Positions 1 to 64,000 of a stretch of 64,000 nucleotides of DNA are shown one piece after another (within the stretch, counting starts at the first letter, position 1; each line of letters opens with the position of its first letter). Under the pieces are notes generated by a model that was not told the origin of the DNA, made no database searches, and saw only the letters and a list, made by a program, of their open reading frames with translations. The stretch spans positions 42,679-106,678 of the forward strand of contig JAQMWT010000054.1 in the NCBI GenBank assembly GCA_029834535.1, written 5' to 3'. This DNA is from Chrysophaeum taylorii. Its lineage: Eukaryota > Sar > Pelagophyceae > Pelagomonadales > Pelagomonadaceae. The translations under genes were made by a program, and so were the position numbers.

Positions 1-1209
1 GACGAACAATACCGCTTCTTCGCGACCTCCCACCTCTACCTCGGCGTCGAGCTCGCCGCCGCGCTCGTGCTGATCGGCATCTACTCGAGCGCCCGCCAGT
101 ACGCCGGTCGCACCTGGAGCCTCTGGCTCGCGACCGCCGCTTTTTTGCTCGCGCCCTTCTGGTTCAACCCTCTCGGCTTCTCGTGGCCCCACGTCACCGA
201 CGACTTCCGCCGATGGCTCCGCTGGATCTCGCCCTACACGCACGGCGGCACCTCGGCCGACTCGTGGGAGGTCTGGTACAAGGAAGAGACTTCCGTCTTT
301 CGACGCCTCTCGGTCCAGTCCAAGCTCTTCGTCGGCTCCAAGGCGATCTTGTACGTTTCGCTCGCGAGAGGCCTCGCCTGGAAGAGCGGCAAAGAAGACA
401 CGGAGCGCGTCCGCCGCGTCGAGCTCGACAACCTCCTCCAGTTCGCCACCCTCGCCGCCGCCCTCGCCGCGCTCCTCCTCGTCTCCGTCTGCGTCGACGC
501 GATCGCCTACAGACTCCACTACGCGATCCACCGACTCCTCAAGATGGTTCTCGGCGTCGCGACCGTCGCCGTCTGCGTCGCCGCCTTCGTCCTCCACCGC
601 TCCTTCATCCACTTTGCCACATCCCTCTACTACGTCGCCGCCGCGGTCAACATCGTCGGCACGCTCCTCGGCGTCGGCTTCGTGCGCCACCTTCAGCGAG
701 TTCACGACGCCCTCATCGGCTACGCCTTCTTCGTCGTATTCATTTTCTTGTCGGCGCTCCACATCTTCGACGTCATCCAGACCTGGCTCCTCTTCCACAA
801 CGCGCTCTCCCAGGGCGTCGTCGTGGACGACATCTTAAAGCAGGCCCGCCGCTCGCAGGAAGCCGACGAGCCGCCCGACACCACGGCCGAGCTCCGCGAT
901 CTGCGACGCATCGTCGAGCAACAGCAGCGCACCATTGCCGACCTCCTCGCCGCCTCCTCGGCCAAGGCCGCCGCCGCCGCTTCTTCTTCCAGGGACGCCA
1001 AAGACGCCAAGGACGCCAAGGACGCCGTCGTCGCCGGCGCGCAGGAGGTCGCGTCCGACACGAATCTCCGCGCCGTTCGCACCTCGATACAAAGCGCCGT
1101 CACCTTCGAGCTCGCGCCCGTTCCGGCGCCCGCGCCCGTCTTCACCTTCCAGTCCCCCGACCAAATGCCGCCGAGGGAGGACGCGCCCTCGAGACGGGTC
1201 CTCTCTTAA
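1..1209 (+). CDS. 1,3-beta-glucan (callose) synthase, GT48, C-terminal part
   Basis: The reading frame is open from base 1, so the gene begins outside the window and only its last 402 codons are seen. It carries the hallmark that ends the catalytic GT48/FKS domain: TWSLWLA followed by APFWFNPLGFSWPHVTDDF and RRWLRWI, then SWEVWYKEE. Plant callose synthases and fungal FKS proteins have the matching FAPFxFNPxGFxW...WW.E segment. Several hydrophobic helices follow (roughly residues 140-270 of the visible part), as expected for a plasma-membrane enzyme that makes beta-1,3-glucan from UDP-glucose. The tail is predicted cytosolic, with a heptad-like stretch, an alanine-rich run and a short KDA tandem repeat. 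The tail is lineage-specific. No intron is seen in the visible part. The family call is firm; the exact paralogue is unknown. Confidence 0.9.
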   Translation, partial: DEQYRFFATSHLYLGVELAAALVLIGIYSSARQYAGRTWSLWLATAAFLLAPFWFNPLGFSWPHVTDDFRRWLRWISPYTHGGTSADSWEVWYKEETSVFRRLSVQSKLFVGSKAILYVSLARGLAWKSGKEDTERVRRVELDNLLQFATLAAALAALLLVSVCVDAIAYRLHYAIHRLLKMVLGVATVAVCVAAFVLHRSFIHFATSLYYVAAAVNIVGTLLGVGFVRHLQRVHDALIGYAFFVVFIFLSALHIFDVIQTWLLFHNALSQGVVVDDILKQARRSQEADEPPDTTAELRDLRRIVEQQQRTIADLLAASSAKAAAAASSSRDAKDAKDAKDAVVAGAQEVASDTNLRAVRTSIQSAVTFELAPVPAPAPVFTFQSPDQMPPREDAPSRRVLS

Positions 1210-1666
1210 CAACAACCTTACTACTCGCACACCATTATCTCTTTTCTCTTCTATGTTTTTTCTTCTTCGCGAACGACGATGATTGCGGCGCTATTTTTCT
1301 CCCACTGCCCCGTCTCCTCGAGAGCGCGAGAACGGCGACACCAACCACCACCGCCACCACCACCCTGGTGTGATTTATTGATTAATTGATTGATTGATTG
1401 ATTGAACGTGTGTGTGTGTGCGCGTGCTGCTGCTGCCGCGGCCCAAGTCTCACGCCCTGTTGCTTGCTGGCTCTCGTCGTCGTCGTCGTTCCACGACAGC
1501 ATCAAAAAAATTCCCACCTATCGTCGACAAACTGGGAGGCGCCCCCGCCCCGGGTTTTTTGTCGTACTAGTATTGTATTGTGTTGGGGGGGCACCACCTC
1601 GCCTCGCCTCGCGTTTCGTTTCGTTAGTCCTGTTTTCTGTTGCTAGGTCCGTAATCAATAAGAGCG
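1210..1666. other. intergenic spacer with simple repeats
   Basis: No gene is supported here. The spacer holds the 3' flank of the glucan synthase gene and the 5' flank of CLP1. It includes a GATT/ATTG run around 1378-1404, a GT run just after it, and CGT repeats near 1476-1490. No convincing TATA box or other core promoter element was recognised. Confidence 0.5.
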
Positions 1667-3238
1667 ATGGCGGGCAAGTCGTGGACGCTCGAGCAGCAGT
1701 CCGAGCTGCGGCTGGAGGTGGGGTTCGAGTCGTGGGTGACGATCGTGCTGAAGCAAGGGACCGCCGAGGTCCGGGGGATCGAGCTCGCGGCGAACCGCGA
1801 GTACACCTTCTCGGGCTGCAACCTCGCCGTGTTCACCTGGCACGGGTGCGGGATCGAGACGCGCGGGGTCCCCGAGACGATCTACCAGACGTCGCGGGGC
1901 GAGACGACGGCGGCCGCCGCGCTGAACGCGCACACCTACCTCGAAGCGAGGCGCGAGGCCGCGGCGCGCGCGGCCGCGCGAGACGTCGTCGAGCAACTGT
2001 CGTCGTCGTCGTCGTCGTCGTCGTCGGAGCGGCCGCTCAAGGGACCTCGAGTGATGGTGGTCGGCCCGACGGACTCGGGTAAGTCGACGTTGTGCCAGAC
2101 GTTGGTGGCCTACGCGGCACGGATGGGCCGCGATCCGATCTACGTCGACCTAGATCCGTCGCTCAACGATTGCGGCGTTCCCCCCGGGGGCGTCGCCGCC
2201 CTGCGCGTCGAGAAGACGTTTCTCTCGGTCGAGGAGGGCTTTTCGAGCCTCGCGTGCGCCCCCGTGGCCTACTGGTTCGGCTACGAGTCACCCTCGGAGA
2301 ACGAGGAATTGTACCGGCACGTGGTCGACCGGCTCGCGCTCGCCGTATCCGAACGCGTCTCGGACGACGCGCGCGCCAACGCGGCCGGCGTCGTCATCAA
2401 CACCTGCGGCTGGGTCGACACGGCGGGCCTCGGCGTCTTGAAACACGTGGCAGCGAGCTTTGCGGTCGACGTCGTTCTGGTGCTGGCTCACGACAGATTG
2501 TACCAAGACCTCAAGGCGGCGGTGCCGGCGGGCGTCGTCGTCGCCAACCTTCCCAGATCCCGCGGCGTCGTTGACCGGAATCCCCAGCACAGACGCCGCG
2601 CACGGCACAACAAGGTCCACGACTACTTTTACGGACCTCGCTCCAGGGATCAGTCGACGCGCCAGGACGACGGTTCGCCCGGTCTCGTCGCCCCCCTCGC
2701 CCCCTCGACTCTCGAGCTCCGATTCCGCGACGTCAAGATATTCAAGGTCCTGGCGCGCGACGCCGCGGCGGTCGACTCGATGCTCCCGGTCGGACAGGGC
2801 AGCATGCTCGAGCCTCTCCAGGTCGTCGCCGTCCCCCCGTCGACCGCCCTCGTCCACAACGTTCTCGTCGTCTGCCACCAACGCGAGAAGGGCGGCGGCC
2901 CGTGAGTAGAGGAGGACTCGTACCTTTTTTTTTAACACGCCTGCCCCCGCAGCTTCGAGGCCCCGCGTCCCATCAATCAGGGGGCAAATCCCTACCAGTA
3001 CCTCCTCGATTGCGTGCGCCCACGTGATGTGGTGTCTTATAATAATAATCATCATAACCTGAACCGACCGACCACCTGCGCTTTTACCCCGCAGGCGGCG
3101 GCCGGGTTCGTCGTCGTGAACAACGTCTCCACCGACCGCGGGACCCTCACCATCCTCACCCCTTGCTCGGGGGACCTCCCGACCAACAACCTGGTCCTCG
3201 GGAAGATCGAGTGGATGGAGAACGTCGGGGGCCTCTAA
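1667..3238 (+). CDS. CLP1: CLP1, polynucleotide 5'-hydroxyl kinase of the mRNA 3'-end/tRNA splicing machinery
   Basis: Spliced from three exons, 1667-2901, 2953-3013 and 3095-3238 (479 aa including the stop position). The first intron (51 nt) begins GTGAGT and the second (81 nt) begins GTGCGC; both end in CAG, and the joins keep the frame. Clp1 phosphorylates RNA 5'-hydroxyl ends and belongs to cleavage factor II and, in animals, to the tRNA splicing endonuclease complex. The N-terminal beta-domain (WTLEQQSELRLEV, then the GTAEVRGIEL and ANREYTF segments) is followed by the P-loop GPTDSGKST near residue 133 and by a Walker B-like YVDLDPS. The LPRSRGVVDRN...RR..R..KVHDYFYG stretch matches the conserved Clp1 linker, and the C-terminal domain ends in VLGKIEWMENVGGL. 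Length agrees with the family (about 430-480 aa). Start chosen at the only upstream ATG in frame. Confidence 0.93.
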
Positions 3239-3355
3239 GTTTAGTAGTAGGTGTTGATTTCTTTTCTAACGGACATGCTGTAGTACGTTGTCGTAACGGT
3301 GGCGGCGCCACCACCAGAAACAACAACAACAACAACAACAACAACAAAAAATGGT

Positions 3356-5209
3356 ATGACCAAGACGCATCATCAAGAAAAGTCATTGGGGGGAGACGAG
3401 AAGAGCCTAGGCTGGGGCTCACTGCTGATGTTGTGCGGATCGACGATTTGTCTCAAGACGATGGACCCCCCCGGCGAGGAGGACGAGGAGGATGGTGCGT
3501 GGGAACCAAGCAACCCGCGGCCGGGGTGGGAGTGGCCGAAGATGCGGACCGAGGTGGTCCAGATATCAACGGACCTGATCGGGATAGCGAGGGAGGCCCC
3601 CCTGAGCGTGCGGCTAGAATTTAATTACCTGAGGTGGCGGCGACACGAGCGGCGAGGGCGGTACGATCTAAGCCAAGTTCGCATCCACGGCGACGTCAAG
3701 ACGTTGCACGGCGAGGCGACCCCCGTCCTGGACCTCGAGTTACCGGGGAAGAAGCCGATAGTCCTCAAGTTTGTCTCGCTCGACGTGATGAACGACTGGT
3801 GGTGCAAGATGTTGCACGCGCAGCAGCTCGTCCGCCAGATGAACCTCGAGCAGGGCGTGCCGGACGAGGAGGAGGAGGAGGAGGATGACGACGACGACGC
3901 GTTGATCCGGAAAGGCGCGAACGAACGCCACGCCAACCTGGCTCGCGGAATGTTCGAGCCTGCCGTGTTTTTGGCGATCCGGCGCGCGTACGAGCAAGTA
4001 CTGGCGTTAATAATTCGTCCGCCGCGGGCCAAGTACGCGATCGAGAAGTTGGGGCCGCCGAAATTTCGGTTTGGGAAGAAGATTATCGTGCGGGACGACT
4101 TTTTCGTGGTGAATGCCCGCGGACTCCGGGTCATGGCATCCTTGTGGCGGCCGGCGGCCGACGAGTGGCGATTCCACGTTTCGGGTTCGCTGGGCGCGGC
4201 GATGGACGACGCCCTCGCCGGCTTGTTCGGACCGTCCGAACCCCACCTCCAGGGTATCCCAACAGTCATCTATTCGCACGGAAACGCCTCGTGCCGCCTC
4301 GAAGCGCTGAGCGTTTTGACCTCGTGCCTCGGACTCGGCTGCGCGGTCTGCGCGCTCGACTGCTCGGGATCGGGTCATTCGGACGGCGACTACGTCTCTT
4401 TGGGCTACTACGAGAGCGACGATGTCGTTTCCGTCGTCACCTATTTGAAAGACTCCTACGGCCTCAACAAGTACGCGCTCTGGGGCCGCTCGATGGGCGC
4501 GGTCACCTCGCTCCTGTACGCGTCGGAGAAAGCCCCGGACGCTCTCGCGATCGTCGCCGACTCTCCCTTCTCCTCCATCAAGCGCCTCTGCCACGACCTC
4601 GTCCACAAAGTCACCAAAAACGTCCCCAGCGGCGCCATCCTCCTCGCCGTGCGAAAAATACGCCGCTCGGTCAAGTACCGCACGCGATTCGACATCTACA
4701 AATGCAACCCCGGTCTTCGCGTCGCCTCTGCTCATTCGCCGGCCGTGATCGTGCACGGCGCCGACGACGACTTCATCTTCCCCCAGCACTCCGACGACAT
4801 CGCCAACACCTACGGCGGCGACTGCGAGGTCCTCAAACCCAAAGGCAACCACAACGCAAAGCGCCCCGTCGACGTCTTCGTATCCATTCAGTCCTTCCTC
4901 GCGACCCGCTTTTCCCCCGACGACCCCCTCGCCAGCGTCGTCGACGTCTCCAACTTCGAACACCCCGGCATCCCGAACCCCTATCTCCTCCCCCCCTGGG
5001 CCTTCCGCCCCAAGTTAGGTACCTCCAAGGTCGAGGTCGACCTCAACTTGTTCAAGCAAAAAAAAAATGCTGTCCCGCCAAAGCCCGACCGCCAAAACGA
5101 CGAGTTCGTCTCGGGCATGTCCGATCACCGCCAGCAACAAACCGAAGGCGCCATCGGCAACCTCTTCGGGGCCGCGCCGCCGACGAATAATAATAATAAT
5201 AATATCTAA
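3356..5209 (+). CDS. alpha/beta-hydrolase (S9/BEM46-like) with PH-like N-terminal domain
   Basis: 617 aa from the first in-frame ATG; the frame is open further upstream but only through an AAC-rich tract without an ATG. Residues about 70-150 look like a pleckstrin-homology fold: alternating strands (LSVRLEFNYLRW, YDLSQVRIHGDV, IVLKFVSLD) and a final helix WWCKMLHAQQLV. An acidic linker follows. The hydrolase core has strand-turn YSHGNASC (oxyanion turn), nucleophile motif GRSMG (Ser near residue 377), a later acid in VHGADDDF and a His in KGNHN, the full Ser-Asp-His set. Family members are esterases, thioesterases or S9-type peptidases; substrate cannot be told. The C-terminal tail is low complexity and ends in poly-Asn. 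No signal peptide or membrane span is evident, so it may be cytosolic and recruited to membranes by the PH-like domain (inference). Confidence 0.85.
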   Translation: MTKTHHQEKSLGGDEKSLGWGSLLMLCGSTICLKTMDPPGEEDEEDGAWEPSNPRPGWEWPKMRTEVVQISTDLIGIAREAPLSVRLEFNYLRWRRHERRGRYDLSQVRIHGDVKTLHGEATPVLDLELPGKKPIVLKFVSLDVMNDWWCKMLHAQQLVRQMNLEQGVPDEEEEEEDDDDDALIRKGANERHANLARGMFEPAVFLAIRRAYEQVLALIIRPPRAKYAIEKLGPPKFRFGKKIIVRDDFFVVNARGLRVMASLWRPAADEWRFHVSGSLGAAMDDALAGLFGPSEPHLQGIPTVIYSHGNASCRLEALSVLTSCLGLGCAVCALDCSGSGHSDGDYVSLGYYESDDVVSVVTYLKDSYGLNKYALWGRSMGAVTSLLYASEKAPDALAIVADSPFSSIKRLCHDLVHKVTKNVPSGAILLAVRKIRRSVKYRTRFDIYKCNPGLRVASAHSPAVIVHGADDDFIFPQHSDDIANTYGGDCEVLKPKGNHNAKRPVDVFVSIQSFLATRFSPDDPLASVVDVSNFEHPGIPNPYLLPPWAFRPKLGTSKVEVDLNLFKQKKNAVPPKPDRQNDEFVSGMSDHRQQQTEGAIGNLFGAAPPTNNNNNNI

Positions 5210-5918
5210 CCCACCACCACCACCACCACCACCACCAACGACAACGACGACTCTTGACGCCGCCGTGTGCTCGGACCTGGACCGGCGTCGTCGAACAGCT
5301 TGCGCCTTATTATTGTCCTCCTCCTCCGAATTCGAAGCATTCCTCGGGAAACAACACCCACCCGCCTCTTCCTCGCTCTCTACTTGTGATAACCTACCTA
5401 CATATTGACGTGAGCGTCGGGCTGTTATTGTCGCGCCCTCGCCTCGCTCTAAAACCTTGTCGAAGACCAGTATAATGATGGGGGGATTTGCGTCTAATAA
5501 GCTTACCTCCTATAGCTCCCCGACGTCACGCACGCACCCTCGAGGTTGTTTTTAATTGCACGAAGCAAACACAGCAAGCCGATCGGGACTGTGTTCTAGA
5601 AACGACGTGCTTCTATCTCTCTATCTATCTATCTATCCATCCCGTGGATGTCCGCTTTTTCTTTCTTAGCATAATTGTCGCAGGCCAGGCGATCAATCTA
5701 TCTACCGGGCCCCAATACCGCCCGTCGTCCGAAGTTCAGGTAGCTAGGAAATTAGAACAATTATTAGCTTGATCCGCTGCTCAATGCACGCGACAACCTC
5801 TTTCGAAAACTACTACCAAAGCGCGCTTCCAAGGTTGCGCCGGGAACACTGTGCAATGGGCTCATATTTGCAGAACAACAGCTACAACGCGCACGAAACA
5901 TCAAAGAACAAAGAAGTG

Positions 5919-5968
<50 letters not shown>

Positions 5969-7264
5969 CGAACGAGACCGAGAAATCGGATGTGGTTTTC
6001 TCGTATATCTCGCTGCAGTTGTCGATAGACAATATTCGTGGACCTAGGCTACATGATAAAAAAGTCGGTGCCGATGTCCCAATTTTGATCCAACCGCCGA
6101 AGATTAGTACACGAAGTATACTCAGTGGAAAAGACAAGAAGGAGTCGCCAACTCCCGCCATTAAGTGTGCGAGTCCGTCGAATATGGATAGCCCCTGTTC
6201 TTTTTTGGTGGTTTTGGCACACACAGCATCTCAGGACCTCGCCACCTTGGCGTCGAGGTGCTTCAGCTTTCAGGCGAGACAATAGCCCATGTGGCTCGGT
6301 GGCGGCTGGGCGAGTTAAGACAGCAAAAGCTTGTCAGCTAGGTGCGGACTTAAACTAAAGACTGTGTTGTTGAGGTTCTTCCTCTCGACATGGTCAAGAT
6401 CAGCGTGCAACATGTCGCGAAGGCAGCGTAGGCCTGTGCAACAGCTGGCGTGGCGGCTTCACAACTTTTTCCACAACCACCCGACGCTCCTCGACAGCGG
6501 CTGGGCAAGTTCGAGCTCTTCGGCGTGAGCATTCAGGACACCTAGAGATGCCTATACTTTTAGATGCGACCCCTGCCACAGTCCGGTCGTGGCTGGGCGA
6601 GTTCAGCGCTCAGAACGGCGCCAACGCTGCGTTGGCTTTTGCTTGACTCACATGGAAGAGGGGACCACGGCGTCCAAAACCGAGCTCGCAGCCATTGTGC
6701 TGTCGCAGACATGTTGGTGTACTCTTGATGATCGTGGCTTGCCTTGTTTCGTAGCACGCTTGAGTCGAGAGTGGAGAGACTAGGGCTCCCTGCTGTCACC
6801 CCGCGCTGTGATGCTCATGCCTGGGTATCGGCGCGTGGGTTGTAAACTATCGAGACGTGACGTCGTTGCCGCACTCGACCGAATTGGCTGACCGCAAACA
6901 ACGGATAGTGTTGTCTGTCACGAGATAGATATGGCGCAAACTGAGAAGATGCACTAGGTCGAGGTCGACGGGCCTGCATACGACGTCCTCAAGAAGGTTG
7001 CGGGGGTTTGATCGAAGGCTGGTCTTGCAGCTTGGCGTTTCCATAATATCCTTTCCCCACTCTCTCCAGTTAGGATTTTATTTTCCCCCGTAATAATAAG
7101 TAAGTACGTCCTGGCTTCCGGTCGTTGGTCGCCTGGACATAAAACTTGATACAACTCAATCCGAGCCCCAAGGACACACGCTTAACGAAGAGCTCAACGA
7201 GAGAGAGCTCAACGGTCAGTCGGTCGGGCAGACTCGGAGAGCGTAACGGAATCTGATTCTCGCG
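5210..7264. other. 2-kb spacer without a supported gene
   Basis: Open frames here are short, lack recognisable domains and are mostly created by simple repeats. It contains a CCA/CCACCA run at the start, a CTAT run near 5611-5637 and a long GA run at 5919-5964. The phrase GGCTGGGC(G/A)AGTT recurs three times at about 6306, 6499 and 6593, hinting at old dispersed repeats. Nothing else is seen. Confidence 0.5.
5919..5964. repeat. (GA)n microsatellite
   Basis: An almost pure GA dinucleotide tract of about 45 bp with one AA interruption. It generates spurious Arg/Glu-rich open frames on both strands. Confidence 0.95.
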
Positions 7265-8701
7265 ATGGCTCCGCAAGAAGGTGGGAAGAAGGCGCAATTC
7301 TACGAGGCCATCGTCCAGCAGAAGCTGCGGGCGGTTCGGTACGGGGTCGCAAAAGCGGGCGTGGCGCCAGCGACGCGGAACGAGGAGGATATGACGACGT
7401 TCATGATCGCGTGCGCCCACGCGAAGGACCGATCTCTCGCGGAATTAATTCGGTGGTACGAGCGGCGGGTGAATCAGCTCCGCGAGTGCCTCGAGCAAGC
7501 GAGGGACGACGACGGACGGACGTGCATGCACATGGCGTGCGCGCACCCCGGTGGGACCAAGTGCGTGCAGGAGCTGCTCGACGCGTGGCTGCGGGTCGAC
7601 GGCAAGCGACGCGACGCCGGGCTCGTGCGACGCGACGCTGAAGGCAAGACGCCGCTGGATCTCGCAAGGGGCAAGACGAGGGAGCTGATCGAGGAGTGGC
7701 TCGCAGAGCCGGAGACGGACGAGGACGCGGAGGAGGACGCGGGCGTGGACGACGACGGGTTGACGTCCACCCAGCGCAACAAGCTCAAGAAGAAGGCGCT
7801 CGAAGCCAGCGAGCGCCGGGGTGGGACCTCGAAGGAGGCGCGCCCTCCAGAAAAGAAAGACGACGAAGATAGGGAGCGGGGCGAGCTGCCGACGGAGATG
7901 CCCGAACCGACGTGGCCCGAGGTCGCCTCGTGGGTAGAGTCGGTAAAGAACCTTCGTCCGATCTGCGAACTGTCGGTGGACAAGACGGACGCCGAGGAGG
8001 TGCCCCTCTTCGACGGCTCGCCGGTGGATCCAGCGTTGTGGTACTGCGACTCGCTCAACCGGCTCCAGCTTCGATTGGGCCCCGGGCTCGTGGCGCTGCA
8101 CGACCAGGGGTTGGCAAAACTGTCCAACTTGTCGACGCTCATCGTTGCCGGCCATTCGCTCGCGTCGCTCCCCGCGTGCATTGGCTCGCTCCCGCTCAAG
8201 AGCCTGGACGCGAGCCGCAACAAACTCTCGACGCTTCCGGCGACGATGCCGAAATCTCTCGAAGCTCTCGACATCTCGGCGAATGACATCGAGGACCTCA
8301 TACCTCTGGCACCCTGCGACCAGCTCGTCACCCTCGCCGTCGATTCGAACCCGCGGCTCGAGGTGCTCGCGCTGCCGTTCGCCAAACTCAAGCGCCTCGT
8401 TCACCTCTCGGCGTCCTCTTGCGTCCTCGGTACTGTCGACGCCGCCGTGGGCGACCTGGCGAAACTCGAGACTTTGGTGCTGAGTGGAAACCCCATCACC
8501 GAGTTGCCGGCGACGCTTGCCGCCTGCAAGAAGCTCAAGGACTTGAAGGTCGACCAGACAAACATCTCGGACAACAAGGTCCTTGGCTACATCCACAAGG
8601 GCGAGATGAAGCAACTCGCTAAGTACTGGGAGAAGCATGGAGCTTCTGGAGGCTCCAGCTCCAAGTCCAAAGGTGGCAGCGGCAAGAAGGGCAAACGATA
8701 A
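7265..8701 (+). CDS. ankyrin-repeat and leucine-rich-repeat protein
   Basis: 478 aa, single exon, ATG in the context gcgATGgct. The N-terminal third has ankyrin-type units: EDMTTFMIACAHAKD near residue 40, DDGRTCMHMACAHPGG near 80 and EGKTPLDLARGKTRELIEEW near 125. A charged Lys/Glu linker follows (about 150-225). The C-terminal half is leucine-rich repeats of the SDS22/plant intracellular type: LSNLSTLIVAGHSLASLP, LKSLDASRNKLSTLP, LEALDISANDIEDL, LETLVLSGNPITELP. The end has a basic Gly/Ser/Lys tail. Both repeat types bind proteins, so an adaptor role is likely. The layout recalls LRRC47-type proteins in the LRR and its following helix (NKVLGYIHKG), but I do not claim orthology. No signal peptide or membrane segment is seen. 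Confidence 0.85.
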   Translation: MAPQEGGKKAQFYEAIVQQKLRAVRYGVAKAGVAPATRNEEDMTTFMIACAHAKDRSLAELIRWYERRVNQLRECLEQARDDDGRTCMHMACAHPGGTKCVQELLDAWLRVDGKRRDAGLVRRDAEGKTPLDLARGKTRELIEEWLAEPETDEDAEEDAGVDDDGLTSTQRNKLKKKALEASERRGGTSKEARPPEKKDDEDRERGELPTEMPEPTWPEVASWVESVKNLRPICELSVDKTDAEEVPLFDGSPVDPALWYCDSLNRLQLRLGPGLVALHDQGLAKLSNLSTLIVAGHSLASLPACIGSLPLKSLDASRNKLSTLPATMPKSLEALDISANDIEDLIPLAPCDQLVTLAVDSNPRLEVLALPFAKLKRLVHLSASSCVLGTVDAAVGDLAKLETLVLSGNPITELPATLAACKKLKDLKVDQTNISDNKVLGYIHKGEMKQLAKYWEKHGASGGSSSKSKGGSGKKGKR

Positions 8702-8867
8702 AAAAAAAAGGAAAGAATCCCACCCCCTTGCTAAATAAATATCATCGACGCGAGTAAGTAATAATATCACTTTTACCCTCTTGTGGGGTGGATGGATGTC
8801 TCGTGAAAACAACAACTACGTGCAGCACGACGGCAGTAGTGGCGACGACGACGACGAAGAATAGAGG

Positions 8868-11309
8868 ATGCAGCGCGGGTTTCTTGGGGGGCAGCAGCAG
8901 CAGCATGCGGCGCCCTCCCAGCAGCAGCGGCGGCGTAACAAGAACAAGAACAACAACAATAACCAGAGCGGTCCCCGGCACGGCAGCAAGGCGACAACGA
9001 AGAGTAGCGCGGCGGCGACGTTGCAGGGCGCGGCGGATCGCACCGCGGAGCTGCTGAAGAACCTGCCGGCAGCGACGGATATGAAGTTGTCCGAGGCTTG
9101 CATCGCGGTCTGGCTCGCGTCGGGGGCGGAGAAGAGGGCGGCGAACCAAGAAGAGGCGCTCTTGGGGTGGGCGGAACGCGGGTTCCGGCACGTCGCGAAC
9201 GAGCCACTCTTTATGGCCCGGAAAGTGTACTGGGACATGTTTTCGGTGCCGGCCTCGCGCGACGAGGATGCGGCCGTGTTGGAGGCGCTGCTGCGTTCGC
9301 GGTGCGTGGGCGACTCGGCGGCGCGGACGTACGACTCGGAAGAGAAGGGCGCGAAGCGCGCGAGGCGCGCGGCGCGCGTCCGGCTCCGCGCGGTGACGGG
9401 GACCCCCGAGGCCAAGATCTTTATCGAGCGGCTGCTGCCCGGTTCGAGCGACGAAAAGCGACATGCAAAGCCGTTCGTGGAACTCGCGCGGCGGCACCCG
9501 GCGGGGCGATCGACGAGTCGCGAGACGCGGGGCACGACGGCCGAGGGTTTCGACCCCGAAATTTTCGAGCCGCTCACGACCAAGGCCGGGGGCCAGGTGT
9601 GGAGCGTCTACTTTGCCGCCGTCGGGTCCGCGCCGCGCGTCGCCGCGCTCCGCGCGTCGTACCCGTGCCAGCTCGCGGTCCGGCACGCGCCGGGATTCCT
9701 CGCTTACGAAGCGATGGAGTGCGTGCCTCTCGTCAAGGGTCCGGCCTACAATTCGAGGTACGAGGCGGTCGTCAAGGGCGATGTTGATGCCGCGGCGCTC
9801 GCGACAACCGACGAGCTCGCGGCGATCAATCTGGTCGCGAACTCGACGTCGCTGCGTCGCGGGCGGGAGCGCGGCGGCGAGATGGACGTCTTGAGGCTGC
9901 CGCCGTTCGCGACGTCGTCCGCGCGCGAGAAGATCGCCGCGTATGGCGCGGAGGCCTTCCGCGCGTTCCTCAACCACGTCCGCTGGCGGCGGTCGCTCGT
10001 GCGTCGCGCGCGTTTCAACCTCTCAAACCTCGTCGGGGCGCGCCTCGTCGCGCTCGACGCCGACAGGCCGAACGCGGAATTCGACGACGAGAAGAAGGTC
10101 CCGCTCGGCGTCCTCGCGTTGGAGTGGCGTACCCCCTTTCCGGACGGGGAGCCTTCCTTTGCGACGACCAAGGTCGCCGACGCCGCGCCGCGCCAGGTGT
10201 GTTCTGACTGGACGCCCGAGTGCGCGGCGAGCCTCGCGTCGCGGCACTACGTCGTCGGGGATTTGTTCGAGATAACGGAGCTGGCCGAGTATCTCGCCGC
10301 GGTCGAGCCGCGCGTCGCGGACCTCTTCGTGCGTTGGTCGGCGGCCCACCATAAGGAACTGCCCAACTCCCTCGCGGGCGCGCCCCCGAGCCTAGCCCTC
10401 GCCCTCGACCGCGTCGCGTCCGTCGAAGACGACGACGACGACGACAGCTTTGAGGACTACGTGTGTTTCGAACGCAGGGGCGCGAAGCGCGTCGTCTCGC
10501 GACCGCCGGCCGCCGCGTGGATGGGCTACCTCGACGATCTCCGACTCTACGAGCGCGCGGACCTCATCGAGCGCGCCGAGAAGGCCCGGGCCGTCGAGAC
10601 CTACCTCAATCGCAAGAGCCCCAAGTCCCTCTCCCAGCTCCAGAGCAAACATCCCGACTGCGTGCAGCCCATGATGAGCTACGTCAATCAACTCGCGACC
10701 GACGAGCTCCGGGCGTGCGTCCCTGACATGGAGCGCCGCGCCGTCCAGGTCAGAGATCTAATCCGCGACGAGCTCCGCGACGAGCTCTTAAAGCAGCGGG
10801 AGCGCGACAGAATTCGCCGAGAGAGAGAATTGGCCGACCGAAAACGCAAGGCCGACGCGCGCCAGAAGCTCGAGGCCGAGAAACGCCGCCTCCAGCAGCA
10901 GCAACGCGAGCGGGCGCAGCGAACCCAGCCGTCGCGTCGCCGCGTAGACGACGACTACGACGACGACGACGATGAAATGCCGGAGCTCATCGACGACGAC
11001 GACGAGTCCGACGACTCGTACGACGACTCGAATGACCCAGCCACCGAAGATGACGACGACGACGTGCCAAGTCTCATGGACGACGATGACGATTCTCTAG
11101 ACGACGTCACCGATGACGACGGTGACGACCCCAGAAACCACCGCACCCACCTCGATGCTGGCGGCTTTAACCGTAGTGCACCTGGAAACCGTAATGGCGC
11201 CGGAGGAAACCGCGTAACTGGTGTTTGGGATGGAAGCCGCGTCCCCGACTTGGACGACAGCGACGAAGTGCCCAGCCTCATTGACGACGACGACGACGAT
11301 AGCGATTAG
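8868..11309 (+). CDS. uncharacterised 813-aa protein with Gln/Asn-rich head and repeated acidic motif tail
   Basis: I do not recognise the family. The start ATG is followed by a Gln/Asn/Arg low-complexity head (about 45 residues), then a globular region to about residue 590 with helical stretches (LSEACIAVWLASGAEKRAANQEEAL) and Trp/Tyr/Phe-rich segments. A coiled coil rich in Arg/Glu/Lys follows (about 630-690). The last 130 residues are extremely acidic and contain four copies of a short motif, MPELIDDDD, VPSLMDDDD, VPDLDDSD and VPSLIDDDD, each embedded in Asp runs. Such acidic tails occur in nuclear chaperones and ribosome-associated proteins, but function is open. Codon use is GC-rich like the neighbours and the frame is uninterrupted over 2.4 kb, so the gene itself is secure. 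Confidence 0.75.
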   Translation: MQRGFLGGQQQQHAAPSQQQRRRNKNKNNNNNQSGPRHGSKATTKSSAAATLQGAADRTAELLKNLPAATDMKLSEACIAVWLASGAEKRAANQEEALLGWAERGFRHVANEPLFMARKVYWDMFSVPASRDEDAAVLEALLRSRCVGDSAARTYDSEEKGAKRARRAARVRLRAVTGTPEAKIFIERLLPGSSDEKRHAKPFVELARRHPAGRSTSRETRGTTAEGFDPEIFEPLTTKAGGQVWSVYFAAVGSAPRVAALRASYPCQLAVRHAPGFLAYEAMECVPLVKGPAYNSRYEAVVKGDVDAAALATTDELAAINLVANSTSLRRGRERGGEMDVLRLPPFATSSAREKIAAYGAEAFRAFLNHVRWRRSLVRRARFNLSNLVGARLVALDADRPNAEFDDEKKVPLGVLALEWRTPFPDGEPSFATTKVADAAPRQVCSDWTPECAASLASRHYVVGDLFEITELAEYLAAVEPRVADLFVRWSAAHHKELPNSLAGAPPSLALALDRVASVEDDDDDDSFEDYVCFERRGAKRVVSRPPAAAWMGYLDDLRLYERADLIERAEKARAVETYLNRKSPKSLSQLQSKHPDCVQPMMSYVNQLATDELRACVPDMERRAVQVRDLIRDELRDELLKQRERDRIRRERELADRKRKADARQKLEAEKRRLQQQQRERAQRTQPSRRRVDDDYDDDDDEMPELIDDDDESDDSYDDSNDPATEDDDDDVPSLMDDDDDSLDDVTDDDGDDPRNHRTHLDAGGFNRSAPGNRNGAGGNRVTGVWDGSRVPDLDDSDEVPSLIDDDDDDSD

Positions 11310-11645
11310 CTGACTGACTTGCTGGCTGGCCCCTGCGATTTCCCACCTCTCAAGCATATATTTTAATAAGGGACATTTATCCCTCCCTCCCTCCCTCCCT
11401 CCCTCCCTCGGATGATTATTTTTCCAAAAAAAAGCCACCGCCGTGCACTACCGTGCACTGCACTGCGCTCGAGGTTCTCCCGAATCCCCCTAACGTACGT
11501 TCCCGAGTCCATAATGTCGAACCTTAAGGAACCGAGCGAGCAGCCTAGGTGGTGGAAGTCGAGACTAGTGCTGGAGGGGTGATCAGATCAGATCAGATCA
11601 GCTCAATCCATCATCGCCAGCACGATCATACAAACCACCAATAGA
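11310..11645. other. spacer between convergent genes with CCCT and GATCA repeats
   Basis: Lies between the 3' ends of two convergent genes. It contains a (CCCT)n tract near 11380-11408 and four GATCA units near 11581-11600. No gene is seen. Confidence 0.5.
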
Positions 11646-12272
11646 TCAGTACCTCGAATCAAAAAGCTGCGTGGACGAATCGAGTGTCGGATCTGACCAC
11701 GCGGACAGCTCCAACAGCTCGTTGTACCAGTACGGTGATCGCGACTCCGGGTCGACGTACTTGACCCACGGCGACGACGCCGACGACGAAAAAAGGGCGC
11801 CTCGCCGTTGCACCGTCGACTTCTGCGATAGCATCATCGAGGGCATCGAGGCAAGCTTCCTGAGTCCAGTGGCCATTCTCCCGCGCACTGTGCCGGCGAC
11901 GCTCGTGAACGCAGTGGCAGCTTGTGTCGCGACCCGCTGCAGAGTGTTCATCTTCTGGACATTTCTCTCGCGGCCCACCCAGACCGGCTCGTCGGAAAAG
12001 TCGACACAGTCCTCGAACATTCGGTCGAGAACCGCGTCAAGAGCTATGCGGGAGTCGGCGTATGCTGCTGCAACCGCCGGCCTGTGGAACAATCCTCTTT
12101 GAGTTGAAAACAACAAACATGGTATTAAGAAGCAAAAACGCCGCGACGCGCGAGAAGCCGAAATCACCGAGGAGAAGCACCTGCTGCGACCATACTTCCC
12201 AATTCTCGGTCGAAGCGCCGCCAAGCTTCGTTTTCGTCTCTTGACGTTTGAGGAACTCGGCGCGACTCGCAC
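11646..12272 (-). CDS. small protein with WW-like C-terminal motif; 5' end uncertain
   Basis: The open frame has no ATG at its 5' limit; the first in-frame ATG is at 12020, giving 124 aa. A longer product would need an upstream exon; a good acceptor (TTCCACAG ending at about 12085) would join in the same frame. The C-terminal part WVKYVDPESRSPYWYNELLELSAWSDP fits the WW pattern: W, central Y-x-Y/W, Asn, and a second W followed by x-x-P. Such WW or WW-like units sit in many algal and ciliary proteins where Trp-Pro grooves bind proline-rich ligands. The rest is Ser/Ala-rich with a helical segment (LQRVATQAATAFTSVAGTV). It lies about 80 bp downstream of the J-domain gene on the same strand. Confidence 0.45.
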   Translation of the reverse strand: MRVAPSSSNVKRRKRSLAALRPRIGKYGRSRCFSSVISASRASRRFCFLIPCLLFSTQRGLFHRPAVAAAYADSRIALDAVLDRMFEDCVDFSDEPVWVGRERNVQKMNTLQRVATQAATAFTSVAGTVRGRMATGLRKLASMPSMMLSQKSTVQRRGALFSSSASSPWVKYVDPESRSPYWYNELLELSAWSDPTLDSSTQLFDSRY

Positions 12273-12354
12273 TATGCGCGCAAAATCTCAACACAATCAC
12301 AAATAAAAGGATACTACTCGCCGCAAGGCGACGTCCAGGTCGTCGCGCGAAGAA

Positions 12355-13415
12355 CTACTCGCCTGGCAAAAAGTCGACAACACAGTCTCGTCGTATTCTG
12401 GGGTAGTGCACCTGCCTCGCGTCATCATGACTTCGGGCAAGAGCGAGCGCGATCATCTCGTCTTCTTTTATGGCTCGGGAGGAGTAAACGCTGGCAGCAG
12501 CAGCAGCAGCTTTGCCCCTCTGCTGGACGATGCTGATTCGAAGTGCCTCCTCCAACTCCGAATCTTCGATCGCCGCGGCGTAGTCATCGGATGCAGCGCG
12601 ATGCTTGGCCCTCGAAACAGCAGCAGCAGTCTCGCGCGCTTGGTCGCGTGCTTTGGCCTTGGCGACGCGGTCGTTGCGAGCTTCGGCGGCGCCCTCGGGC
12701 GTGGATTGTCGTCGACTCTGCCGCGCCGCGTCGTCGTAGATGCCGTCGCTTTTCCGAAAGGAATCGGGTTTATGTCTTCTTGGCGAGGGTTGCGCGCTGG
12801 GGGCCGCGCGCCGCTCGTAGCCTGGCGCGTTATCACCACCGCAGGCTTCGCCAGTAGTCGAGGGGCGCGGCACGCGCGTCCGGTTGTTTTTCTCCGTCCG
12901 CGGTTCGGATGCTGGCGTCTCCTGGTCCGCTCGACGTCTTCGTTGACGCGGGATGGCTGAATCGGCGTGGGTCGCGGCATGCACCCCGAGGTGGCGAACG
13001 CTGCGCCGAAACGACAAGATCATCACGGTCATCATCATCATCATCGTCGTCAGACTATGATGTCGCGGGGGGGGGGGGGACCAAGAACTCACGTTTCGAA
13101 GTGACGGCCGCAGATCGCGCATCGAAACGGACGCGACTCGTGGCGCGGCGGCGGCGGCGGCGGCGTGGGTTTTCCGCTTGGGGGCTCCGTCGTCCCATCT
13201 CCTGTGTTGTTCGGCGGCGTCGTAATTGCTAAGGCTCCGGCCTTTTTTGGTCGCAAAGTCTCGTAAGCCTCTTGAGCCGCCCGAAAGGCGTCGACCGTCC
13301 CACCCTTGTCAGGATGCGTCTTTAGCGCCAACCGCAAGTAGGCCTTCCGAATGTCCGCGGGCGTCGCGTTTTGGTGGGTTACCCCAAGGACCTTTCGGGC
13401 GTCCTCCCGACGCAT
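12355..13415 (-). CDS. J-domain co-chaperone with C2H2 zinc finger and two ubiquitin-interacting motifs
   Basis: Two exons on the minus strand, 13415-13093 and 13000-12355, 322 aa. The 92-nt intron starts GTGAGT and ends GCGCAG, and splicing rebuilds a zinc finger. The J domain occupies residues 1-65 with the HPD triad at about 33-35 (LKTHPDKGG), the part that stimulates Hsp70 ATPase. A Pro-rich linker follows. After the join, Cys99, Cys102, His115 and His119 form an ideal C-x2-C-x12-H-x3-H finger across the exon border. The middle is Arg/Ser-rich and disordered. Two UIM-like helices close the protein: EDSELEEALRISI near 253 and EDEMIALALARSHDD near 287. Human DNAJB2 also pairs a J domain with two UIMs and delivers ubiquitinated clients to the proteasome, so a similar role is inferred. 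An upstream extension to 13508 without need is also open. Confidence 0.85.
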
Positions 13416-13536
13416 CTTTGACGGTTTCTCCGTAGATACATTTTGAAGCGCAAATGACGCGCAGGGGTGCGTCAGAGGGGAGGTCCCAGCAAAATCAAAC
13501 CGCGTCAACCAACAACCGTGATCGATCGGTGATCGG
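13416..13536. promoter_or_regulatory. bidirectional promoter region
   Basis: About 120 bp separate the ATGs of the divergent J-domain gene and the CxxC zinc protein gene. Both genes must take their promoters and 5' UTRs from this shared stretch. No specific box was recognised; the call rests on layout alone. Confidence 0.5.
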
Positions 13537-14391
13537 ATGGGGGGGAGCGGGAAGATGGCGTCGAGCCTGGTCGGTTCGGCGGAGGAGATTCCCGCGGCGC
13601 AGCTCTCGGCTCTCGATAAGGCGGAGCAGCTGACCTACGAGTCGGTGACAAATTTCGCGAGGGCCGCCAAGGGGTGCGCCCAGATGTGCGTCATGTGCGG
13701 GAACGGTCGTTCGGTTGTTATCCCGCGGCAAAACAAGGACGTGTGTCGCGAGTGCGACAAGGCGATCTGGAGACACGCGTCGACGGGGGCCTACTTCAAA
13801 TGGTGCAAAGGCTGCAAGAATTTTCTTCAAATAGGCAACTTTTCTCAGAAGCTCGAGGCGGCCAAGTGCGACAAGTGCCGCGAGCGCGGGCGAACAAGCT
13901 ATTTGCTCAAAAAGCGGTACGCCGAAAGACCCGCCAAGGACGAGCCCGACTCCTCGGCGGCGGCGGCCATATCGCTCGTCGCGTTGGCAAAAACCGACGA
14001 TTCGACCAACGTAATCTCGTCGCAATTTGGATGCGCGCTTTCCTCGACGCTTCACTCGGAGAGCGAGGACGAGGACCCGACCGATGTCGTTTTGCCTCGC
14101 GAGGGGACCTCGGGCTTGCTCTTCGAGCTCGCGGCGATCCACTCGACGATTCTCAAATTAGAACAGCGCGCCGAACTCGTCGGACCGCTCGAGGAGAAAG
14201 TCGAGAGACTCCGGGTGGACCTCGACGCGGCTCTCAAGCGCGAGGCCGAAGCGACCGCCGAGCTCGCAACCTTGAAACGCGAACTCGAGGACGACGATAC
14301 GGCGGCGAAGCGACCGCGCCTCATATCCTTCGACGCCGCGAGTAATGCCTCCGGCGACGCCCATCCCAGCGAACGAACGTTGATGCCATAA
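13537..14391 (+). CDS. CxxC-rich putative zinc-binding protein with C-terminal coiled coil
   Basis: 284 aa from the ATG at 13537; a second ATG six codons on (13555) could also serve. Residues 48-115 carry five Cys pairs or near pairs: CVMCG, CRECD, WCKGCKNF and CDKCRERG, spaced as in treble-clef or paired zinc ribbons. The segment GAYFKWCKGCKNFLQIGNF is probably a structural core. A Ser-rich linker follows and then a clear coiled coil (about 195-260: LFELAAIHSTILKLEQRAEL with following Leu/Glu heptads), then a basic patch AAKRPR that could be a nuclear signal. I know no named family. Zinc binding plus coiled coil suggests a dimeric nuclear or scaffold protein, which is inference only. Confidence 0.75.
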   Translation: MGGSGKMASSLVGSAEEIPAAQLSALDKAEQLTYESVTNFARAAKGCAQMCVMCGNGRSVVIPRQNKDVCRECDKAIWRHASTGAYFKWCKGCKNFLQIGNFSQKLEAAKCDKCRERGRTSYLLKKRYAERPAKDEPDSSAAAAISLVALAKTDDSTNVISSQFGCALSSTLHSESEDEDPTDVVLPREGTSGLLFELAAIHSTILKLEQRAELVGPLEEKVERLRVDLDAALKREAEATAELATLKRELEDDDTAAKRPRLISFDAASNASGDAHPSERTLMP

Positions 14392-14695
14392 TTTACGCGC
14401 CACAACGTCACTCTTACATATCATCCCGCGCGAACCGCGCTATTTATTCCCGTCGTGCTTCTCAGCGACGCTCCCCCCTTGTCCACTTCCGCCAAACCAA
14501 CCGCGCTCCGACGCGCCGCCTTTTGTTCTCCTTGTATCATCAAGGCGCGATGCTCTATGCCGCGAGCTGGTCCTCGAAATTATAGTCATCCATACAATAC
14601 ACCCCGTCGATGGGGATCCACCCCCTCTCCCGCCTCCTCCTCCGAGGTTTTGTTTATTCCTTACTCCATAATATATTATAATTCTGACCTCTGTG

Positions 14696-14803
14696 ATCGA
14701 TATCGATATCGATTTCGATTTCGATATCGATTTCGATTTCGATATCGTCGATACGATATCGATTTCGATTTCGATATCGATTTCGATTTCGATTTCGATT
14801 TCT
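14696..14803. repeat. CGATAT/CGATTT hexamer minisatellite
   Basis: Tandem array mixing CGATAT and CGATTT hexamers in higher-order 18-bp blocks (one CGATAT plus two CGATTT), about 108 bp. One GTCGATA variant splits the array near 14745. Confidence 0.9.
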
Positions 14804-15298
14804 CACAGAAAGGAAGGAAGGGAGGAAGGACTGACTCCCCCCCCCCCGTATAATTATACTGTTGTAGCAAGGCTCTGGTGCCGGCTTCTTCTAGCTGCCC
14901 GCCGCTCCTGCGTCCCTCTTCTCGCTTCTGCGGGCGGCGGTGAGTGCCCAGGCGCCTCAATGAGGTTCTGTCTACTCCCCGGCCTCCCGCTCTTATTATT
15001 CTCCTGCGTCTTTCAAATACATACTTCGCCCTTTTATCCGAGGCCTTTTCTTCGGCCCTCATCACCTCAAGCTGGACCGAAGAGATGCACGTTTATCAAG
15101 AATAGTAGCGCCCGCCTCCTTGTTCTCGGCCCACCTTGCCACCCCGTGGAGCCCCCCCCTTCCAGATTCTTGCGGTGTCGTTCCAGGAAGTTGTCACCAC
15201 CCTTGCCCCAAAAAAAATGTGCCAGTCAACGGAAAAGGTTCTGTTTAATTTCCGGTTAAATTTCAATAAATACTGTAATAATATATCTTCAATCAAAA

Positions 15299-15412
15299 AT
15301 GAAAAAAAAAAGAAAATAAAAAAAAAAAAAAGTAAAGAAAAGAAAAAAAGTAAAAAATGAAAAAAGAAATGAAAAAAGAAAAAGGGAAAAAAAAAATCAA
15401 AAAACAAAAAGT
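15299..15412. repeat. A-rich low-complexity tract
   Basis: About 110 bp of A runs broken by single G, T or C (AAAGAAAATA type units). This could be the remains of a retroposed poly(A) tail, since non-LTR-like coding traces lie in the adjacent DNA. Confidence 0.8.
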
Positions 15413-16332
15413 CCGTCCTCGAAACCCTATGGAAATAGGATTACTGCCGTACTCCAGTGACAACGATGGGGTCGCCGTATACGCGTAGAGGATACCCTCA
15501 ACGGCATCATGCCATCTATGGCAGGCACCCTTGCGTATGGAGAGGACCTCCGCGGCCACAAGTCAGCTGGTAATGCAACAACCGGCATGAGGCAAGCTTT
15601 GGGGGCGAGGGAGGAGATAGCGAGGCAGTGACGGAGCCGCGGCTCGGAGATGTCACTGCGTCCTACTGCAACCGACTATGGGCCAGCCCACTGCGTGGAG
15701 CTTAGGCACTGCGTGGGACGTAGGCTAGTCCCAGCGTCGTAGCGCGCAAGACCAGAATCGCAGGGCGGTCAGACGGAGGTTTCAGAAACGAGAGTCGCGA
15801 GGGAGTTGAGTATCTGCCGAAATGCGACACGGTCTTGGGCGAGGGCGAACCAGGACTCCGTTGGTGTGCGGAATTTGCGGAGAGCCTTGTTGAGAACCCG
15901 GATGTTAAGTGAACGAACTGCGGGGACCCACGGAGGCGCGTTTGGAGGCGCACCATCCGAAGAGCATTTTCCTAGGAAGACGGTCCTAGGGTATGCGCGC
16001 GAGCTGGCCTGTCCAGCGGAGCTGGCGGCGAGAGATTTAGGTACCTATCGATAGTTTCGACGCCAAAGCGCTGGAGAAGGGCTAAAGTTTTGACATGATG
16101 TTCCAAGACCTGGCGTCGTGTGACACGGTACATCGCGTGTGCGCACTGCGCGTGACAGTATCAAAGACGATCGAAAAGGACCTTGGTAACGCACCTTGGT
16201 TCCGCACCGTAGTGGCGAATGTGAGCCCGACGTAACCAACAGTTCGCTTTGGCTCCGGCGCAAAAAAACCGTATCTAGAAATGTATCTTTGGGAGACTTA
16301 CCTTGAGGAGCAAGAAAACTGACTAGCTCCAA

Positions 16333-19300
16333 ATGGACGAGGTTCTGAGCCCAGCTCTGTTCGCAGTTCGGTCGTGGTCCGGACGCGTGACGTACTCGGG
16401 CAAGGCGCAAGACGAGACGCCGGCAGAAGACGTCGTAGACAGCTGCTACGACTACTTTCCAGGCGGCAACACCATAGGGGGCGACGATGACGTGGTGGAC
16501 GAGGCATTTGCGGCCGTGGACTGGGACGGCGAAGGTCCCGTGGAGGAAGTGAGCGAGGAGGACAAAAGTCTCATCCAGCGGCAGCAGCATGTCGCCACCG
16601 ATCTGGGCGCGTGGTTCCGGGAGGATTACGAGTCCGATGAGTTTGACGCACAGCGTCAACATCGAGAGTTGCTGGAACGCATGGCGGAGAAACGAGCAGC
16701 GGAGGTCGAAGCGAAGATGATCAAGGAGGCTCGAGAGGCGCGACAACGCGCGACCAAGACACACAAGCTCGCAGAGCGGGCGGCGGCGCGTCAGGCCGCA
16801 AGACACGTGTCATCGCACGACGAGCACGACGAGACAACGGGCGAGCGAGACGCGGCGCGCGAGGCGGCGGAGGAGGCCGCGCGCGTCGAACGTGTGCGTG
16901 CGACCCGGCGACGCCAAAAGGAACAGTACAAGCGGCTGCTCGAAGAGCTCACTCACAAGCGGCGGCAAGAGGAGATTGACAGGGCCGAGGCCGCCCGACG
17001 TCGGAAGGCAAAGATGGCGAGCACGTTTCGATCCACGGGGATGGTGAAAACGAAGAATGCTGAGCCAGTCGCAACGGAATTGGCAGAAGGCGCGGCGCGC
17101 GGCTCGGGCGTGCGCGCGGTCCGGGCATCGCGGCAGAGCAGCGACGATGAAAATAATTCAGAAGCAGCGCGGCGGCGACGAGAGTGTAATCGGCTAGTCC
17201 GCGAGAAGCAGCAACACCACCTTGAGCGCCTCATTTCCGAGCGGCGTAAGCGGGAGGAAGAGAAGGCGGCCCTCGCGCAGCGTCTGGCGCGGCGCCAAAA
17301 ACTTCGAACCGAGCGACTGTTGGCGGAGCTTGGGGCGCGTCGCTCGTGCCAGCCGCAAGTCGAGGAGGACGGCGACGACAACGACGAGCTTGCGGCAGGA
17401 GCGCCAGCACCGGCGCTAGACGCCGCCGCCGCCAAGCCGGAGAGTAACTCTTCTGAGGAGGACGAAGGACACCGCGACCCCCGCCGGCGACTGTCGGCCG
17501 CCGAACAACGGGCGATGATCGAGCGGTTGAACTCGACGCGCGCGGCGAGCAATGCTCAAGCGCCAGCAGCCAGAGATTTTGCCGACTGGAAAAGGAAGCG
17601 TGGCATCGAACCTGATAAGCGCGTGTTCGTAATGACAGGATGGTACCCGTGCGTGCGGGACGCACTCATCGAGCGCGGCTGGGTTCAGAATCCTGATCGC
17701 GACTCGCCGTTCTTCGACTTGAAATGGACGCTTACGTCGCAGCACCTGCGCCAGTCGACGCTCGAATCGTGGCAGTACGCAAACCACTTCCAAAAGACAC
17801 GAAGCATTGTCACCAAGGTCGGCCTCTCGCAGTCGCTCGCGTCGCTTCAGTGGTTTGCCCGCGAGACATGCGACGCCATATATCCGAGATGCTACGACCT
17901 TTCAAGGTCAACCGAGGCGCGCGCCTTCGTCGAGGATTTCCGGGGCCTCGAGGCCATGCGCGTGCTCCAGGCCATCGTTCGGCTGACCCGAGGCGCCCGA
18001 GATCGAGACGAGCCGTCGCCGCCCGTCAACGACCAAGTCTACGCCGCCGCCATGAGCGTCTGTCGACGGCACCGCCGCCTTCGCACGGCTGAGGACATCG
18101 ACGATCCGCCCGGCACCCGCGAAAATAGCGCCGCCGCCGTTTATAACGAGCTCCTGGCTGCAGTCGCCGCTGCCCTCGACACCTCTGCCGCCGACGCTGT
18201 GGGTGCTCCAGTGCGCCTCCCGGAGCTCCCGGTGCCGTCTCAGATCGACGCGGCGCTCGATGCCCATCAGCTCCAGAACGACGCAGCGGGGGGTGGGCGA
18301 GGTGGCGACCACCACCTCGGTCAAACTGTCGCGTCTGCCGAGGCAGCGAGACGCGAGGCTTATCGCGATAAGCAAGCGACGCTTAGAGAACGACGAGCGC
18401 GAGACCGCGTCGTCGAACTGGCAGCCAAGCCCCGAGATGCTCCGCTTGACACGGACCAGCTCGGCGAGGCGGAGCGGCTTCTCGCCGATCTTACCGCCCA
18501 TTCGCCGCAGTCCGGCCTCGACGGCATGTGCGGTGGCGTGATTCGCAACCTGTGGATCGTGAAGCCGGCGGCCAAGTCGCGGGGTCGCGGAATCGCGACG
18601 TTCCGGAGCCTCGACTCACTCTTCGAATACTGCGAGATGATCCCACCGCGTGGCTCCGAAGACGCGTCGAGGTGGAAGCCCGGTGGAAGCATGTGGATCG
18701 TGCAAAAGTACATCGAGAACCAGCTCCTGATCGCAAACCGAAAGTTTGACCTCAGACAGTGGGTCCTCGTCACGAAATGGAACCCGCTCACGATTTGGTT
18801 CTACGACGAATGCTACGCACGGTTCTCGGCCGCCGAGTTTTCGTTGGACGATGCCGACCTTCGCAACGATTACGTTCACCTCGTGAACAACTCGATCTCA
18901 AAAAACTCCCGCAACTTCCACAGCACGGTCGTCGCCGAGAACGGCGTCGAGATCGTCGACTGCATGTGGACACTCGACCAGTTCCGCGCTTATATGGCGT
19001 GGCGTCACCAGCAAAAACCATTCGGCTCGGGGGTCGAGACGAGCGCAGACCTCTTCACAAATGTGATCCAACCGGCAATGCAGCACATCGTGACGTGCGC
19101 GCTCGCGTGCGCGCAGGAGACGGTCGAGCACCGGCATAACTCGTGGGAGCTCTATGGTTTTGACTTCATGCTCGACGATACGAGCACGCCCTGGCTCATC
19201 GAGATCAATTCGTCGCCTGCGTGCGACTACTCAACTGCCGTCACCGAAGCTTTCGTCCAACGCGCCCTCGTCGATATTTTGAAGGTCACGTTTGATCACG

Positions 19301-19827
19301 CGCGCTGGACGGCCAACCGCGACGCGGGAACCGCCAAAACCGAAGACGCCCCGGATACAGGAGGCTGGAAACGAATCCATGTCGGCCCCTTTCTCGACAC
19401 GCCCGTTGCCGCCTTCGGCGGCGGCGCCGACATCGTCTGTCGAGGGACCTCCATTCCAGAGCCTCGCGACTTCCGACGATGGCGCCTCGCGCGCCAGCAA
19501 TCCGCCTCCCAGTTGAGACTCCTCGCATCATCTTCATCCTCGTGGAGATCTCAAACACAGATCTCGCCCGACGAAGAACACGCTGCCGAGTGCCACGCTC
19601 CAGCACCGCCCGTAACCCCCGAAGGGCTGATTGAAGGCCCCGCCGAGCCTGCTGCAACCTTTGTCGAACACCAGCAGCCTCCCCGACCACCGCACGAGCC
19701 CATGGCATCGGCACCATTTTCGCAGCGAAAGGGGACAGTAGCTATCTCGAAAAAGAAGCCAGCACAACGAAAGCATCCCGTGGTTCCCATCAAGATCACC
19801 AACGTTCCTCTCGCCCTGTGCGAATAA
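16333..19827 (+). CDS. tubulin-tyrosine-ligase-like protein, TTLL3/8 glycylase type
   Basis: 1164 aa, single exon. Residues 1-420 are charged, largely coiled coil (repeated ERxRATRRRQKEQ, RRRKAKMAS). The TTLL extension and catalytic fold start near 433: GWYPCVRDALIERGWV, FDLKWTL, the VTKVGL segment, then IRNLWIVKPAAKSRGRGI (ATP-grasp Lys), WIVQKYIENQLLI, KFDLRQWVLVTKWNPLTIW (the RQW-WNPLTIWFY run is typical of TTLL3/8), HLVNNSISKN, and the metal-binding WLIEINSSPACDYST near 952. Family members ligate glycine to tubulin side chains in cilia and need ATP and Mg. The chemistry (glycylase against glutamylase) is inferred from similarity to the TTLL3 signature. The C-terminal 160 residues are disordered. 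The gene implies axonemes in this organism. Confidence 0.9.
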   Translation: MDEVLSPALFAVRSWSGRVTYSGKAQDETPAEDVVDSCYDYFPGGNTIGGDDDVVDEAFAAVDWDGEGPVEEVSEEDKSLIQRQQHVATDLGAWFREDYESDEFDAQRQHRELLERMAEKRAAEVEAKMIKEAREARQRATKTHKLAERAAARQAARHVSSHDEHDETTGERDAAREAAEEAARVERVRATRRRQKEQYKRLLEELTHKRRQEEIDRAEAARRRKAKMASTFRSTGMVKTKNAEPVATELAEGAARGSGVRAVRASRQSSDDENNSEAARRRRECNRLVREKQQHHLERLISERRKREEEKAALAQRLARRQKLRTERLLAELGARRSCQPQVEEDGDDNDELAAGAPAPALDAAAAKPESNSSEEDEGHRDPRRRLSAAEQRAMIERLNSTRAASNAQAPAARDFADWKRKRGIEPDKRVFVMTGWYPCVRDALIERGWVQNPDRDSPFFDLKWTLTSQHLRQSTLESWQYANHFQKTRSIVTKVGLSQSLASLQWFARETCDAIYPRCYDLSRSTEARAFVEDFRGLEAMRVLQAIVRLTRGARDRDEPSPPVNDQVYAAAMSVCRRHRRLRTAEDIDDPPGTRENSAAAVYNELLAAVAAALDTSAADAVGAPVRLPELPVPSQIDAALDAHQLQNDAAGGGRGGDHHLGQTVASAEAARREAYRDKQATLRERRARDRVVELAAKPRDAPLDTDQLGEAERLLADLTAHSPQSGLDGMCGGVIRNLWIVKPAAKSRGRGIATFRSLDSLFEYCEMIPPRGSEDASRWKPGGSMWIVQKYIENQLLIANRKFDLRQWVLVTKWNPLTIWFYDECYARFSAAEFSLDDADLRNDYVHLVNNSISKNSRNFHSTVVAENGVEIVDCMWTLDQFRAYMAWRHQQKPFGSGVETSADLFTNVIQPAMQHIVTCALACAQETVEHRHNSWELYGFDFMLDDTSTPWLIEINSSPACDYSTAVTEAFVQRALVDILKVTFDHARWTANRDAGTAKTEDAPDTGGWKRIHVGPFLDTPVAAFGGGADIVCRGTSIPEPRDFRRWRLARQQSASQLRLLASSSSSWRSQTQISPDEEHAAECHAPAPPVTPEGLIEGPAEPAATFVEHQQPPRPPHEPMASAPFSQRKGTVAISKKKPAQRKHPVVPIKITNVPLALCE

Positions 19828-21700
19828 GCACCACTATATTATGTGTAGGCTCTGAGGGAGGCACAGCAGTCCCGCGTTTCTGCGCAACATACTGCGGCCT
19901 GTATAGAGATTGAGCCATTTAGACCACGTTGCTCCGTGGCCTTGACGTTCTTCGAGCATCGTGAGAAGCGCTGACGTCGAATACGAATGACGCTGCCCGA
20001 GTCGAGACTTATGGTGAACTAACTCATAGAACAGCGTGGCTAGTGCCGACGTCGCGTGTGTGCCAAATTTTCCCAGAAACTCAGATCTTAGGAAAATCTC
20101 GTCTGCCGCGATTGGGTGGCGGAGTTATGCCGGCGGCGGTGTACCTACCCGGCTCAAGGAGACTTACTCCTCATCAACTAGACCCGCACCTCGCTGCATT
20201 ATAAACGCATTGAGTGGCTTGCCAGGCAAAAGACGTGCAATATGGGCTAACAACCGCGTAATCTAGTAGTGTCCTAGGATCCCGTCGGAGTGCAGTTCAA
20301 TTTCGTCCACCTATCACACCATAGCCTCGAATAGTCATCGCTTCGATTGGGGACCAAGTCGTTGAATCCACGCCGGCATGCCGGGCCTGTCTAAGACCGC
20401 CAAGTGCCGTCAAAGGTAATAGCGCCAGGCCAGACCTTCTCGTTCGCCGATGTGCGCGTGCTGGGCTTAATTTTTTAATAATTGCCATGGGCGGATCATC
20501 TGCGCTTGCGCATGACCCGCTGGGTGCTCCGGCTTTCGTCGGGCGACGCATCTGCTTGAAATACAGCAGTATGCGGCTCGAAATTTGCTTAATCCGCCTC
20601 TCCCTTTCATTGTTTTGTTTCGCTTTCCCCTGCGGTCACTCACTCTCCTGCGTTAGGACTACGGCGGGCTTGGATTGACGGCAGTCGTGGCGGCATTGCC
20701 TCCGATCTAAGACCCGCCGCCTTCTTCTTTTCTTACTTAGGTTCCTACTCCCACTACTTTTTGCTTCGCCTGCGATACGGTGACGCCGCGGGTACCCAAC
20801 CTCTTGCTATTGGCAGCGTCGTGCTTCTACGTCTGCCTTTATCGCAATCCCTCATTCTAGGTTGCTTGCCGTGATATTGGTAAAATAAAACTCTAAATCC
20901 TGCGCATTAGCCCGAGAGTCGGAGATAGTGCCGAGCGATTGTTGTAGACCACCGTCCCACCATCGTTCACCGTCGTTGAGTGTGATATCTTTCCACCCTT
21001 TCACTTTTTTTTAAGTCATGGCTGGTGTTTCATCCTTGATTTTGAACTCGCAAAGAGAAAGAAAAAAGAAATGAAAAGGCGGATGAATAAATAGTGAATG
21101 AATACATCATAAAATAGGTGGTGATCCGTCAATGATGCCATGCGACCTGCACGCGACATCACAAGCGTGATAAAAGCGCGGACCTCTAAGAAACTACACT
21201 ACTGTCATTTTTTTAAGCCGACTGCTTCGTGTTGGAGGAAAGGGCGGAATTTCGGGAGTTTGTTAAAAGCGGACTACTAAATATGGAAGGGGAGTGCGGA
21301 GGCGCCCGGAAGTTCTACAGCTGCTCCTATCCTACTCCGCTCGAACTGTGGGTCTTTACAAGTACCCGTATCGAGCTCCCTTTCCCGCACGGTCTCACCA
21401 TCGGTCTACGACCGTCCTGGTAGATATTCGCAGTAAGAAAACAACGTGGTGCTGTACCACAACTATGAAGAAGTACCTTTTTACGGCAGACAGACAGACA
21501 GACAGACAGATAGACAGATAGGCAGAGTTGGGAGAGGTGCTGCTTACAGGTGCTGGTCCTTGCGACTCGTAGGCATTAATCCTGATTCAGCGCTGATTGT
21601 GGAGCGACGCTGGCTCGAGTGGATGATGGTGGCCGGGCTGAGTTTTGCGGGGCGAGCTGCGGCGAAGAAGAGAGCGGCGGGCGACGGCGGCGCGCGCGTG
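19828..21700. other. 1.9-kb spacer without a supported gene
   Basis: Only short frames without domains are present. A GACA tetranucleotide tract lies at about 21489-21520. Composition is more AT-rich than the flanking genes. No element ends were recognised. Confidence 0.5.
21489..21520. repeat. (CAGA)n microsatellite
   Basis: Seven to eight CAGA units with two CAGATAGA variants. Confidence 0.9.
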
Positions 21701-22387
21701 TTAGTGGGCGCGGTGCAAGAAGAATTGCTGGAGCTTGAGCTTGGCCTCCTCGGGTAGCTTGTCGTACTCGTCCTCAATCGAGACCGTTTTGGTGTTTTCG
21801 CTGTCCTCGGTCGACAGATCCCCGCTGGTGCCTTTTCTCCCCTTGCGGTTGATGCTGTCGTCGGTGATGCTGCTGACGAGGCTCTCGCCCGACTCGTCGT
21901 CTAACTCACGTTTCTCTTCCTCGACACCAGCTTTGGGATGCTTACGGCGGGGCTTGCTTGCCGCGGAGCTCACCGAAGAGGTCCAGCTCGACGACGAGGT
22001 AGCGTGCGCCGAGCTACGGGGCTTTCGTTTCGAAATTCGTCTCGAGGCCGCCGCGGCCTGGCGCAAACTGTCCTCTTCGAAGGCTTGCTCGAGATAAGTC
22101 TCTGCTGCTTGCTTTTGCCGCCGTTCGATCGCCTTGAGGTCAGTTTCGGCTTGTCGTATCGCCAGCCGACACGTAAGTTTTTCGCAGCACGTCTTGACGA
22201 GTTGGCTCTTGCTCGCGTTCACGTCGTGTGCCGTGTGCAGGACCTCTCCCGTTTTTTTATCGCGGATAATGACGTCGCCAACATACATCGTCCGATGCTT
22301 TGACCGCGAACATCGCGAATGCTCGAAGATGAGATCCCAATGTTTGAACTTACAAACGCGAATGATGCGTTTTAGCTCTGAGCTCAT
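21701..22387 (-). CDS. uncharacterised basic/acidic protein
   Basis: 228 aa from the first ATG in an open frame that continues upstream to 22660 without another ATG. The N-terminal 75 residues look folded: IIRVCKFKHWDLIFEHSRCSR, then a beta-like TMYVGDVIIRDKKTGEVLH, then a helix SQLVKTCCEKLTCRLAIRQAE. This could be a small domain that reads DNA or a modified peptide, but I do not recognise it. A helical Ala/Arg stretch and a Ser/Glu-rich, likely disordered region follow. The C-terminus YDKLPEEAKLKLQQFFLH is an amphipathic helix. The gene is convergent with the TTLL gene across a long spacer. Coding character is moderate (GC-rich third positions in the N-terminal part). Confidence 0.5.
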   Translation of the reverse strand: MSSELKRIIRVCKFKHWDLIFEHSRCSRSKHRTMYVGDVIIRDKKTGEVLHTAHDVNASKSQLVKTCCEKLTCRLAIRQAETDLKAIERRQKQAAETYLEQAFEEDSLRQAAAASRRISKRKPRSSAHATSSSSWTSSVSSAASKPRRKHPKAGVEEEKRELDDESGESLVSSITDDSINRKGRKGTSGDLSTEDSENTKTVSIEDEYDKLPEEAKLKLQQFFLHRAH

Positions 22388-22832
22388 AGCGGCGAGCCGA
22401 AGCGCACAACTGCGATTTGCAGAGAGTGGACCCTTCTGGAGCGGCGCGATGTTCTTGGAGACTTCGCTGCTCGCACGCAGCGGTTCCGAGAACTTAAATG
22501 ATCGAGCTCCTGAAGCTAGGGACAGCCCGCAGCCCGTTGCGAGAACTTGGGTCCGTTTCGAACTATTCTCTTCGATACATCCTGGAAGGCATTCAATATC
22601 ATTCTGAGAAGATTTTGTATGAATATTTTTTATATTGAAGAAGAAGAGATTCCTAGTCAAGGGGCAGAAAAAAAAGCAATCCTTATCACCATTTAGGTGG
22701 CTAAGTGCCCCGCAACGACCGGATTTCGTACGGATTCACGCTTTTATACAATGTATTACAAAAAAGAAATTTCGATTTCGTAGCGATTTCGGTCGTTAGG
22801 AGGCTGACACCGCGCCTGCGCTTGGTCGCGCG

Positions 22833-23985
22833 ATGGCGCAGCGCCCAGAGTACGAAGAGAACCGCTCGCGTGTCGATGTGACCATGGTCTCCGTGCCGAA
22901 CGCTTGGCGCCAGGGCGCAACCCGTGCTGCGGAAATATTCTACTTGCAGCCGACGCTGGGGAGTCGCCATTGTACGACGCAGTCGATGTCGACTTCGATC
23001 AAATGGCTGCGGCCGGCGTGGACACGTTCAGGCCGCTCGGTGAGTTTGTAGGATTGAGTGGAGTTGACGCGGGGACCGCTGACGATGAAGAAGACCAAGA
23101 GTGTCGGGGCGCTTGTGACTTCGTGGATGATCCCGTACGCGAAATCGAGGCATCGTTAGAAGACAGTTGCAGCATCGACCGCAAGCAGCGGACCGTCGTG
23201 GACGCGCTAACAACCAGGCAGTTAGTATGGAGGCGGCTTGCCGAGCCGTGCGCCGCGCGAAAAAGAAAACTACAGAGCGGACGCGCCGCGCGGCGGGAGT
23301 GGAGAAGGCTCCTGCTCGTTTCGAGCAAGGTGCGGAGTTAGAAGAGACGGACGGCTTGATCGTGGCAGGTGTTGATCCGCTTCTTTTCTTTTTTGGATCA
23401 GCAGCTGGCGGCACTTCCATTGCGATCGGAATTCCGGTGTCATTCACGAGCAATGGCACTCCGGGGCTCGCCGAGATCGAACTGAGCGAACTCGTGGATC
23501 CGAAATCGAAGGTCATGCTTCATGCCATGCTGCCCAAAGCGGACTCTGCATCTGTGGACGTACTTGTGTTTTCGCCGTCGTGGACTTGCGGGAAGATCGA
23601 GATCGCCGGTCCTCTAGTCCGACCACTTGATCCAGACCTGAGTCGCGACGACGGCAAGCTCTCCTTCAAAATCGAGCTCAAGCTGCTGGAAGCTACAAAG
23701 ACTCTTCAATGGGAGTCACTTAATGACTCCCATCGATCTCTCATTCGGGAGACGAAGCTCGGCAGGCTTCGGACTCGCAGCATCGGACCCCACGGCTCGT
23801 CACTTCGAAAGTTACGATCACAGCGCCATGCACACAAGCCTTTTCCCAGTCCGACTTCGTCGCCTTCACTCAAAACTTTGAACCCGCGGCCACCGGCGGC
23901 CACGTCGCCTGCTTCTTTCCCTTCTCATAACCGCAACAAGGCAGCTCCGTGCTCATCTGGCACCCGCTGGAGCCAAGCCGATTAG
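22833..23985 (+). CDS. uncharacterised gene, frame-broken or multi-exon
   Basis: Coding-like sequence runs through three frames in turn. From the ATG at 22833 one frame runs to a GTGAGT donor at 23040. A second, overlapping frame reads an acidic stretch (ESPLYDAVDVDFDQM, TADDEEDQE) to about 23200. The third frame, open from 23167 to the stop at 23985, reads FFFGSAAGGTSIAIGIPVSF, AEIELSELVDPKSKVML and TCGKIEIAGPLVRP and ends in a basic Ser/Pro tail. Joining 22833-23039 to 23167 or 23173 (acceptors ACAG and TGCAG) keeps phase, with an intron of 127 or 133 nt. Alternatively short indels have broken an older gene. I do not recognise the product; the 23350-23720 part, with beta-rich segments, is the best supported. 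Confidence 0.4.
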
Positions 23986-24146
23986 GGTTAGCGTTGACGT
24001 ATACTTAAAATCAGTATGCATGTACGTATGTAGAGAGGTTAGGTACCTAAGCTGCAGGAGGGCGGTAATTTTGAAAAATCGACGTGGTGTTAAGGATTGC
24101 TTTTTTTGTTTTTTTTTGCTGCCCCTTGTTGCTAGTAGTGTATTTT

Positions 24147-24446
24147 CCAGCGTTGTGCATTACTAAATGAGTTTAGTAATGTATCGAGCATTACTTACCA
24201 CACCTCTTGAGTAAAGTAATTCGTAAAGTAAAAGTCGAGCCAAGGGGTTATCAATTGTAAAAGTCGAGCCAAGGGGTGTTATCAATTGATAACCCCTTGG
24301 TCGTCGAAAGTAGTACTGTAAAAAAAACTTTACTATCATTTTGAAACGACTGTAAAGTAATGGTAAAGTAAGTAAAATAGGTAAAGTAAAGGAATTTCTT
24401 CGTAATATTTTTCACTAACGTTTGAGTAATAAATGCACAACGCTGG
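24147..24446. mobile_element. 300-bp palindromic MITE/fold-back element
   Basis: The two ends are inverted repeats: CCAGCGTTGTGCATT at 24147 and its complement AATGCACAACGCTGG ending at 24446, continuing imperfectly inward through TACTAAA/TTATTACTC. The centre (about 24228-24302) holds a second, strong palindrome, CCAAGGGGTTATCAATT facing AATTGATAACCCCTTGG, plus a direct copy of the AAGTCGAGCCAAGGGGT unit. Many TAAAGTAA words occur inside. There is no coding capacity. A clear target-site duplication was not seen. It sits directly upstream of a retroelement fragment. Confidence 0.75.
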
Positions 24447-24523
24447 TGTGTTCATTTGGTTTTTGAAGGGTGATTTGATACTTCCCCTTCTTTGTATCGA
24501 TGCCGACGAAAGAAAGCCTAGCA

Positions 24524-24690
24524 ACTTCAAAGTTTAAAGCGGTGCATGTGCGGCGGGAAAGCGATGAGCTGAATGCCCTCATCGACGCGGTACGGGGAGG
24601 TAATGTGCTGGCTAAAATAGAGCTTGAAAGCATCGGAGTAGAGGGTGCGCAGGTGCACGTCGAGTTGTATGCGACAAAAGTCGCGACTGT
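24524..24690 (-). pseudogene. copia integrase fragment (orphan)
   Basis: About 165 bp that match, on the minus strand, the part of the copia integrase region surrounding the HLRTLYS..FKPYFSQH and GIQLIAFPP segments in copies A and B (near 49200-49400 and 52700-52860). It carries several substitutions. It preserves the GTGCGGC/GTACGGC site in its uninterrupted form, without the SINE-like insertion found in copy A. No further parts of the element adjoin it. Confidence 0.8.
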
Positions 24691-24903
24691 AGAGTCATTC
24701 GAAACGCTCCTTGTTTGAATCTAGGTCTCTATCAGGTAAGCAGCCGCCGAAAGTTGTCATGCAATCTTTTTTTTTTCCCAAACAAATAACGCGCGCCGTC
24801 GCACGTTAATCGAAAGTCTGAGCTCTAAGTAGGGGACGACGATTGGAGGAAGAGTGCGCACCTCATCTCCCCACCCAGCCCCAATTGATGATAATCGCTG
24901 GCG

Positions 24904-25524
24904 TCAGGTTTCATCCATGCGGGATGAATCGGGTCTGACGAGAACGTTGAAGTCGAAGGAAAGAAGCGGGGATTCGACGTTTTTAACCGGTACAATGAGC
25001 GGGGAGGGGTCGGGTTGCGCGAGGCGCGGTTCGGCAGAGACGTCGACCCAGCCATCGTCTGGAGTGGCAACGAAAGACCGCATCTGGGCGTCGTCGCGGG
25101 AATAGAGAAGGAGAGTGAAGGTCCCCCCATCTTTCGGCGGTGGCGGGAGCTGCCTGTCGACGAGGTGGAGCTTTATGAGAATGGAGCGCATGAGGTGCTC
25201 GACGTAGGCGACATTGCCAAGATCGTCGAGTTCGCTCGTCGCGGGCGCGTCCCGCACATCGAACACGTATCGTTCGACGACCTCATCGGCGCCGTCGAGG
25301 AGGCACAGCACGACTTTGCCAACGGCGCGCGCTTCGATCAGATTGCGCGCGGCCCTGAGGGTCTCCTGGATGTATCGGTTGAGGTCGGGATGTCGACTCA
25401 TGTGCACTGCGACCCCAAACGCTCTGTGCTTGGCAAAAATCGCGTCGGGATACACCCCCCGCAGCCGCAGGATCGTGTGAATGCAAACCTCGAGGAACTC
25501 GGTGAAGAGCGCGGGTGCTTCCAT
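24904..25524 (-). CDS. REV7: REV7/MAD2L2, HORMA-domain protein
   Basis: 206 aa, single exon, full family length (human MAD2L2 has 211). HORMA hallmarks run in order: FLEVCIHTILRLRGVYP, AFGVAVHMSRHPDLNRYIQ (the very conserved HPxLNxYI), VGKVVLCLLDGADEVVERYVF, VEHLMRSILIKL, GTFTLLLYSRDD, and a C-terminal seat-belt LIVPVKNVESPLLSFDFNVLV. REV7 bridges REV3 and REV1 in translesion polymerase zeta and, in animals, works in shieldin and spindle checkpoint control. It binds partners by closing its seat belt over a short peptide. The ATG at 25524 matches the family N-terminus. Nuclear location is expected. It is divergently arranged with the fucosyltransferase-like gene. Confidence 0.93.
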   Translation of the reverse strand: MEAPALFTEFLEVCIHTILRLRGVYPDAIFAKHRAFGVAVHMSRHPDLNRYIQETLRAARNLIEARAVGKVVLCLLDGADEVVERYVFDVRDAPATSELDDLGNVAYVEHLMRSILIKLHLVDRQLPPPPKDGGTFTLLLYSRDDAQMRSFVATPDDGWVDVSAEPRLAQPDPSPLIVPVKNVESPLLSFDFNVLVRPDSSRMDET

Positions 25525-25890
25525 GCCTAAAACCCTACCATAAAAGAGGCATCAATCCGTTGGTTGTACCGGTCGCCTCCCTTATTCTATCCCGAAGTGC
25601 CTGTTCCGGCTCCGGCTCCTGCCGCCGGCGGCGGCGGCACGGCGGCAAGCGCTGATGATGAGCTGCGGGTGTTAACCGGCCGGTTGTCCTCCCTTCCTCG
25701 CTCACCCCGCTATGCTCTCGCCTTGCTCGATAAGAACGCTCTCTGATCGGCCGCTCGCAGAGATTATTAGTCCTCCCTCTTTCTTCGCGTCCTCACCCTG
25801 CGGCACGCGCGCATTGTTAGATTTAGGTGCAGGTTTGGGGGGAGTGATAGGGGATAGTGTGAATGACGTCATCCATCCTCGGACCCTACC
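25525..25890. other. shared upstream region of REV7 and the glycosyltransferase gene
   Basis: 366 bp between two divergent ATGs. No gene is supported; open frames here lack an ATG. Contains a GGCGGC run near 25624-25645. Confidence 0.5.
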
Positions 25891-26945
25891 ATGGTTTTCT
25901 TGGTTTTGGTTGCTGTCGCAGCAGCAGCGGCGCAAGCGGCGGTCCCGTCGTCGTCGTGCAACTGCAGCGACCGGCCGAACACGATCGTCCTCAGCGGGCA
26001 GGGTCAAGCCGGGCTGGGCGACCGGAAAAAGATGTGAGCCCTCGTCACGCCGCATTTTGCGTGACACCACTAGGATAGCTTTGCGCACTACGGGCGACTC
26101 GCCGAAGCGCTGTGCGCGGAGTTTGCCGTCGAGGCGCCCGTCGAAATGCTCTCGTGGAAGCACAATTCGAATGCGTCGGTACCGGCGTCGAGGTGGTGGG
26201 ACGACTACTTCGACGCGCGGCGAGCCGACGGATCATCGCTGTTGAGCCGGCGACGGGAACGCGTTTCGGGCGTGGTGATCAACCGGTTCCAGGGAGACTT
26301 GTTCGCGCAATACCAAGCGGCGGCGGCGGCTCCGGGGCCGTTTGTGTGGGACCTCGCGGAATACTATTGGGCTCACGGCACGGCTCGCCACGCGCCGCGA
26401 CTCTGGGAAGCCGTCGACGCCAAGCTTCGAGGCTGTTCCGAAGTCAAGTTTGGCGAGTCACGATCTGTCTCGCTCTTTGTCAGAGAATTTGTCGCACGCT
26501 CGGCGCTTGGCGCGTCCTTCGCCACCGTGTGCGTAGTAATAATCGCGTCGCGCTCGAGAGAACGTACGACGCCCGTAGGCACGTCCGGCGGACGGACAAC
26601 GTCGAGAGGTGCAACTCGTCCGTCCCATTGGTCGTGGCGAAAGTCGCGTGCGACTTGGTTCTCGAGGTGCCACGCACCCTCGTCGTCTTCACCGACGACG
26701 CGAACCGCGACGGATACGTGTCAGAGCTCCTCGCGGCGCTACGCGCCGAATTTTCCCCCGCCGTGTTCGCCACCGTCCTGTGGGGCGACGCCCTCCTCCT
26801 CGAGCTCGCCGCCGCCGCGCACGGACGACAGGCCGGTCGCGACAATTATCTGCTCTACGAGGTCAGCCTGGAAATCCGGCGACGCGCGGCGCGCGATCTC
26901 GACATCGACAGGCACAAGCACTGCACCAAGTGTTTTAATAAGTAA
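25891..26945 (+). CDS. secretory fucosyltransferase-like glycosyltransferase with HxRRxD motif
   Basis: Three exons, 25891-26033, 26079-26528 and 26579-26945, giving 319 aa. Introns are 45 and 50 nt, start GTGAGC and GTGCGT and end TAG. The splices restore a continuous protein whose key motif spans the second join: ASFATV + HVRRTDNVERCN (residues about 199-210). An H-x-R-R-x-D/N loop of this kind binds the sugar nucleotide in GT23/GT65/GT68 fucosyltransferases. The first residues MVFLVLVAVAAAAAQA form a signal peptide or anchor, so the enzyme would enter the ER/Golgi. Other segments: the GQGQAGLGDRKKIFAHYGRL turn (P-loop-like start of a GT-B fold), WWDDYF, and LVVFTDDANRDGYVSELLAAL. The gene ends 46 bp from the stop of COQ4, which runs in the opposite direction. 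Exact donor and acceptor are unknown. Confidence 0.65.
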
Positions 26946-26991
26946 GAAAAAGGACCCCCGCCGTCCGTCATAAATATTATTATGTTCCTCC

Positions 26992-27707
26992 CTACTTGGG
27001 GGCCGGGGTGAGGGAGAGGGAGGCACGAAGCGCGTCGAGCGGGGTCTCGAGCTCGGCCTCGTAGTGCACCGAAAGTAAGAGCGTTGCCCTCTGGCCCTCG
27101 CGCAGGGCCCAGGGGATATATTTGGTCCTGCGGGAATGCAATTTATTTCGACGACAACTGGTTTACTCGCTCACGCGAGCTTGGCGCGCTGGCGCGGCCC
27201 GAGTCTGAGCGGCCCAAACACCGCCGAGAGCGCTGCCACAGGGAGTCCGGTCTGGACCAGCTCGAACCACTTGAGACCGAGTTCGCCGAGGACGGTGGGC
27301 GGCAGACCGCACAGGACGTGCCAGAAATCGTGGACTTGCCGATACCTGAGCACGACGTACGCGAGTTCCTCGTCGTCGACGAGAGCCACCGGGGACCGGT
27401 CGTCCGGGTCAAAACGATGACGGCTCAGAAAGGCCTCGTAGGCCGCGCCAAAGCTACCCGGGGGGCACCCGCGCGTGTCGATGGCGCTCGTGACGACCGG
27501 CCGCTCGGCGAGGAGCCGCCGCCCGCCCTCGCTCGACCGGAGGCGCGACCGGAGTCGCTCGAGGGCGACGCGACCCGTGACCTCCCCCAGCGCCGCGATC
27601 ATGTCGGCGCGCGCGGGGTTCGCGAGAGCCCGCACCGCCGCCGCGCCGGCGACCACCACCTTCTGCGCGCTGGTCGTCGGGATGTGGCCGCGGTACAAAG
27701 GAGGCAT
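26992..27707 (-). CDS. COQ4: COQ4, ubiquinone biosynthesis protein
   Basis: Two exons on the minus strand, 27707-27175 and 27127-26992, 222 aa. The 47-nt intron begins GTGAGC and ends CGCAG. The protein opens with MPPLYRGHIPTTSAQK (family: Y.GHIPT...QK), then NPARADMIAALGEVTG, RHRFDPDDRSPVALVDDEELAYV and the metal-binding HD-x3-H-x11-E signature VHDFWHVLCGLPPTVLGE. GLKWFELVQTGLP and GPLRLGPRQR follow. Exon 2 supplies the family end, TKYIPWALREGQRATLLLSVHYE. COQ4 is a matrix-side mitochondrial protein that organises the coenzyme Q synthome and has been linked to the C1 decarboxylation-hydroxylation step. No clear presequence precedes the first conserved residue here; an upstream in-frame extension lacks presequence character. 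It is divergent from the JmjC-MYND-FKBP gene. Confidence 0.93.
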
Positions 27708-27773
27708 TTCTTTATTTGTGTGGGGGGGTGGGTACCTAGCGGTCGTGCTGCGCCGGAAATAATAAATCATTGT
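27708..27773. promoter_or_regulatory. 66-bp bidirectional promoter between COQ4 and the JmjC fusion gene
   Basis: Only 66 bp separate the two divergent start codons. Either the start sites overlap the genes or 5' UTRs are very short. It includes a G run and GGTACC. No TATA box is evident. Confidence 0.5.
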
Positions 27774-29183
27774 ATGGATCCGATCGAGGTCATCGCGTGG
27801 CCGCGATCGAAGGAGGTGCGGCGCGCCTCGCGCGTCGATCCGCAGGAGGTGCTGCAGCGCATGAAAGAGGGCGAAGGGGAGCCACTGATTGTCATGGACG
27901 CGCAGGAAGGGTGGTCGGTCGGCACGCTCGCGTCCCTCGCGGCGGCCTACGGCGATGCTCAAGTCACCGTCAACGACCGCGCGCCGCTCCAAGAGTGGGA
28001 CGACCCGCCGATGCGGACGCGCGTTGTGCGGCTGCGCGAGTACGCGGCCTACGCGAATGGCGAGGGCGATGTGCTCTCTGGCAGCGCGTGGTACCTAAAC
28101 TCTTGGGAACCGTTCGCGACGTATCCCGAGCTCCGCGAGACGTGGTCCTACCCCTACTTTGTGGAGGACCTCCTCCAGGGCGACGACAACCCCAAGCTGC
28201 TCAACTACACCAAGCTTCTCTTTGGGGTTTCGGGCTGCACGACGCGCCTTCACGTCGACGACCAGCAGACGCACGCGTGGCTCGCGCAAATCGAGGGCCG
28301 CAAGCAGGTGATTCTCTTCGCGCCGAGCGACGGGGACCGCCTCCGGCTTCACGCGTGGGAGCACGACGCCTCGCGGCGCGCCCTCGACCCCGCCGACCCG
28401 CCGGACCCGATCGCCTACCCGCGAGTTTACGACGCGACGATCTTCCACGCGATCCTCGCCCCGGGCGACACGCTTCTCGTACCCTGCGGCTGGTGGCACT
28501 ACGCTCGCTGCCTCGATGTCTCGACGACCCTCATGCGTAATTTCGCCAACTCGGCCAACACCGACAGGTTCAAGCTCGCGGTGCGCAGCGCCAACGATCA
28601 CGCCAAGTTTAACTCGCCGAAATATCTCGTCGAGCCCGGCACCGCCTGCGTCGTCTGCCGGGCCACCACCGACATCAAGCCCTGCTCCCGCTGTCGCGTT
28701 GTTTCCTACTGCGGCCGCGACTGCCAGCGCAACCACTGGTTGACCTCGCACAAGGCATTCTGCCCCGTCCTCGCCGACCTACTCTCGTTTAAGAATAGGT
28801 CTTCTAGAACGGCGGCGACGACGACGCCGACCGACCTCTTCGCCGCGCCCGCTCGAGACCCACCCAAGACCTTTATCAAGCATGTCATCCGCGACGGCAA
28901 GGGCGGCCTCAAACCCAACGAGGACTCCATGGTTCGGGTCCACTACGAAGGCTTCCTCGCCGACGGCCAGAAAATCGACTCCTCCAGAGGCCCCTTCGAC
29001 TTCCACGTCTCGCGCACCCCAGTCGCCAAGGGCTGGCGCGAAGCGACCTTGACCATGCGCGTCGGTGAGAAGGCCCGCATCGCCGTCCCCGCGCACGCGG
29101 CCTACGCGGATCGAGGAGTCAAAGGCAAAGTCCCGCCAAATTCACCCCTTGTCTTTGATGTCGAACTCCTCCGAATCTGGTAG
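27774..29183 (+). CDS. JmjC/cupin-8 hydroxylase + MYND zinc finger + FKBP prolyl isomerase fusion
   Basis: 469 aa from the ATG at 27774; the frame is open upstream only as the antisense of COQ4. Residues 1-265 are a cupin-8/JmjC fold of the FIH/JMJD type: LNSWEPFATYPELRETWSYP, TRLHVDDQQTHAWLAQIEGRKQVILF (HxD iron ligands, 2OG Lys), and LAPGDTLLVPCGWWHYARCL (distal His). Residues about 285-325 form a MYND finger: CVVCRATTDIKPCSRCRVV, YCGRDCQRNHW, HKAFC. Residues about 360-469 are an FKBP domain: VRVHYEGFLADGQKIDSS, the FDFHV..TPVAKGWREA segment, MRVGEKARIAVPAHAAYAD, FDVELLRI. Dioxygenase activity on a protein side chain, ligand docking by MYND and isomerase activity are each plausible, and all key JmjC residues look present. 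The FKBP pocket has TPVAKGW in place of the usual QVIKGW. This triple fusion is unusual. Confidence 0.88.
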   Translation: MDPIEVIAWPRSKEVRRASRVDPQEVLQRMKEGEGEPLIVMDAQEGWSVGTLASLAAAYGDAQVTVNDRAPLQEWDDPPMRTRVVRLREYAAYANGEGDVLSGSAWYLNSWEPFATYPELRETWSYPYFVEDLLQGDDNPKLLNYTKLLFGVSGCTTRLHVDDQQTHAWLAQIEGRKQVILFAPSDGDRLRLHAWEHDASRRALDPADPPDPIAYPRVYDATIFHAILAPGDTLLVPCGWWHYARCLDVSTTLMRNFANSANTDRFKLAVRSANDHAKFNSPKYLVEPGTACVVCRATTDIKPCSRCRVVSYCGRDCQRNHWLTSHKAFCPVLADLLSFKNRSSRTAATTTPTDLFAAPARDPPKTFIKHVIRDGKGGLKPNEDSMVRVHYEGFLADGQKIDSSRGPFDFHVSRTPVAKGWREATLTMRVGEKARIAVPAHAAYADRGVKGKVPPNSPLVFDVELLRIW

Positions 29184-29803
29184 GAGTATATATAGACTCC
29201 CGGACCTGAGAGGAGCTGAGCGGACCTGAGCTCTACCGCTTCGAAGGATCCCACCGTCTAGTATCCGTGGGGACTTGCGCTGGTCGCGCGGTTTGCGTGC
29301 TTGCGCCGCACCTGCGTGGCCTGGAGGAGCCTGGCGCATCATCATCATCATCTTGGGGAGGTTGGTGGTTCCAGATTTGTTGTTTGAACACGCCCACCAT
29401 GGTATTCCCAGCCGCGAAGCGCGAGAATAGGAATGAAGGCGAAAAAAATTATGGACGCAAGTGGCGGCTAGGTGTCCGCACCGCATCACCGGCGGATTTT
29501 TCGAGCTAGCTAGCCACGGGGGAGATACATAGTTACAAGTGATCCGCCACGCCAAAAGCAGTAGCATGGTGTTGTTCGCATATGCTACCGGACCAGGGGT
29601 GGAGCAACGTAGCGAAGTACTGCACTGCTGGGCGGGATGCGGCGGCCCTCATTCTCGCTCCCTTCCATCATCCAACCTCGCTCCAGCTCACATCGCAGTG
29701 TCCATGTTGCTTTCTCGCCTCTGTTGGCTTTGCTGCTGGCCACAAAGGCCCTTCTTTGACCACCGTAGGTTCTCCTCTCCTCTCTTCCCTTGAAACCGAA
29801 AAC
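29184..29803. other. spacer upstream of the TLC-cytochrome b5 gene
   Basis: 620 bp with short repeats (GGACCTGAG twice near 29201-29228, CATCAT run near 29337-29352). An upstream ATG at 29582 is in frame with the next gene, but the residues between 29582 and 29803 look non-coding. No separate gene is seen. Confidence 0.5.
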
Positions 29804-29832
29804 ATGACAGAAATACCATACAACAACAACAA

Positions 29833-29888
<56 letters not shown>

Positions 29889-32800
29889 TTGCCCAACGGA
29901 AGAATCCTTTGTGGATTTTGGTGATGACCGAACGCTTTTTTGTCAACTGCGTCATTTGTTCGGGTCTTTGGTGGTGTCTCTTGCACGTGGCGCTTCACCA
30001 CTGGGCCGCGAGCTTCGTCTCAGGCGCCCCCAGCCGTCGGCGTTATTGGAGCCGGCTCGTTCGGTCTGAGATTTACGCGGTATGGGCCACGGCAGTCGGA
30101 GGTCTTCTGTTGGCGACGAGCTACGACTCGGTGCACGCGCTGTTGCACGCTCGGTCGAGAGCGTCGCAACTCGCGTTCGGCGTCGCAGCCGGCCACTGGA
30201 TTGTGACGTGCTTCGAAGAGGTCACGTCCTCGTCGTTCGCGCTTGCCGGGTTGCGTCTCGGAGCAACCAAGTCTGCGCGTCATCGACTCTTCCTCGCGAC
30301 AGCATTCCTCGCGCATCACGTGGCCGCCGCAGCGGTCTATATTTACGCCGGATTGGTTGGCGAGCTCGGATCCCTTGGCGCGCTCGGACTCTGGTACGAA
30401 TTGCCGGTGGCGCTGGTGAACATCCGAGATCATGCCATCGAGTTCTCCGGCGAAGGCTTCGCCGGATGTGTGTCAGCGGCAACGCGGCAGCGCTGGCTCG
30501 ATAAACCACCGACACCAGACGACACGAGCAGTTTTTGGGCCGCGATACTTACGGCGTTCTGGTTTGGTCGAGGCCCCGCGACGGCGTTGTACGTCACATC
30601 TCTTTGCGTCACGAGCTGGCAACGAGAGATCGCTCTGTGTGATCAAACGACCCGCCTTGCCTATCATGCTTTCGGTTGTGGCTTCACGATTTTGAATATT
30701 GGATGGCGCTGCATGTTGAGCCTGTGGATGATTCGAGACATGAAGCGCTCATACGCATTCGCGCGAGGAGGTTGGCGCGCCGTCGAGGAGGAGGAGGAAG
30801 AGGAGGAATCTTTGCTCGAGGGCAGCAACATTCTTGATCAAAGTATGCCGCCGCCTGGAGCTGACGCCGAGGACCTCATTCGTCCCGTCGACACCACATC
30901 GCGAGTGGTTATCGACGCGGACGAGCTGTCGCGAAAGCACGCGCGCCAATGGGTCGCGATTCACGGCGTCGTGTACGACGTTCGCGCCTTCGTCGACCGC
31001 CACCCGGGCGGGATCGACGTTCTCGTAAATGCAGCCGGCACCGACGCTACCGAGGCCTTCGAAGCTGCCGGACACTCGCCAAGGGCTCGCCAAATTCTGG
31101 TCTCGAACAACGGCGAGCGCCATGGCATTCGAGTGGTTGGGGCCCTACGACGTGCCGTCGGGGTCCGAGACGACGATAACATTGCAATAAAGGGCAAGTT
31201 GTCCAAGACGCCACGCGACATGCTGTGGGCTGTGGATCGCACCGTACCATACTCGTACCTCGCGGGACACTGGGACGTGCTTCCGCCAATAGGGGGAGTT
31301 TGTTGGACGCACGTCGCCGCGGGTTTCGCACTCCTTTCGATTCTGCCGGCGCGAGCGTCTTCGCACTTCTTGGCCTCCGCGAGCCCAAAGATTGTAGACA
31401 TTGCCGCTCTTTTTTTCGCCTCCATGTGCATGCGGAATGAACCCCGGAAGAAAGACGAGTCGAGCGAAGCATCGACGCCCACCAAAGATGACGCCGAGCG
31501 ACGTAAACAGCGGCGAAGCGCGTTGCTGTGTATAACCGCCTTGGTTGGCGCGGTTGCCGATGTCGTCGTTACTATGGCTCTCGGAGGCTTATCACTTGCG
31601 AGTAGAATTTGGACAGGAGCGCACGTGCTGGCCCTCGCAATCGAGGCCGTCCTTTTCGAGAAGAAGACGCTGTCGAATGGCAGCACGTTGTTGTCTCGCC
31701 GATTTGCGGGTACGATGTGGGGACTCGGGCTCGTTGCGTCCGCGAGGCCGATCCTTCAGACGGAACCGCGGTACACGATTGTTCTCGGCGCTTCCATGGT
31801 TGCAGCGATGCGCGCCACGCGACATTTGGGGGAGACGGACAACGGCGCGGTCTGGGCACGGTCTCTTCGCCGAGTGACCGCGTCGGGCTTGGCGGCCGCC
31901 GCGTGCTTCGTGTCTTCCATGACGCCCCAAACATCGTCCACGCCAAACAGCGCGTGCGCTCTCTTCGTCGACACGTTGACGTCAGGGACTTATTTTCGTT
32001 CGGGCTCGACGACGACGCGTAGTCTAGAACTGCAGGGACAAGGAGGAGGAAATGCGATCTCGATGCCAGCGGCCGTAGCTCGTTTCGTATCGTTGGCAAT
32101 GCTGTATGTCGCTGCATGGGCACTCTGGCGCGCGCGCGACAGAGCTGCTCTCAAACTTCGCCAAAGTACGAGCGATGCATTCGTATCCAGAGCGCACGCC
32201 TTCACGGGTCTCTGTTTCGGGCTGGTCTTCGGGCAAGCCGTCGTAGGAAAATTGCTGCTGACGTTGGTCGTTGCGGGCCACGCGATGTGGCTAGATTCAG
32301 CTCACCGCGACGCACTCGCCGAGCTCGGTCCTGCGAGTCCCGCGTACTGGTACGGATGGCAGACTCTCGTCGACAGGCTCAAGCTCGGTATCTCGTTTGC
32401 GTTCCGCCAACTCGCCACCGTCGTGGTCGGGCTAGCTAACTTGACCGCGCCGCGCGGGGGATTCTGGTATCTCGCGCCCACGCCCATCCCCGAGCTCGAA
32501 GGCGTCGACTATGGAGTTTCGCTGCTCGCCAAAGGCGACCTTCATTCCGGTCCTGCCGAGTCGTTTCAGCTCAACATTGGCCATTTGCACGTCTTTCCCG
32601 GGAGCGACGCAATTCACACCGCGTCCGCGACCGCCGAAATGCTCGGAGGCCTCGCGCGAAACGAAAACGGTGCGAAAGAACGCGGCTTTGTGGCGAACGT
32701 CGTTTCCTTCATTCCCGACTCCGAGTCCGGCATGCTTCGCGAGATCAACTTGTCCGCGTGGGCGTCGGACGAGGCCGCGCACGACTGGTACGTAAACAAC

Positions 32801-32998
32801 CTCGCGCACCAGAAAACTGTCCGTCGGTACTACAATCGCGGCATGAGCACCTTCTCGTCGATGCTCGGATCGCTCCGTCCGTCAAAAGACCTTAGGTTTC
32901 ACGCTCGCTGCCAGCATTGCCACGCGCTCCAACGCGAGTTTCCTTCGCAAGCTACGTGTCCCCAATGCGGCCGACCGGTCCGCATGCCGCTGTTCTGA
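29804..32998 (+). CDS. multipass membrane protein with TLC-like, cytochrome b5 and C-terminal zinc-ribbon segments
   Basis: 1064 aa, single exon, starting MTEIPYNNN with a poly-Asn run encoded by (AAC)n; a shorter form could start at 29924. Residues about 40-340 have six or more hydrophobic helices with His and acidic residues in places typical of TLC/TRAM-LAG1-CLN8 proteins (SYDSVHALLHARS, FLATAFLAHHVAAAAVYI). Residues about 365-450 are a cytochrome b5 domain with haem ligand motif HPGG (VYDVRAFVDRHPGGIDVL) and second His in EAAGHSPRA. A second membrane block covers about 500-880. The soluble end has a possible ferredoxin-like segment (NLSAWASDEAAHDWYVNNL, as in ABM-type monooxygenases) and two CxxC pairs, CQHCH and CPQCG, forming a rubredoxin-like ribbon. 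A role in ER lipid metabolism is inferred from TLC plus b5; no exact family is known to me. Confidence 0.75.
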
Positions 32999-33081
32999 GC
33001 TCCCCGAACGAACGTTGGTGGTAAAAAATAGTGTTAAATGAAGTAATAATCGCCGTACTTGCGACCTCTCTTTGATTCGAA

Positions 33082-33588
33082 CTAACACTTGAGGCTGCGG
33101 TCGATCATAGGGCGCGGAACCACCGGGGTAACCTTGAAGCTTCCAATTCGATCAACGGTTTCCTTGGTCGGAATGACGCTGGAAATTTTGAAGATGTTAC
33201 CATCGTAGAAGTGGATCGCGTTGCTGAAGAACTTGCCTTGCTTGACCTTGATCTTGTAGACGAGATACTCGGACTCCTGTTTGTTGAGGGGAAGCTCGAT
33301 TTCGAGATAGGGCTGGCCGACGGGTTTGTGGTTCCAAATGCCCTGGAGGTTGCTGTTGTGGAACTTTGCGATTCTCGTCCTGTCCAGAGAGACGCGGACG
33401 GAGCCCGTGCGACGCCATCGTTCTCGGCCCGGGACGTCGAACTCCTGTTGGAACATCCACTCGCGCGGGAACATGTATTCCTGGATCTCTTGGGTGCGCC
33501 CGTCGGCGTTGAGCTTGGCCGCAAGGGGTCGCCGCCGGTGCGCGGCGACGTCGATTGCGACGACGAGCACCAACATCAATCGCCGCAT
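33082..33588 (-). CDS. small secreted protein, unknown
   Basis: 168 aa. Residues 1-16 (MRRLMLVLVVAIDVAA) form a signal peptide with a likely cleavage after Ala-Ala. The mature part is beta-rich: QEYMFPREWMFQQEFDVPG, TGSVRVSLDRTRIAKFHNS, PYLEIELPLNKQESEYLVYKIKVKQ, AIHFYDGNIFKISSVIPTK. The final residue is Cys, and few other cysteines occur. Product is probably secreted or luminal. It resembles no domain I can name; the pattern of paired beta strands might be a small beta-sandwich. It is divergent from the P-type ATPase fragment, with 81 bp between starts. Confidence 0.7.
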   Translation of the reverse strand: MRRLMLVLVVAIDVAAHRRRPLAAKLNADGRTQEIQEYMFPREWMFQQEFDVPGRERWRRTGSVRVSLDRTRIAKFHNSNLQGIWNHKPVGQPYLEIELPLNKQESEYLVYKIKVKQGKFFSNAIHFYDGNIFKISSVIPTKETVDRIGSFKVTPVVPRPMIDRSLKC

Positions 33589-33669
33589 CTCTTCAATCCT
33601 AACCGATTACTCCTACAACTCTTACCCTAGTATCGAAGATTTGCTCCGAAACCCTTCTTATTATTTATT

Positions 33670-34317
33670 ATGGATGAGGAGAAGAATGTTCTTGTCGTTG
33701 AACTCGGTGGTGGCGGCGCGTCGTCGCGGTCGTCGTCGCGATCGTCTCTTGCCGCGGATTTGTGTGATGTGGATCCAGCGAAAGGCCTTTCCTGGGCGCG
33801 CGCGAGGGAGGAAGCTCGGCGGCTAGGGTCGAATCGCGTCTCGCCACCAATAAATTGTCCCGCGTGGGTCTGCTGTCTGTTGCCATGCGTGCTGTCCACC
33901 AATAAAATGCGGAGGTTCAACGCATCGATCCCCGAGAACGCCCTCGTCCTCCGAGACGGCGAGTGGACCGACGTCGACGCCGTCTCGCTGGTCGTCACAG
34001 ACGTCGTAAGGCTCCAGGAAGGCGACGTCGCGCCGGCCGATCTCAGAGTTGTCGAGTCGACCCCCGACTTTGTCACGGACATGGTTGCGCTCACGGGCGA
34101 GCACGAGTCCCACGCCAATCTCGCGAAGGACCTTGTGCCCTTGGCGGCAAGATGCGTCTCTGGCGAGGCAACCCTCGTCGTTACCGCGATCGGCGACGAT
34201 ACCGAAATCGCGGCACGAATGTGCGTTGTGTATTGGCCAGCAATCTGTTATGCTTTGACCTGCAGGCGCTCCGGCGCGTGGCCGCCGCCCCCCCCCCCGA
34301 GGAGTCGATCCTTGTGA
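33670..34317 (+). pseudogene. P-type ATPase N-terminal/actuator fragment, truncated
   Basis: The first 184 codons read like the start of a P-type cation or proton ATPase. An N-terminal helix LSWARAREEARRLGSN is followed by a membrane-like AWVCCLLPCVLS, then the actuator domain ASIPENALVLRDGEWTDVDA, LEGD-like VRLQEGDVAPADLRVVE, and TGE in VALTGEHES. ATLVVTAIGDDTEIAARM corresponds to the end of the A domain. Family proteins have 800-1100 residues with the phosphorylation motif DKTGT, which is absent here. A 45-nt GTGCGT...CAG intron (34221-34265) may end the first exon, but no homologous exon follows and the frame stops at 34317. A Helitron starts 83 bp further on. It is a gene fragment, either captured or cut by rearrangement. 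Metal or ion specificity cannot be told. Confidence 0.7.
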
Positions 34318-34399
34318 ATGAAATGAAAAATGAATGAACGAAGTCCTATTCTAATGAAAATGACGCAAATGAAAACGGACGATCGGGCGACCCGGGTTA

Positions 34400-34424
34400 T
34401 CCTAACTACTAATCGACAGATGTT

Positions 34425-34455
<31 letters not shown>

Positions 34456-35475
34456 TTGTTTGTCCCTCGATTTAGGGTAAGGATCAGGTAGGCGCGAGAG
34501 TAAGGATCAGGTAGGCGCGAGAGCCAGACAGTGATCCTCCAAGCCGTCTACGGCGACCTCGCAGACTATTTCCACGACCCGCGGCGGCTCTTTTAGCCAG
34601 CGCGCCATTCTCACGCCCCGTCGAAACGATGTTGTCGATGCTGACAACGCGCGCATGACCGCGGCCTTTTTTTCCCGGAGACGAGGCGTCGGAGTTCTTT
34701 TCGGCCGACTAGGTTGGGTCGGAAGCCGACGCCTCGCTCTTTACAGTCGAGTTTTGAACTCCCTGACAACCAACGGCATGCTGACTTTGATCGCGAGCTT
34801 AAAGTCTTCGCAACCTCGACCCGTCGCACGGCCACTGCAACGGTACCAGATACATGATCGATCGTGTCGTTTTCACTGAGGCTCCTCCAGCCTGTATCCC
34901 TTAAGGCCCGCCGACGCCAAACGATCACCAAGAGCCAGGGCCAGACGCCCCGCGAGGTCGGCATCCTCTTGGCGAAGCCCGTCTTCTGCCACGTCCAGCT
35001 CTACGTGGCTCTCTGTCGATCGGCAACCCCGAGGATATCCTCTTCTGAGTCGACGACTCCACCCTACCCCACACGTGCTGCGCAATACTGATAAGCCCCC
35101 TCCCAGCGTCTACACGCGCACTATAGGTAAACTTACTGGGACCAGGTGAACTTACTGGGGTTTGAGATTGGGACTAGGTGAACTTAGTGACCAGGTGAAC
35201 TTACTGAGACCAAGTGAACTTACAGGGGTGTTAAGAGTGAACGCAAAGGCGAGCGGCGTGTACGGATCAAAGCAGCTTAGATTGGCGGAGGTGAGAGCGA
35301 CGAGCTCGAAGGAGAGTGGGGTGAGTGGATGTGAACACGAGTGGGCTTACACCGAACTTACTGGGGTTAAAGATTGGGACTAGGTGAACTTACTGGGGCC
35401 AGGTGAACTTACTGGGGTTAGAGATTGGGACCAGGTGAACTTACTGGCGAACTTACTGGCCTGGGCCTGCACTTG
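34400..35475 (+). mobile_element. Helitron copy H1 (non-autonomous, helicase remnant)
   Basis: Starts TCCTAACTACTAATCGACAG and ends GGCCTGCACTTG, flanked by host A on the left and T on the right, as for rolling-circle transposons that insert between A and T. Inside, 34520-35050 translates in pieces to the C-terminal half of a PIF1-family Helitron helicase: RAILTP...DVVDADNARM, the T-I-x-K-S-Q-G-Q-T motif near 34920 and the VFCHVQLYVALCRS motif. Stops and frameshifts break it. A TGTC/TGTT run follows the 5' end. Subterminal repeats of GGTGAACTTACTGGG fill 35125-35460. The 3' end is CTTG rather than the canonical CTRR. Nearly the same element is present at 54339-55361. It ends 62 bp before the next gene's ATG. 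Confidence 0.85.
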
Positions 35476-35537
35476 TGATGAGTAAACTCAAAGCTTAAAG
35501 GCAAGCTGTTGAGCAGGGTTAGGAAGAGAAAGGTGTG

Positions 35538-36203
35538 ATGTCGACGGCGGCAGTGTATGTTGGGTTCGGACGACGCGTGGCAGGGCGGGTGGCAGCTCGA
35601 TGGCTTGCCATCTCGCGAGCGGTCGATGACGGCGAGCACGTGTTGTTCCCGCGCGAGAGGCCAGGGCTCGACTACACACTGAACTGGAGCCTCAACGGCG
35701 ACGGCGTGACGCCCGGCGGCGAGGCATTCCGCATCACCAAGCCCGCCTACGCCGCAAAGCTTTTGGGGGGCGCGCCGAGCGCTCTGGGGGCTCCAACCGA
35801 CCCCGCGGGCGAGGTCGACGAAGAGGCGTTCGACGCCGCGATGCAGCGATCCGTTGAGATTTTGGAAGCGGCCAAGGTCCTCTACGTCACCGAAGGGGAC
35901 GCCCCCGGCGAGCGCGTGCCCTGCCGCATCATTACCGACGACCTGGGCCTCGCCGCGACGGCGATGGGCCAGGTTGTCGAGCAAATGCCCCTCCGCGAGC
36001 CCAAAGGCCTCAAAATCACCTGCTTCGCCACCCCCGCCGGCCCGGACTTCGCTGCCTTTGACTTGTTCGAGGAGAAGGGCGAGGAGCGCGCCAAGATCAT
36101 CCTCAGCGGCGCCGACGCCTCCGCCTCCAAGGTCAAGGCGAGCGTCCAGCTTGCGGCCGCCAAGCTCCTTGAACCCCCTCCCCCCGATTCCCCTGCCGAA
36201 TGA
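35538..36203 (+). CDS. uncharacterised 221-aa protein
   Basis: Begins at ATG 35538, 63 bp past the Helitron end; the frame is open just upstream through GTG only. The N-terminus MSTAAVYVGFGRRVAGRVAA could be a short basic targeting helix. A core follows: LDYTLNWSLNGDGVTPGGEAF, ITKPAYAAKLL, an Ala/Glu-rich helix (AAMQRSVEILEAAKVLYVTE), RVPCRIITDDLGLAATAMGQVVEQMP and ITCFATPAGPDFAAFDLFE, then EERAKIILSGADASASKVKASVQLAAAKLL and a Pro-rich end. The pattern alternates helices and strands, so it is probably a folded enzyme or binding protein. I do not recognise the family. The insertion upstream may have altered its promoter. Confidence 0.65.
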   Translation: MSTAAVYVGFGRRVAGRVAARWLAISRAVDDGEHVLFPRERPGLDYTLNWSLNGDGVTPGGEAFRITKPAYAAKLLGGAPSALGAPTDPAGEVDEEAFDAAMQRSVEILEAAKVLYVTEGDAPGERVPCRIITDDLGLAATAMGQVVEQMPLREPKGLKITCFATPAGPDFAAFDLFEEKGEERAKIILSGADASASKVKASVQLAAAKLLEPPPPDSPAE

Positions 36204-36269
36204 CGTGACGTGGTGGATACTTATCAACAGCCAAAAGGAAGCACGAAAGATTCGGCCATATTGGTTGCT

Positions 36270-37646
36270 ATGGTCATTCTCGGGTGCGCGAGCGACGTCG
36301 ACGCGCAGCGCATCAGTCCGCGGCCCGAGCGTTTCGCCCCCCAGGAGCTCGAGGGGCTCGTGGGGAGCCCCGAGCCCGAGGAGTACGTCGTCGCGCTTGC
36401 CCGGACCGACCGATCCTTTTCGGACCGCATGCTCGCACACGGCATGGTAAGGGACTCGACGCTGTTCGCAAGCAGCGAGAAGCGGCGGCGCGTCGCGCGA
36501 TGCCAGGAGAGGCGGTCTCGGCGAATATCTGAACTCTCCGCGCTGTTCGAACGAGACGCGCGGCGCGTCGCGCGCTTTCAAGCGAAGCTCGCTGCCCGCC
36601 AGCGCGCGCGCGTCTCGGACCTGGCGGGTTTTTCGGGGGCCTCTATCATCCAGACGCGCTGGCGAATGCGGCGCGCGCAGCTCGAGCTGCGACACCGGCG
36701 CCGGTACCGCGCGGGGAGGTTCGTTAGCGACGTCCTCGCGTTCCGGGCACGACGCCGCGAGGTCCGGAACGCGGCCAACGCGCTCCAGCGGAGCTTCGCG
36801 AGAATTATGCGACGACACGCCGCGAGGGTGACCGCGCGCCTCAATCGCAGCGCGATCTCGGTGCAACGGGCCTGGCGCGGCGCGAGAGCGCGCATGCAGC
36901 GTAGCCAGGCCTTGGCGATCGCCGCGACGACTCGGTCGCTCGTCGAGTCGGTCGTGGTGTACGGCTCTGCGCGCGCGCAGCAGGTGCTCATGGGCCCGCA
37001 CTACGCGGCAAACCTCATCCAGTCGAGGTACCGCCGGCGGCTGCGACGACGCCGCGCGGCCGAGCGTCGGTATCGTCGCGCGCGGGGCGTCGGGCGCCTC
37101 GGCGCTTATGCAGCTCTCAAGAAAATCGCCGACGCCTCCCGGGGGACCCGCCATTTCGCCATGCCCTCGACCGACGCCCTCCAACGACACAGGGGCGCTC
37201 GAATCATCATGCAGGAAGGCCAGCTCCTCAAAAACCCCGCGCGCTTCGTGGCAACCACCAAGGGCTACGACGACGCCGGGTCCTTAGCGCGCGCCGCCCC
37301 CCCAAACTCCGGCCTCAGCACCCCGAGCTCGCGCGATACCTATGCCGAGGCGGACTACGACGACGACGACGACGACGACGACGGTTTCGCCTCCAGTCGC
37401 ACCGAGAGCGATGCCCGCTCGCACTCCGACGCAGGTCCCCGAAACAGCAACAACCACCAAGGCAAGATGCGTAAGCAAGCCGGAGACGCTACATTCGTCA
37501 CCACGCCCACGCCGCCCGACGCCAAGCCGAGAGGGGGGAGCAACAATAGACGACGACGTCGTCGTCGTCAGGTTGGTGGCGGCGGTGTCGCGACCTTCTC
37601 GCACCGCCACTTCGTCCTTCCGACGGAAGAAGATTCGACACGTTGA
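36270..37646 (+). CDS. IQ-motif (calmodulin-binding) protein
   Basis: 458 aa from the first ATG. Residues about 100-300 are a strongly basic helical region with at least four IQ-like units: IIQTRWRMRRAQLEL, ALQRSFARIMRRHAARV, SVQRAWRGARARMQRSQ and LIQSRYRRRLRRRRAAE. IQ units form helices that bind calmodulin or calmodulin-like light chains, so the product is probably a calcium-responsive scaffold of cytoskeleton or flagellum. A conserved-looking piece YGSARAQQVLMGPHYAAN separates the third and fourth unit. The C-terminal 140 residues are low complexity, with an Asp run (nine residues) and an Arg run (eight). No enzyme domain is present. It lies just downstream of the unknown 221-aa gene on the same strand. 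Confidence 0.75.
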   Translation: MVILGCASDVDAQRISPRPERFAPQELEGLVGSPEPEEYVVALARTDRSFSDRMLAHGMVRDSTLFASSEKRRRVARCQERRSRRISELSALFERDARRVARFQAKLAARQRARVSDLAGFSGASIIQTRWRMRRAQLELRHRRRYRAGRFVSDVLAFRARRREVRNAANALQRSFARIMRRHAARVTARLNRSAISVQRAWRGARARMQRSQALAIAATTRSLVESVVVYGSARAQQVLMGPHYAANLIQSRYRRRLRRRRAAERRYRRARGVGRLGAYAALKKIADASRGTRHFAMPSTDALQRHRGARIIMQEGQLLKNPARFVATTKGYDDAGSLARAAPPNSGLSTPSSRDTYAEADYDDDDDDDDGFASSRTESDARSHSDAGPRNSNNHQGKMRKQAGDATFVTTPTPPDAKPRGGSNNRRRRRRRQVGGGGVATFSHRHFVLPTEEDSTR

Positions 37647-37720
37647 TGTTCGTTCGTTCGCCCTGTAGTAATACTGGTAGTGCCACCAGCAGCCTGGGAT
37701 GTCGTCGTTGTCGTTGTCAA

Positions 37721-38603
37721 TTAGGGGGGAAAGGGCTCGCGGATGTCGTGGGAGTGGAGGACGACGCAGCCGGCGCCGCCGTTAAGGCGGGTCTGGACGC
37801 GGCCGTCGAGGCGATCGAAGCCTCGACACCGCAGCGGGACGGCGGTGACGTGGGCCGAGGTCGCACGGGGCGGTCTTCGCTGGTGGCCGCGGCAGTTGAA
37901 TTGAAAGGAGAGAAGGCCGTGCGGGGCTCCCGTGGCGTGGAGCGCCGCGCGCAAAGCGGGCTGATCCATGAAGAAGCCGATCTCGTCGTAGGCCTGGCGC
38001 CACGCGTCCATGAGCGCGAGCGCGGCGGTGTCGTTTCGCACGGCGAGAACGCCCGTGTTCGGCTCGCGCGCCCCTCGCGGCACGCGCCAACGCCCGCGCA
38101 GCAGCGCCGCTCCGTGCTCGCGACCGACGTCCACGGGCGCGAACGCCGCGATAGCGGGCGGTTCGAGCGCACAAATGACGGGCCGGAGCGAACGGCAGAC
38201 GTAGGTGTCGGCATCCAGGAACACGACGCGCTCATAAGCTTCGAGCCCCGCGCGAATCGCGTCGACCTTGGAGGCCCGCAGCGCGCGCAGAGCCGCCGCA
38301 CCTCCCGAGCCGGAGACGGCCCGCGTTGCCTCGAACTCGGGAACCGCCACCGCCGCTTCAAGCACGCGAATGGCATTGAACGCCGACGCGTTTGCGAACC
38401 GCCGCCCGCGCTCGTCGGTCACGAGCATGGTCTCTATTAGGTCGCCGCCTGGGACTGTTGCGCTCAACGGCGCCGCGGGCGACCGCACCGTTCAGCCGTG
38501 CCGACGCGGCCGACCGCGACGCCTTGTGCAGCGACCGCCACCCCATGGCAAAGTATACGACGCCAAGCGGCCGCCGCCACGCGCAAAATATGTCGCCGGT
38601 CAT
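37721..38603 (-). CDS. GT8-like nucleotide-sugar glycosyltransferase
   Basis: Two exons on the minus strand, 38603-38489 and 38448-37721, 280 aa. The 40-nt intron starts GTGCGG and ends CCCAG, and its removal joins two pieces of one GT-A domain: LGVVYFAMGWRSLHKASRSAASARLN and ETMLVTDER. Family features: first strand VVYFA, the metal/nucleotide DxD in VVFLDADTYVCRSL, the NTGVLAVRND acceptor-side loop, DQPALRAAL, and a late VLHSHDIREPF. GT8 enzymes move glucose, galactose, xylose or similar sugars from UDP donors with retention of configuration; glycogenin and galactinol synthase are relatives. No transmembrane anchor is evident in this model, and a longer 5' end is possible. Substrate is unknown. 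Confidence 0.75.
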
Positions 38604-39154
38604 GACCTCTACCCCAAGTCCGAGGGGTGGCAACAAACTACTCGCCTCTTCGGTGTCTGTCGAGCACTAGAAAAATAGTAATGTTCGACCTCAAGAAATA
38701 TAGTAATGTCGACCTCAGGTCATAGTCCGCGGGGGGGTTCGGAGTATCACACGAGAGTCGGCGAGGGAAGAGAAGGCGTGAGTGAATATGTGGGAGTGGG
38801 GAGCACGAAGAAGAAAAAGAAGAAGTAGTGGCAGTAGAAGAAGAAAAAGAAGTAGGAGAAGAATGTGTGCCAAAGACGGGCAAGGCAAGAAAAAACAAGG
38901 TGGTAATGGTGGTGGAAAAGTGCGCGCGGAATATGTGCGGACCACACGGTGATGATGATGATGGTGGTCTGGTCGTGATGCCGAAGTCAGTCAAGAAACG
39001 GGGCTATAGTTGTCGTTGAAGGAGGGGAGCCGCGCTAAAGACCGACAGGAACGTTGGCGCCCAAATACACCGCCGTGTTTTTATGCCGTGGGACCTCGGA
39101 GGACCACGAAGATGAACGGATGGATGATGACGATGATGAGAACTTGGGGGTTGT
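38604..39154. other. spacer with purine-rich and ATG-repeat tracts
   Basis: Contains GAAGAA-type runs (38808-38864), a GATGAT run (38950-38966) and a short duplicated phrase AGTAATGT(T)CGACCTCA near 38678-38720. No coding region is supported on either strand. Confidence 0.5.
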
Positions 39155-40480
39155 TTACATCCGGCGCGCGCTAGACTGGCGCTTGTTCGCGTCGGGCCGC
39201 TGCGCGGAGCTCGCGGTGGTGACAACGCGGGGCGAGTTGAGGGAGGCGCCGTCTTCAGGTTTGCGACGGGCCGAGGAGGCCGAGGGCGCGGGGGCACGGG
39301 CGCGCGACTGATCGCGCGAGGGCGGGGCCGAGGATCCGGGGAGGCCGCCGGCGGCCCTTCGGCTCGCGTCGGCAGTGCTTGTCCTCTGATGTTGTGCCTT
39401 TTGGTCGTCGCCGAGAACGTTCTGGGACGTGTAGCCGGTTGTCCCACCAACGGGAAAGTCGGAGGGCCGATCGCCCGCCTTCATATCGACTTCTTCGCCG
39501 TACGTGAGCCGCGGCTTGTCGCCAGCGGCTTGCTCGTCGGCGTCGTTGGGCGCGGCCATCCCGCGGTCGGGGCCGAGGCGAGACCTCTCCTGCTGCATGT
39601 TGAGGACCGTCCAGTCGTAGAGGTTGTCGTACTGGAAGCCCTTGCGGTAGAAGAGCTCCTTGAAGAGGCGCTTGAGGTAGGCGTAGTCGGGTCGGTCCTC
39701 GAATCGAAGACTTCGGCAATACTCAAAGTAGGAGCGAAATTCGGCCGGATAGCCCTTGCACAACGATTCGGTCGAGGTCGACATCTTGCGGTCCATGATC
39801 CGTTCGTATTTGAGCTTCTTCGTGTTGGCCTTGAGCCCCTGCCACGGCAGCGAGCCCCGGATGAGGTACATGAGCACGTAGCCGAGCGACTCGAGGTCGT
39901 CGCGGCGGCTCTGCTCGATTCCGATGTGGGTGTTGATCGAGGCGTACCGCGCCGTACCCGTCAGATTCTTGTTCTCGCGGTACGGGATGTGCTGGTGCGA
40001 CCTCGGGTCGCGGTACTTTTTAGCCAGGCCAAAGTCAATCACGTGGATTACGTGCTGCCGTTTGCCCAGCCCGATTAAAAAATTATCCGGCTTGACGTCG
40101 CGATGGATGAACGATTTCGTGTGGACGTACTCGAGCCGCGTCACCAGCTGGTCGGCCAGCATGAGCACCGTCTTCAGCGTAAACTTGCGACCGCAGTAAT
40201 TAAACAAATCCTCCAACGACGGTCCGAGCAAGTCCATCACCATCACGTTGTAGTCGCCCTCGACCCCGTACCACCGCACGTTCGACACCCCGACACCTCC
40301 GTGAAGGATTCGGTAAATCTTCGACTCGTACAACAGCTGCGGATGTTTCGTCTTCACCGACTCCAACTTTATCGCCACCTCCTCCCCGGACGTCAAGTTC
40401 GTCCCGAGGTAGATGTCCCCAAACGATCCCGACCCTATCTTCTTCCCGAGACGATACTTTTTCCCCACGCGAAGCTCCAT
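39155..40480 (-). CDS. casein kinase 1 (delta/epsilon type)
   Basis: 441 aa from the ATG at 40480. A complete protein kinase domain occupies residues about 6-290: glycine loop [16 protein letters not shown] lysine, the [10 protein letters not shown] catalytic loop, and DFG in [14 protein letters not shown]1 hallmarks follow: [23 protein letters not shown] (the SIN motif in place of APE) and the [11 protein letters not shown] loop, then [21 protein letters not shown] at the end of the domain. CK1 is an acidophilic Ser/Thr kinase that acts on pre-phosphorylated substrates in Wnt, clock, DNA-repair and trafficking pathways. The 140-residue Ser/Ala/Pro-rich tail is the usual regulated tail of this subfamily, target of autophosphorylation. 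Single exon, no disruptions; the longer open frame upstream has only GTG. Confidence 0.95.
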
Positions 40481-40844
40481 CCCCCGCACGACAAGACTAG
40501 ATGAGACGAGACGAAACGAAACGAACGAACGCGCTCACTCACTCGTACCTTTTTGGCGCCTCCTCGCCTCCTCCAACACTTCGCGCAAAGCGTGCCTGGT
40601 GTATGCTGGAGGGGTTGCCCAAAAGACGTCAGCGATGGGCAGGCCCTCGATATATCTTTACGTATCCGCAACGCAGGGGCAGAGTCAACGTTACAACACC
40701 ATTCCCAACGGATTGTATCTGAAATTTTTCGATACTTGCGCGCATTCCTCCTATGAACCTATTCCTGCCGGTACCGTCGGATTCCGTGTCCGGTACCGAG
40801 TGCATGTACCGGAACAATTTTTTTCTTTACTACTAGAATAGATC

Positions 40845-41830
40845 TTCCTAACTACTAATCGACAGGTGTTTGTCTTTAAATGTCGACTGCTAAGAGGTGT
40901 TTGTCTGTTTGTCTTTAAATGTCCTAACTACTAATCGACAGATGTTTGTCTGTCTGTCTGTCTGTTTGTTTGTCTTTAAATGTCGACTGCTAAGAGGGGG
41001 GTGTGTGTGGGGAGCATGAAGGATCCTTACTACTAATCGACAGATGTTTGTCTGTCTGTTTGTCCGTCTTTAAATGTCGACTGCTTAGAGGGGGGTGTGT
41101 GGGGGGAGCATGAAGGACGTGGGTTTGTCTGTCTTTAAATGTCGACTGCTAAGAGGGGGGTGTGTGTGGGGAGCATGAAGGATGTGGGTTTGTCTGTCTT
41201 TAAATGTCGACTGCTAAGAGGGGGGTGTGTGTGGGGAGCATGAAGGATGTGGGTGGGTTTGTGGGGTATGAGGGATGTGCCTGACGGGCGGAGATAAGTA
41301 CGCGGGACCTAGTCGGGGTCATCGCCGAGGCGTGGGGCAGGCGAAGAGAGGACGGGCCCCGCCCGTTGGTCGTACGCATGCTGCCGCCGGACGTATGTGC
41401 GACGAAGGGTGACGTCCTGCTGGGATCGGGCGGCCTAGGTGGGGTTCCCCGAGGCGGCGAAATGGGTGAGGGCGGTGAGGGCACAGCGAGCCCGGGGTCT
41501 GTCTGTTTGTCTTTAAATGTCGACTGCTAAGAGTAACAAACAGAGTCTGTCTGTTTGTCTTTAAATGTCGACTGCTAAGAGGGGGGTGTGTGTGGGGAGC
41601 ATGAAGGATGTGGGTGGGCTTGTGGGGTATGAGGGACGTGCCTGACGGGCGGAGATAAGTACGCGGGACCTAGTCGGGGTCATCGCCGAGGCGGGGGGCA
41701 GGCGAAGAGAGGACAGGCCCCGCCCGTAGGTCGTACGCATGCTGCCGCCGGACGTATGTGCGACGAGGGGTGACGTCCTGCTGGGATCGGGCGGCCTGGG
41801 TGGGGTTCCCCGAGGCGGCGACATGGGTGA
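40845..41830. repeat. complex tandem array with Helitron 5'-end copies and a duplicated ~290-bp unit
   Basis: TCCTAACTACTAATCGACAG or a variant, the same 20 bases that start both Helitrons, occurs three times (about 40850, 40922, 41027). It alternates with units of TTTAAATGTCGACTGCTAAGA joined to a GGGGGGTGTGTGTGGGGAGC stretch. Two long copies of about 290 bp (about 41203-41490 and 41564-41830) are nearly identical. Their minus strand can be read as a Pro/Ser/Thr/Arg-rich frame, but two tandem copies of low-complexity character are better seen as non-coding repeat. The last copy abuts a unique sequence at 41831. Confidence 0.85.
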
Positions 41831-42243
41831 GCCTAGGAGTCACCGTGCAACGACGCCTCCAAGACCACGACGTCTTTTATTTTGCTCGAAACTTTGGTGG
41901 TGAATGTAGCAGCAATCTTGACCTCGTCCCTCACAATGCTCAGCGCAACGCCGACAACGATTGGCGACGGAAGCGTGCTCGCAACGTCGCCGACGTATAC
42001 TCCGCATCTGCGACGCGCCACTTGGGCATCCTCAGCATCACCAGCGTCCACTAGTCCCTAAATAGCGTACATCTACAACACTTTCCACCCTCCGATTAAT
42101 TCCAGCCATTTTCACATGTTTTATATAACAAATTTACGAAGTCTAACACATGGCAACCACCGGAAGTTGCCATAGGAGGGGTGAAAGCCCGCCGTATGGG
42201 CGCAGGATTACGGCTGTTCCCGAGATCGAATCGCGGTGTGATA
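41831..42243. other. spacer with hairpin-rich segment upstream of the tRNA gene
   Basis: No gene is supported. Just before the tRNA, 42150-42235 has paired segments (GCAAC..GTTGC and GCCC..GGGC) and a B-box-like ATCGAATC. It could be a decayed RNA gene, but I cannot fold it into a tRNA. Confidence 0.4.
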
Positions 42244-42367
42244 ACGATCGTGGCGCAATGGACAGCGTGTTGGACTTCGAAACCCTCCTAGCTTGAGGCA
42301 GGTGTTATCTATGTGATACCCTAGTGAAGAGATCCAGAGGTTGTGGGTTCAAGTCCCACCGATCGTG
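42244..42367 (+). tRNA. tRNA-Arg (anticodon TCG) with a 51-nt intron
   Basis: The sequence folds into a complete cloverleaf. Acceptor stem ACGATCG pairs with CGATCGT (7 bp). The D arm is GCGC-AATGGACA-GCGT. The anticodon arm is TTGGA-CTTCGA/A-TCCAG with anticodon TCG at positions 34-36. The intron (42281-42331) lies in the canonical place, one base after the anticodon (between positions 37 and 38). The variable loop is AGGTT and the T arm GTGGG-TTCAAGT-CCCAC is perfect. Discriminator base G. An A-box TGGCGCAATGG and a B-box GGTTCAAGTCC are present, and a T6 pol III terminator lies about 32 bp downstream (CTTTTTTG). The tRNA reads CGA codons, and by wobble possibly CGG. Splicing would use the tRNA splicing endonuclease and ligase pathway. 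Confidence 0.93.
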
Positions 42368-42574
42368 ACGGAGTAGGAACCTACTAACCAAATACGACTT
42401 TTTTGATCATTTGATCTTCTACGCCCCCTCGAAAACGCGCCTGAGTCGAGTTTAGTGCGATTGCGCGTCCCACCGATCGAGACGGAGTAAGAAGCTACCA
42501 ACCTTGTTCAACTTTTTTGATCTTCTACGCCCCCTCAAAAACGCGCCTAAGTCGAGTTTAGTCCGATTGCGCGC
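42354..42574. repeat. tandem duplication of the tRNA 3' end and flank
   Basis: Two units of about 114 and 107 bp (42354-42467 and 42468-42574). Each starts TCCCACCGATCG, inside the T arm, includes the T6 terminator region, and ends in GATTGCGCG. The second copy therefore holds only the 3' tRNA half plus terminator and is not a gene. Confidence 0.85.
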
Positions 42575-42626
42575 ACTCTGCTAGGGCCTGTACGACTGGG
42601 TTAAGGTTAGGCGTCTCCTGTACGGC

Positions 42627-43027
42627 TGCCCTAACCCTGCGATCGCTAACCGTTGGTTGCGATGGAGGACGGCGCCTAACACGCTTGCTCCCTGCGGCGG
42701 CCCCGGCCGTCCCGGAGTGAGACGGTGCCTGCTCGCCTCCCGGGCTGGCCGGTTAGCACCCGGAAAGTCCGCGCTGGGATGGGGTTCGCTCGGTTGGGCA
42801 GAACGCGACGGACAGGTCGATTGTTCGTGGACCAACACGTTTGCGGCCTGCGACGCTTTTGCACGACTTCGCACAAGACCGCGCGCAGTGGCGGTCCGTC
42901 ATCAACGAGTCCTCGTCCCTCGCCTCAGCCCCAACTGCGTGATTTTCCTCTGTGATTCCGGATCGGCTCCTGCCTGTCCGGCCTGGCTCCCATGCTCGGG
43001 AGAGGTCTGAAGTTAGTTAGTTAGTTA
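42627..43027. mobile_element. SINE-like element S1 (401 bp)
   Basis: Bounded by GTACGGC on each side (42620-42626 and 43028-43034). It starts TGCCCTAACC and ends in a GTTA tetramer tail (AAGTTAGTTAGTTAGTTA). Its 5' start, its middle (CTCGCCTCCCGGGC(T/G)GGCCGGTT) and its last 70 bases (CCTGGCTCCCATGCTCGGG to the GTTA tail) match element S2 at 48937. No ORF is convincing. Tetramer tail and short target duplication fit a SINE or non-autonomous non-LTR retroelement; strand is unknown. Confidence 0.65.
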
Positions 43028-43245
43028 GTACGGCTGGATTAAATGTCTCCTGTACGACTGGATTAAATGTCTCCTGTACGACTGGATTAAATGCCTCCTG
43101 TACGTACGACTTGATTAAATGTCTCCTGTACTTACGACTGGATTATTAAGTGTTTCCTGTACGACTGGATTAAGTAGTGTCTCCTGTATGACTGGATTAA
43201 GTAGTGTCTCCTGTATGACTGGACTAAGTAGTGTCTCCTGTATGA
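43028..43245. repeat. 24-bp satellite array
   Basis: About nine head-to-tail copies of a unit near TGTACGACTGGATTAAATGTCTCC, with later copies drifting (ATGACTGGACTAAGTAGTGT). Partial units also precede S1 near 42587, so S1 probably sits inside the array. Confidence 0.9.
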
Positions 43246-43849
43246 TGTCCGGGGCAAAGCAGATTGCTACGCACAAAGCAGATTGCTACGCACACGCCAT
43301 GCCCGACGCGGCCTCTACCCGCTAGCCCGTATTTGCGCGCCCTCGTGGCAGTCCCCGAGAGCCTCCTCCTCGACGAACTATCGACATGTTGCAGAGCATT
43401 TAGCAAGCAGTGGTAAGTCACATGGGAAACCATCCCGCCTCATCGTGAGCGTCTGGAAAGGCTAATTCGGGGAATGAAGGTTATGTTCCCTATATCCTCA
43501 GAACACGACAGGCGGCATCTAGAACTACACGAGAAAGGTTAAGTGTATAGTGCTACATACCTCGGGACGCGCTAGACCATGATGATGAGCGTAGGCACAA
43601 ATCAGAGGACTATTTGATTGTGTAGAAAGGAAGAAGAAGGGTAAGGAAGAGATCACGTTCTCAACGGACGGATAAGGGTAAGAGGCAGCAGATTTCTCTG
43701 CACCCCCTCGAGATGTCTTAAGCGCAAGGTGCGACTGTAGAGCATCTCTTGAGAAAGATGATGATGAAGAAAAAAGGAAGGAATGCAGTCTTGATGGTCA
43801 CAGAGGTCACATACGAAGCATCAAGAGTATAGAAGGGTCTTAGGACTTG

Positions 43850-44481
43850 GACTTGGACTTGGTGGAGCTGAGAGTCGATTTGACCCTTTTGAACAGAACA
43901 TTAAGAAACACAGATACAACAGACAGTGTGTTAGGATTATTAATCATCGTCAGCTTCTGCTGTAAGGTGGTGAACACCAATAGCTGAACGATGTGGTGCC
44001 AAGAGAAGGGTGAGTGCAAGTAGAGCATTCAGTATGGATGGCGATAGAGAATCTAGTTGAAAGGTGTCCAGTTGGTTTTCCAAAAAAGGTTGGACTTGGC
44101 GAACGAAGAACGAAGATAGAAGAGTCTTCAGATTCACATGAGAGCGGACGGAATGCTCTGAAGCATGAGAGCAACTTGTCACGTAGATGAAGGAGGTGAT
44201 CGTCCGGGGAGGAGTAGTTGGTAGCATGTTGATCATGAGCGGTGAGTATTAAGCGAGACAACAGCTCTGTGATCTTGTACAGTGTATAAGTAACACGTGG
44301 GTGTTGGCTGTAGGAGGGAAGAGCCGGTTCTCCAGGGAGGTGTTTCCTGGAGTTGGTCGACTTGTTGGCACAAGAAGTCGGAATCAACAAGCGAAGCAGA
44401 AGGCGTAGGTAACGGTGGCGAAGATATCTCCAGAGTAGCGTCTAGCGTGGAGTGTGAGTAGTTTAACGACGTTTCGGTCAA
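43850..44481 (-). pseudogene. copy A ORF Y
   Basis: Frame opens at 44481 after a TAA, without an ATG. It begins LTETSLNY, the last of four such motifs in this copy. In its first third it reads LEISSPPLPTPSAS and then a helix DFLCQQVDQLQ; a frameshift near 44340 moves the rest (YKITELLSRLILTAHDQHA and DNPNTLSVVSVFLNVLF) to another frame. Copy B has the more complete version at 58441-59169. Helical, Leu-rich, no known domain. Confidence 0.55.
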
Positions 44482-45622
44482 CGTTAAAAAAAAGGGGTGC
44501 AGGAAGCCTTAATGTTCTGCCTGAACATAAGTGTGGCCGAACATTACATCCCGGAGTGATAGCGGTTCTGTATCATCAGAGGATGATGCGTAGTTGTTAA
44601 GATGTTGTACACGCGATCAGATAACAGTATGAATCACATGGTGGTATTTGGTGGCTTGAACATAGCCTGAGTTTTACGAGCTTGTGTTTGCTCGAGCGTT
44701 ACAAGAAAGTTAAGATGCTCCAGGTGCATCTGAGTAATAAGCCGAAGATCCAGTGCCAATGGTAGTTGAGTAGTGGAGTCTGTGGCTGCATCGGTTACTG
44801 ATAAGACTAAATGAGCAAGTGACGAATGTTGCGTTAGATTTCTGGTCAAGAGAATATGTAGCTCCTTTGGCAAATGATACGTGCGTATGATGGTTGCGCG
44901 TATATGACCAGCTGAGCACCCGTTACAGGAGGGTTGGAAGGAAGTAGCATTACGTGCACATACGTTAGGTTGTATGGGCGCCTGATCGGTGTTGTGACAA
45001 GCACAACAAATGTTAGTGGTGATAGTTGAGATGGGAATATGACCATTCTTCTTGTGGTCATCTGTGTTAAGGTGACTCAGCACTTCAGTGGGGAGTTCAC
45101 TAGGTGCTTGTGACTTCGAATTATATGTGGTAGAAGCAAGAAATGTAGGATGACAGGATGAAACGTTCACGTTTGGGGCCTCTGTAGCAGCCAATAGAAG
45201 TAATAGCAGGAGCAGCTTCCCAAAATGTAGTAATGGGTAGGCGCATGGATATGAACGTCGTAAGTTCCACAAACAGTAAAGAGTCAGCAGATTCATATAT
45301 CGAGTTGAGTGCCGTAGAGATTTCCGCTCGCATAACAGAAGAGAGAAAGGGCGTGGCAGGAGTATGGAAGCTCTCAGAACGAGAGATCCTCGTTCAATCA
45401 GGGCAAAATCCATGTTGAGGCCATCGCTGGTGTCGGTGAGACAGTAGCAGCCTGGGAGGTAGTAGGAGTGACAGTGGTTATGGGTTGTCGCTTTTGAAAC
45501 AACTTGGGAGAGATGCCACGGCCACGGGAGTGTCAAGAAGACATGAACAACACTCGCCCGTGTACAAAAAATTGTGGCAAGAGAAGGTAAGGCCAGGGAT
45601 AGTTTAACGACGTTGCGGTCAC
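44482..45622 (-). pseudogene. copy A ORF X (C-x2-C domain)
   Basis: Begins at VTATSLNYPWPYL (about 45622), in frame with the end of RNase H but after its stop. The best conserved part lies near 45060-44700: HIPISTITTNICCACHNTDQ (C-x2-C), SFQPSC, then AGHIRATIIRTYHLPKELHILL. The same layout occurs in copy B and in the third pair at 59639. Frames switch between about 45400 and 45250. No known family; see findings. Confidence 0.5.
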
Positions 45623-45760
45623 TAGAGTTAGGTATCTTCAATCCTGTAAAGGATTGTCGTGAGAGGCATGATGCATACCGAGTAGAGAACGAAAAGTGGA
45701 ACTCAGAACTCAGCAGCTTGCAAGTGGCCATCCGGGAACGATGGACTCGTATTTTAAGCG

Positions 45761-46198
45761 CTATGTGTCACGGAATCTTAAACCATCTGTCGACAGTGCC
45801 TTGGATCGAGAGGACCCATCTGGGTTATTAGAGGTGTGAACAGCGGCAGCATTGTCAGACAAAAGAGGTAGGCTTCTGATGAAGCGCATATCTTCAGCAA
45901 TTGGGTTGTCATTGTCATCGAAGTCAACAGGGTCAGCGGTGTTCTCACCATTAGCATTGTTGACGTAGAAGGTGGGGTTGACGACAAAGGAGAGTTCCAA
46001 CAGCAGCTTGCGTAGCCAAACAGCTTCATCAGCACAAATACTGAGGGCAATCAACTCAGCTTCGTGAGTTGAGCAGGAGACAATCGGTTGAAGTTTGCTT
46101 TTCCAACCAATAAGGCAGTTGAAAAGATAGAAGACAAACCCGGTGGTAGATTTCCTATCTTCCTGTGCTAAGGAAGGGGCATTGTCAGCGTCAACCAT
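45761..46198 (-). pseudogene. copy A RNase H part
   Basis: 145 codons starting MVDADNAPSLAQEDRKSTTGFVFY. The TTGFVF.L..CLIGWKSKLQPIVSCSTHEAELIAL stretch is the typical copia RNase H (S.ST.EAEYIAL). It belongs to the same protein as the RT at 46204-48234; a 1-nt deletion at the QFDP codon run makes a premature TAG between them. The region after 45761 is further rearranged compared with copy B. Confidence 0.85.
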
Positions 46199-46203
46199 GG
46201 CAA

Positions 46204-48234
46204 CTAAGGGTCAAACTGTCCAGTAGATACATCCTGCGGTTGGTAGTCGACCACAGTGGATAGATCAATTCGATTAGCGGAGACAGTGCGAAGGTGAGCT
46301 TCAATGGCATTACCTTTAGGGTGAAACCAGAGGCGAAGTGAGCGGTTTTCCGGCTTCTTGAGGTAGCGAAGCAAATGCTCTAGCATTTGGACGTGAACAT
46401 ACGTGGGTGCATGCATACCACGCGAACATCTGCCCAAGGCTTGCGAGAAGTCAGGTCTGCAGGCAACTTGCATGAACACCAGCTTGCCAAGGAGGGTGGC
46501 AAAGTGCGAGTTGATGTACAACTCTGTTTCAGTGCTGGGAGTGCCATCTTTATACTTGAAGGACGATGACATAGGATATTTAAGCGGGGTCAGTTGCTGC
46601 AAGACTGGGTGATCAGCGAAGAGTTCATCCAGCTTGGCTTGCACATCCAGAGAAATGGAGCCGTCAGATGTGCGACACACACGCATGCCTAGGAGGGTAT
46701 GGACATGTTCAAACTGCTCTACAGCATACCGTTTGTGGAGGGCATCCTGTAATTCAGTACGAAGAGGGTCGTCATTGGACACGATAACAATGTCGTCTAC
46801 AGACAGACTGCATACGACGAACTTAGCATGTGCGGATACTCGAGCATATAGGCAAGAGTCCGAATGCAGGCGTTTGTAACCAAGGCTACGGAAGAAGCCG
46901 TCTATCTCTTTGTTCCAAAGGGATGGTGATTGTCTAAGTCCATAAAGTGACTTCAGCAGTTTCGGTAGACGTCGGCCCTTGTACTTAGCGTCATCGGGGT
47001 CGATAAGCTTGATGCCGTCTGGTAACTGAACATAGACATTGGCATCGATGTCAGACTGAACGAAGGCGTTCGGGACGTCTGCATGGTAGACAGGCAATTG
47101 CTTGTATGCTGCAATAGCTAGTAGTACCCGGATTGCGGTCATAGTGGCCATGGGGCTGAAGGTGCCAAAGAAATCGGCGCCAAGAGATGCTAGGAAGCCA
47201 CGTAGTACGAGGCGAGCCTTGTGCTTAACGTATTTGCCTGCAGAGTCTGTTTTAATCTTCAGCACCATCATGCTGTAAATAGGACGAGAGACACCGTCGG
47301 GTAAGGAAAGTTTGAAGCAGCCAAAGCGGATAATGTCGTGGAGTTCCTTGGCGATGGCCTTGAGGTAGGCGTGCCTGTTTTCAGGCGACAAACCGTGGAG
47401 GCACTTAAGTTTATATTCGTCAATGGAAACGTCCGCTTCTTGGACCTTATATTCGTCAGGACCAACAGTGGCTGGTGAATTATAGTTTAGCGACGTTGCG
47501 GTCGAGGCAGTGTGCGCAACTTCGGGATAAGCGGAAACAGCGTCGGTAGGAGTAGTAGGGGCAGATTCCAGTTGGATATGGATAGTAGGGTCGGTACGTA
47601 AGACCTGGGTGATAAACTCTGTAGAGACCATAAGGTATTCCTCCAAGTCAGCCAGAGATGCAGAGGTAGCGCCAAAATCGGATGAGTTGTGATCAATAAA
47701 GCTGGTCGGCGCCGGGCACGTAAGTGCATATTGTAAGGAAGAAGTGCCGAAGGCAGCAGCGTGTTCAGTGAACGCAGATAAAAGGGGCTGAGGAATAGGG
47801 CACGCAGGTGAACCATCAGCAGTCAAAAAGGTTGCAGCTGGGATGCTGGATGCGCACTTGGCGTGGGCGAAGTAACCATCGACGTGCGGGTAGCGGGCAA
47901 GTAAGTCAGTACGCAACGGGAAAAGAAGACGAGCTAACAACGCATGTTCCCCCGCTGAGCAGATAGCAGACCAGAGGATACCACCATTGAGATGAAGGGC
48001 GGAGAGGGCGGGAGACTTGAACGTACGAAAGTGGCGGCGAAGATCCCAGCGGAAATCGGCGAGTTTGCCACCAGCGGCCTTGTAAGCACCAATAGTAGAC
48101 GCTTGCAGCCGGGCTTGGATATTTTTCATGGAAGTTGCCTTGCGGGTGTTAGGTTGTTTGGAACCTGGGACAAGAATGAGGTCATCTTGTGCAAAAAGTT
48201 CTTTGTAAGAAGGAAGCAAGGGCGGCGGTGACAT
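46204..48234 (-). pseudogene. copy A IN end/reverse transcriptase
   Basis: 676-codon open stretch. It includes the C-terminal linker of the integrase polyprotein, then TASTATSLNYNSPATVG (second SLNY site, near 47495), then the copia RT: FGCFKLSLPDGVSRP, KYVKHKARLVLRGF, FSPMATMTAIRVLLAIAA, VYHADVPNAFVQSDID, YVQLPDGIKL, LKSLYGLRQSPSLWN and the catalytic LSVDDIVIVSND. SVDD replaces the usual YVDD. The connection region FMQVACRPDFSQALGRCSR follows. The frame is intact over 2 kb, so decay of this copy is recent. RT makes DNA from the element's RNA inside virus-like particles. Confidence 0.92.
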
Positions 48235-48299
48235 AGAGCCAGAATCGTCGGCGAGAGCGTCAGAAGAGGGAGAAGAAGCAGGAGCAGGGGACGAAGAAG

Positions 48300-50270
48300 G
48301 AGCTGAAGGAGGCGGAGAGTGCCCCCTCTGAGGATGAGGAGTCCGTGTCCCCCTCTGAATGACATGGTCTGGATAGCGGCGTGGGGTGTGAGCGAGAAAG
48401 GCGCGGGAGGAGCGTGAGGCGGAGGAGCAAGTTCAGGATCAGGAGTAGGATGCTGCAGCATGTAGAGGAATTGCAGCTTGGACGAAACACGAATTTGTCC
48501 GTTTTCAGGGTTGAGGACGACGTCAGCGAGATGGTCGACGCGTGGGGAGAAGAGCGGGTTTTGCGCGTTGGCGCAACAGAGATATGGATATTTGCGGCGG
48601 CACGGTTCCCACTTGTGGTGTTCATGGGGCTCCAATGGAAGGTAGCATTCAGCGCCAAAAATCATGAGCATATCATGTTGGGGACTGTTGAGTTGGTTAT
48701 AGAGTAGCTGTTGCGGACTCAGGATAGCATGATGAATGCGCTCGAGCGTGGCGTTCGGGGGAAGGTTGTAGCTTTGAACGGTGTGTATCACCGCCCATGG
48801 GAACATGATGGCTGGTTCCACGATCTTGGCGCCACGATAGTGAGCATTAAGGAGAGAACGAAGGCGAGTTGAGGAGGCGGAGGCGATGAAACCGATGGCA
48901 GACTCAACTTCAAAGTTAAAGTGGTGCATGTACGGCTGCCTCATGAATCCTGAGCCTTGCGAGGGCATCCGCCCTCCCGGCGTAGGTTGGCACCTATTCG
49001 CCTCCCGGGCGGGCCGGTTGGCAGCCGGAACGTTCGCAGTGGGACGGGGTATGGCCGGGGGGCGAAGACGGAAGGTTATCGGCGAGTTGGTTGTCAGTCA
49101 CATCGCGGTCTCCTCGTCGCATTGCGACAAGCTTGATGGTCACTCTCCGCCGACCGACCTTTCGGCGCTCCTCGTCTACAGGCCCGTGATTCCGGACTGG
49201 CTCCTGTCGGTCCGGCCTGGCTCCCATGCTCGGGAGAGGTCTGAAGTTAGTTAAGTTAGTACGGCGGGAAGGCAATGAGCTGAATGCCCTTATCGACGCG
49301 GTACGGGGAGGTAATGTGCTGGCTAAAGTAAGGCTTGAATGCATCGGAGTAGAGGGTGCGCATGTGCACATTGAGTTGTGTACGACAGAAGTCATACACA
49401 AAATCCAGAGCTTGAGTGAACTCCGTGGCGGTGGTGGTGCGTGTGAAGTACACCAAGAGCAATTTCGAAATGAGTTCCTTGAAGACGATGATATGTGTGA
49501 AGCCTCCCCATTCGGATGGGATGGTCACATAGCCGCCGTCGCACGCCCAGACTTCGCCGGCTTTGTGAGTTTGCTCAAAAGAAGGTTTGGTCGCATTGAA
49601 ATGCTTGTGCGGGTGGCGCTTGTTGTGTGCGATGCAGTCGGCGCATAAGTCGCGATATGGTATGTCAGAAGCAGAGAATCCAGGGCGAGCAAGTACGTTG
49701 GGGGCCTTGGCAGCGACGTTGTCGGGGCAGTGATGCACCCGGTGAGAGCGATTAGCTCGTTCTTTGGCATTGAGATATTCGGTGGATCCGTGTGCGAGGG
49801 ACTTACGAGGAATTGGATGAGCGGGAATGTGCCGTTTGCGCCGAACATCGAACTTGAGTTCGGTGTCTAAGGCAGTGGAAGGCGGTGCGTCGTCATCCTG
49901 GTGCACAGCAGGGTCACTTGGAGGTGCATCCTCATTATCACGAGTAGCGAGAGTATCTTCGTAGGACGACGATATATAGTTTAACGACATTTCGGTCAAG
50001 CAGTTGCTGGAAATATACATCTTAAAAGATTGTGCCAAAGACAAGGTATCTGTGCTGCACGCGGTGGAGGCTTGGTCAACGGTCATTAAATTGGATACAT
50101 AGGACTTCTTCGTCACGGCAGCAGTATGTTGGAAGGTAGGGTCCAACATAAGGGATTTAATATCGGCGACGATGAGCGAAAGGTGCTTGTACAGAGTGCT
50201 GTACGTACCGGCAGGCAGAGCATTGCTGAGCATGTCACAGCAAAGATCGTGGCGTAGAGACAATAGGGAA
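48300..50270 (-). pseudogene. copy A gag-like end and integrase, interrupted
   Basis: Starts in the shared sequence SLLSLRHDLCCDMLSNALP. NCLTEMSLNY at about 49990 marks the first SLNY site. The integrase follows with a zinc finger-like H-x-H...C-x2-C (HHCPDNVAAK through LCADCIAHN), the first Asp in WACDGGYV, second in RTLYSDAFKPYF and Glu in FEVESAIGF. Element S2 splits it between the two catalytic residues, at codons for FPPY/MHHF. A 1-nt deletion near 48370 shifts the frame before the RT part. Integrase joins cDNA to host DNA. Confidence 0.88.
48937..49258. mobile_element. SINE-like element S2 (322 bp) inside the copy A integrase
   Basis: Inserted with a 7-bp target duplication GTACGGC (48930-48936 and 49259-49265). 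The uninterrupted target is seen in copy B near 52811-52819 (complement GCCGTAC) and, one base changed, in the orphan fragment near 24550. It begins TGCCTCATGAATCC and ends in AAGTTAGTTAAGTTA. Ends and middle match S1 at 42627. Confidence 0.85.
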
Positions 50271-50462
50271 GATTTAAATATCAATGTAAAAGTTGTTGTT
50301 GAGTCTGATGATACGCTTGTGCGCATGTTACGCCACCGTTTTCCTGCAGTATTGTTATTTGGATCTTTGCCCGCCTTTATCAACCATCTTCACCAAATCT
50401 CACCAGAGGAAAGGCGCAAATTTTATTATTATGTGATATTATCGAGATAACTCCTCCATGCA

Positions 50463-52084
50463 CTAACAGGAATCTACGAAAGCAGCATAAGACCGAACAC
50501 TTACACAGCCTGCTCGACGACTCCCAATTCGACAGCATGCTGTCTGTCATCAAATTTCTCCAACCCTTGGTACTACTGGCTGAGATGACACCACCCCACA
50601 AGTACTGTCATCAAGACCATATAACTGTGGCCAATCTCATCCATTCCACACTCGATTGATGTGTTGATGTTGTTGACAGGTTCCCGACCTACGTATGTGG
50701 CGACTACCAATCTAGGGAAAGATGGATCTGCATCGCACGCAGGTATTCTACTGGACCAATCAACATACTCTCATGGCCTACCCACCACCCACGCCCCTTC
50801 TTTAAGATCGTGGATGACATACAAGCCATTCCTAAACGACTTTGGCTATCCAAAGATATCGCCGAAGACTGGATCCGGGTGTTCCCCGATCCACCAGATG
50901 TCCCCGTTCCTAAAACTTTCGCACCTTACTCTCGCACAGGATATATTCAGCTTACCATGACTGACCTTGAAATACTCAATTTACAATTTCTCCGCCTTCA
51001 CTCACAATAGGCTCACGAGCAACGCACGCACTCTGTCCAATCCGAGTGTACTTATCATCAGCTGTGTCTCAAACGCTCCTCCATGGGACCACTTCCACAA
51101 GCAACTAATCCATTGCGTGTCAAGGCCTTCGCCATATTATATAACTTGTTTGCCATATTGCACACTAACTCACCCACTCCTGTGTCCTATTACATAACCG
51201 TTTTCGAAACTGACCAACCATCACATAGGTTTCTACTTACAACATCATCAACATCACACAACACCTACTTCTTAACCGGTGGCCACCACACTGACGGCGA
51301 CCTCACCATAGAAAACGCCGCCACCAAATATCATGCTTCCATTGACGCGTTTGGAAGCACGTATACGTTTACTGCCTCCAACGTCCCCCGCGACAGAGAC
51401 AGATCTGTATATTTGGAGCCGTTTATGGGTTTCTTGTGGATCATCCTAGCCCTTCCTCAAGTTGGCTCCGCTGCCGCCTATGGCACTGCCATACAAAAGC
51501 TCCTGTCCAGATGCTCTCTTGTGATGCCTGGCTGCCTTACCTACAAGGCCACAGACAATTCTTTCGACTACGAGGATTGTCATTTTGCTCTGGAATATCA
51601 CCACTTGTCCCGTAGTCGCCATATAGGGTATCTTCGTGGAAGCGACCGCAAACTCGGCTCTAAAATCCACTCCATGTTTGCTCCATTGCCCGCCGTCCGA
51701 GGGTATGCAAACATTATCTTACTCGACCCTCGCAACGGGAAATTACGCTATCCCACTCGACCGGAGTTGATTCGAGCTAACAACCACACCAAACAACAGG
51801 CGTCTTTCCTATTGTCTCTTCGCCACGACCTTTGCTGTGACATGCTCAGCAATGCTCTGCCTGCCGGTACGTACAGCACACTGTACAAGCACCTCTCTCT
51901 CCACGTTGCTGATATTAAGTCCCTCATGTTGGACCCTACCTTCCAATATGCTGCTGCCGTGATGAAGAAATCCTATGTATCCACCTTCATGACCTTTGAT
52001 CCGGCCTCCACCACGTGCAGCACAGATACCTTGTCTTTGGCACAAGCCTTCATGACTTCTATCTCCAGCAACTGCTTGACCTAA
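50463..52084 (+). pseudogene. copy B gag-like region
   Basis: One frame reads throughout, broken by TGA at 50657 and TAG at 51008. Segments: LHSLLDDSQFDSMLSVIKFLQPL, RFPTYVCGDYQSRERW, IPKRLWLSKDIAEDWIRVFP, PLRVKAFAILYNLFAIL, DRSVYLEPFMGFLWIILAL and SFLLSLRHDLCCDML. No CCHC zinc knuckle and no D-S/T-G protease motif was found, so gag is assigned by position only. It ends in CLT-stop directly before MSLNY; copy A has GAA (Glu) where this copy has TAA, so the stop is a point mutation. Confidence 0.55.
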
Positions 52085-54338
52085 ATGTCGTTGAACTATA
52101 TGTCTTCGTCATCCTACGAAGATACTCTAGCTACTTGTGATGAAGAGGACACACCTCCAAGTGACCCTGCTGCTCACCAGGATGACGACGCACCGCCTCC
52201 TCCTGCCTTGGACACCGAACTCAAGTTCGATGTTCGGCGCCAACGTCATATCCCCGCTCATCCCATTCCTCGCAAATCCCTCGCACACGGATCTGCTGAA
52301 TATCTCAACGCCAAAGAACGTGCCAGTCGCTTCCACCGGGTGCACCACTGCCCCGACAACGTTGCAGCCAAGGCCCCCAACGTACTGGCTCGCCCTGGCT
52401 TCTCTGCCTCCGATCTACCGTATCGCGACTTATGCACCGACTGCATCGCGCACAACACGCGCCACCCGCACAGGCACTTCAATCCGACCAAGCCCTCTTT
52501 TGAGCAAACTCACAAAGCCGGCGAAGTCTGGGCGTGCGACGGCGGCTATGTGACAATTCCGTCAGAATGGGGAGGCTTCACCCATATCATTGTGTTCAAG
52601 GAACTTATCTCGAAGTTTCTCTTGGTGTACTTTACACGCACCACCAACGCCACGGAGTTCACTCAAGCTCTGGACTTTGTGTATGACTTTTGTCGTACAC
52701 AACTCAACGTGCACCTGCGCACCCTCTACTCATACGCTTTCAAGCCCTATTTTAGCCAGCACACTACCGCCCCGTACCGCGTCGATAAGGGCATTCAGCT
52801 CATCGCTTTCCCGCCGTACATGCACCACTTTAACTTTGAAGTTGAGTCAGCCATCGGCTTCATCGCCTCCGCCTCCTCAACTCGCCTTCGCTCGCTCCTT
52901 AATGCTCATTATCGTGGCTCCAAGATCGTGGAACCAGCCATCATGTTTCCCTGGGCGGTGATACACACCATCCAAAGCTACAACCTTCTCCCGAACGCCA
53001 TGCTCGAGCGCATTCACCATGCTATCTTGAGTCCGCAGCAGCTACTCTACAATCAACTGAACACTCCCCAGCATGACATGCTCAAGATCTTCGGCGCTGA
53101 ATGCTACCTTCTACTGGAACCCCACGAGCACCACAAGTGGGAACCGTGCCGCCGCAAATACTTATATCTATGTTGCGCCAACGCGCAAAACCCGCTCGTC
53201 TCCCCACGTGTGGCCCATATTGCCGACGTCGTCCTCGACCCTGAAAACGGACAAATCCGTGTTTCGTCCAAGCTGCGATTCCTATACATGCTCCAGCATC
53301 CTACTCCTGATCCTGAACTTGCTCCTCCGCCTCACGCTCCTCCCGCGCTTTCCTCGCTCACACCCCACGCTGCTATCCAATACCATTTCATTCGGAGGGG
53401 GACACGGACACCTCATCCTCCGAGGGGGCACTCTCCACCTCCCTCAGCTCCTTCACCGTCCCCTGCTCCTGCTTCTCCTCCCCCTTCCGACGCCCCCGTC
53501 GACGATTCTGGCTCTATGCCACCGCCGCCCTTGCTTCCTTCTTACAAAGACCTTTTCGCACAAGATGACCTCATCCTTGTCCCAGGTTCCAAACAACCTA
53601 ACAACCGCAAGGCAACCTCCATGAAAAATATCCAAGCCCGGCTTCAAGCGTCTACTATTGGTGCTTACAACGCCGCTGGTGGCAAACTCGCCGAGTTCCG
53701 CTGGGATCTTCGCCACCACTCTCTTACGTTCAAGTCTCCCGCCCTCTCCGCCCTTCATATCAATGGTGGTATCCTCTGGTCTGCTATCTGCTCAGAGGGG
53801 GAACATGCGTTGTTAGCTCGTCTTCTCCTCCCGTTGCGCACTGACTTACTTGCCCGTTACCCTCACGTCGATGGTTACTTCGCCCACGCTAAGTGCGCAT
53901 CCAGCATTCCAGCCGCGACCTTTCTAACTGCGGATAGTTCACCTGCGCGCTCCATTTCTAAGCCTCTTTTAGCTGCGTTCACTGAGCACGCTGCAGCCTT
54001 TGGCCTCTTTTCATTGCAGTATGCACTTACGTATCTGGCGCCGACCAGCTTTATCGATCACAACTCCTCCGTGTTTGGCGCTCATCCTGCATCTCTGTCT
54101 GACTTGGAGGAATACCTTCGGGTCCCTACAGAGTATATCGCCCAGGTCTTATATGCCGACCCTACTATCCATATTCAACTGGAATCTGGTTCTTATACCC
54201 CTCCTACTGACGCTGTTTCCGCTTATCCCCGAAGTCGCGCACACTGCCTCGAGCGCAGCGTCGTTAAACTATAGTTCACCAGCCACTGTTGGTCCTGACG
54301 AATATAAGGTCCAAGAAGCGGACGTTTCCATCGACGAA
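52085..54338 (+). pseudogene. copy B integrase and linker
   Basis: Begins MSLNYMSSSSYED and is open for 730 codons. Zinc finger-like HHC...LCTDCIAHN, catalytic Asp in WACDGGYV, Glu in FEVESAIGF. The middle catalytic Asp of copy A (LYSDAF) is Tyr here (LYSYAF), which should kill activity. A Pro-rich linker leads to LLPSYKDLFAQDDLILVPGS. A frameshift near 54200 moves the second SLNY motif (SSAASLNYSSPATVG, 54258) to another frame. The Helitron follows at codon GAA. Confidence 0.88.
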
Positions 54339-55361
54339 TCCTAACTACTAATCGACAGATGTTTGTTTGTTTGTTTGTCTGTCTGTCCCTCGATTTAGGG
54401 TAAGGATCAGGTAGGCGCGAGAGTAAGGATCAGGTAGGCGCGAGAGCCAGACAGTGATCCTCCAAGCCGTCGACGGCGACCTCGCAGACTATTTCCACGA
54501 CCCGCGGCGGCTCTTTCAGCGCGCCATTCTCACGCCCCGTCGAAACGATGTTGTCGATGCTGACAACGCGCGCATGACCACGGCCTTTTTTTCCCGGAGA
54601 CGAGGCGTCGGAGTTCTTTTCGGCTGACTAGGCTGGGTCGGAAGACGACGCCTCGCTCTTTACAGTATAGTTTTCAACTCCCTGACAACCAACGGCATGC
54701 TGACTTTGATCGCGAGGTTAAAGTCTTCGCAACCTCGAACCCGTCGCACGGCCTCTGCAACGGCACCGGATACATCATCGATCGCGTCGTGTCACCGAGG
54801 CTCCTCGAACCTGTATCCCTTAAGCCCCGCCTACGCCAAACGATCAACAAGAGCCAGGGCCAGACGCCCCGCGAGGTCGGCGTCCTCTTGCCCAAGCCCG
54901 TCTTCTGCCACGTCCAGCTCTACGTGGCTCTCTGTCGATCGGTATCCCCGAGGATATACTCATCTGGGTCGACGACTCCACCCTACCCCACACGTGCTGC
55001 GCAATACCGATAAGCCCCCTCCCGGCGTCTACACGCGCACTATAGGTGAACTTACTGGGACCACGTGAACTTACTGGGGTTTGAGATTGGGACTAGGTGG
55101 ACTGAGTGACCAGGTGAAACTGGGACCAGGTGAACATACTGGGGTTTTCAGAGTAAAGGGTTTTAGAGTAAACTCAAAGGTTGGCGGCGCGTGCGGACCA
55201 AAGTAGCTTAGATTGGCGGAGGCGAGAGCGACGAGCTCAAAGGAGTTGGTTAGAGCTAGGTGAACTTACTGACCAGGTGAACTTATATGAAACTTACTGG
55301 GACCAGGTGAACTTACTGGGGTTGGAGATTGGGACTAGGTGAACTTACTGGCCTGCACTTG
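54339..55361 (+). mobile_element. Helitron copy H2, inserted in copy B
   Basis: 1023 bp from TCCTAACTACTAATCGACAG to CCTGCACTTG, inserted exactly between host GACGAA and TATAAAC. The empty site GACGAATATAAAC is intact in copy A (complement near 47410-47425). No target duplication, host A on the left and T on the right, as for Helitrons. It carries a PIF1/Helitron helicase C-terminal remnant (GLCNGTGYIID, TINKSQGQTPREVGVLLPKP, FCHVQLYVALCRS). Subterminal GGTGAACTTACTGGG repeats lie at 55040-55350. It lacks Rep and most of the helicase, so it is non-autonomous. Confidence 0.9.
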
Positions 55362-57168
55362 TATAAACTTAAGTGCCTCCACGGTATGTCGCCTGAAGAC
55401 AGGCACGCCAACCTCAAGGCCATCGCCAAGGAACTCCACGACATTGTCCGCTTCGGCTGCTTCAAGCTTTCACTACCCGACGGTGTCTCTCGTCCTATTG
55501 ACAGCAGGATGGTGCTGAAGATTAAAACGGACCCTGCAGGCAAATACGTTAAGCACAAGGCTCGCCTCGTGCTGCGTGGCTTCCTAGCCTCCCTTGGCGC
55601 CGATTTCTTTGGCACCTTCAGCCCAATGGCCACAATGACCGCAATCCGGGTACTACTGGCTATTGCAGCATACAAGCAATTGCCTGTCTACCACGCCGAC
55701 GTCCCGAACGCCTTCGTTCAGTTTGACATTGATGCCAACGTCTATGTTCAGTTACCAGACGGCATCAAGCTTATCGACCCCGATGACGCTAAGTGCAAGG
55801 GCCGACGCCTACCGAAACTGCTGAAGTCACTTTATGGACTTCGTCAATCGCCATCTCTTTGGAACAAAGAGATAGACGGCTTATTCCGTAGCCTTGGCTA
55901 CAAGCGCCTGCATTCGGACTCTTGCCTATATGCTCGAGTATCCGCACATGCTAAGTTCGTCGTATGCAGTCTGTCTGTAGACGACATTGTTATTGTGTCC
56001 AATGATGACACTCTTCGTACTGAGTTGCAGGATGCCCTTCACAAACGGTATGCTGTAGAGCAGTTTGAACCTGTCCATACCCTCCTAGGTATGCGTGTGT
56101 GTCGCCCATCTGACGGATCAATTTCTCTGGATGTGCAAGCCAAGCTTGATGAACTCTTCCCTGATCACCCTGTCTTACAGCAACTAACTCCGCTTAAATA
56201 CCCTGTGTCCTCGTCCGTCGAGTATAAAGATGGCACTCCCAGCTCTGAAACAGAGTTGTACATCAACTCGCACTTTGCCACCCTCCTTGGCGAACTGGTG
56301 TTCATGCAAGTGGCCTGCAGACCTGACTTCTCGCCAGCCTTGGGCAGAAGTTCTCGTGGTATGCATGCACCCACGTATGTATGTTCACGTCCAAATGCTA
56401 GAACACCTGCTCCGCTACCTGAGGAAGCCGGAAAACCGCTCACTTCGCCTCTGGTTCCATCCTAAAGGTAATGCTATTGAAGCTCACCTTCGCACTGTTT
56501 CCGCTAATAGAATCGATCTCTCCACTGTGGTCGACTACCAACCGCAGGATGTATCCACTGGACAGTTTGATCCCTTAGTTGCCATGGTTGACGCTGACAA
56601 CGCCCCTTCCTTAGCACAGGAAGATAGGAAATCTATCACCGGGTTTGTCTTCTATCTTTTCAACTGCCTTATTGGTTGGGAAAGCAAGCTTCAACCGATT
56701 GTCTCCTGCTCAACTCACGAAGCTGAGTTGATTGCCCTCAGTATTTGTGCTGATGAAGCTGTTTGGCTACGCAAGCTCCTGTTGGAACTTTTCTTTGTCG
56801 TCAACCCCACCTTCTACGTCAACAATGTTAATGGTGAGAACACCGCTGATCCTGTTGACTTCGATGACAATGACAACCCAATTGCTGAAGATATGCGCTT
56901 CATCAGAAGCCTCCCTCTCTTGTCTGACAATGCTGCTGCTGTTCACACCTCTAATAACCCAGATGGATCCTCTCGCTCCAAGGCACGTCGACCAGATGGT
57001 TTAAGATCCGCGAGTACATCTCGCTACAGAAAATTCGAGTCCATCATGTTCCCGGCAAACTAAACGTGGCTGATGGTTTTACAAAGCCACTTGCTGCTGA
57101 GTTCTCCATTTCTCGTTCTCTACTCGTTATGCATCATGCCTCTGATGACAAGCCTCTACAGGATTGAA
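55362..57168 (+). pseudogene. copy B reverse transcriptase-RNase H
   Basis: Resumes with YKLKCLHGMSPEDRHANLKAI and contains the whole RT (FGCFKLSLPDGVSRPIDS, KARLVLRGF, YHADVPNAFVQFDID, LSVDDIVIVSND) and RNase H (TGFVFYLFNCLIGWESKLQ, CSTHEAELIAL). A 4-nt duplication (TATG) near 56375 and breaks near 56985 shift the frame. The end VHHVPGKLNVADGFTKPLAAE is the conserved copia C-terminus. Pol stop at about 57166 (LQD-stop). Confidence 0.92.
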
Positions 57169-58417
57169 GATGCCTAACCCCAGTGACCGCAACGTCGGCA
57201 AACTAGCCCTGGCCTTACCTTCTTTTGCCACGATTTTTTTTGTGCGTGTGAGTGCGTCGCCTATGTCCTTTTCTTGGCACTCCCGTGGCCGCGGCTTCTC
57301 CCCAGTCGTTCGAAGGACAGTCCCACGCTCGCTCTCCACGGCCGAACCTTCCGCCAGGTTGTCGCAAAAGCGACAAACCATGACTGCTGCTACCACACAG
57401 GCTGCTGCGGTTGCACCGACACCAGCCGTGCATGTCTCACCTCAGTCGCTGACATTCCAGGACGGCCTCAGTATTGACTATGCTGCTTACGAGCGAGGAG
57501 TCTCTCTCCTTGAGAACTTCCGTGTCCCTGTCACCCCATGTCTGTTTCTTTTATGCGATTGGAACTCACTCTGCCCTGTGAGTCTACTGACTTTTCATTG
57601 TTTGTGGACCTGACCACATTCATATCTAGGCGCCTACCCATTACTATACCTTGGGAAGCTGCGCCTGCTATTGCTTCTATTGGCTGCTATAGAGGCCCCA
57701 AACGCGAGCGTTTCATTTTGTCGTCTTTTTTTTTTTGTACGCAGTGCCTCAATGATCGTGGACAACCGACGTTCCTTGTCTCGACCACGTACAGTTCCAA
57801 GGCACAAACACCTCGTGCACTCCCCACTGAAGTGCAGAGTCACCTCAACACAGACGACCATAAGAAGAATGGTCACACCCCCATCTCTGCTATTAATATA
57901 GGAATTTGCTTTGCTTGTCACAATACTGATCAGGTGCCTTTGCAACCTACCGTATGTGCCCGCAATGATACTTCCTTCCAATTCCCTTGTGATGCGCGCT
58001 CAGCTGTTCGTATACGCGCTACCCTCATACGCATCTATCATTTGCCAAGGGAGTTATATACTCTTTTAACAAACATGCTAGCTCAACACCCATCATCACT
58101 TGTTAACATGATCTTATCCGTATCCGCCCTGGCCACAACAGATTCCACCATACATGCAATGGCCATTTGCACTGGATCTTCGGCTTATAACTATGCACCT
58201 TGAGCATCGTAGTTTACTTTTTTGTGACTCTTGTTCGAACACAGAGTCGCAAAGCTCAGGCTATGTGCAAGCCATCCATTCAGCATTTGATTACTACTGT
58301 TGCTCGATCGTGTGTACAACATCTTGACGACTACGCATCATCCTCTGATGATACAGAACCGCCATCACTCCGGGATGTAATGTTCGGCCCCACTTATACT
58401 CAGGCAGAACATTAAGA
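57169..58417 (+). pseudogene. copy B ORF X (C-x2-C domain)
   Basis: Follows the pol stop without a break in frame through a degenerate motif VTATSAN-stop (57187). Pieces: MTAATTQAAAVAPTPAVHVS, FQDGLSIDYAAYERGVSLLENF, LTTFISRRLPITIPWEAAPAIA, GICFACHNTDQVPLQP, SFQFPC, VRIRATLIRIYHLPRELYTLL and, in a last frame, HLDDYASSSDDTEPPSLRDVMF. Two or three frameshifts are needed. The C-x2-C...C plus RAxI segment is shared with copy A and the pair at 59639. Confidence 0.55.
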
Positions 58418-58440
58418 CTTCCTGCACTCTTTTTTTAACG

Positions 58441-59169
58441 TTGACCGAAGCGTCGTTAAACTACTTACACTCCACGCCAGACTCTACTCTGGAGATATCT
58501 TCGCCATCGTTACCTACGTCTTCTGCCTCGCTTGCTGATTTCGACGTCTTGTGTCAACAAGTCGACCAACTCCAGGAAACTCTTCGAATCTATATTACCA
58601 AGGCTGCCATTGCTTCAGTCACCTCCCTGGAGAACCGGTTCTTCCCTCCTACAGCCAACACCCACGTGTTACTTATAACACTGTACAAGATCACAGAGCT
58701 GTTGTCTCGCTTAACACTCACCGCTCATGACCAACATGCTGCCAACCACTCCTCCCCGGACGATCACCTCCTTCATCTACGTGACAAGTTGCTCTCATGC
58801 TTCAGAGCATTCCGTCCGCTCTCATGTGAATCTGAAGACTCTTCTATCTTCACGTTCGCCAAGTCCAACTTATTGGAAAACCAACTGGACACCTTTCAAC
58901 TAGATTCTCTTTCGCCATCCATACTGAATGCTCTACTTGCACTCACTTTTCATTTGGCACCACATCATTCACATCATTCAGCTATTGGTGTTCACCACCT
59001 TACAGCAGAAGCTGACGATGATTCCAACACTCTCGAACCGGTAACAATTAACGACATCTACCACCTCACCTCAGATAATCCTAACACACTGTCTGTTGTA
59101 TCTGTGTTTCTTAATGTTCTGTTCAAAAGGGTCAAATCGACTCTCAGCTCCACCAAGTCCAAGTCCTAA
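58441..59169 (+). pseudogene. copy B ORF Y
   Basis: 243 codons from TTG; no ATG precedes the motif LTEASLNYLHSTPDSTLEISS. Then a helical part: FDVLCQQVDQLQETLRIYITKAA, ITLYKITELLSRLTLTAHD, LLHLRDKLLSCFRAFRPLSCE, QLDSLSPSILNALLALTFHLAP. Ends in basic SLFKRVKSTLSSTKSKS-like residues. No domain known to me; helical content recalls capsid or coiled-coil proteins. The missing start codon fits synthesis as part of a polyprotein or by recoding. Confidence 0.55.
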
Positions 59170-59638
59170 GATTCTATACTCTTGATGCTTCGTATGTGAC
59201 CTCTGCGACCATCAAGACTGCATTCTCATTTTTTCTTTCTTTCTTTCATCATCCTCTTTCTCAAGCGATGTTCTATAGTCGCACCTTGCGCTTAAGACAT
59301 CTCGAGGGAGGGCAGAGAAACCTGCTGCCTCTTACCCTTATCCGTCCGTTGAGAGCGTGATCTCTTCCTTACCCTTCTTCTTCCTTTCTACACAGTCAAT
59401 TAGTCCTCTGATTTGTGCTTAAGCTCATCATCATGGTCTAGCGCGTCCCGAGGTATGTAGCACTATACACTATACCTTTCTCGTGTAGTTCTAGATGCCG
59501 CCTGTCGTGTTCTGAGGATACAGGGAACATACCTTTTCATTCCCCGAATTAAATACTTCCAGACGCACATGATGAGACGGGATGGTTTCCCAGGTGACTT
59601 ACCACTGCATGCTAAATGTTCTGCAGGATCTCCATAAA

Positions 59639-61464
59639 ATGAATCCTGCCAAGACCAAGGATGCTGCGAACCGACGTTACTCTGTATTGAACCGTGGACG
59701 TGGCGGCATATCAGCATTATCTTCTCCGTTTAATGCTCTGAACCCAGGACTTGCCCCTACTGGTTCTCCCAATAGCCGTAAACATCAAACATATCTTTCT
59801 GTTGCTCAAGGAAATCAATCCTCCCCAGTGACTCCCACGTCACGATCAACACAACATAATACTAAATCTCATGTTACGAGCACAGAATACTTTCTATTAA
59901 AGCATTGTAAATTCGATGTTATGGCGATGATGTCTGGGAACGTTCTTTCGCTTGGCACTCAACCACCTAATTTCTTGCTACCGTCACCTAAGAATCCTCA
60001 ATGTTGGTGTCAGCCCATCCAACAGCTGCTTACTGATGCACAACAAAATAACTGTGTTGAGAATCTCCACTTCTTGAGTTCACTCCTGTGTCTAAAGACC
60101 AAACGTGTGCGCAATGCTCCTAACATACCGGCAAACGAGGGTATTCGGTTGCATCGATACCCACCCATTATAGGCGTTGTCGAAGTACACATAATGTGTA
60201 CTGAATGTTTCAATAAAACCGATGCACTGGGTACACCGTTTGTTCTCGCCATTTGCACTGAAGGCGAAATTAAAACGGACAAAATCATTAAAATCATCGA
60301 AGATCACTTGGCATCAGAACAACATGCCTCACATTGTTTCGACGTACCCCGTCCAATTTTCGTTTTGATCTGCGTTATGTGTAATTCATCACAGCATGGG
60401 ACAGCCTTAACTACGGATAGTCTTCAGTCGTTTCATCTTTCATGCCATCATTATCCAGCTGCACATATGCGAGCCATCATTCTACGTTGGGGTAAGTCCA
60501 TTACAATAAACAAGCTACTCAAAGATGCGCTCGTTAAATGTATGGCTACACAAAATCTTAATGCTGCTAACATCATTGTGAACCCAGACGACCATGCACC
60601 CCTCTTGCTACAGCTACCTCATATTTCGACTGTTAATCTATAAATTATCGTAGCGGCTTGGTCATTACTACAGTCCGTCGAAGACAAAGTCTGGGTTGTA
60701 ACAAACCCTGATGAGCTGCTTGCTGTGCTCACTGAGAGTTTCGTTAATGATGTTTTTCACCAGCTTAATGACACTTCTTACGAGATGTTACCGCCAATGC
60801 TGGACTACTTTATTAAATTAACCCCTGCGCATCAAACCGCCTTCAAAAACGCACTGATCCAGGTTGGTTATCCCTCTGCCATAATATACGCATTCTCAGA
60901 CACCAAATTGTCTGAGGTTAAAAACCAGCACAAGTCGAACCTACGCCAGACGAACCTAATGACAATATACCTGAAACCTTGCGTCAGATAAGAGAAGAAA
61001 TACAGTCTATATCTTTGCATACCGCCAAGAGTGATCAGCAATCTATAGAACGAGATCAACGACTTTCTGATGCCTTGGAAACCATAACTCAACTCAAAAA
61101 TGCTAATGAAACCCTTAACGCGCAAGTGACCGAGAACATCAAGCACGTATCGCTCTTAGACAACATACTGTCCAGCTATCAAATGCACCAGGATACTACA
61201 TTGTCTACCCTTGCTGTCTTAGCCCATATAATCTCTAGGTCACTTATCTCTTCTATTGGACAGTTTCCTCCAAGTACTTTTGAGGAGGCACAGCAAAACA
61301 TAATCGATGATACAACTACTAACTTGTATACCGCTATGTCTGATGCACAGAATCATGTTATTCCCGCAACAGATTTGCACACTTTAACACCAGATGCAGC
61401 TATGTCCTATCTGCCTTCTGTCATGCCACCACTGGTCGCTCTCTTGGTGGTGCAATCACTATAA
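59639..61464 (+). pseudogene. third ORF X-Y pair, from a divergent element
   Basis: An ATG at 59639 (in frame with another at 59582) opens a 335-codon frame to 60643. It holds FLLKHCKFDVMAMMSGNVLSL, VHIMCTECFNKTDALG, then the X signature ICVMCNSSQHG, SFHLSC, AAHMRAIILRWGK. The frame then meets TAA; a 42-nt GT..ACAG segment (60632-60673) can be removed without changing frame and leads to SVEDKVWVVTNPDELLAVL. A second part (about 60975-61464) in another frame is a coiled coil: QIREEIQSISLHTAKSDQQS, ALETITQLKNANETLNAQV. It resembles Y by position. No RT or integrase accompanies this pair. It begins where the copy B 3' end stops. Confidence 0.6.
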
Positions 61465-62279
61465 ATAATGCTTCTAACGACCAACCCGATGATCATGACT
61501 CTTCTTCTCCATAATTAAAAAAACTTGAAGACAATAGTGATGATGAGTTGGACCACACATCTGATGTTGTGGATGCTGTTTCTCTACGCAATGTAACAAC
61601 ACGTCCAACTTCATCCTCCTAGACTTAATTGTTATGTTACTTCCTCCTTTATATTATTGTTGTTTGTTTAATTTAGTCGCTGTTCTCATGTATCATACAC
61701 AAGTTCCGCACTCAAGAGCGTCTGGAATGCACAAAGCCTTCACGTAGAGGGGCAGAGCGCTACATGATGTGTACGACACTGGAACTCCTCACTCCTTTAC
61801 AACCTTCTCTACTATAGGTTTCTCTTCGCAATACGGCTTTCCTCTTTCATTCCTTACCCTTCCGCAATTATGATTTCCAGACAATGAATTATTCGATATG
61901 CAGTTCTCTTCCAACAAGGAGTAGGCCTCCAGGTGCGTACCGTCAGGTATGGGGTTTTCTGTTTAATTAACGGAGGCTTTATTCCTCATTGTCAGTGTAA
62001 ACGCTTCTATGGGACCTAATGTCCTTAAGGAGTTAGGGCCGAAATCCCTACCTTGTGTAGTAGCATGTGGCAAGCGGAATGGTCTGTACACGCCTAAGAC
62101 TGCACGCAGTCTCTACCATGTACCCGGAGAGGTTCAAATCTCTCCAGCGTGAGAACAGTGGTAGTCTGTCATCGAAACTGTCTCCTAAACGAGGACAGCC
62201 GGTGTGAATAACACAGCGTTTTCTTAAATCAAAGGTGGCAAAGTTAAGGGAACTAACCCTAGAATAGGGGGTGCTAACC
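61465..62279. other. non-coding stretch with tRNA-like segment
   Basis: No ORF. At 62065-62155 there are an A-box-like TGGCAAGCGGAATGG and a B-box-like GGTTCAAATC between GGAGAG and CTCTCC, with a hairpin AGACT-GCACGC-AGTCT between them. The anticodon loop would have six bases and the acceptor stem does not close, so it is a tRNA relic at best. Confidence 0.35.
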
Positions 62280-63900
62280 CTAATTCGGATTTTCTATCTC
62301 TAGTCTCTCCGGTATTTGGTGAGAAACGCGTTTTCGCGAGGCACACTCGTGATACTGGTAGAGGGGATGCTGGCTGCAAGCAAGTTCGTTTGAGTAAGTA
62401 GTTTTGAGGTGACCACAGCTTGTGAAAAAAAAGGTAATGGGGACGACGGGCGCGGTAGCTTCGCCATTGTCCTTGCCGAGACCGTTGTTAAGATCGAATG
62501 GTAAGAGGTTTTGTGGGTTACTCGATAATGTAGTATTGGTCGCTGCTTGATTGGAACTCCTTCGGCACATTGCTACAGTGACATGTGACGAGAGTTCCGT
62601 CGGTCGCTCAGGTGACAATTTTGCTATGGCGTCAGCAGTAAAATTGACGGATTCCGCGGCAGCAGTGGCTGGTGAAGAGCTGATGCCACTTATGTTAGAT
62701 GGGATGGGGTGGGTGCAGACACGGTGAGTTGGTCTCCCCATGGTTTAACGACGCTGCGGTCGAAAGCAGATCGTCAACATTCCGGCGATATCGGCATAGG
62801 AAAGTTGATCATTTAAGCGAACAAAGTGGCATTATCGTCTGGAGCTAGACGTACGAGCGATAATAGGCAGATTGCAACAACGTGCAAATACGCTTGTAAT
62901 CTTATTTTGCAGCTGAGAGGTAGTGGTAGTTTGATTGACGTGTCTGGAGGCTTACGGAATTGATCTTTGAGTGCATGCATAGTGGCGTGTGATCTAGCAT
63001 TTCATATCAGATCGAGAAGGTCTGTTGAAGGTGCGAGCATACACTGGGCGATCGTTAGATTGACCAGGACTGTGAGCTCTGGTGACATAGGAGTCACCGG
63101 ACCGGTAGTAGCTAAGATCATTGGGAGAAAAGGGCTGACTAGCGTCTTTTGAGTTACGTCGGCGTCGTGCGTTAAACGCGGGTTTCGACTGTTGTCCGTT
63201 GGCTGAGTTGGTAAGTGACGCAAGTACATGTGCTGTGTGCGCCATTGCAGTATCTGTAGAGTCCAGCAGTTGGGTTAGCAGTAATTTGGGCTTCTTATGT
63301 GTGGACAATCCTTATACGTAAGGGATCCAAGAGACTGGCGGTTCTAGGCGTCTTTTATCGTTTGTGGTATTGGACACTGAGTTATAGAGGTCCAGTGCAC
63401 ACTCAAGAATAGCGGAAGAGTCAGAAGGATGACATAGTCTGTTGGCTTCAGGTTGTGCTCTAGTGGAGGTGCGTGTTTCGTAGATGAGGCACCAGTCGAC
63501 CCATCCTCTATCGTAGCGATTGTTGCTGGTGTTGTCAGAGGATAGTTCATTTTAGCTGCTCCTGAGAAAGCTGGGCAAGGGCAGCTTCAGTAAAGTTTGC
63601 CGATTCGGCAGTATGGCATAAGGAAAGCCGGCCATTGGAATCAGTAGGAAGAATAGCGCTGGGTCCAGACTCAGTAAAACGTTCTGGCCCATAGTTTAAC
63701 GACATTTCGGTCGGAAACAGATGTGGGAAAGTTTTTCGTGAGATCAAGTTCAAAACGTGGTGATTGTCCCAATTGACGTTGAAACAGGAGATGCTTGAAA
63801 GAATGCACGACGGCGAACAGCAACGCCCTGGTGTACACAATGCGGCGGTTCTTGATTCAAATACGGAATAATTTCGGAGACGCTGCTTCGAAGAAGGCTG
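62280..63900 (-). pseudogene. degraded retroelement piece with two SLNY motifs
   Basis: Minus strand. FPTEMSLNYGPERF at 63697 and STAASLNHGETNSP at 62745 repeat the boundary motif with the same codons. Each is followed by a related sequence, AESANFTEAALAQLSQEQL and AESVNFTADAIAKLSPERP. The frames are short and broken (63840-63547, 63550-63344, 62741-62280). The related elements A, B and this one differ here, so it may be a gag-end or X-Y region of another family. The piece continues to the window edge. Confidence 0.5.
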
Positions 63901-64000
63901 GTATTATTGGTAATAGCCGGCTAGGCCGAGCAAATTCGCGAGAATGGGTGAGGTTGAGGTTGCATTCACCATCCTCAGGGCGATCGTTAATCTCGGGCGG

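What the first reader, a model, noticed from the sequence alone, without database searches (positions are those of the whole stretch)
43395..63900. T-[E/A]-x-S-L-N-Y repeated at every domain boundary of a copia polyprotein
Seen directly: LTEMSLNY (49990, minus), STATSLNY (47495), VTATSLNY (45610), LTETSLNY (44470), and in copy B TxMSLNY (52085), SAASLNY (54258), a worn copy (57187), LTEASLNY (58447), plus PTEMSLNY (63697) and STAASLNH (62745). They fall between gag-like and IN, IN and RT, RH and X, and X and Y. HIV-1 matrix/capsid cleavage is after SQNY, so SLNY looks like a repeated processing site for a retroelement protease. Repetition of one identical site at all boundaries of a copia element is, to my knowledge, not described.
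Basis: partly seen in the sequence, partly recalled or inferred. Interest (0 to 1): 0.9.

Follow-up and report, generated by a model that had tools for sequence, protein, structure and literature searches.

The report
Repeated 21-base motif in algal retrotransposons
The repeated "SLNY" is the in-frame translation of a 21-base signal that is conserved base by base between the parts of several jumping-gene families of one (probably algal) genome, so it may be a signal read in the RNA during translation rather than only a protein-cutting site.

Summary
The repeats are real: 10 window sites match GACCGNANNGTCGTTAAACTA within 3 mismatches, 0.02 expected. The genome holds 1767 matches within 2 mismatches, control 0.

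The conserved thing is the base string. Between families with randomised fourfold sites (27-42% identical) the motif's synonymous bases stay fixed, while residue-changing bases 6, 8 and 9 vary. Behind RNase H the string follows the pol stop and itself ends in a stop codon (TxxSLN-stop), so no bond can be cut there. A Ty3/gypsy-like element carries it too. A sister copia family lacks it at IN|RT (10 of 10 loci) but keeps a variant behind pol in 18 of 20 copies, with bases 2 and 11 exchanged from A..T to T..A.

Yet all 8 in-protein site types found share one reading frame, and on average a predicted RNA hairpin starts directly behind them.

Best guess, confidence 0.35: an RNA signal read during translation (pause or release at linkers). 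Protease site, RNA-protein hairpin and VANC-like DNA motif remain possible. Nothing was tested at the bench.

The parts
44459..44479 (-). motif site S5 (X|Y), LTETSLNY, exact
45600..45620 (-). motif site S4, behind the end of the RT-RH frame, before ORF2 (X); exact
   Evidence: same site in other copies
47483..47503 (-). motif site S3 (IN|RT), STATSLNY, Leu codon CTA (subfamily variant)
49977..49997 (-). motif site S2 (before IN), LTEMSLNY, exact
52078..52098 (+). motif site S2 of copy B, 2 mismatches, frame reads LT-stop-MSLNY
54251..54271 (+). motif site S3 of copy B, 1 mismatch
57185..57205 (+). motif site S4 of copy B, 2 mismatches (the worn copy)
58443..58463 (+). motif site S5 of copy B, LTEASLNY, exact
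62741..62761 (-). motif site S1 type in a third, partial element, STAASLNH, 1 mismatch
63692..63712 (-). motif site S0 type (gag region) in the third element, PTEMSLNY, exact
46204..48432 (-). open frame with IN tail, S3 and RT (RVT_2) of copy A
   Evidence: PF07727 E 5e-41
45761..46210 (-). RNase H part of copy A (by likeness to relatives; no Pfam hit)
49256..50389 (-). open frame with S2 and start of integrase, copy A (broken)
52085..54274 (+). integrase frame of copy B (SH3-like domain, below the Pfam cut-off)
55311..56465 (+). RT frame of copy B
58381..59169 (+). end of X, S5 and Y of ORF2, copy B; no Pfam hit
43390..43699 (-). LTR (about 310-330 bp) of copy A
59305..59627 (+). LTR of copy B

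Best explanation
The feature is a 21-base cis element, G[A/T]CCG-N-A-N-N-G[T/A]C-N-TTAAACTA, of LTR retrotransposons of this genome; SLNY is its translation. SHOWN by sequence: base-level conservation between families, one reading phase in the in-protein types found, a site behind pol that ends in a stop codon and is shared with a sister family that lacks the others, presence in a Ty3-like element, and on average a predicted hairpin right behind the in-protein copies. INFERRED: the site behind pol is the old one and the linker copies are gains; the element acts on the translating ribosome. When UUA-AAC is decoded with the hairpin ahead, the ribosome pauses, and in part of the passages releases or slips, so that protein parts end at linkers; where no domain follows in frame, the next codon is a real stop (UAG/UAA) instead of UAU/UAC. 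Whether the outcome is a pause, a release of the StopGo type or a slip is not determined.
For: (1) Base-level constraint: families with 27-42% identity at fourfold sites (7 comparisons with the C9 copy) share bases 4, 7, 10, 16 and 19 (third codon positions) and base 1, fixed G although the amino acid it ends varies. In two samples not chosen by the motif these six bases are also nearly invariant (23 rows at S3, 20 rows at the copia-B site). TCG and TTA are each 14% of their amino acid's codons in the element. Spellings of SLNY other than TCGTTAAACTAY number 583, against 827 in the reversed control. (2) Phase: 8 of 8 in-protein types are in the TxxSLNY frame, although frame DRxVVKL is open too and would need no change of the stop. 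(3) At S4 the string is in the pol frame with a stop 10-12 codons before it in 45 of 52 unique S4 sites read. (4) N-UUA-AAC is a known slippery type in the right phase; GUUAAAC is listed for equine arteritis virus (PMC3835772 table). (5) 45-base windows at the motif end fold better than shuffles in 17 in-protein sites (mean z -1.21 +/- 0.29 at offset 0, -1.28 +/- 0.24 at -10; +0.16 at +10, -0.10 at -20); 9 S4 sites give -0.02.
Against: The frame entered by a -1 slip has no early stops: 1 to 49 codons in the 19 sites, control median 15. The 17 sites are not independent (several share flanks); S3 shows little or no hairpin, 2 of 17 sites have z above 0, and weaker dips elsewhere (-1.02 +/- 0.45 at +70, -0.76 +/- 0.41 at -80) show the profile is noisy. 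One copia subfamily carries TTA to CTA at S3 (10 of 23 sampled rows), a change a base-level model should resist. Most loci of other families were found with patterns that fix these bases, so variants in them could be missed. The stop in front of S4 means most ribosomes would not reach it. There are no expression data.
Confidence: 0.35

Rival explanations
1. Protease site: the element's aspartic protease cuts SLN/Y or SLNY/x in every linker; the last product ends in SLN by itself at a pol terminus.
For: In frame in 8 of 8 in-protein types; in linkers; a DSCA aspartic-protease-like motif lies between S1 and S2 (recognised by eye, no Pfam hit); the Ty1 PR/IN site has P1 Asn; lineage changes at bases 13 and 14 are synonymous and the A..T/T..A exchange keeps Ser/Thr.
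Against: Does not explain fixed third codon positions and base 1; S4 has no peptide bond to cut; the string is shared by copia and a Ty3-like element, which would be expected to have different proteases; the copia sister family does without it at IN|RT; the three Ty1 sites quoted in PMC6952103 differ from each other.
Confidence: 0.2
2. RNA hairpin recognised by a protein (packaging, dimerisation or export): stem G[A/U]C/G[U/A]C with loop CGNANN presents single-stranded UUAAACUA; several copies raise affinity.
For: Bases 2 and 11 change together: of 1392 genome sites of form GNCCGNANNGNCNTTAAACTA, 1209 are A..T, 159 T..A and 24 anything else; on 23 class representatives 95.7% of pair cells are standard and the covariation score is 0.358 against 0.152 +/- 0.038 shuffled; one strand in each element read; second hairpin behind in-protein sites.
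Against: The co-change may be one event (the T..A sites fetched look like copia-B by their flanks), and Ser/Thr exchange predicts it too; two of four pairs never vary; the stem is only 3-4 pairs and the motif region itself does not fold better than shuffles (z -0.09); no reason for one reading phase.
Confidence: 0.2
3. DNA-binding motif for an element- or host-encoded protein, like the VANC anti-silencing motif of Arabidopsis VANDAL elements, placed in linkers because folded domains cannot take it.
For: Several copies per element in one orientation, family-specific variants, presence in unrelated elements; VANC motifs are likewise arrayed in one orientation (PMC5735166 passages); ORF2 (X-Y) is an accessory protein for which no relative was found.
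Against: VANC motifs lie mainly in non-coding DNA; one reading phase and the local RNA hairpin are not explained.
Confidence: 0.15
4. Target site of a 21-22 base small RNA, kept by a balance between element and host.
For: Length, and the tolerance of bases 6, 8 and 9 with a constant 3' half.
Against: No small RNA was looked for; elements gain nothing obvious from keeping it; phase not explained; copia-B changes base 11 within the constant half.
Confidence: 0.05

Closest known systems
Retroviral and Ty1/copia protease processing sites (HIV-1 SQNY, recalled; Ty1 TARAH*NVSTS, VPTIN*NVHTS, IHLIA*AVKAV, PMC6952103 passages)
   Same: Short peptide in interdomain linkers; Asn before the possible cut
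   Different: Here one nearly identical peptide in each linker, fixed codons, shared with a Ty3-like element, and one site that is a stop codon
-1 frameshift sites NUUAAAC of nidoviruses (PMC3835772 passages and table)
   Same: Same heptamer type in the same phase, with predicted RNA structure shortly behind many in-protein copies
   Different: No conserved -1 frame product; many copies per gene; a conserved upstream half
StopGo/2A recoding (PMC12846837, passages)
   Same: Would separate proteins of one frame without a protease
   Different: No NPGP at the motif; conservation at base level, whereas 2A acts through the nascent peptide
VANC target motifs of VANDAL transposons (PMC5735166, passages)
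   Same: Multi-copy, one-orientation motif spreading within transposon families
   Different: 21 bases, in coding linkers, in LTR retrotransposons, one reading phase

Membership tests
Ty1/copia retrotransposon (the carrier) | RVT_2 reverse transcriptase | tested here: met
   PF07727 E 5e-41
Ty1/copia retrotransposon (the carrier) | integrase before RT, LTRs at both ends | tested here: met
   order read; LTRs of about 310-330 bp; in the sister family the SH3-like domain passes and rve stays below the Pfam cut-off
Ty3/gypsy-like element (second carrier) | Ty3-type RT in the long frame that follows the motif-bearing frame | tested here: met
   RT matches the Ty3-G Gag-Pol chain 7q5b, E 2.5e-12; the 763 aa frame of L015 ends ...DDPPFIF at the locus edge and the L092 frame begins PPFIF; LTRs not looked for
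Aspartic-protease processing site | in-frame peptide in a linker | tested here: met
   (weak model, IN|RT only)
Aspartic-protease processing site | peptide, not codons, conserved | tested here: not met
   the CTA subfamily at S3 is an exception
Aspartic-protease processing site | peptide bond present at every copy | tested here: not met
   S4 ends in UAR
Aspartic-protease processing site | cleavage shown | not testable with these tools
   needs particles or purified protease
-1 programmed frameshift site | slippery heptamer in zero frame | tested here: met
   G UUA AAC; heptamer known from PMC3835772
-1 programmed frameshift site | RNA structure a few bases downstream | tested here: inconclusive
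   present on average in 17 in-protein sites, absent at 9 S4 sites, weak or absent at S3
-1 programmed frameshift site | conserved -1 frame product or stop | tested here: not met
StopGo/2A | NPGP at the site | tested here: not met
   within 50 codons in the motif frame NPGP occurs at 1 of 224 sites (repeats counted), behind the stop of a decayed copy (L053)
VANC-type DNA motif | sequence-specific DNA binding by an element protein | not testable with these tools
   no binding assay
Structured RNA family in Rfam | match to a curated family | tested here: not met
   at gathering scores only a tRNA at window 42244-42367 in the 6 sources searched

The most novel reading that the evidence does not exclude
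A previously undescribed translational signal, coded at base and peptide level at once (TxxSLN followed by UAY or UAR), marks domain ends in retrotransposon polyproteins; it arose from the natural end of pol and was copied in phase into linkers with the stop codon turned into Tyr, in elements of two superfamilies.
Probability: 0.25. Interest if true: 0.85.

Novelty: new variant of a known kind. Interest (0 to 1): 0.6.

Why it matters
If it acts in translation, it would be a protease-independent or protease-assisting way to end protein parts, present in more than a thousand natural copies with variants that can be tested one by one. If it is a DNA or RNA recognition motif, retrotransposons of two superfamilies in one host share a 21-base signal, which points to a common host or element factor. 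Either way, a peptide pattern in a polyprotein proved to be carried by base-level conservation, a warning for reading repeated peptide motifs as protease sites. I saw no print report of it, but the searches aimed at it were few and in an open-licence library (pelagophyte, copia, retrotransposon, 7 papers listed; copia polyprotein protease cleavage sites, 1 paper; conserved nucleotide motif in copia coding regions, 0 papers).

Tried and rejected
Rejected or weakened: chance. Recent copying or homogenisation between sites: site-specific variants persist (AAAAG at S1 and AAATG at S2 of copia-1, CAAY with a purine end at S4) in families with saturated synonymous sites, and copia-B keeps its own form. 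Primer-binding site: the bases after the LTR resemble the complement of initiator tRNA-Met (recalled), not the motif. Frameshift into an early stop. Separate starts in each domain: no Met codon in frame behind S2 of L034 up to the frame's end, and none for 74 codons behind S3 of window copy A. Rfam family. An early idea that S4 is read only as DRNVVKL (noted) was corrected: S4 lies in the pol frame and ends in a stop.

Dropped before counts: sites with a one-base longer spacer (6 genome sites, plus L060). L060 and L067-L070 lie in decayed chimeric elements, L066 has a stop just in front, L071 was not read; none is in the count of 8 in-protein types. L150 and L163 lack the copia-B site and were left out of the S4 base frequencies. 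The S3 sample of 23 is 20 of the 150 best RT matches plus window A, window B and C9. Of 55 unique UAR-ending sites three are in-protein sites with a stop (L037, L044, L091); of the 52 at S4, 45 have a stop 10-12 codons in front, 7 do not (L007, L042, L043, L055, L175, L178, L182). In one search one comparison (L058) gave no alignment.

Searches without result: the ORF2 protein and the gag-protease protein found no relative at E 0.001 among the candidates scored (7997 and 5459).
Full report
WHAT WAS CLAIMED.

CHECK. All ten sites are there. As DNA they are one 21-base string, GACCGNANNGTCGTTAAACTA, with 0-2 mismatches; 10 matches within 3 mismatches against 0.02 expected. Genome-wide, TCGTTAAACTAY occurs 556+573 times against 1+5 for the reversed pattern, and the 21-mer within two mismatches 879+888 times against 0+0.

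ANATOMY. A copy on contig C9 (loci L034, L035) shows five sites on one strand: S1 between a gag-like part and a stretch with a DSCA aspartic-protease-like motif (by eye), S2 before integrase, S3 between integrase and RT, S4 behind RNase H, S5 between X and Y of a second frame. A further site S0 lies in the gag part of related families, and one type could not be assigned (L100, L109, L117). With two sites in a Ty3-like element this makes eight in-protein types. The carriers are Ty1/copia: RVT_2, LTRs of about 310-330 bases. For X-Y and gag-protease no relative was found in the protein collection. The best-scoring relative of the IN-RT frame is from the pelagophyte Aureoumbra lagunensis (39% identity over 95%); by eye it has no SLNY at the IN|RT border.

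THE BASES ARE CONSERVED, NOT ONLY THE PEPTIDE. Families differ so much that fourfold sites are 27-42% identical in seven comparisons with the C9 copy, and identical residues share a codon in 35-49% (closer pairs L010/L012, L011/L069 and L015/L024 are 92, 65 and 90% at fourfold sites; L058 gave no alignment). Yet the motif keeps ACC, G-A, --G, TCG, TTA, AAC and a G in front, whatever residue that G ends. TCG is 14% of Ser and TTA 14% of Leu codons in the element. The bases that do vary (6, 8, 9) change residues. A caution: most loci of the other families were found with patterns that fix these bases. Three results do not suffer from that. The pattern for all TCN-YTN-AAY-TAY spellings has 1712 hits, control 833; without the exact spelling 583 against 827, so other spellings show no excess. 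An S3 sample chosen by RT likeness (20 copies plus 3) is invariant at bases 1, 4, 7, 10 and 19 and has one change in 23 at base 16. The copia-B site sample is invariant at bases 1, 4, 7, 10 and 16 and 0.05 variable at 19. Against the base-level reading: in the S3 sample 10 of 23 rows have CTA instead of TTA, one ends in TAA and one has two changes in the core, and the mean variation of the motif (0.029) is not far below that of the flanks (0.047). At six fetched sites base 13 is A (L167-L171, L176), synonymous where coding; L176 also has a Ser-changing base.

S4 ENDS IN A STOP. At S4 the string lies in the pol frame and ends in UAG or UAA: QD-stop-RCLTLVTATSLN-stop in copia-1, ET-stop-PLTLVTAMSLN-stop and DT-stop-SLALTVVSLN-stop in two other families. 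Of 52 unique S4 sites read, 45 have a stop 10-12 codons in front of the final stop and 7 do not. 186 genome sites have the exact string with the UAR ending, control 0.

A SISTER FAMILY. Of 12 loci fetched upstream of RT matches, chosen mainly for a different profile range, one copia-1 copy (L142) has the motif; ten copies of a sister family (copia-B) and one other copia (L140) lack it within 6 mismatches. The ten copia-B copies can be read across the border (...VASYAITHLTTTHDPSTVGPDEYKIQ). Five of the eleven hold a 12-base string within 2 mismatches of GTCGTTAAACTA elsewhere (L135, L137, L139, L140, L144), which I take for chance. In one copia-B copy read over 10.9 kb in pieces, the single string within 5 mismatches lies behind the pol stop, in front of an ORF2 relative. 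18 of 20 further copies have it there, with 0-3 mismatches to a pattern made for it: GTCCG-AATGAC-TTAAACTAACCCT, read DG-stop-SLPFIMSEMTLN-stop. Variation there is 0.026 in the motif against 0.111 in the flanks (two copies without the site left out). So S4 is probably the old site and the in-protein copies are later gains of the copia-1 lineage; root and direction were not tested with a tree.

A SECOND SUPERFAMILY. Loci L015, L017 and L024 carry two copies 87 bases apart, both read TxxSLNY; in L015 within a 763-residue frame. The neighbouring stretch L092 continues that frame for 1349 residues with a Ty3-like RT (7q5b, E 2.5e-12) and a C5-DNA-methyltransferase-like part below cut-off.

RNA STRUCTURE. 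In copia-B bases 2 and 11 are T and A instead of A and T. Of 1392 sites GNCCGNANNGNCNTTAAACTA, 1209 are A..T, 159 T..A, 24 other. On 23 class representatives 95.7% of the cells of a 4-pair stem are standard pairs. This may be one event, and Ser/Thr exchange would give the same. The motif alone does not fold better than shuffles (z -0.09). Behind in-protein sites it is different: 45-base windows starting at the motif end or 10 bases before give mean z -1.21 +/- 0.29 and -1.28 +/- 0.24 (17 sites), neighbours +0.16 and -0.10, S4 sites -0.02 (9 sites). A first run with 22 sites of all kinds gave -1.06 +/- 0.23 against 0.01 +/- 0.16 for 60 random windows. The sites are partly related, S3 shows little or none, and weaker dips appear at +70 and -80.

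READING PHASE. The string is open in two frames (TxxSLNY with UAY, and DRxVVKL). 8 of 8 in-protein types use the first, which needs UAY where S4 has UAR. With 5 to 8 independent gains the chance of all falling in that frame is about 3 to 0.4% if both frames were equally good; that equality and the number of gains are my assumptions.

MECHANISM. Base-level conservation plus fixed phase plus structure directly behind points to the translating ribosome; N-UUA-AAC is a known slippery type (PMC3835772, passages). But the -1 frame has no early stops, so a plain frameshift-to-stop is not supported; pause or release is left. I put 0.35 on a translation signal, 0.2 on a protease site, 0.2 on an RNA-protein hairpin, 0.15 on a DNA motif of VANC kind (PMC5735166, passages) and 0.05 on a small-RNA target.

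PAPERS. Passages only were seen of PMC6952103, PMC5735166, PMC3835772 and PMC12846837; PMC5890265 was seen as a search listing with the start of its abstract.

Noticed in passing
L092 1-4051 (minus), L015: Ty3/gypsy-like element whose long frame holds a C5-cytosine-methyltransferase-like part (PF00145 E 2.7e-4, below cut-off; TIGR00675 E 7.5e-4, below cut-off) in front of RT; compare retrotransposons with methyltransferases in dinoflagellates and charophytes (PMC5890265, listing only).
   Followed up: partly
window 42244-42367 (+): Rfam finds a 124-base tRNA match (53 bits, perhaps with an intron) where ARAGORN reported no gene in the window.
   Followed up: no
window 49064-49262 and 42952-43024; L035 5161-5358; L146 about 1786-1947: A short repeat of about 70-200 bases recurs at about 94-98% identity in several places, also between S4 and ORF2 of one copia-B copy; perhaps a young mobile repeat.
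   Followed up: no
L034 about 1720-1740: Bases behind the LTR (GGTTATGGGCCCAG) look like the complement of the anticodon arm of initiator tRNA-Met, as in Drosophila copia (recalled, not tested).
   Followed up: no
L060, L067-L070: A motif-bearing segment, probably of the ORF2 region, sits inside the RNase H part of a decayed copia family in several copies: a recombinant that spread.
   Followed up: partly
L146 2122-4137; window 59576-60643: ORF2 relative of copia-B (672 aa) with a coiled-coil-like C-terminal part and only weak, sub-cut-off family matches.
   Followed up: no
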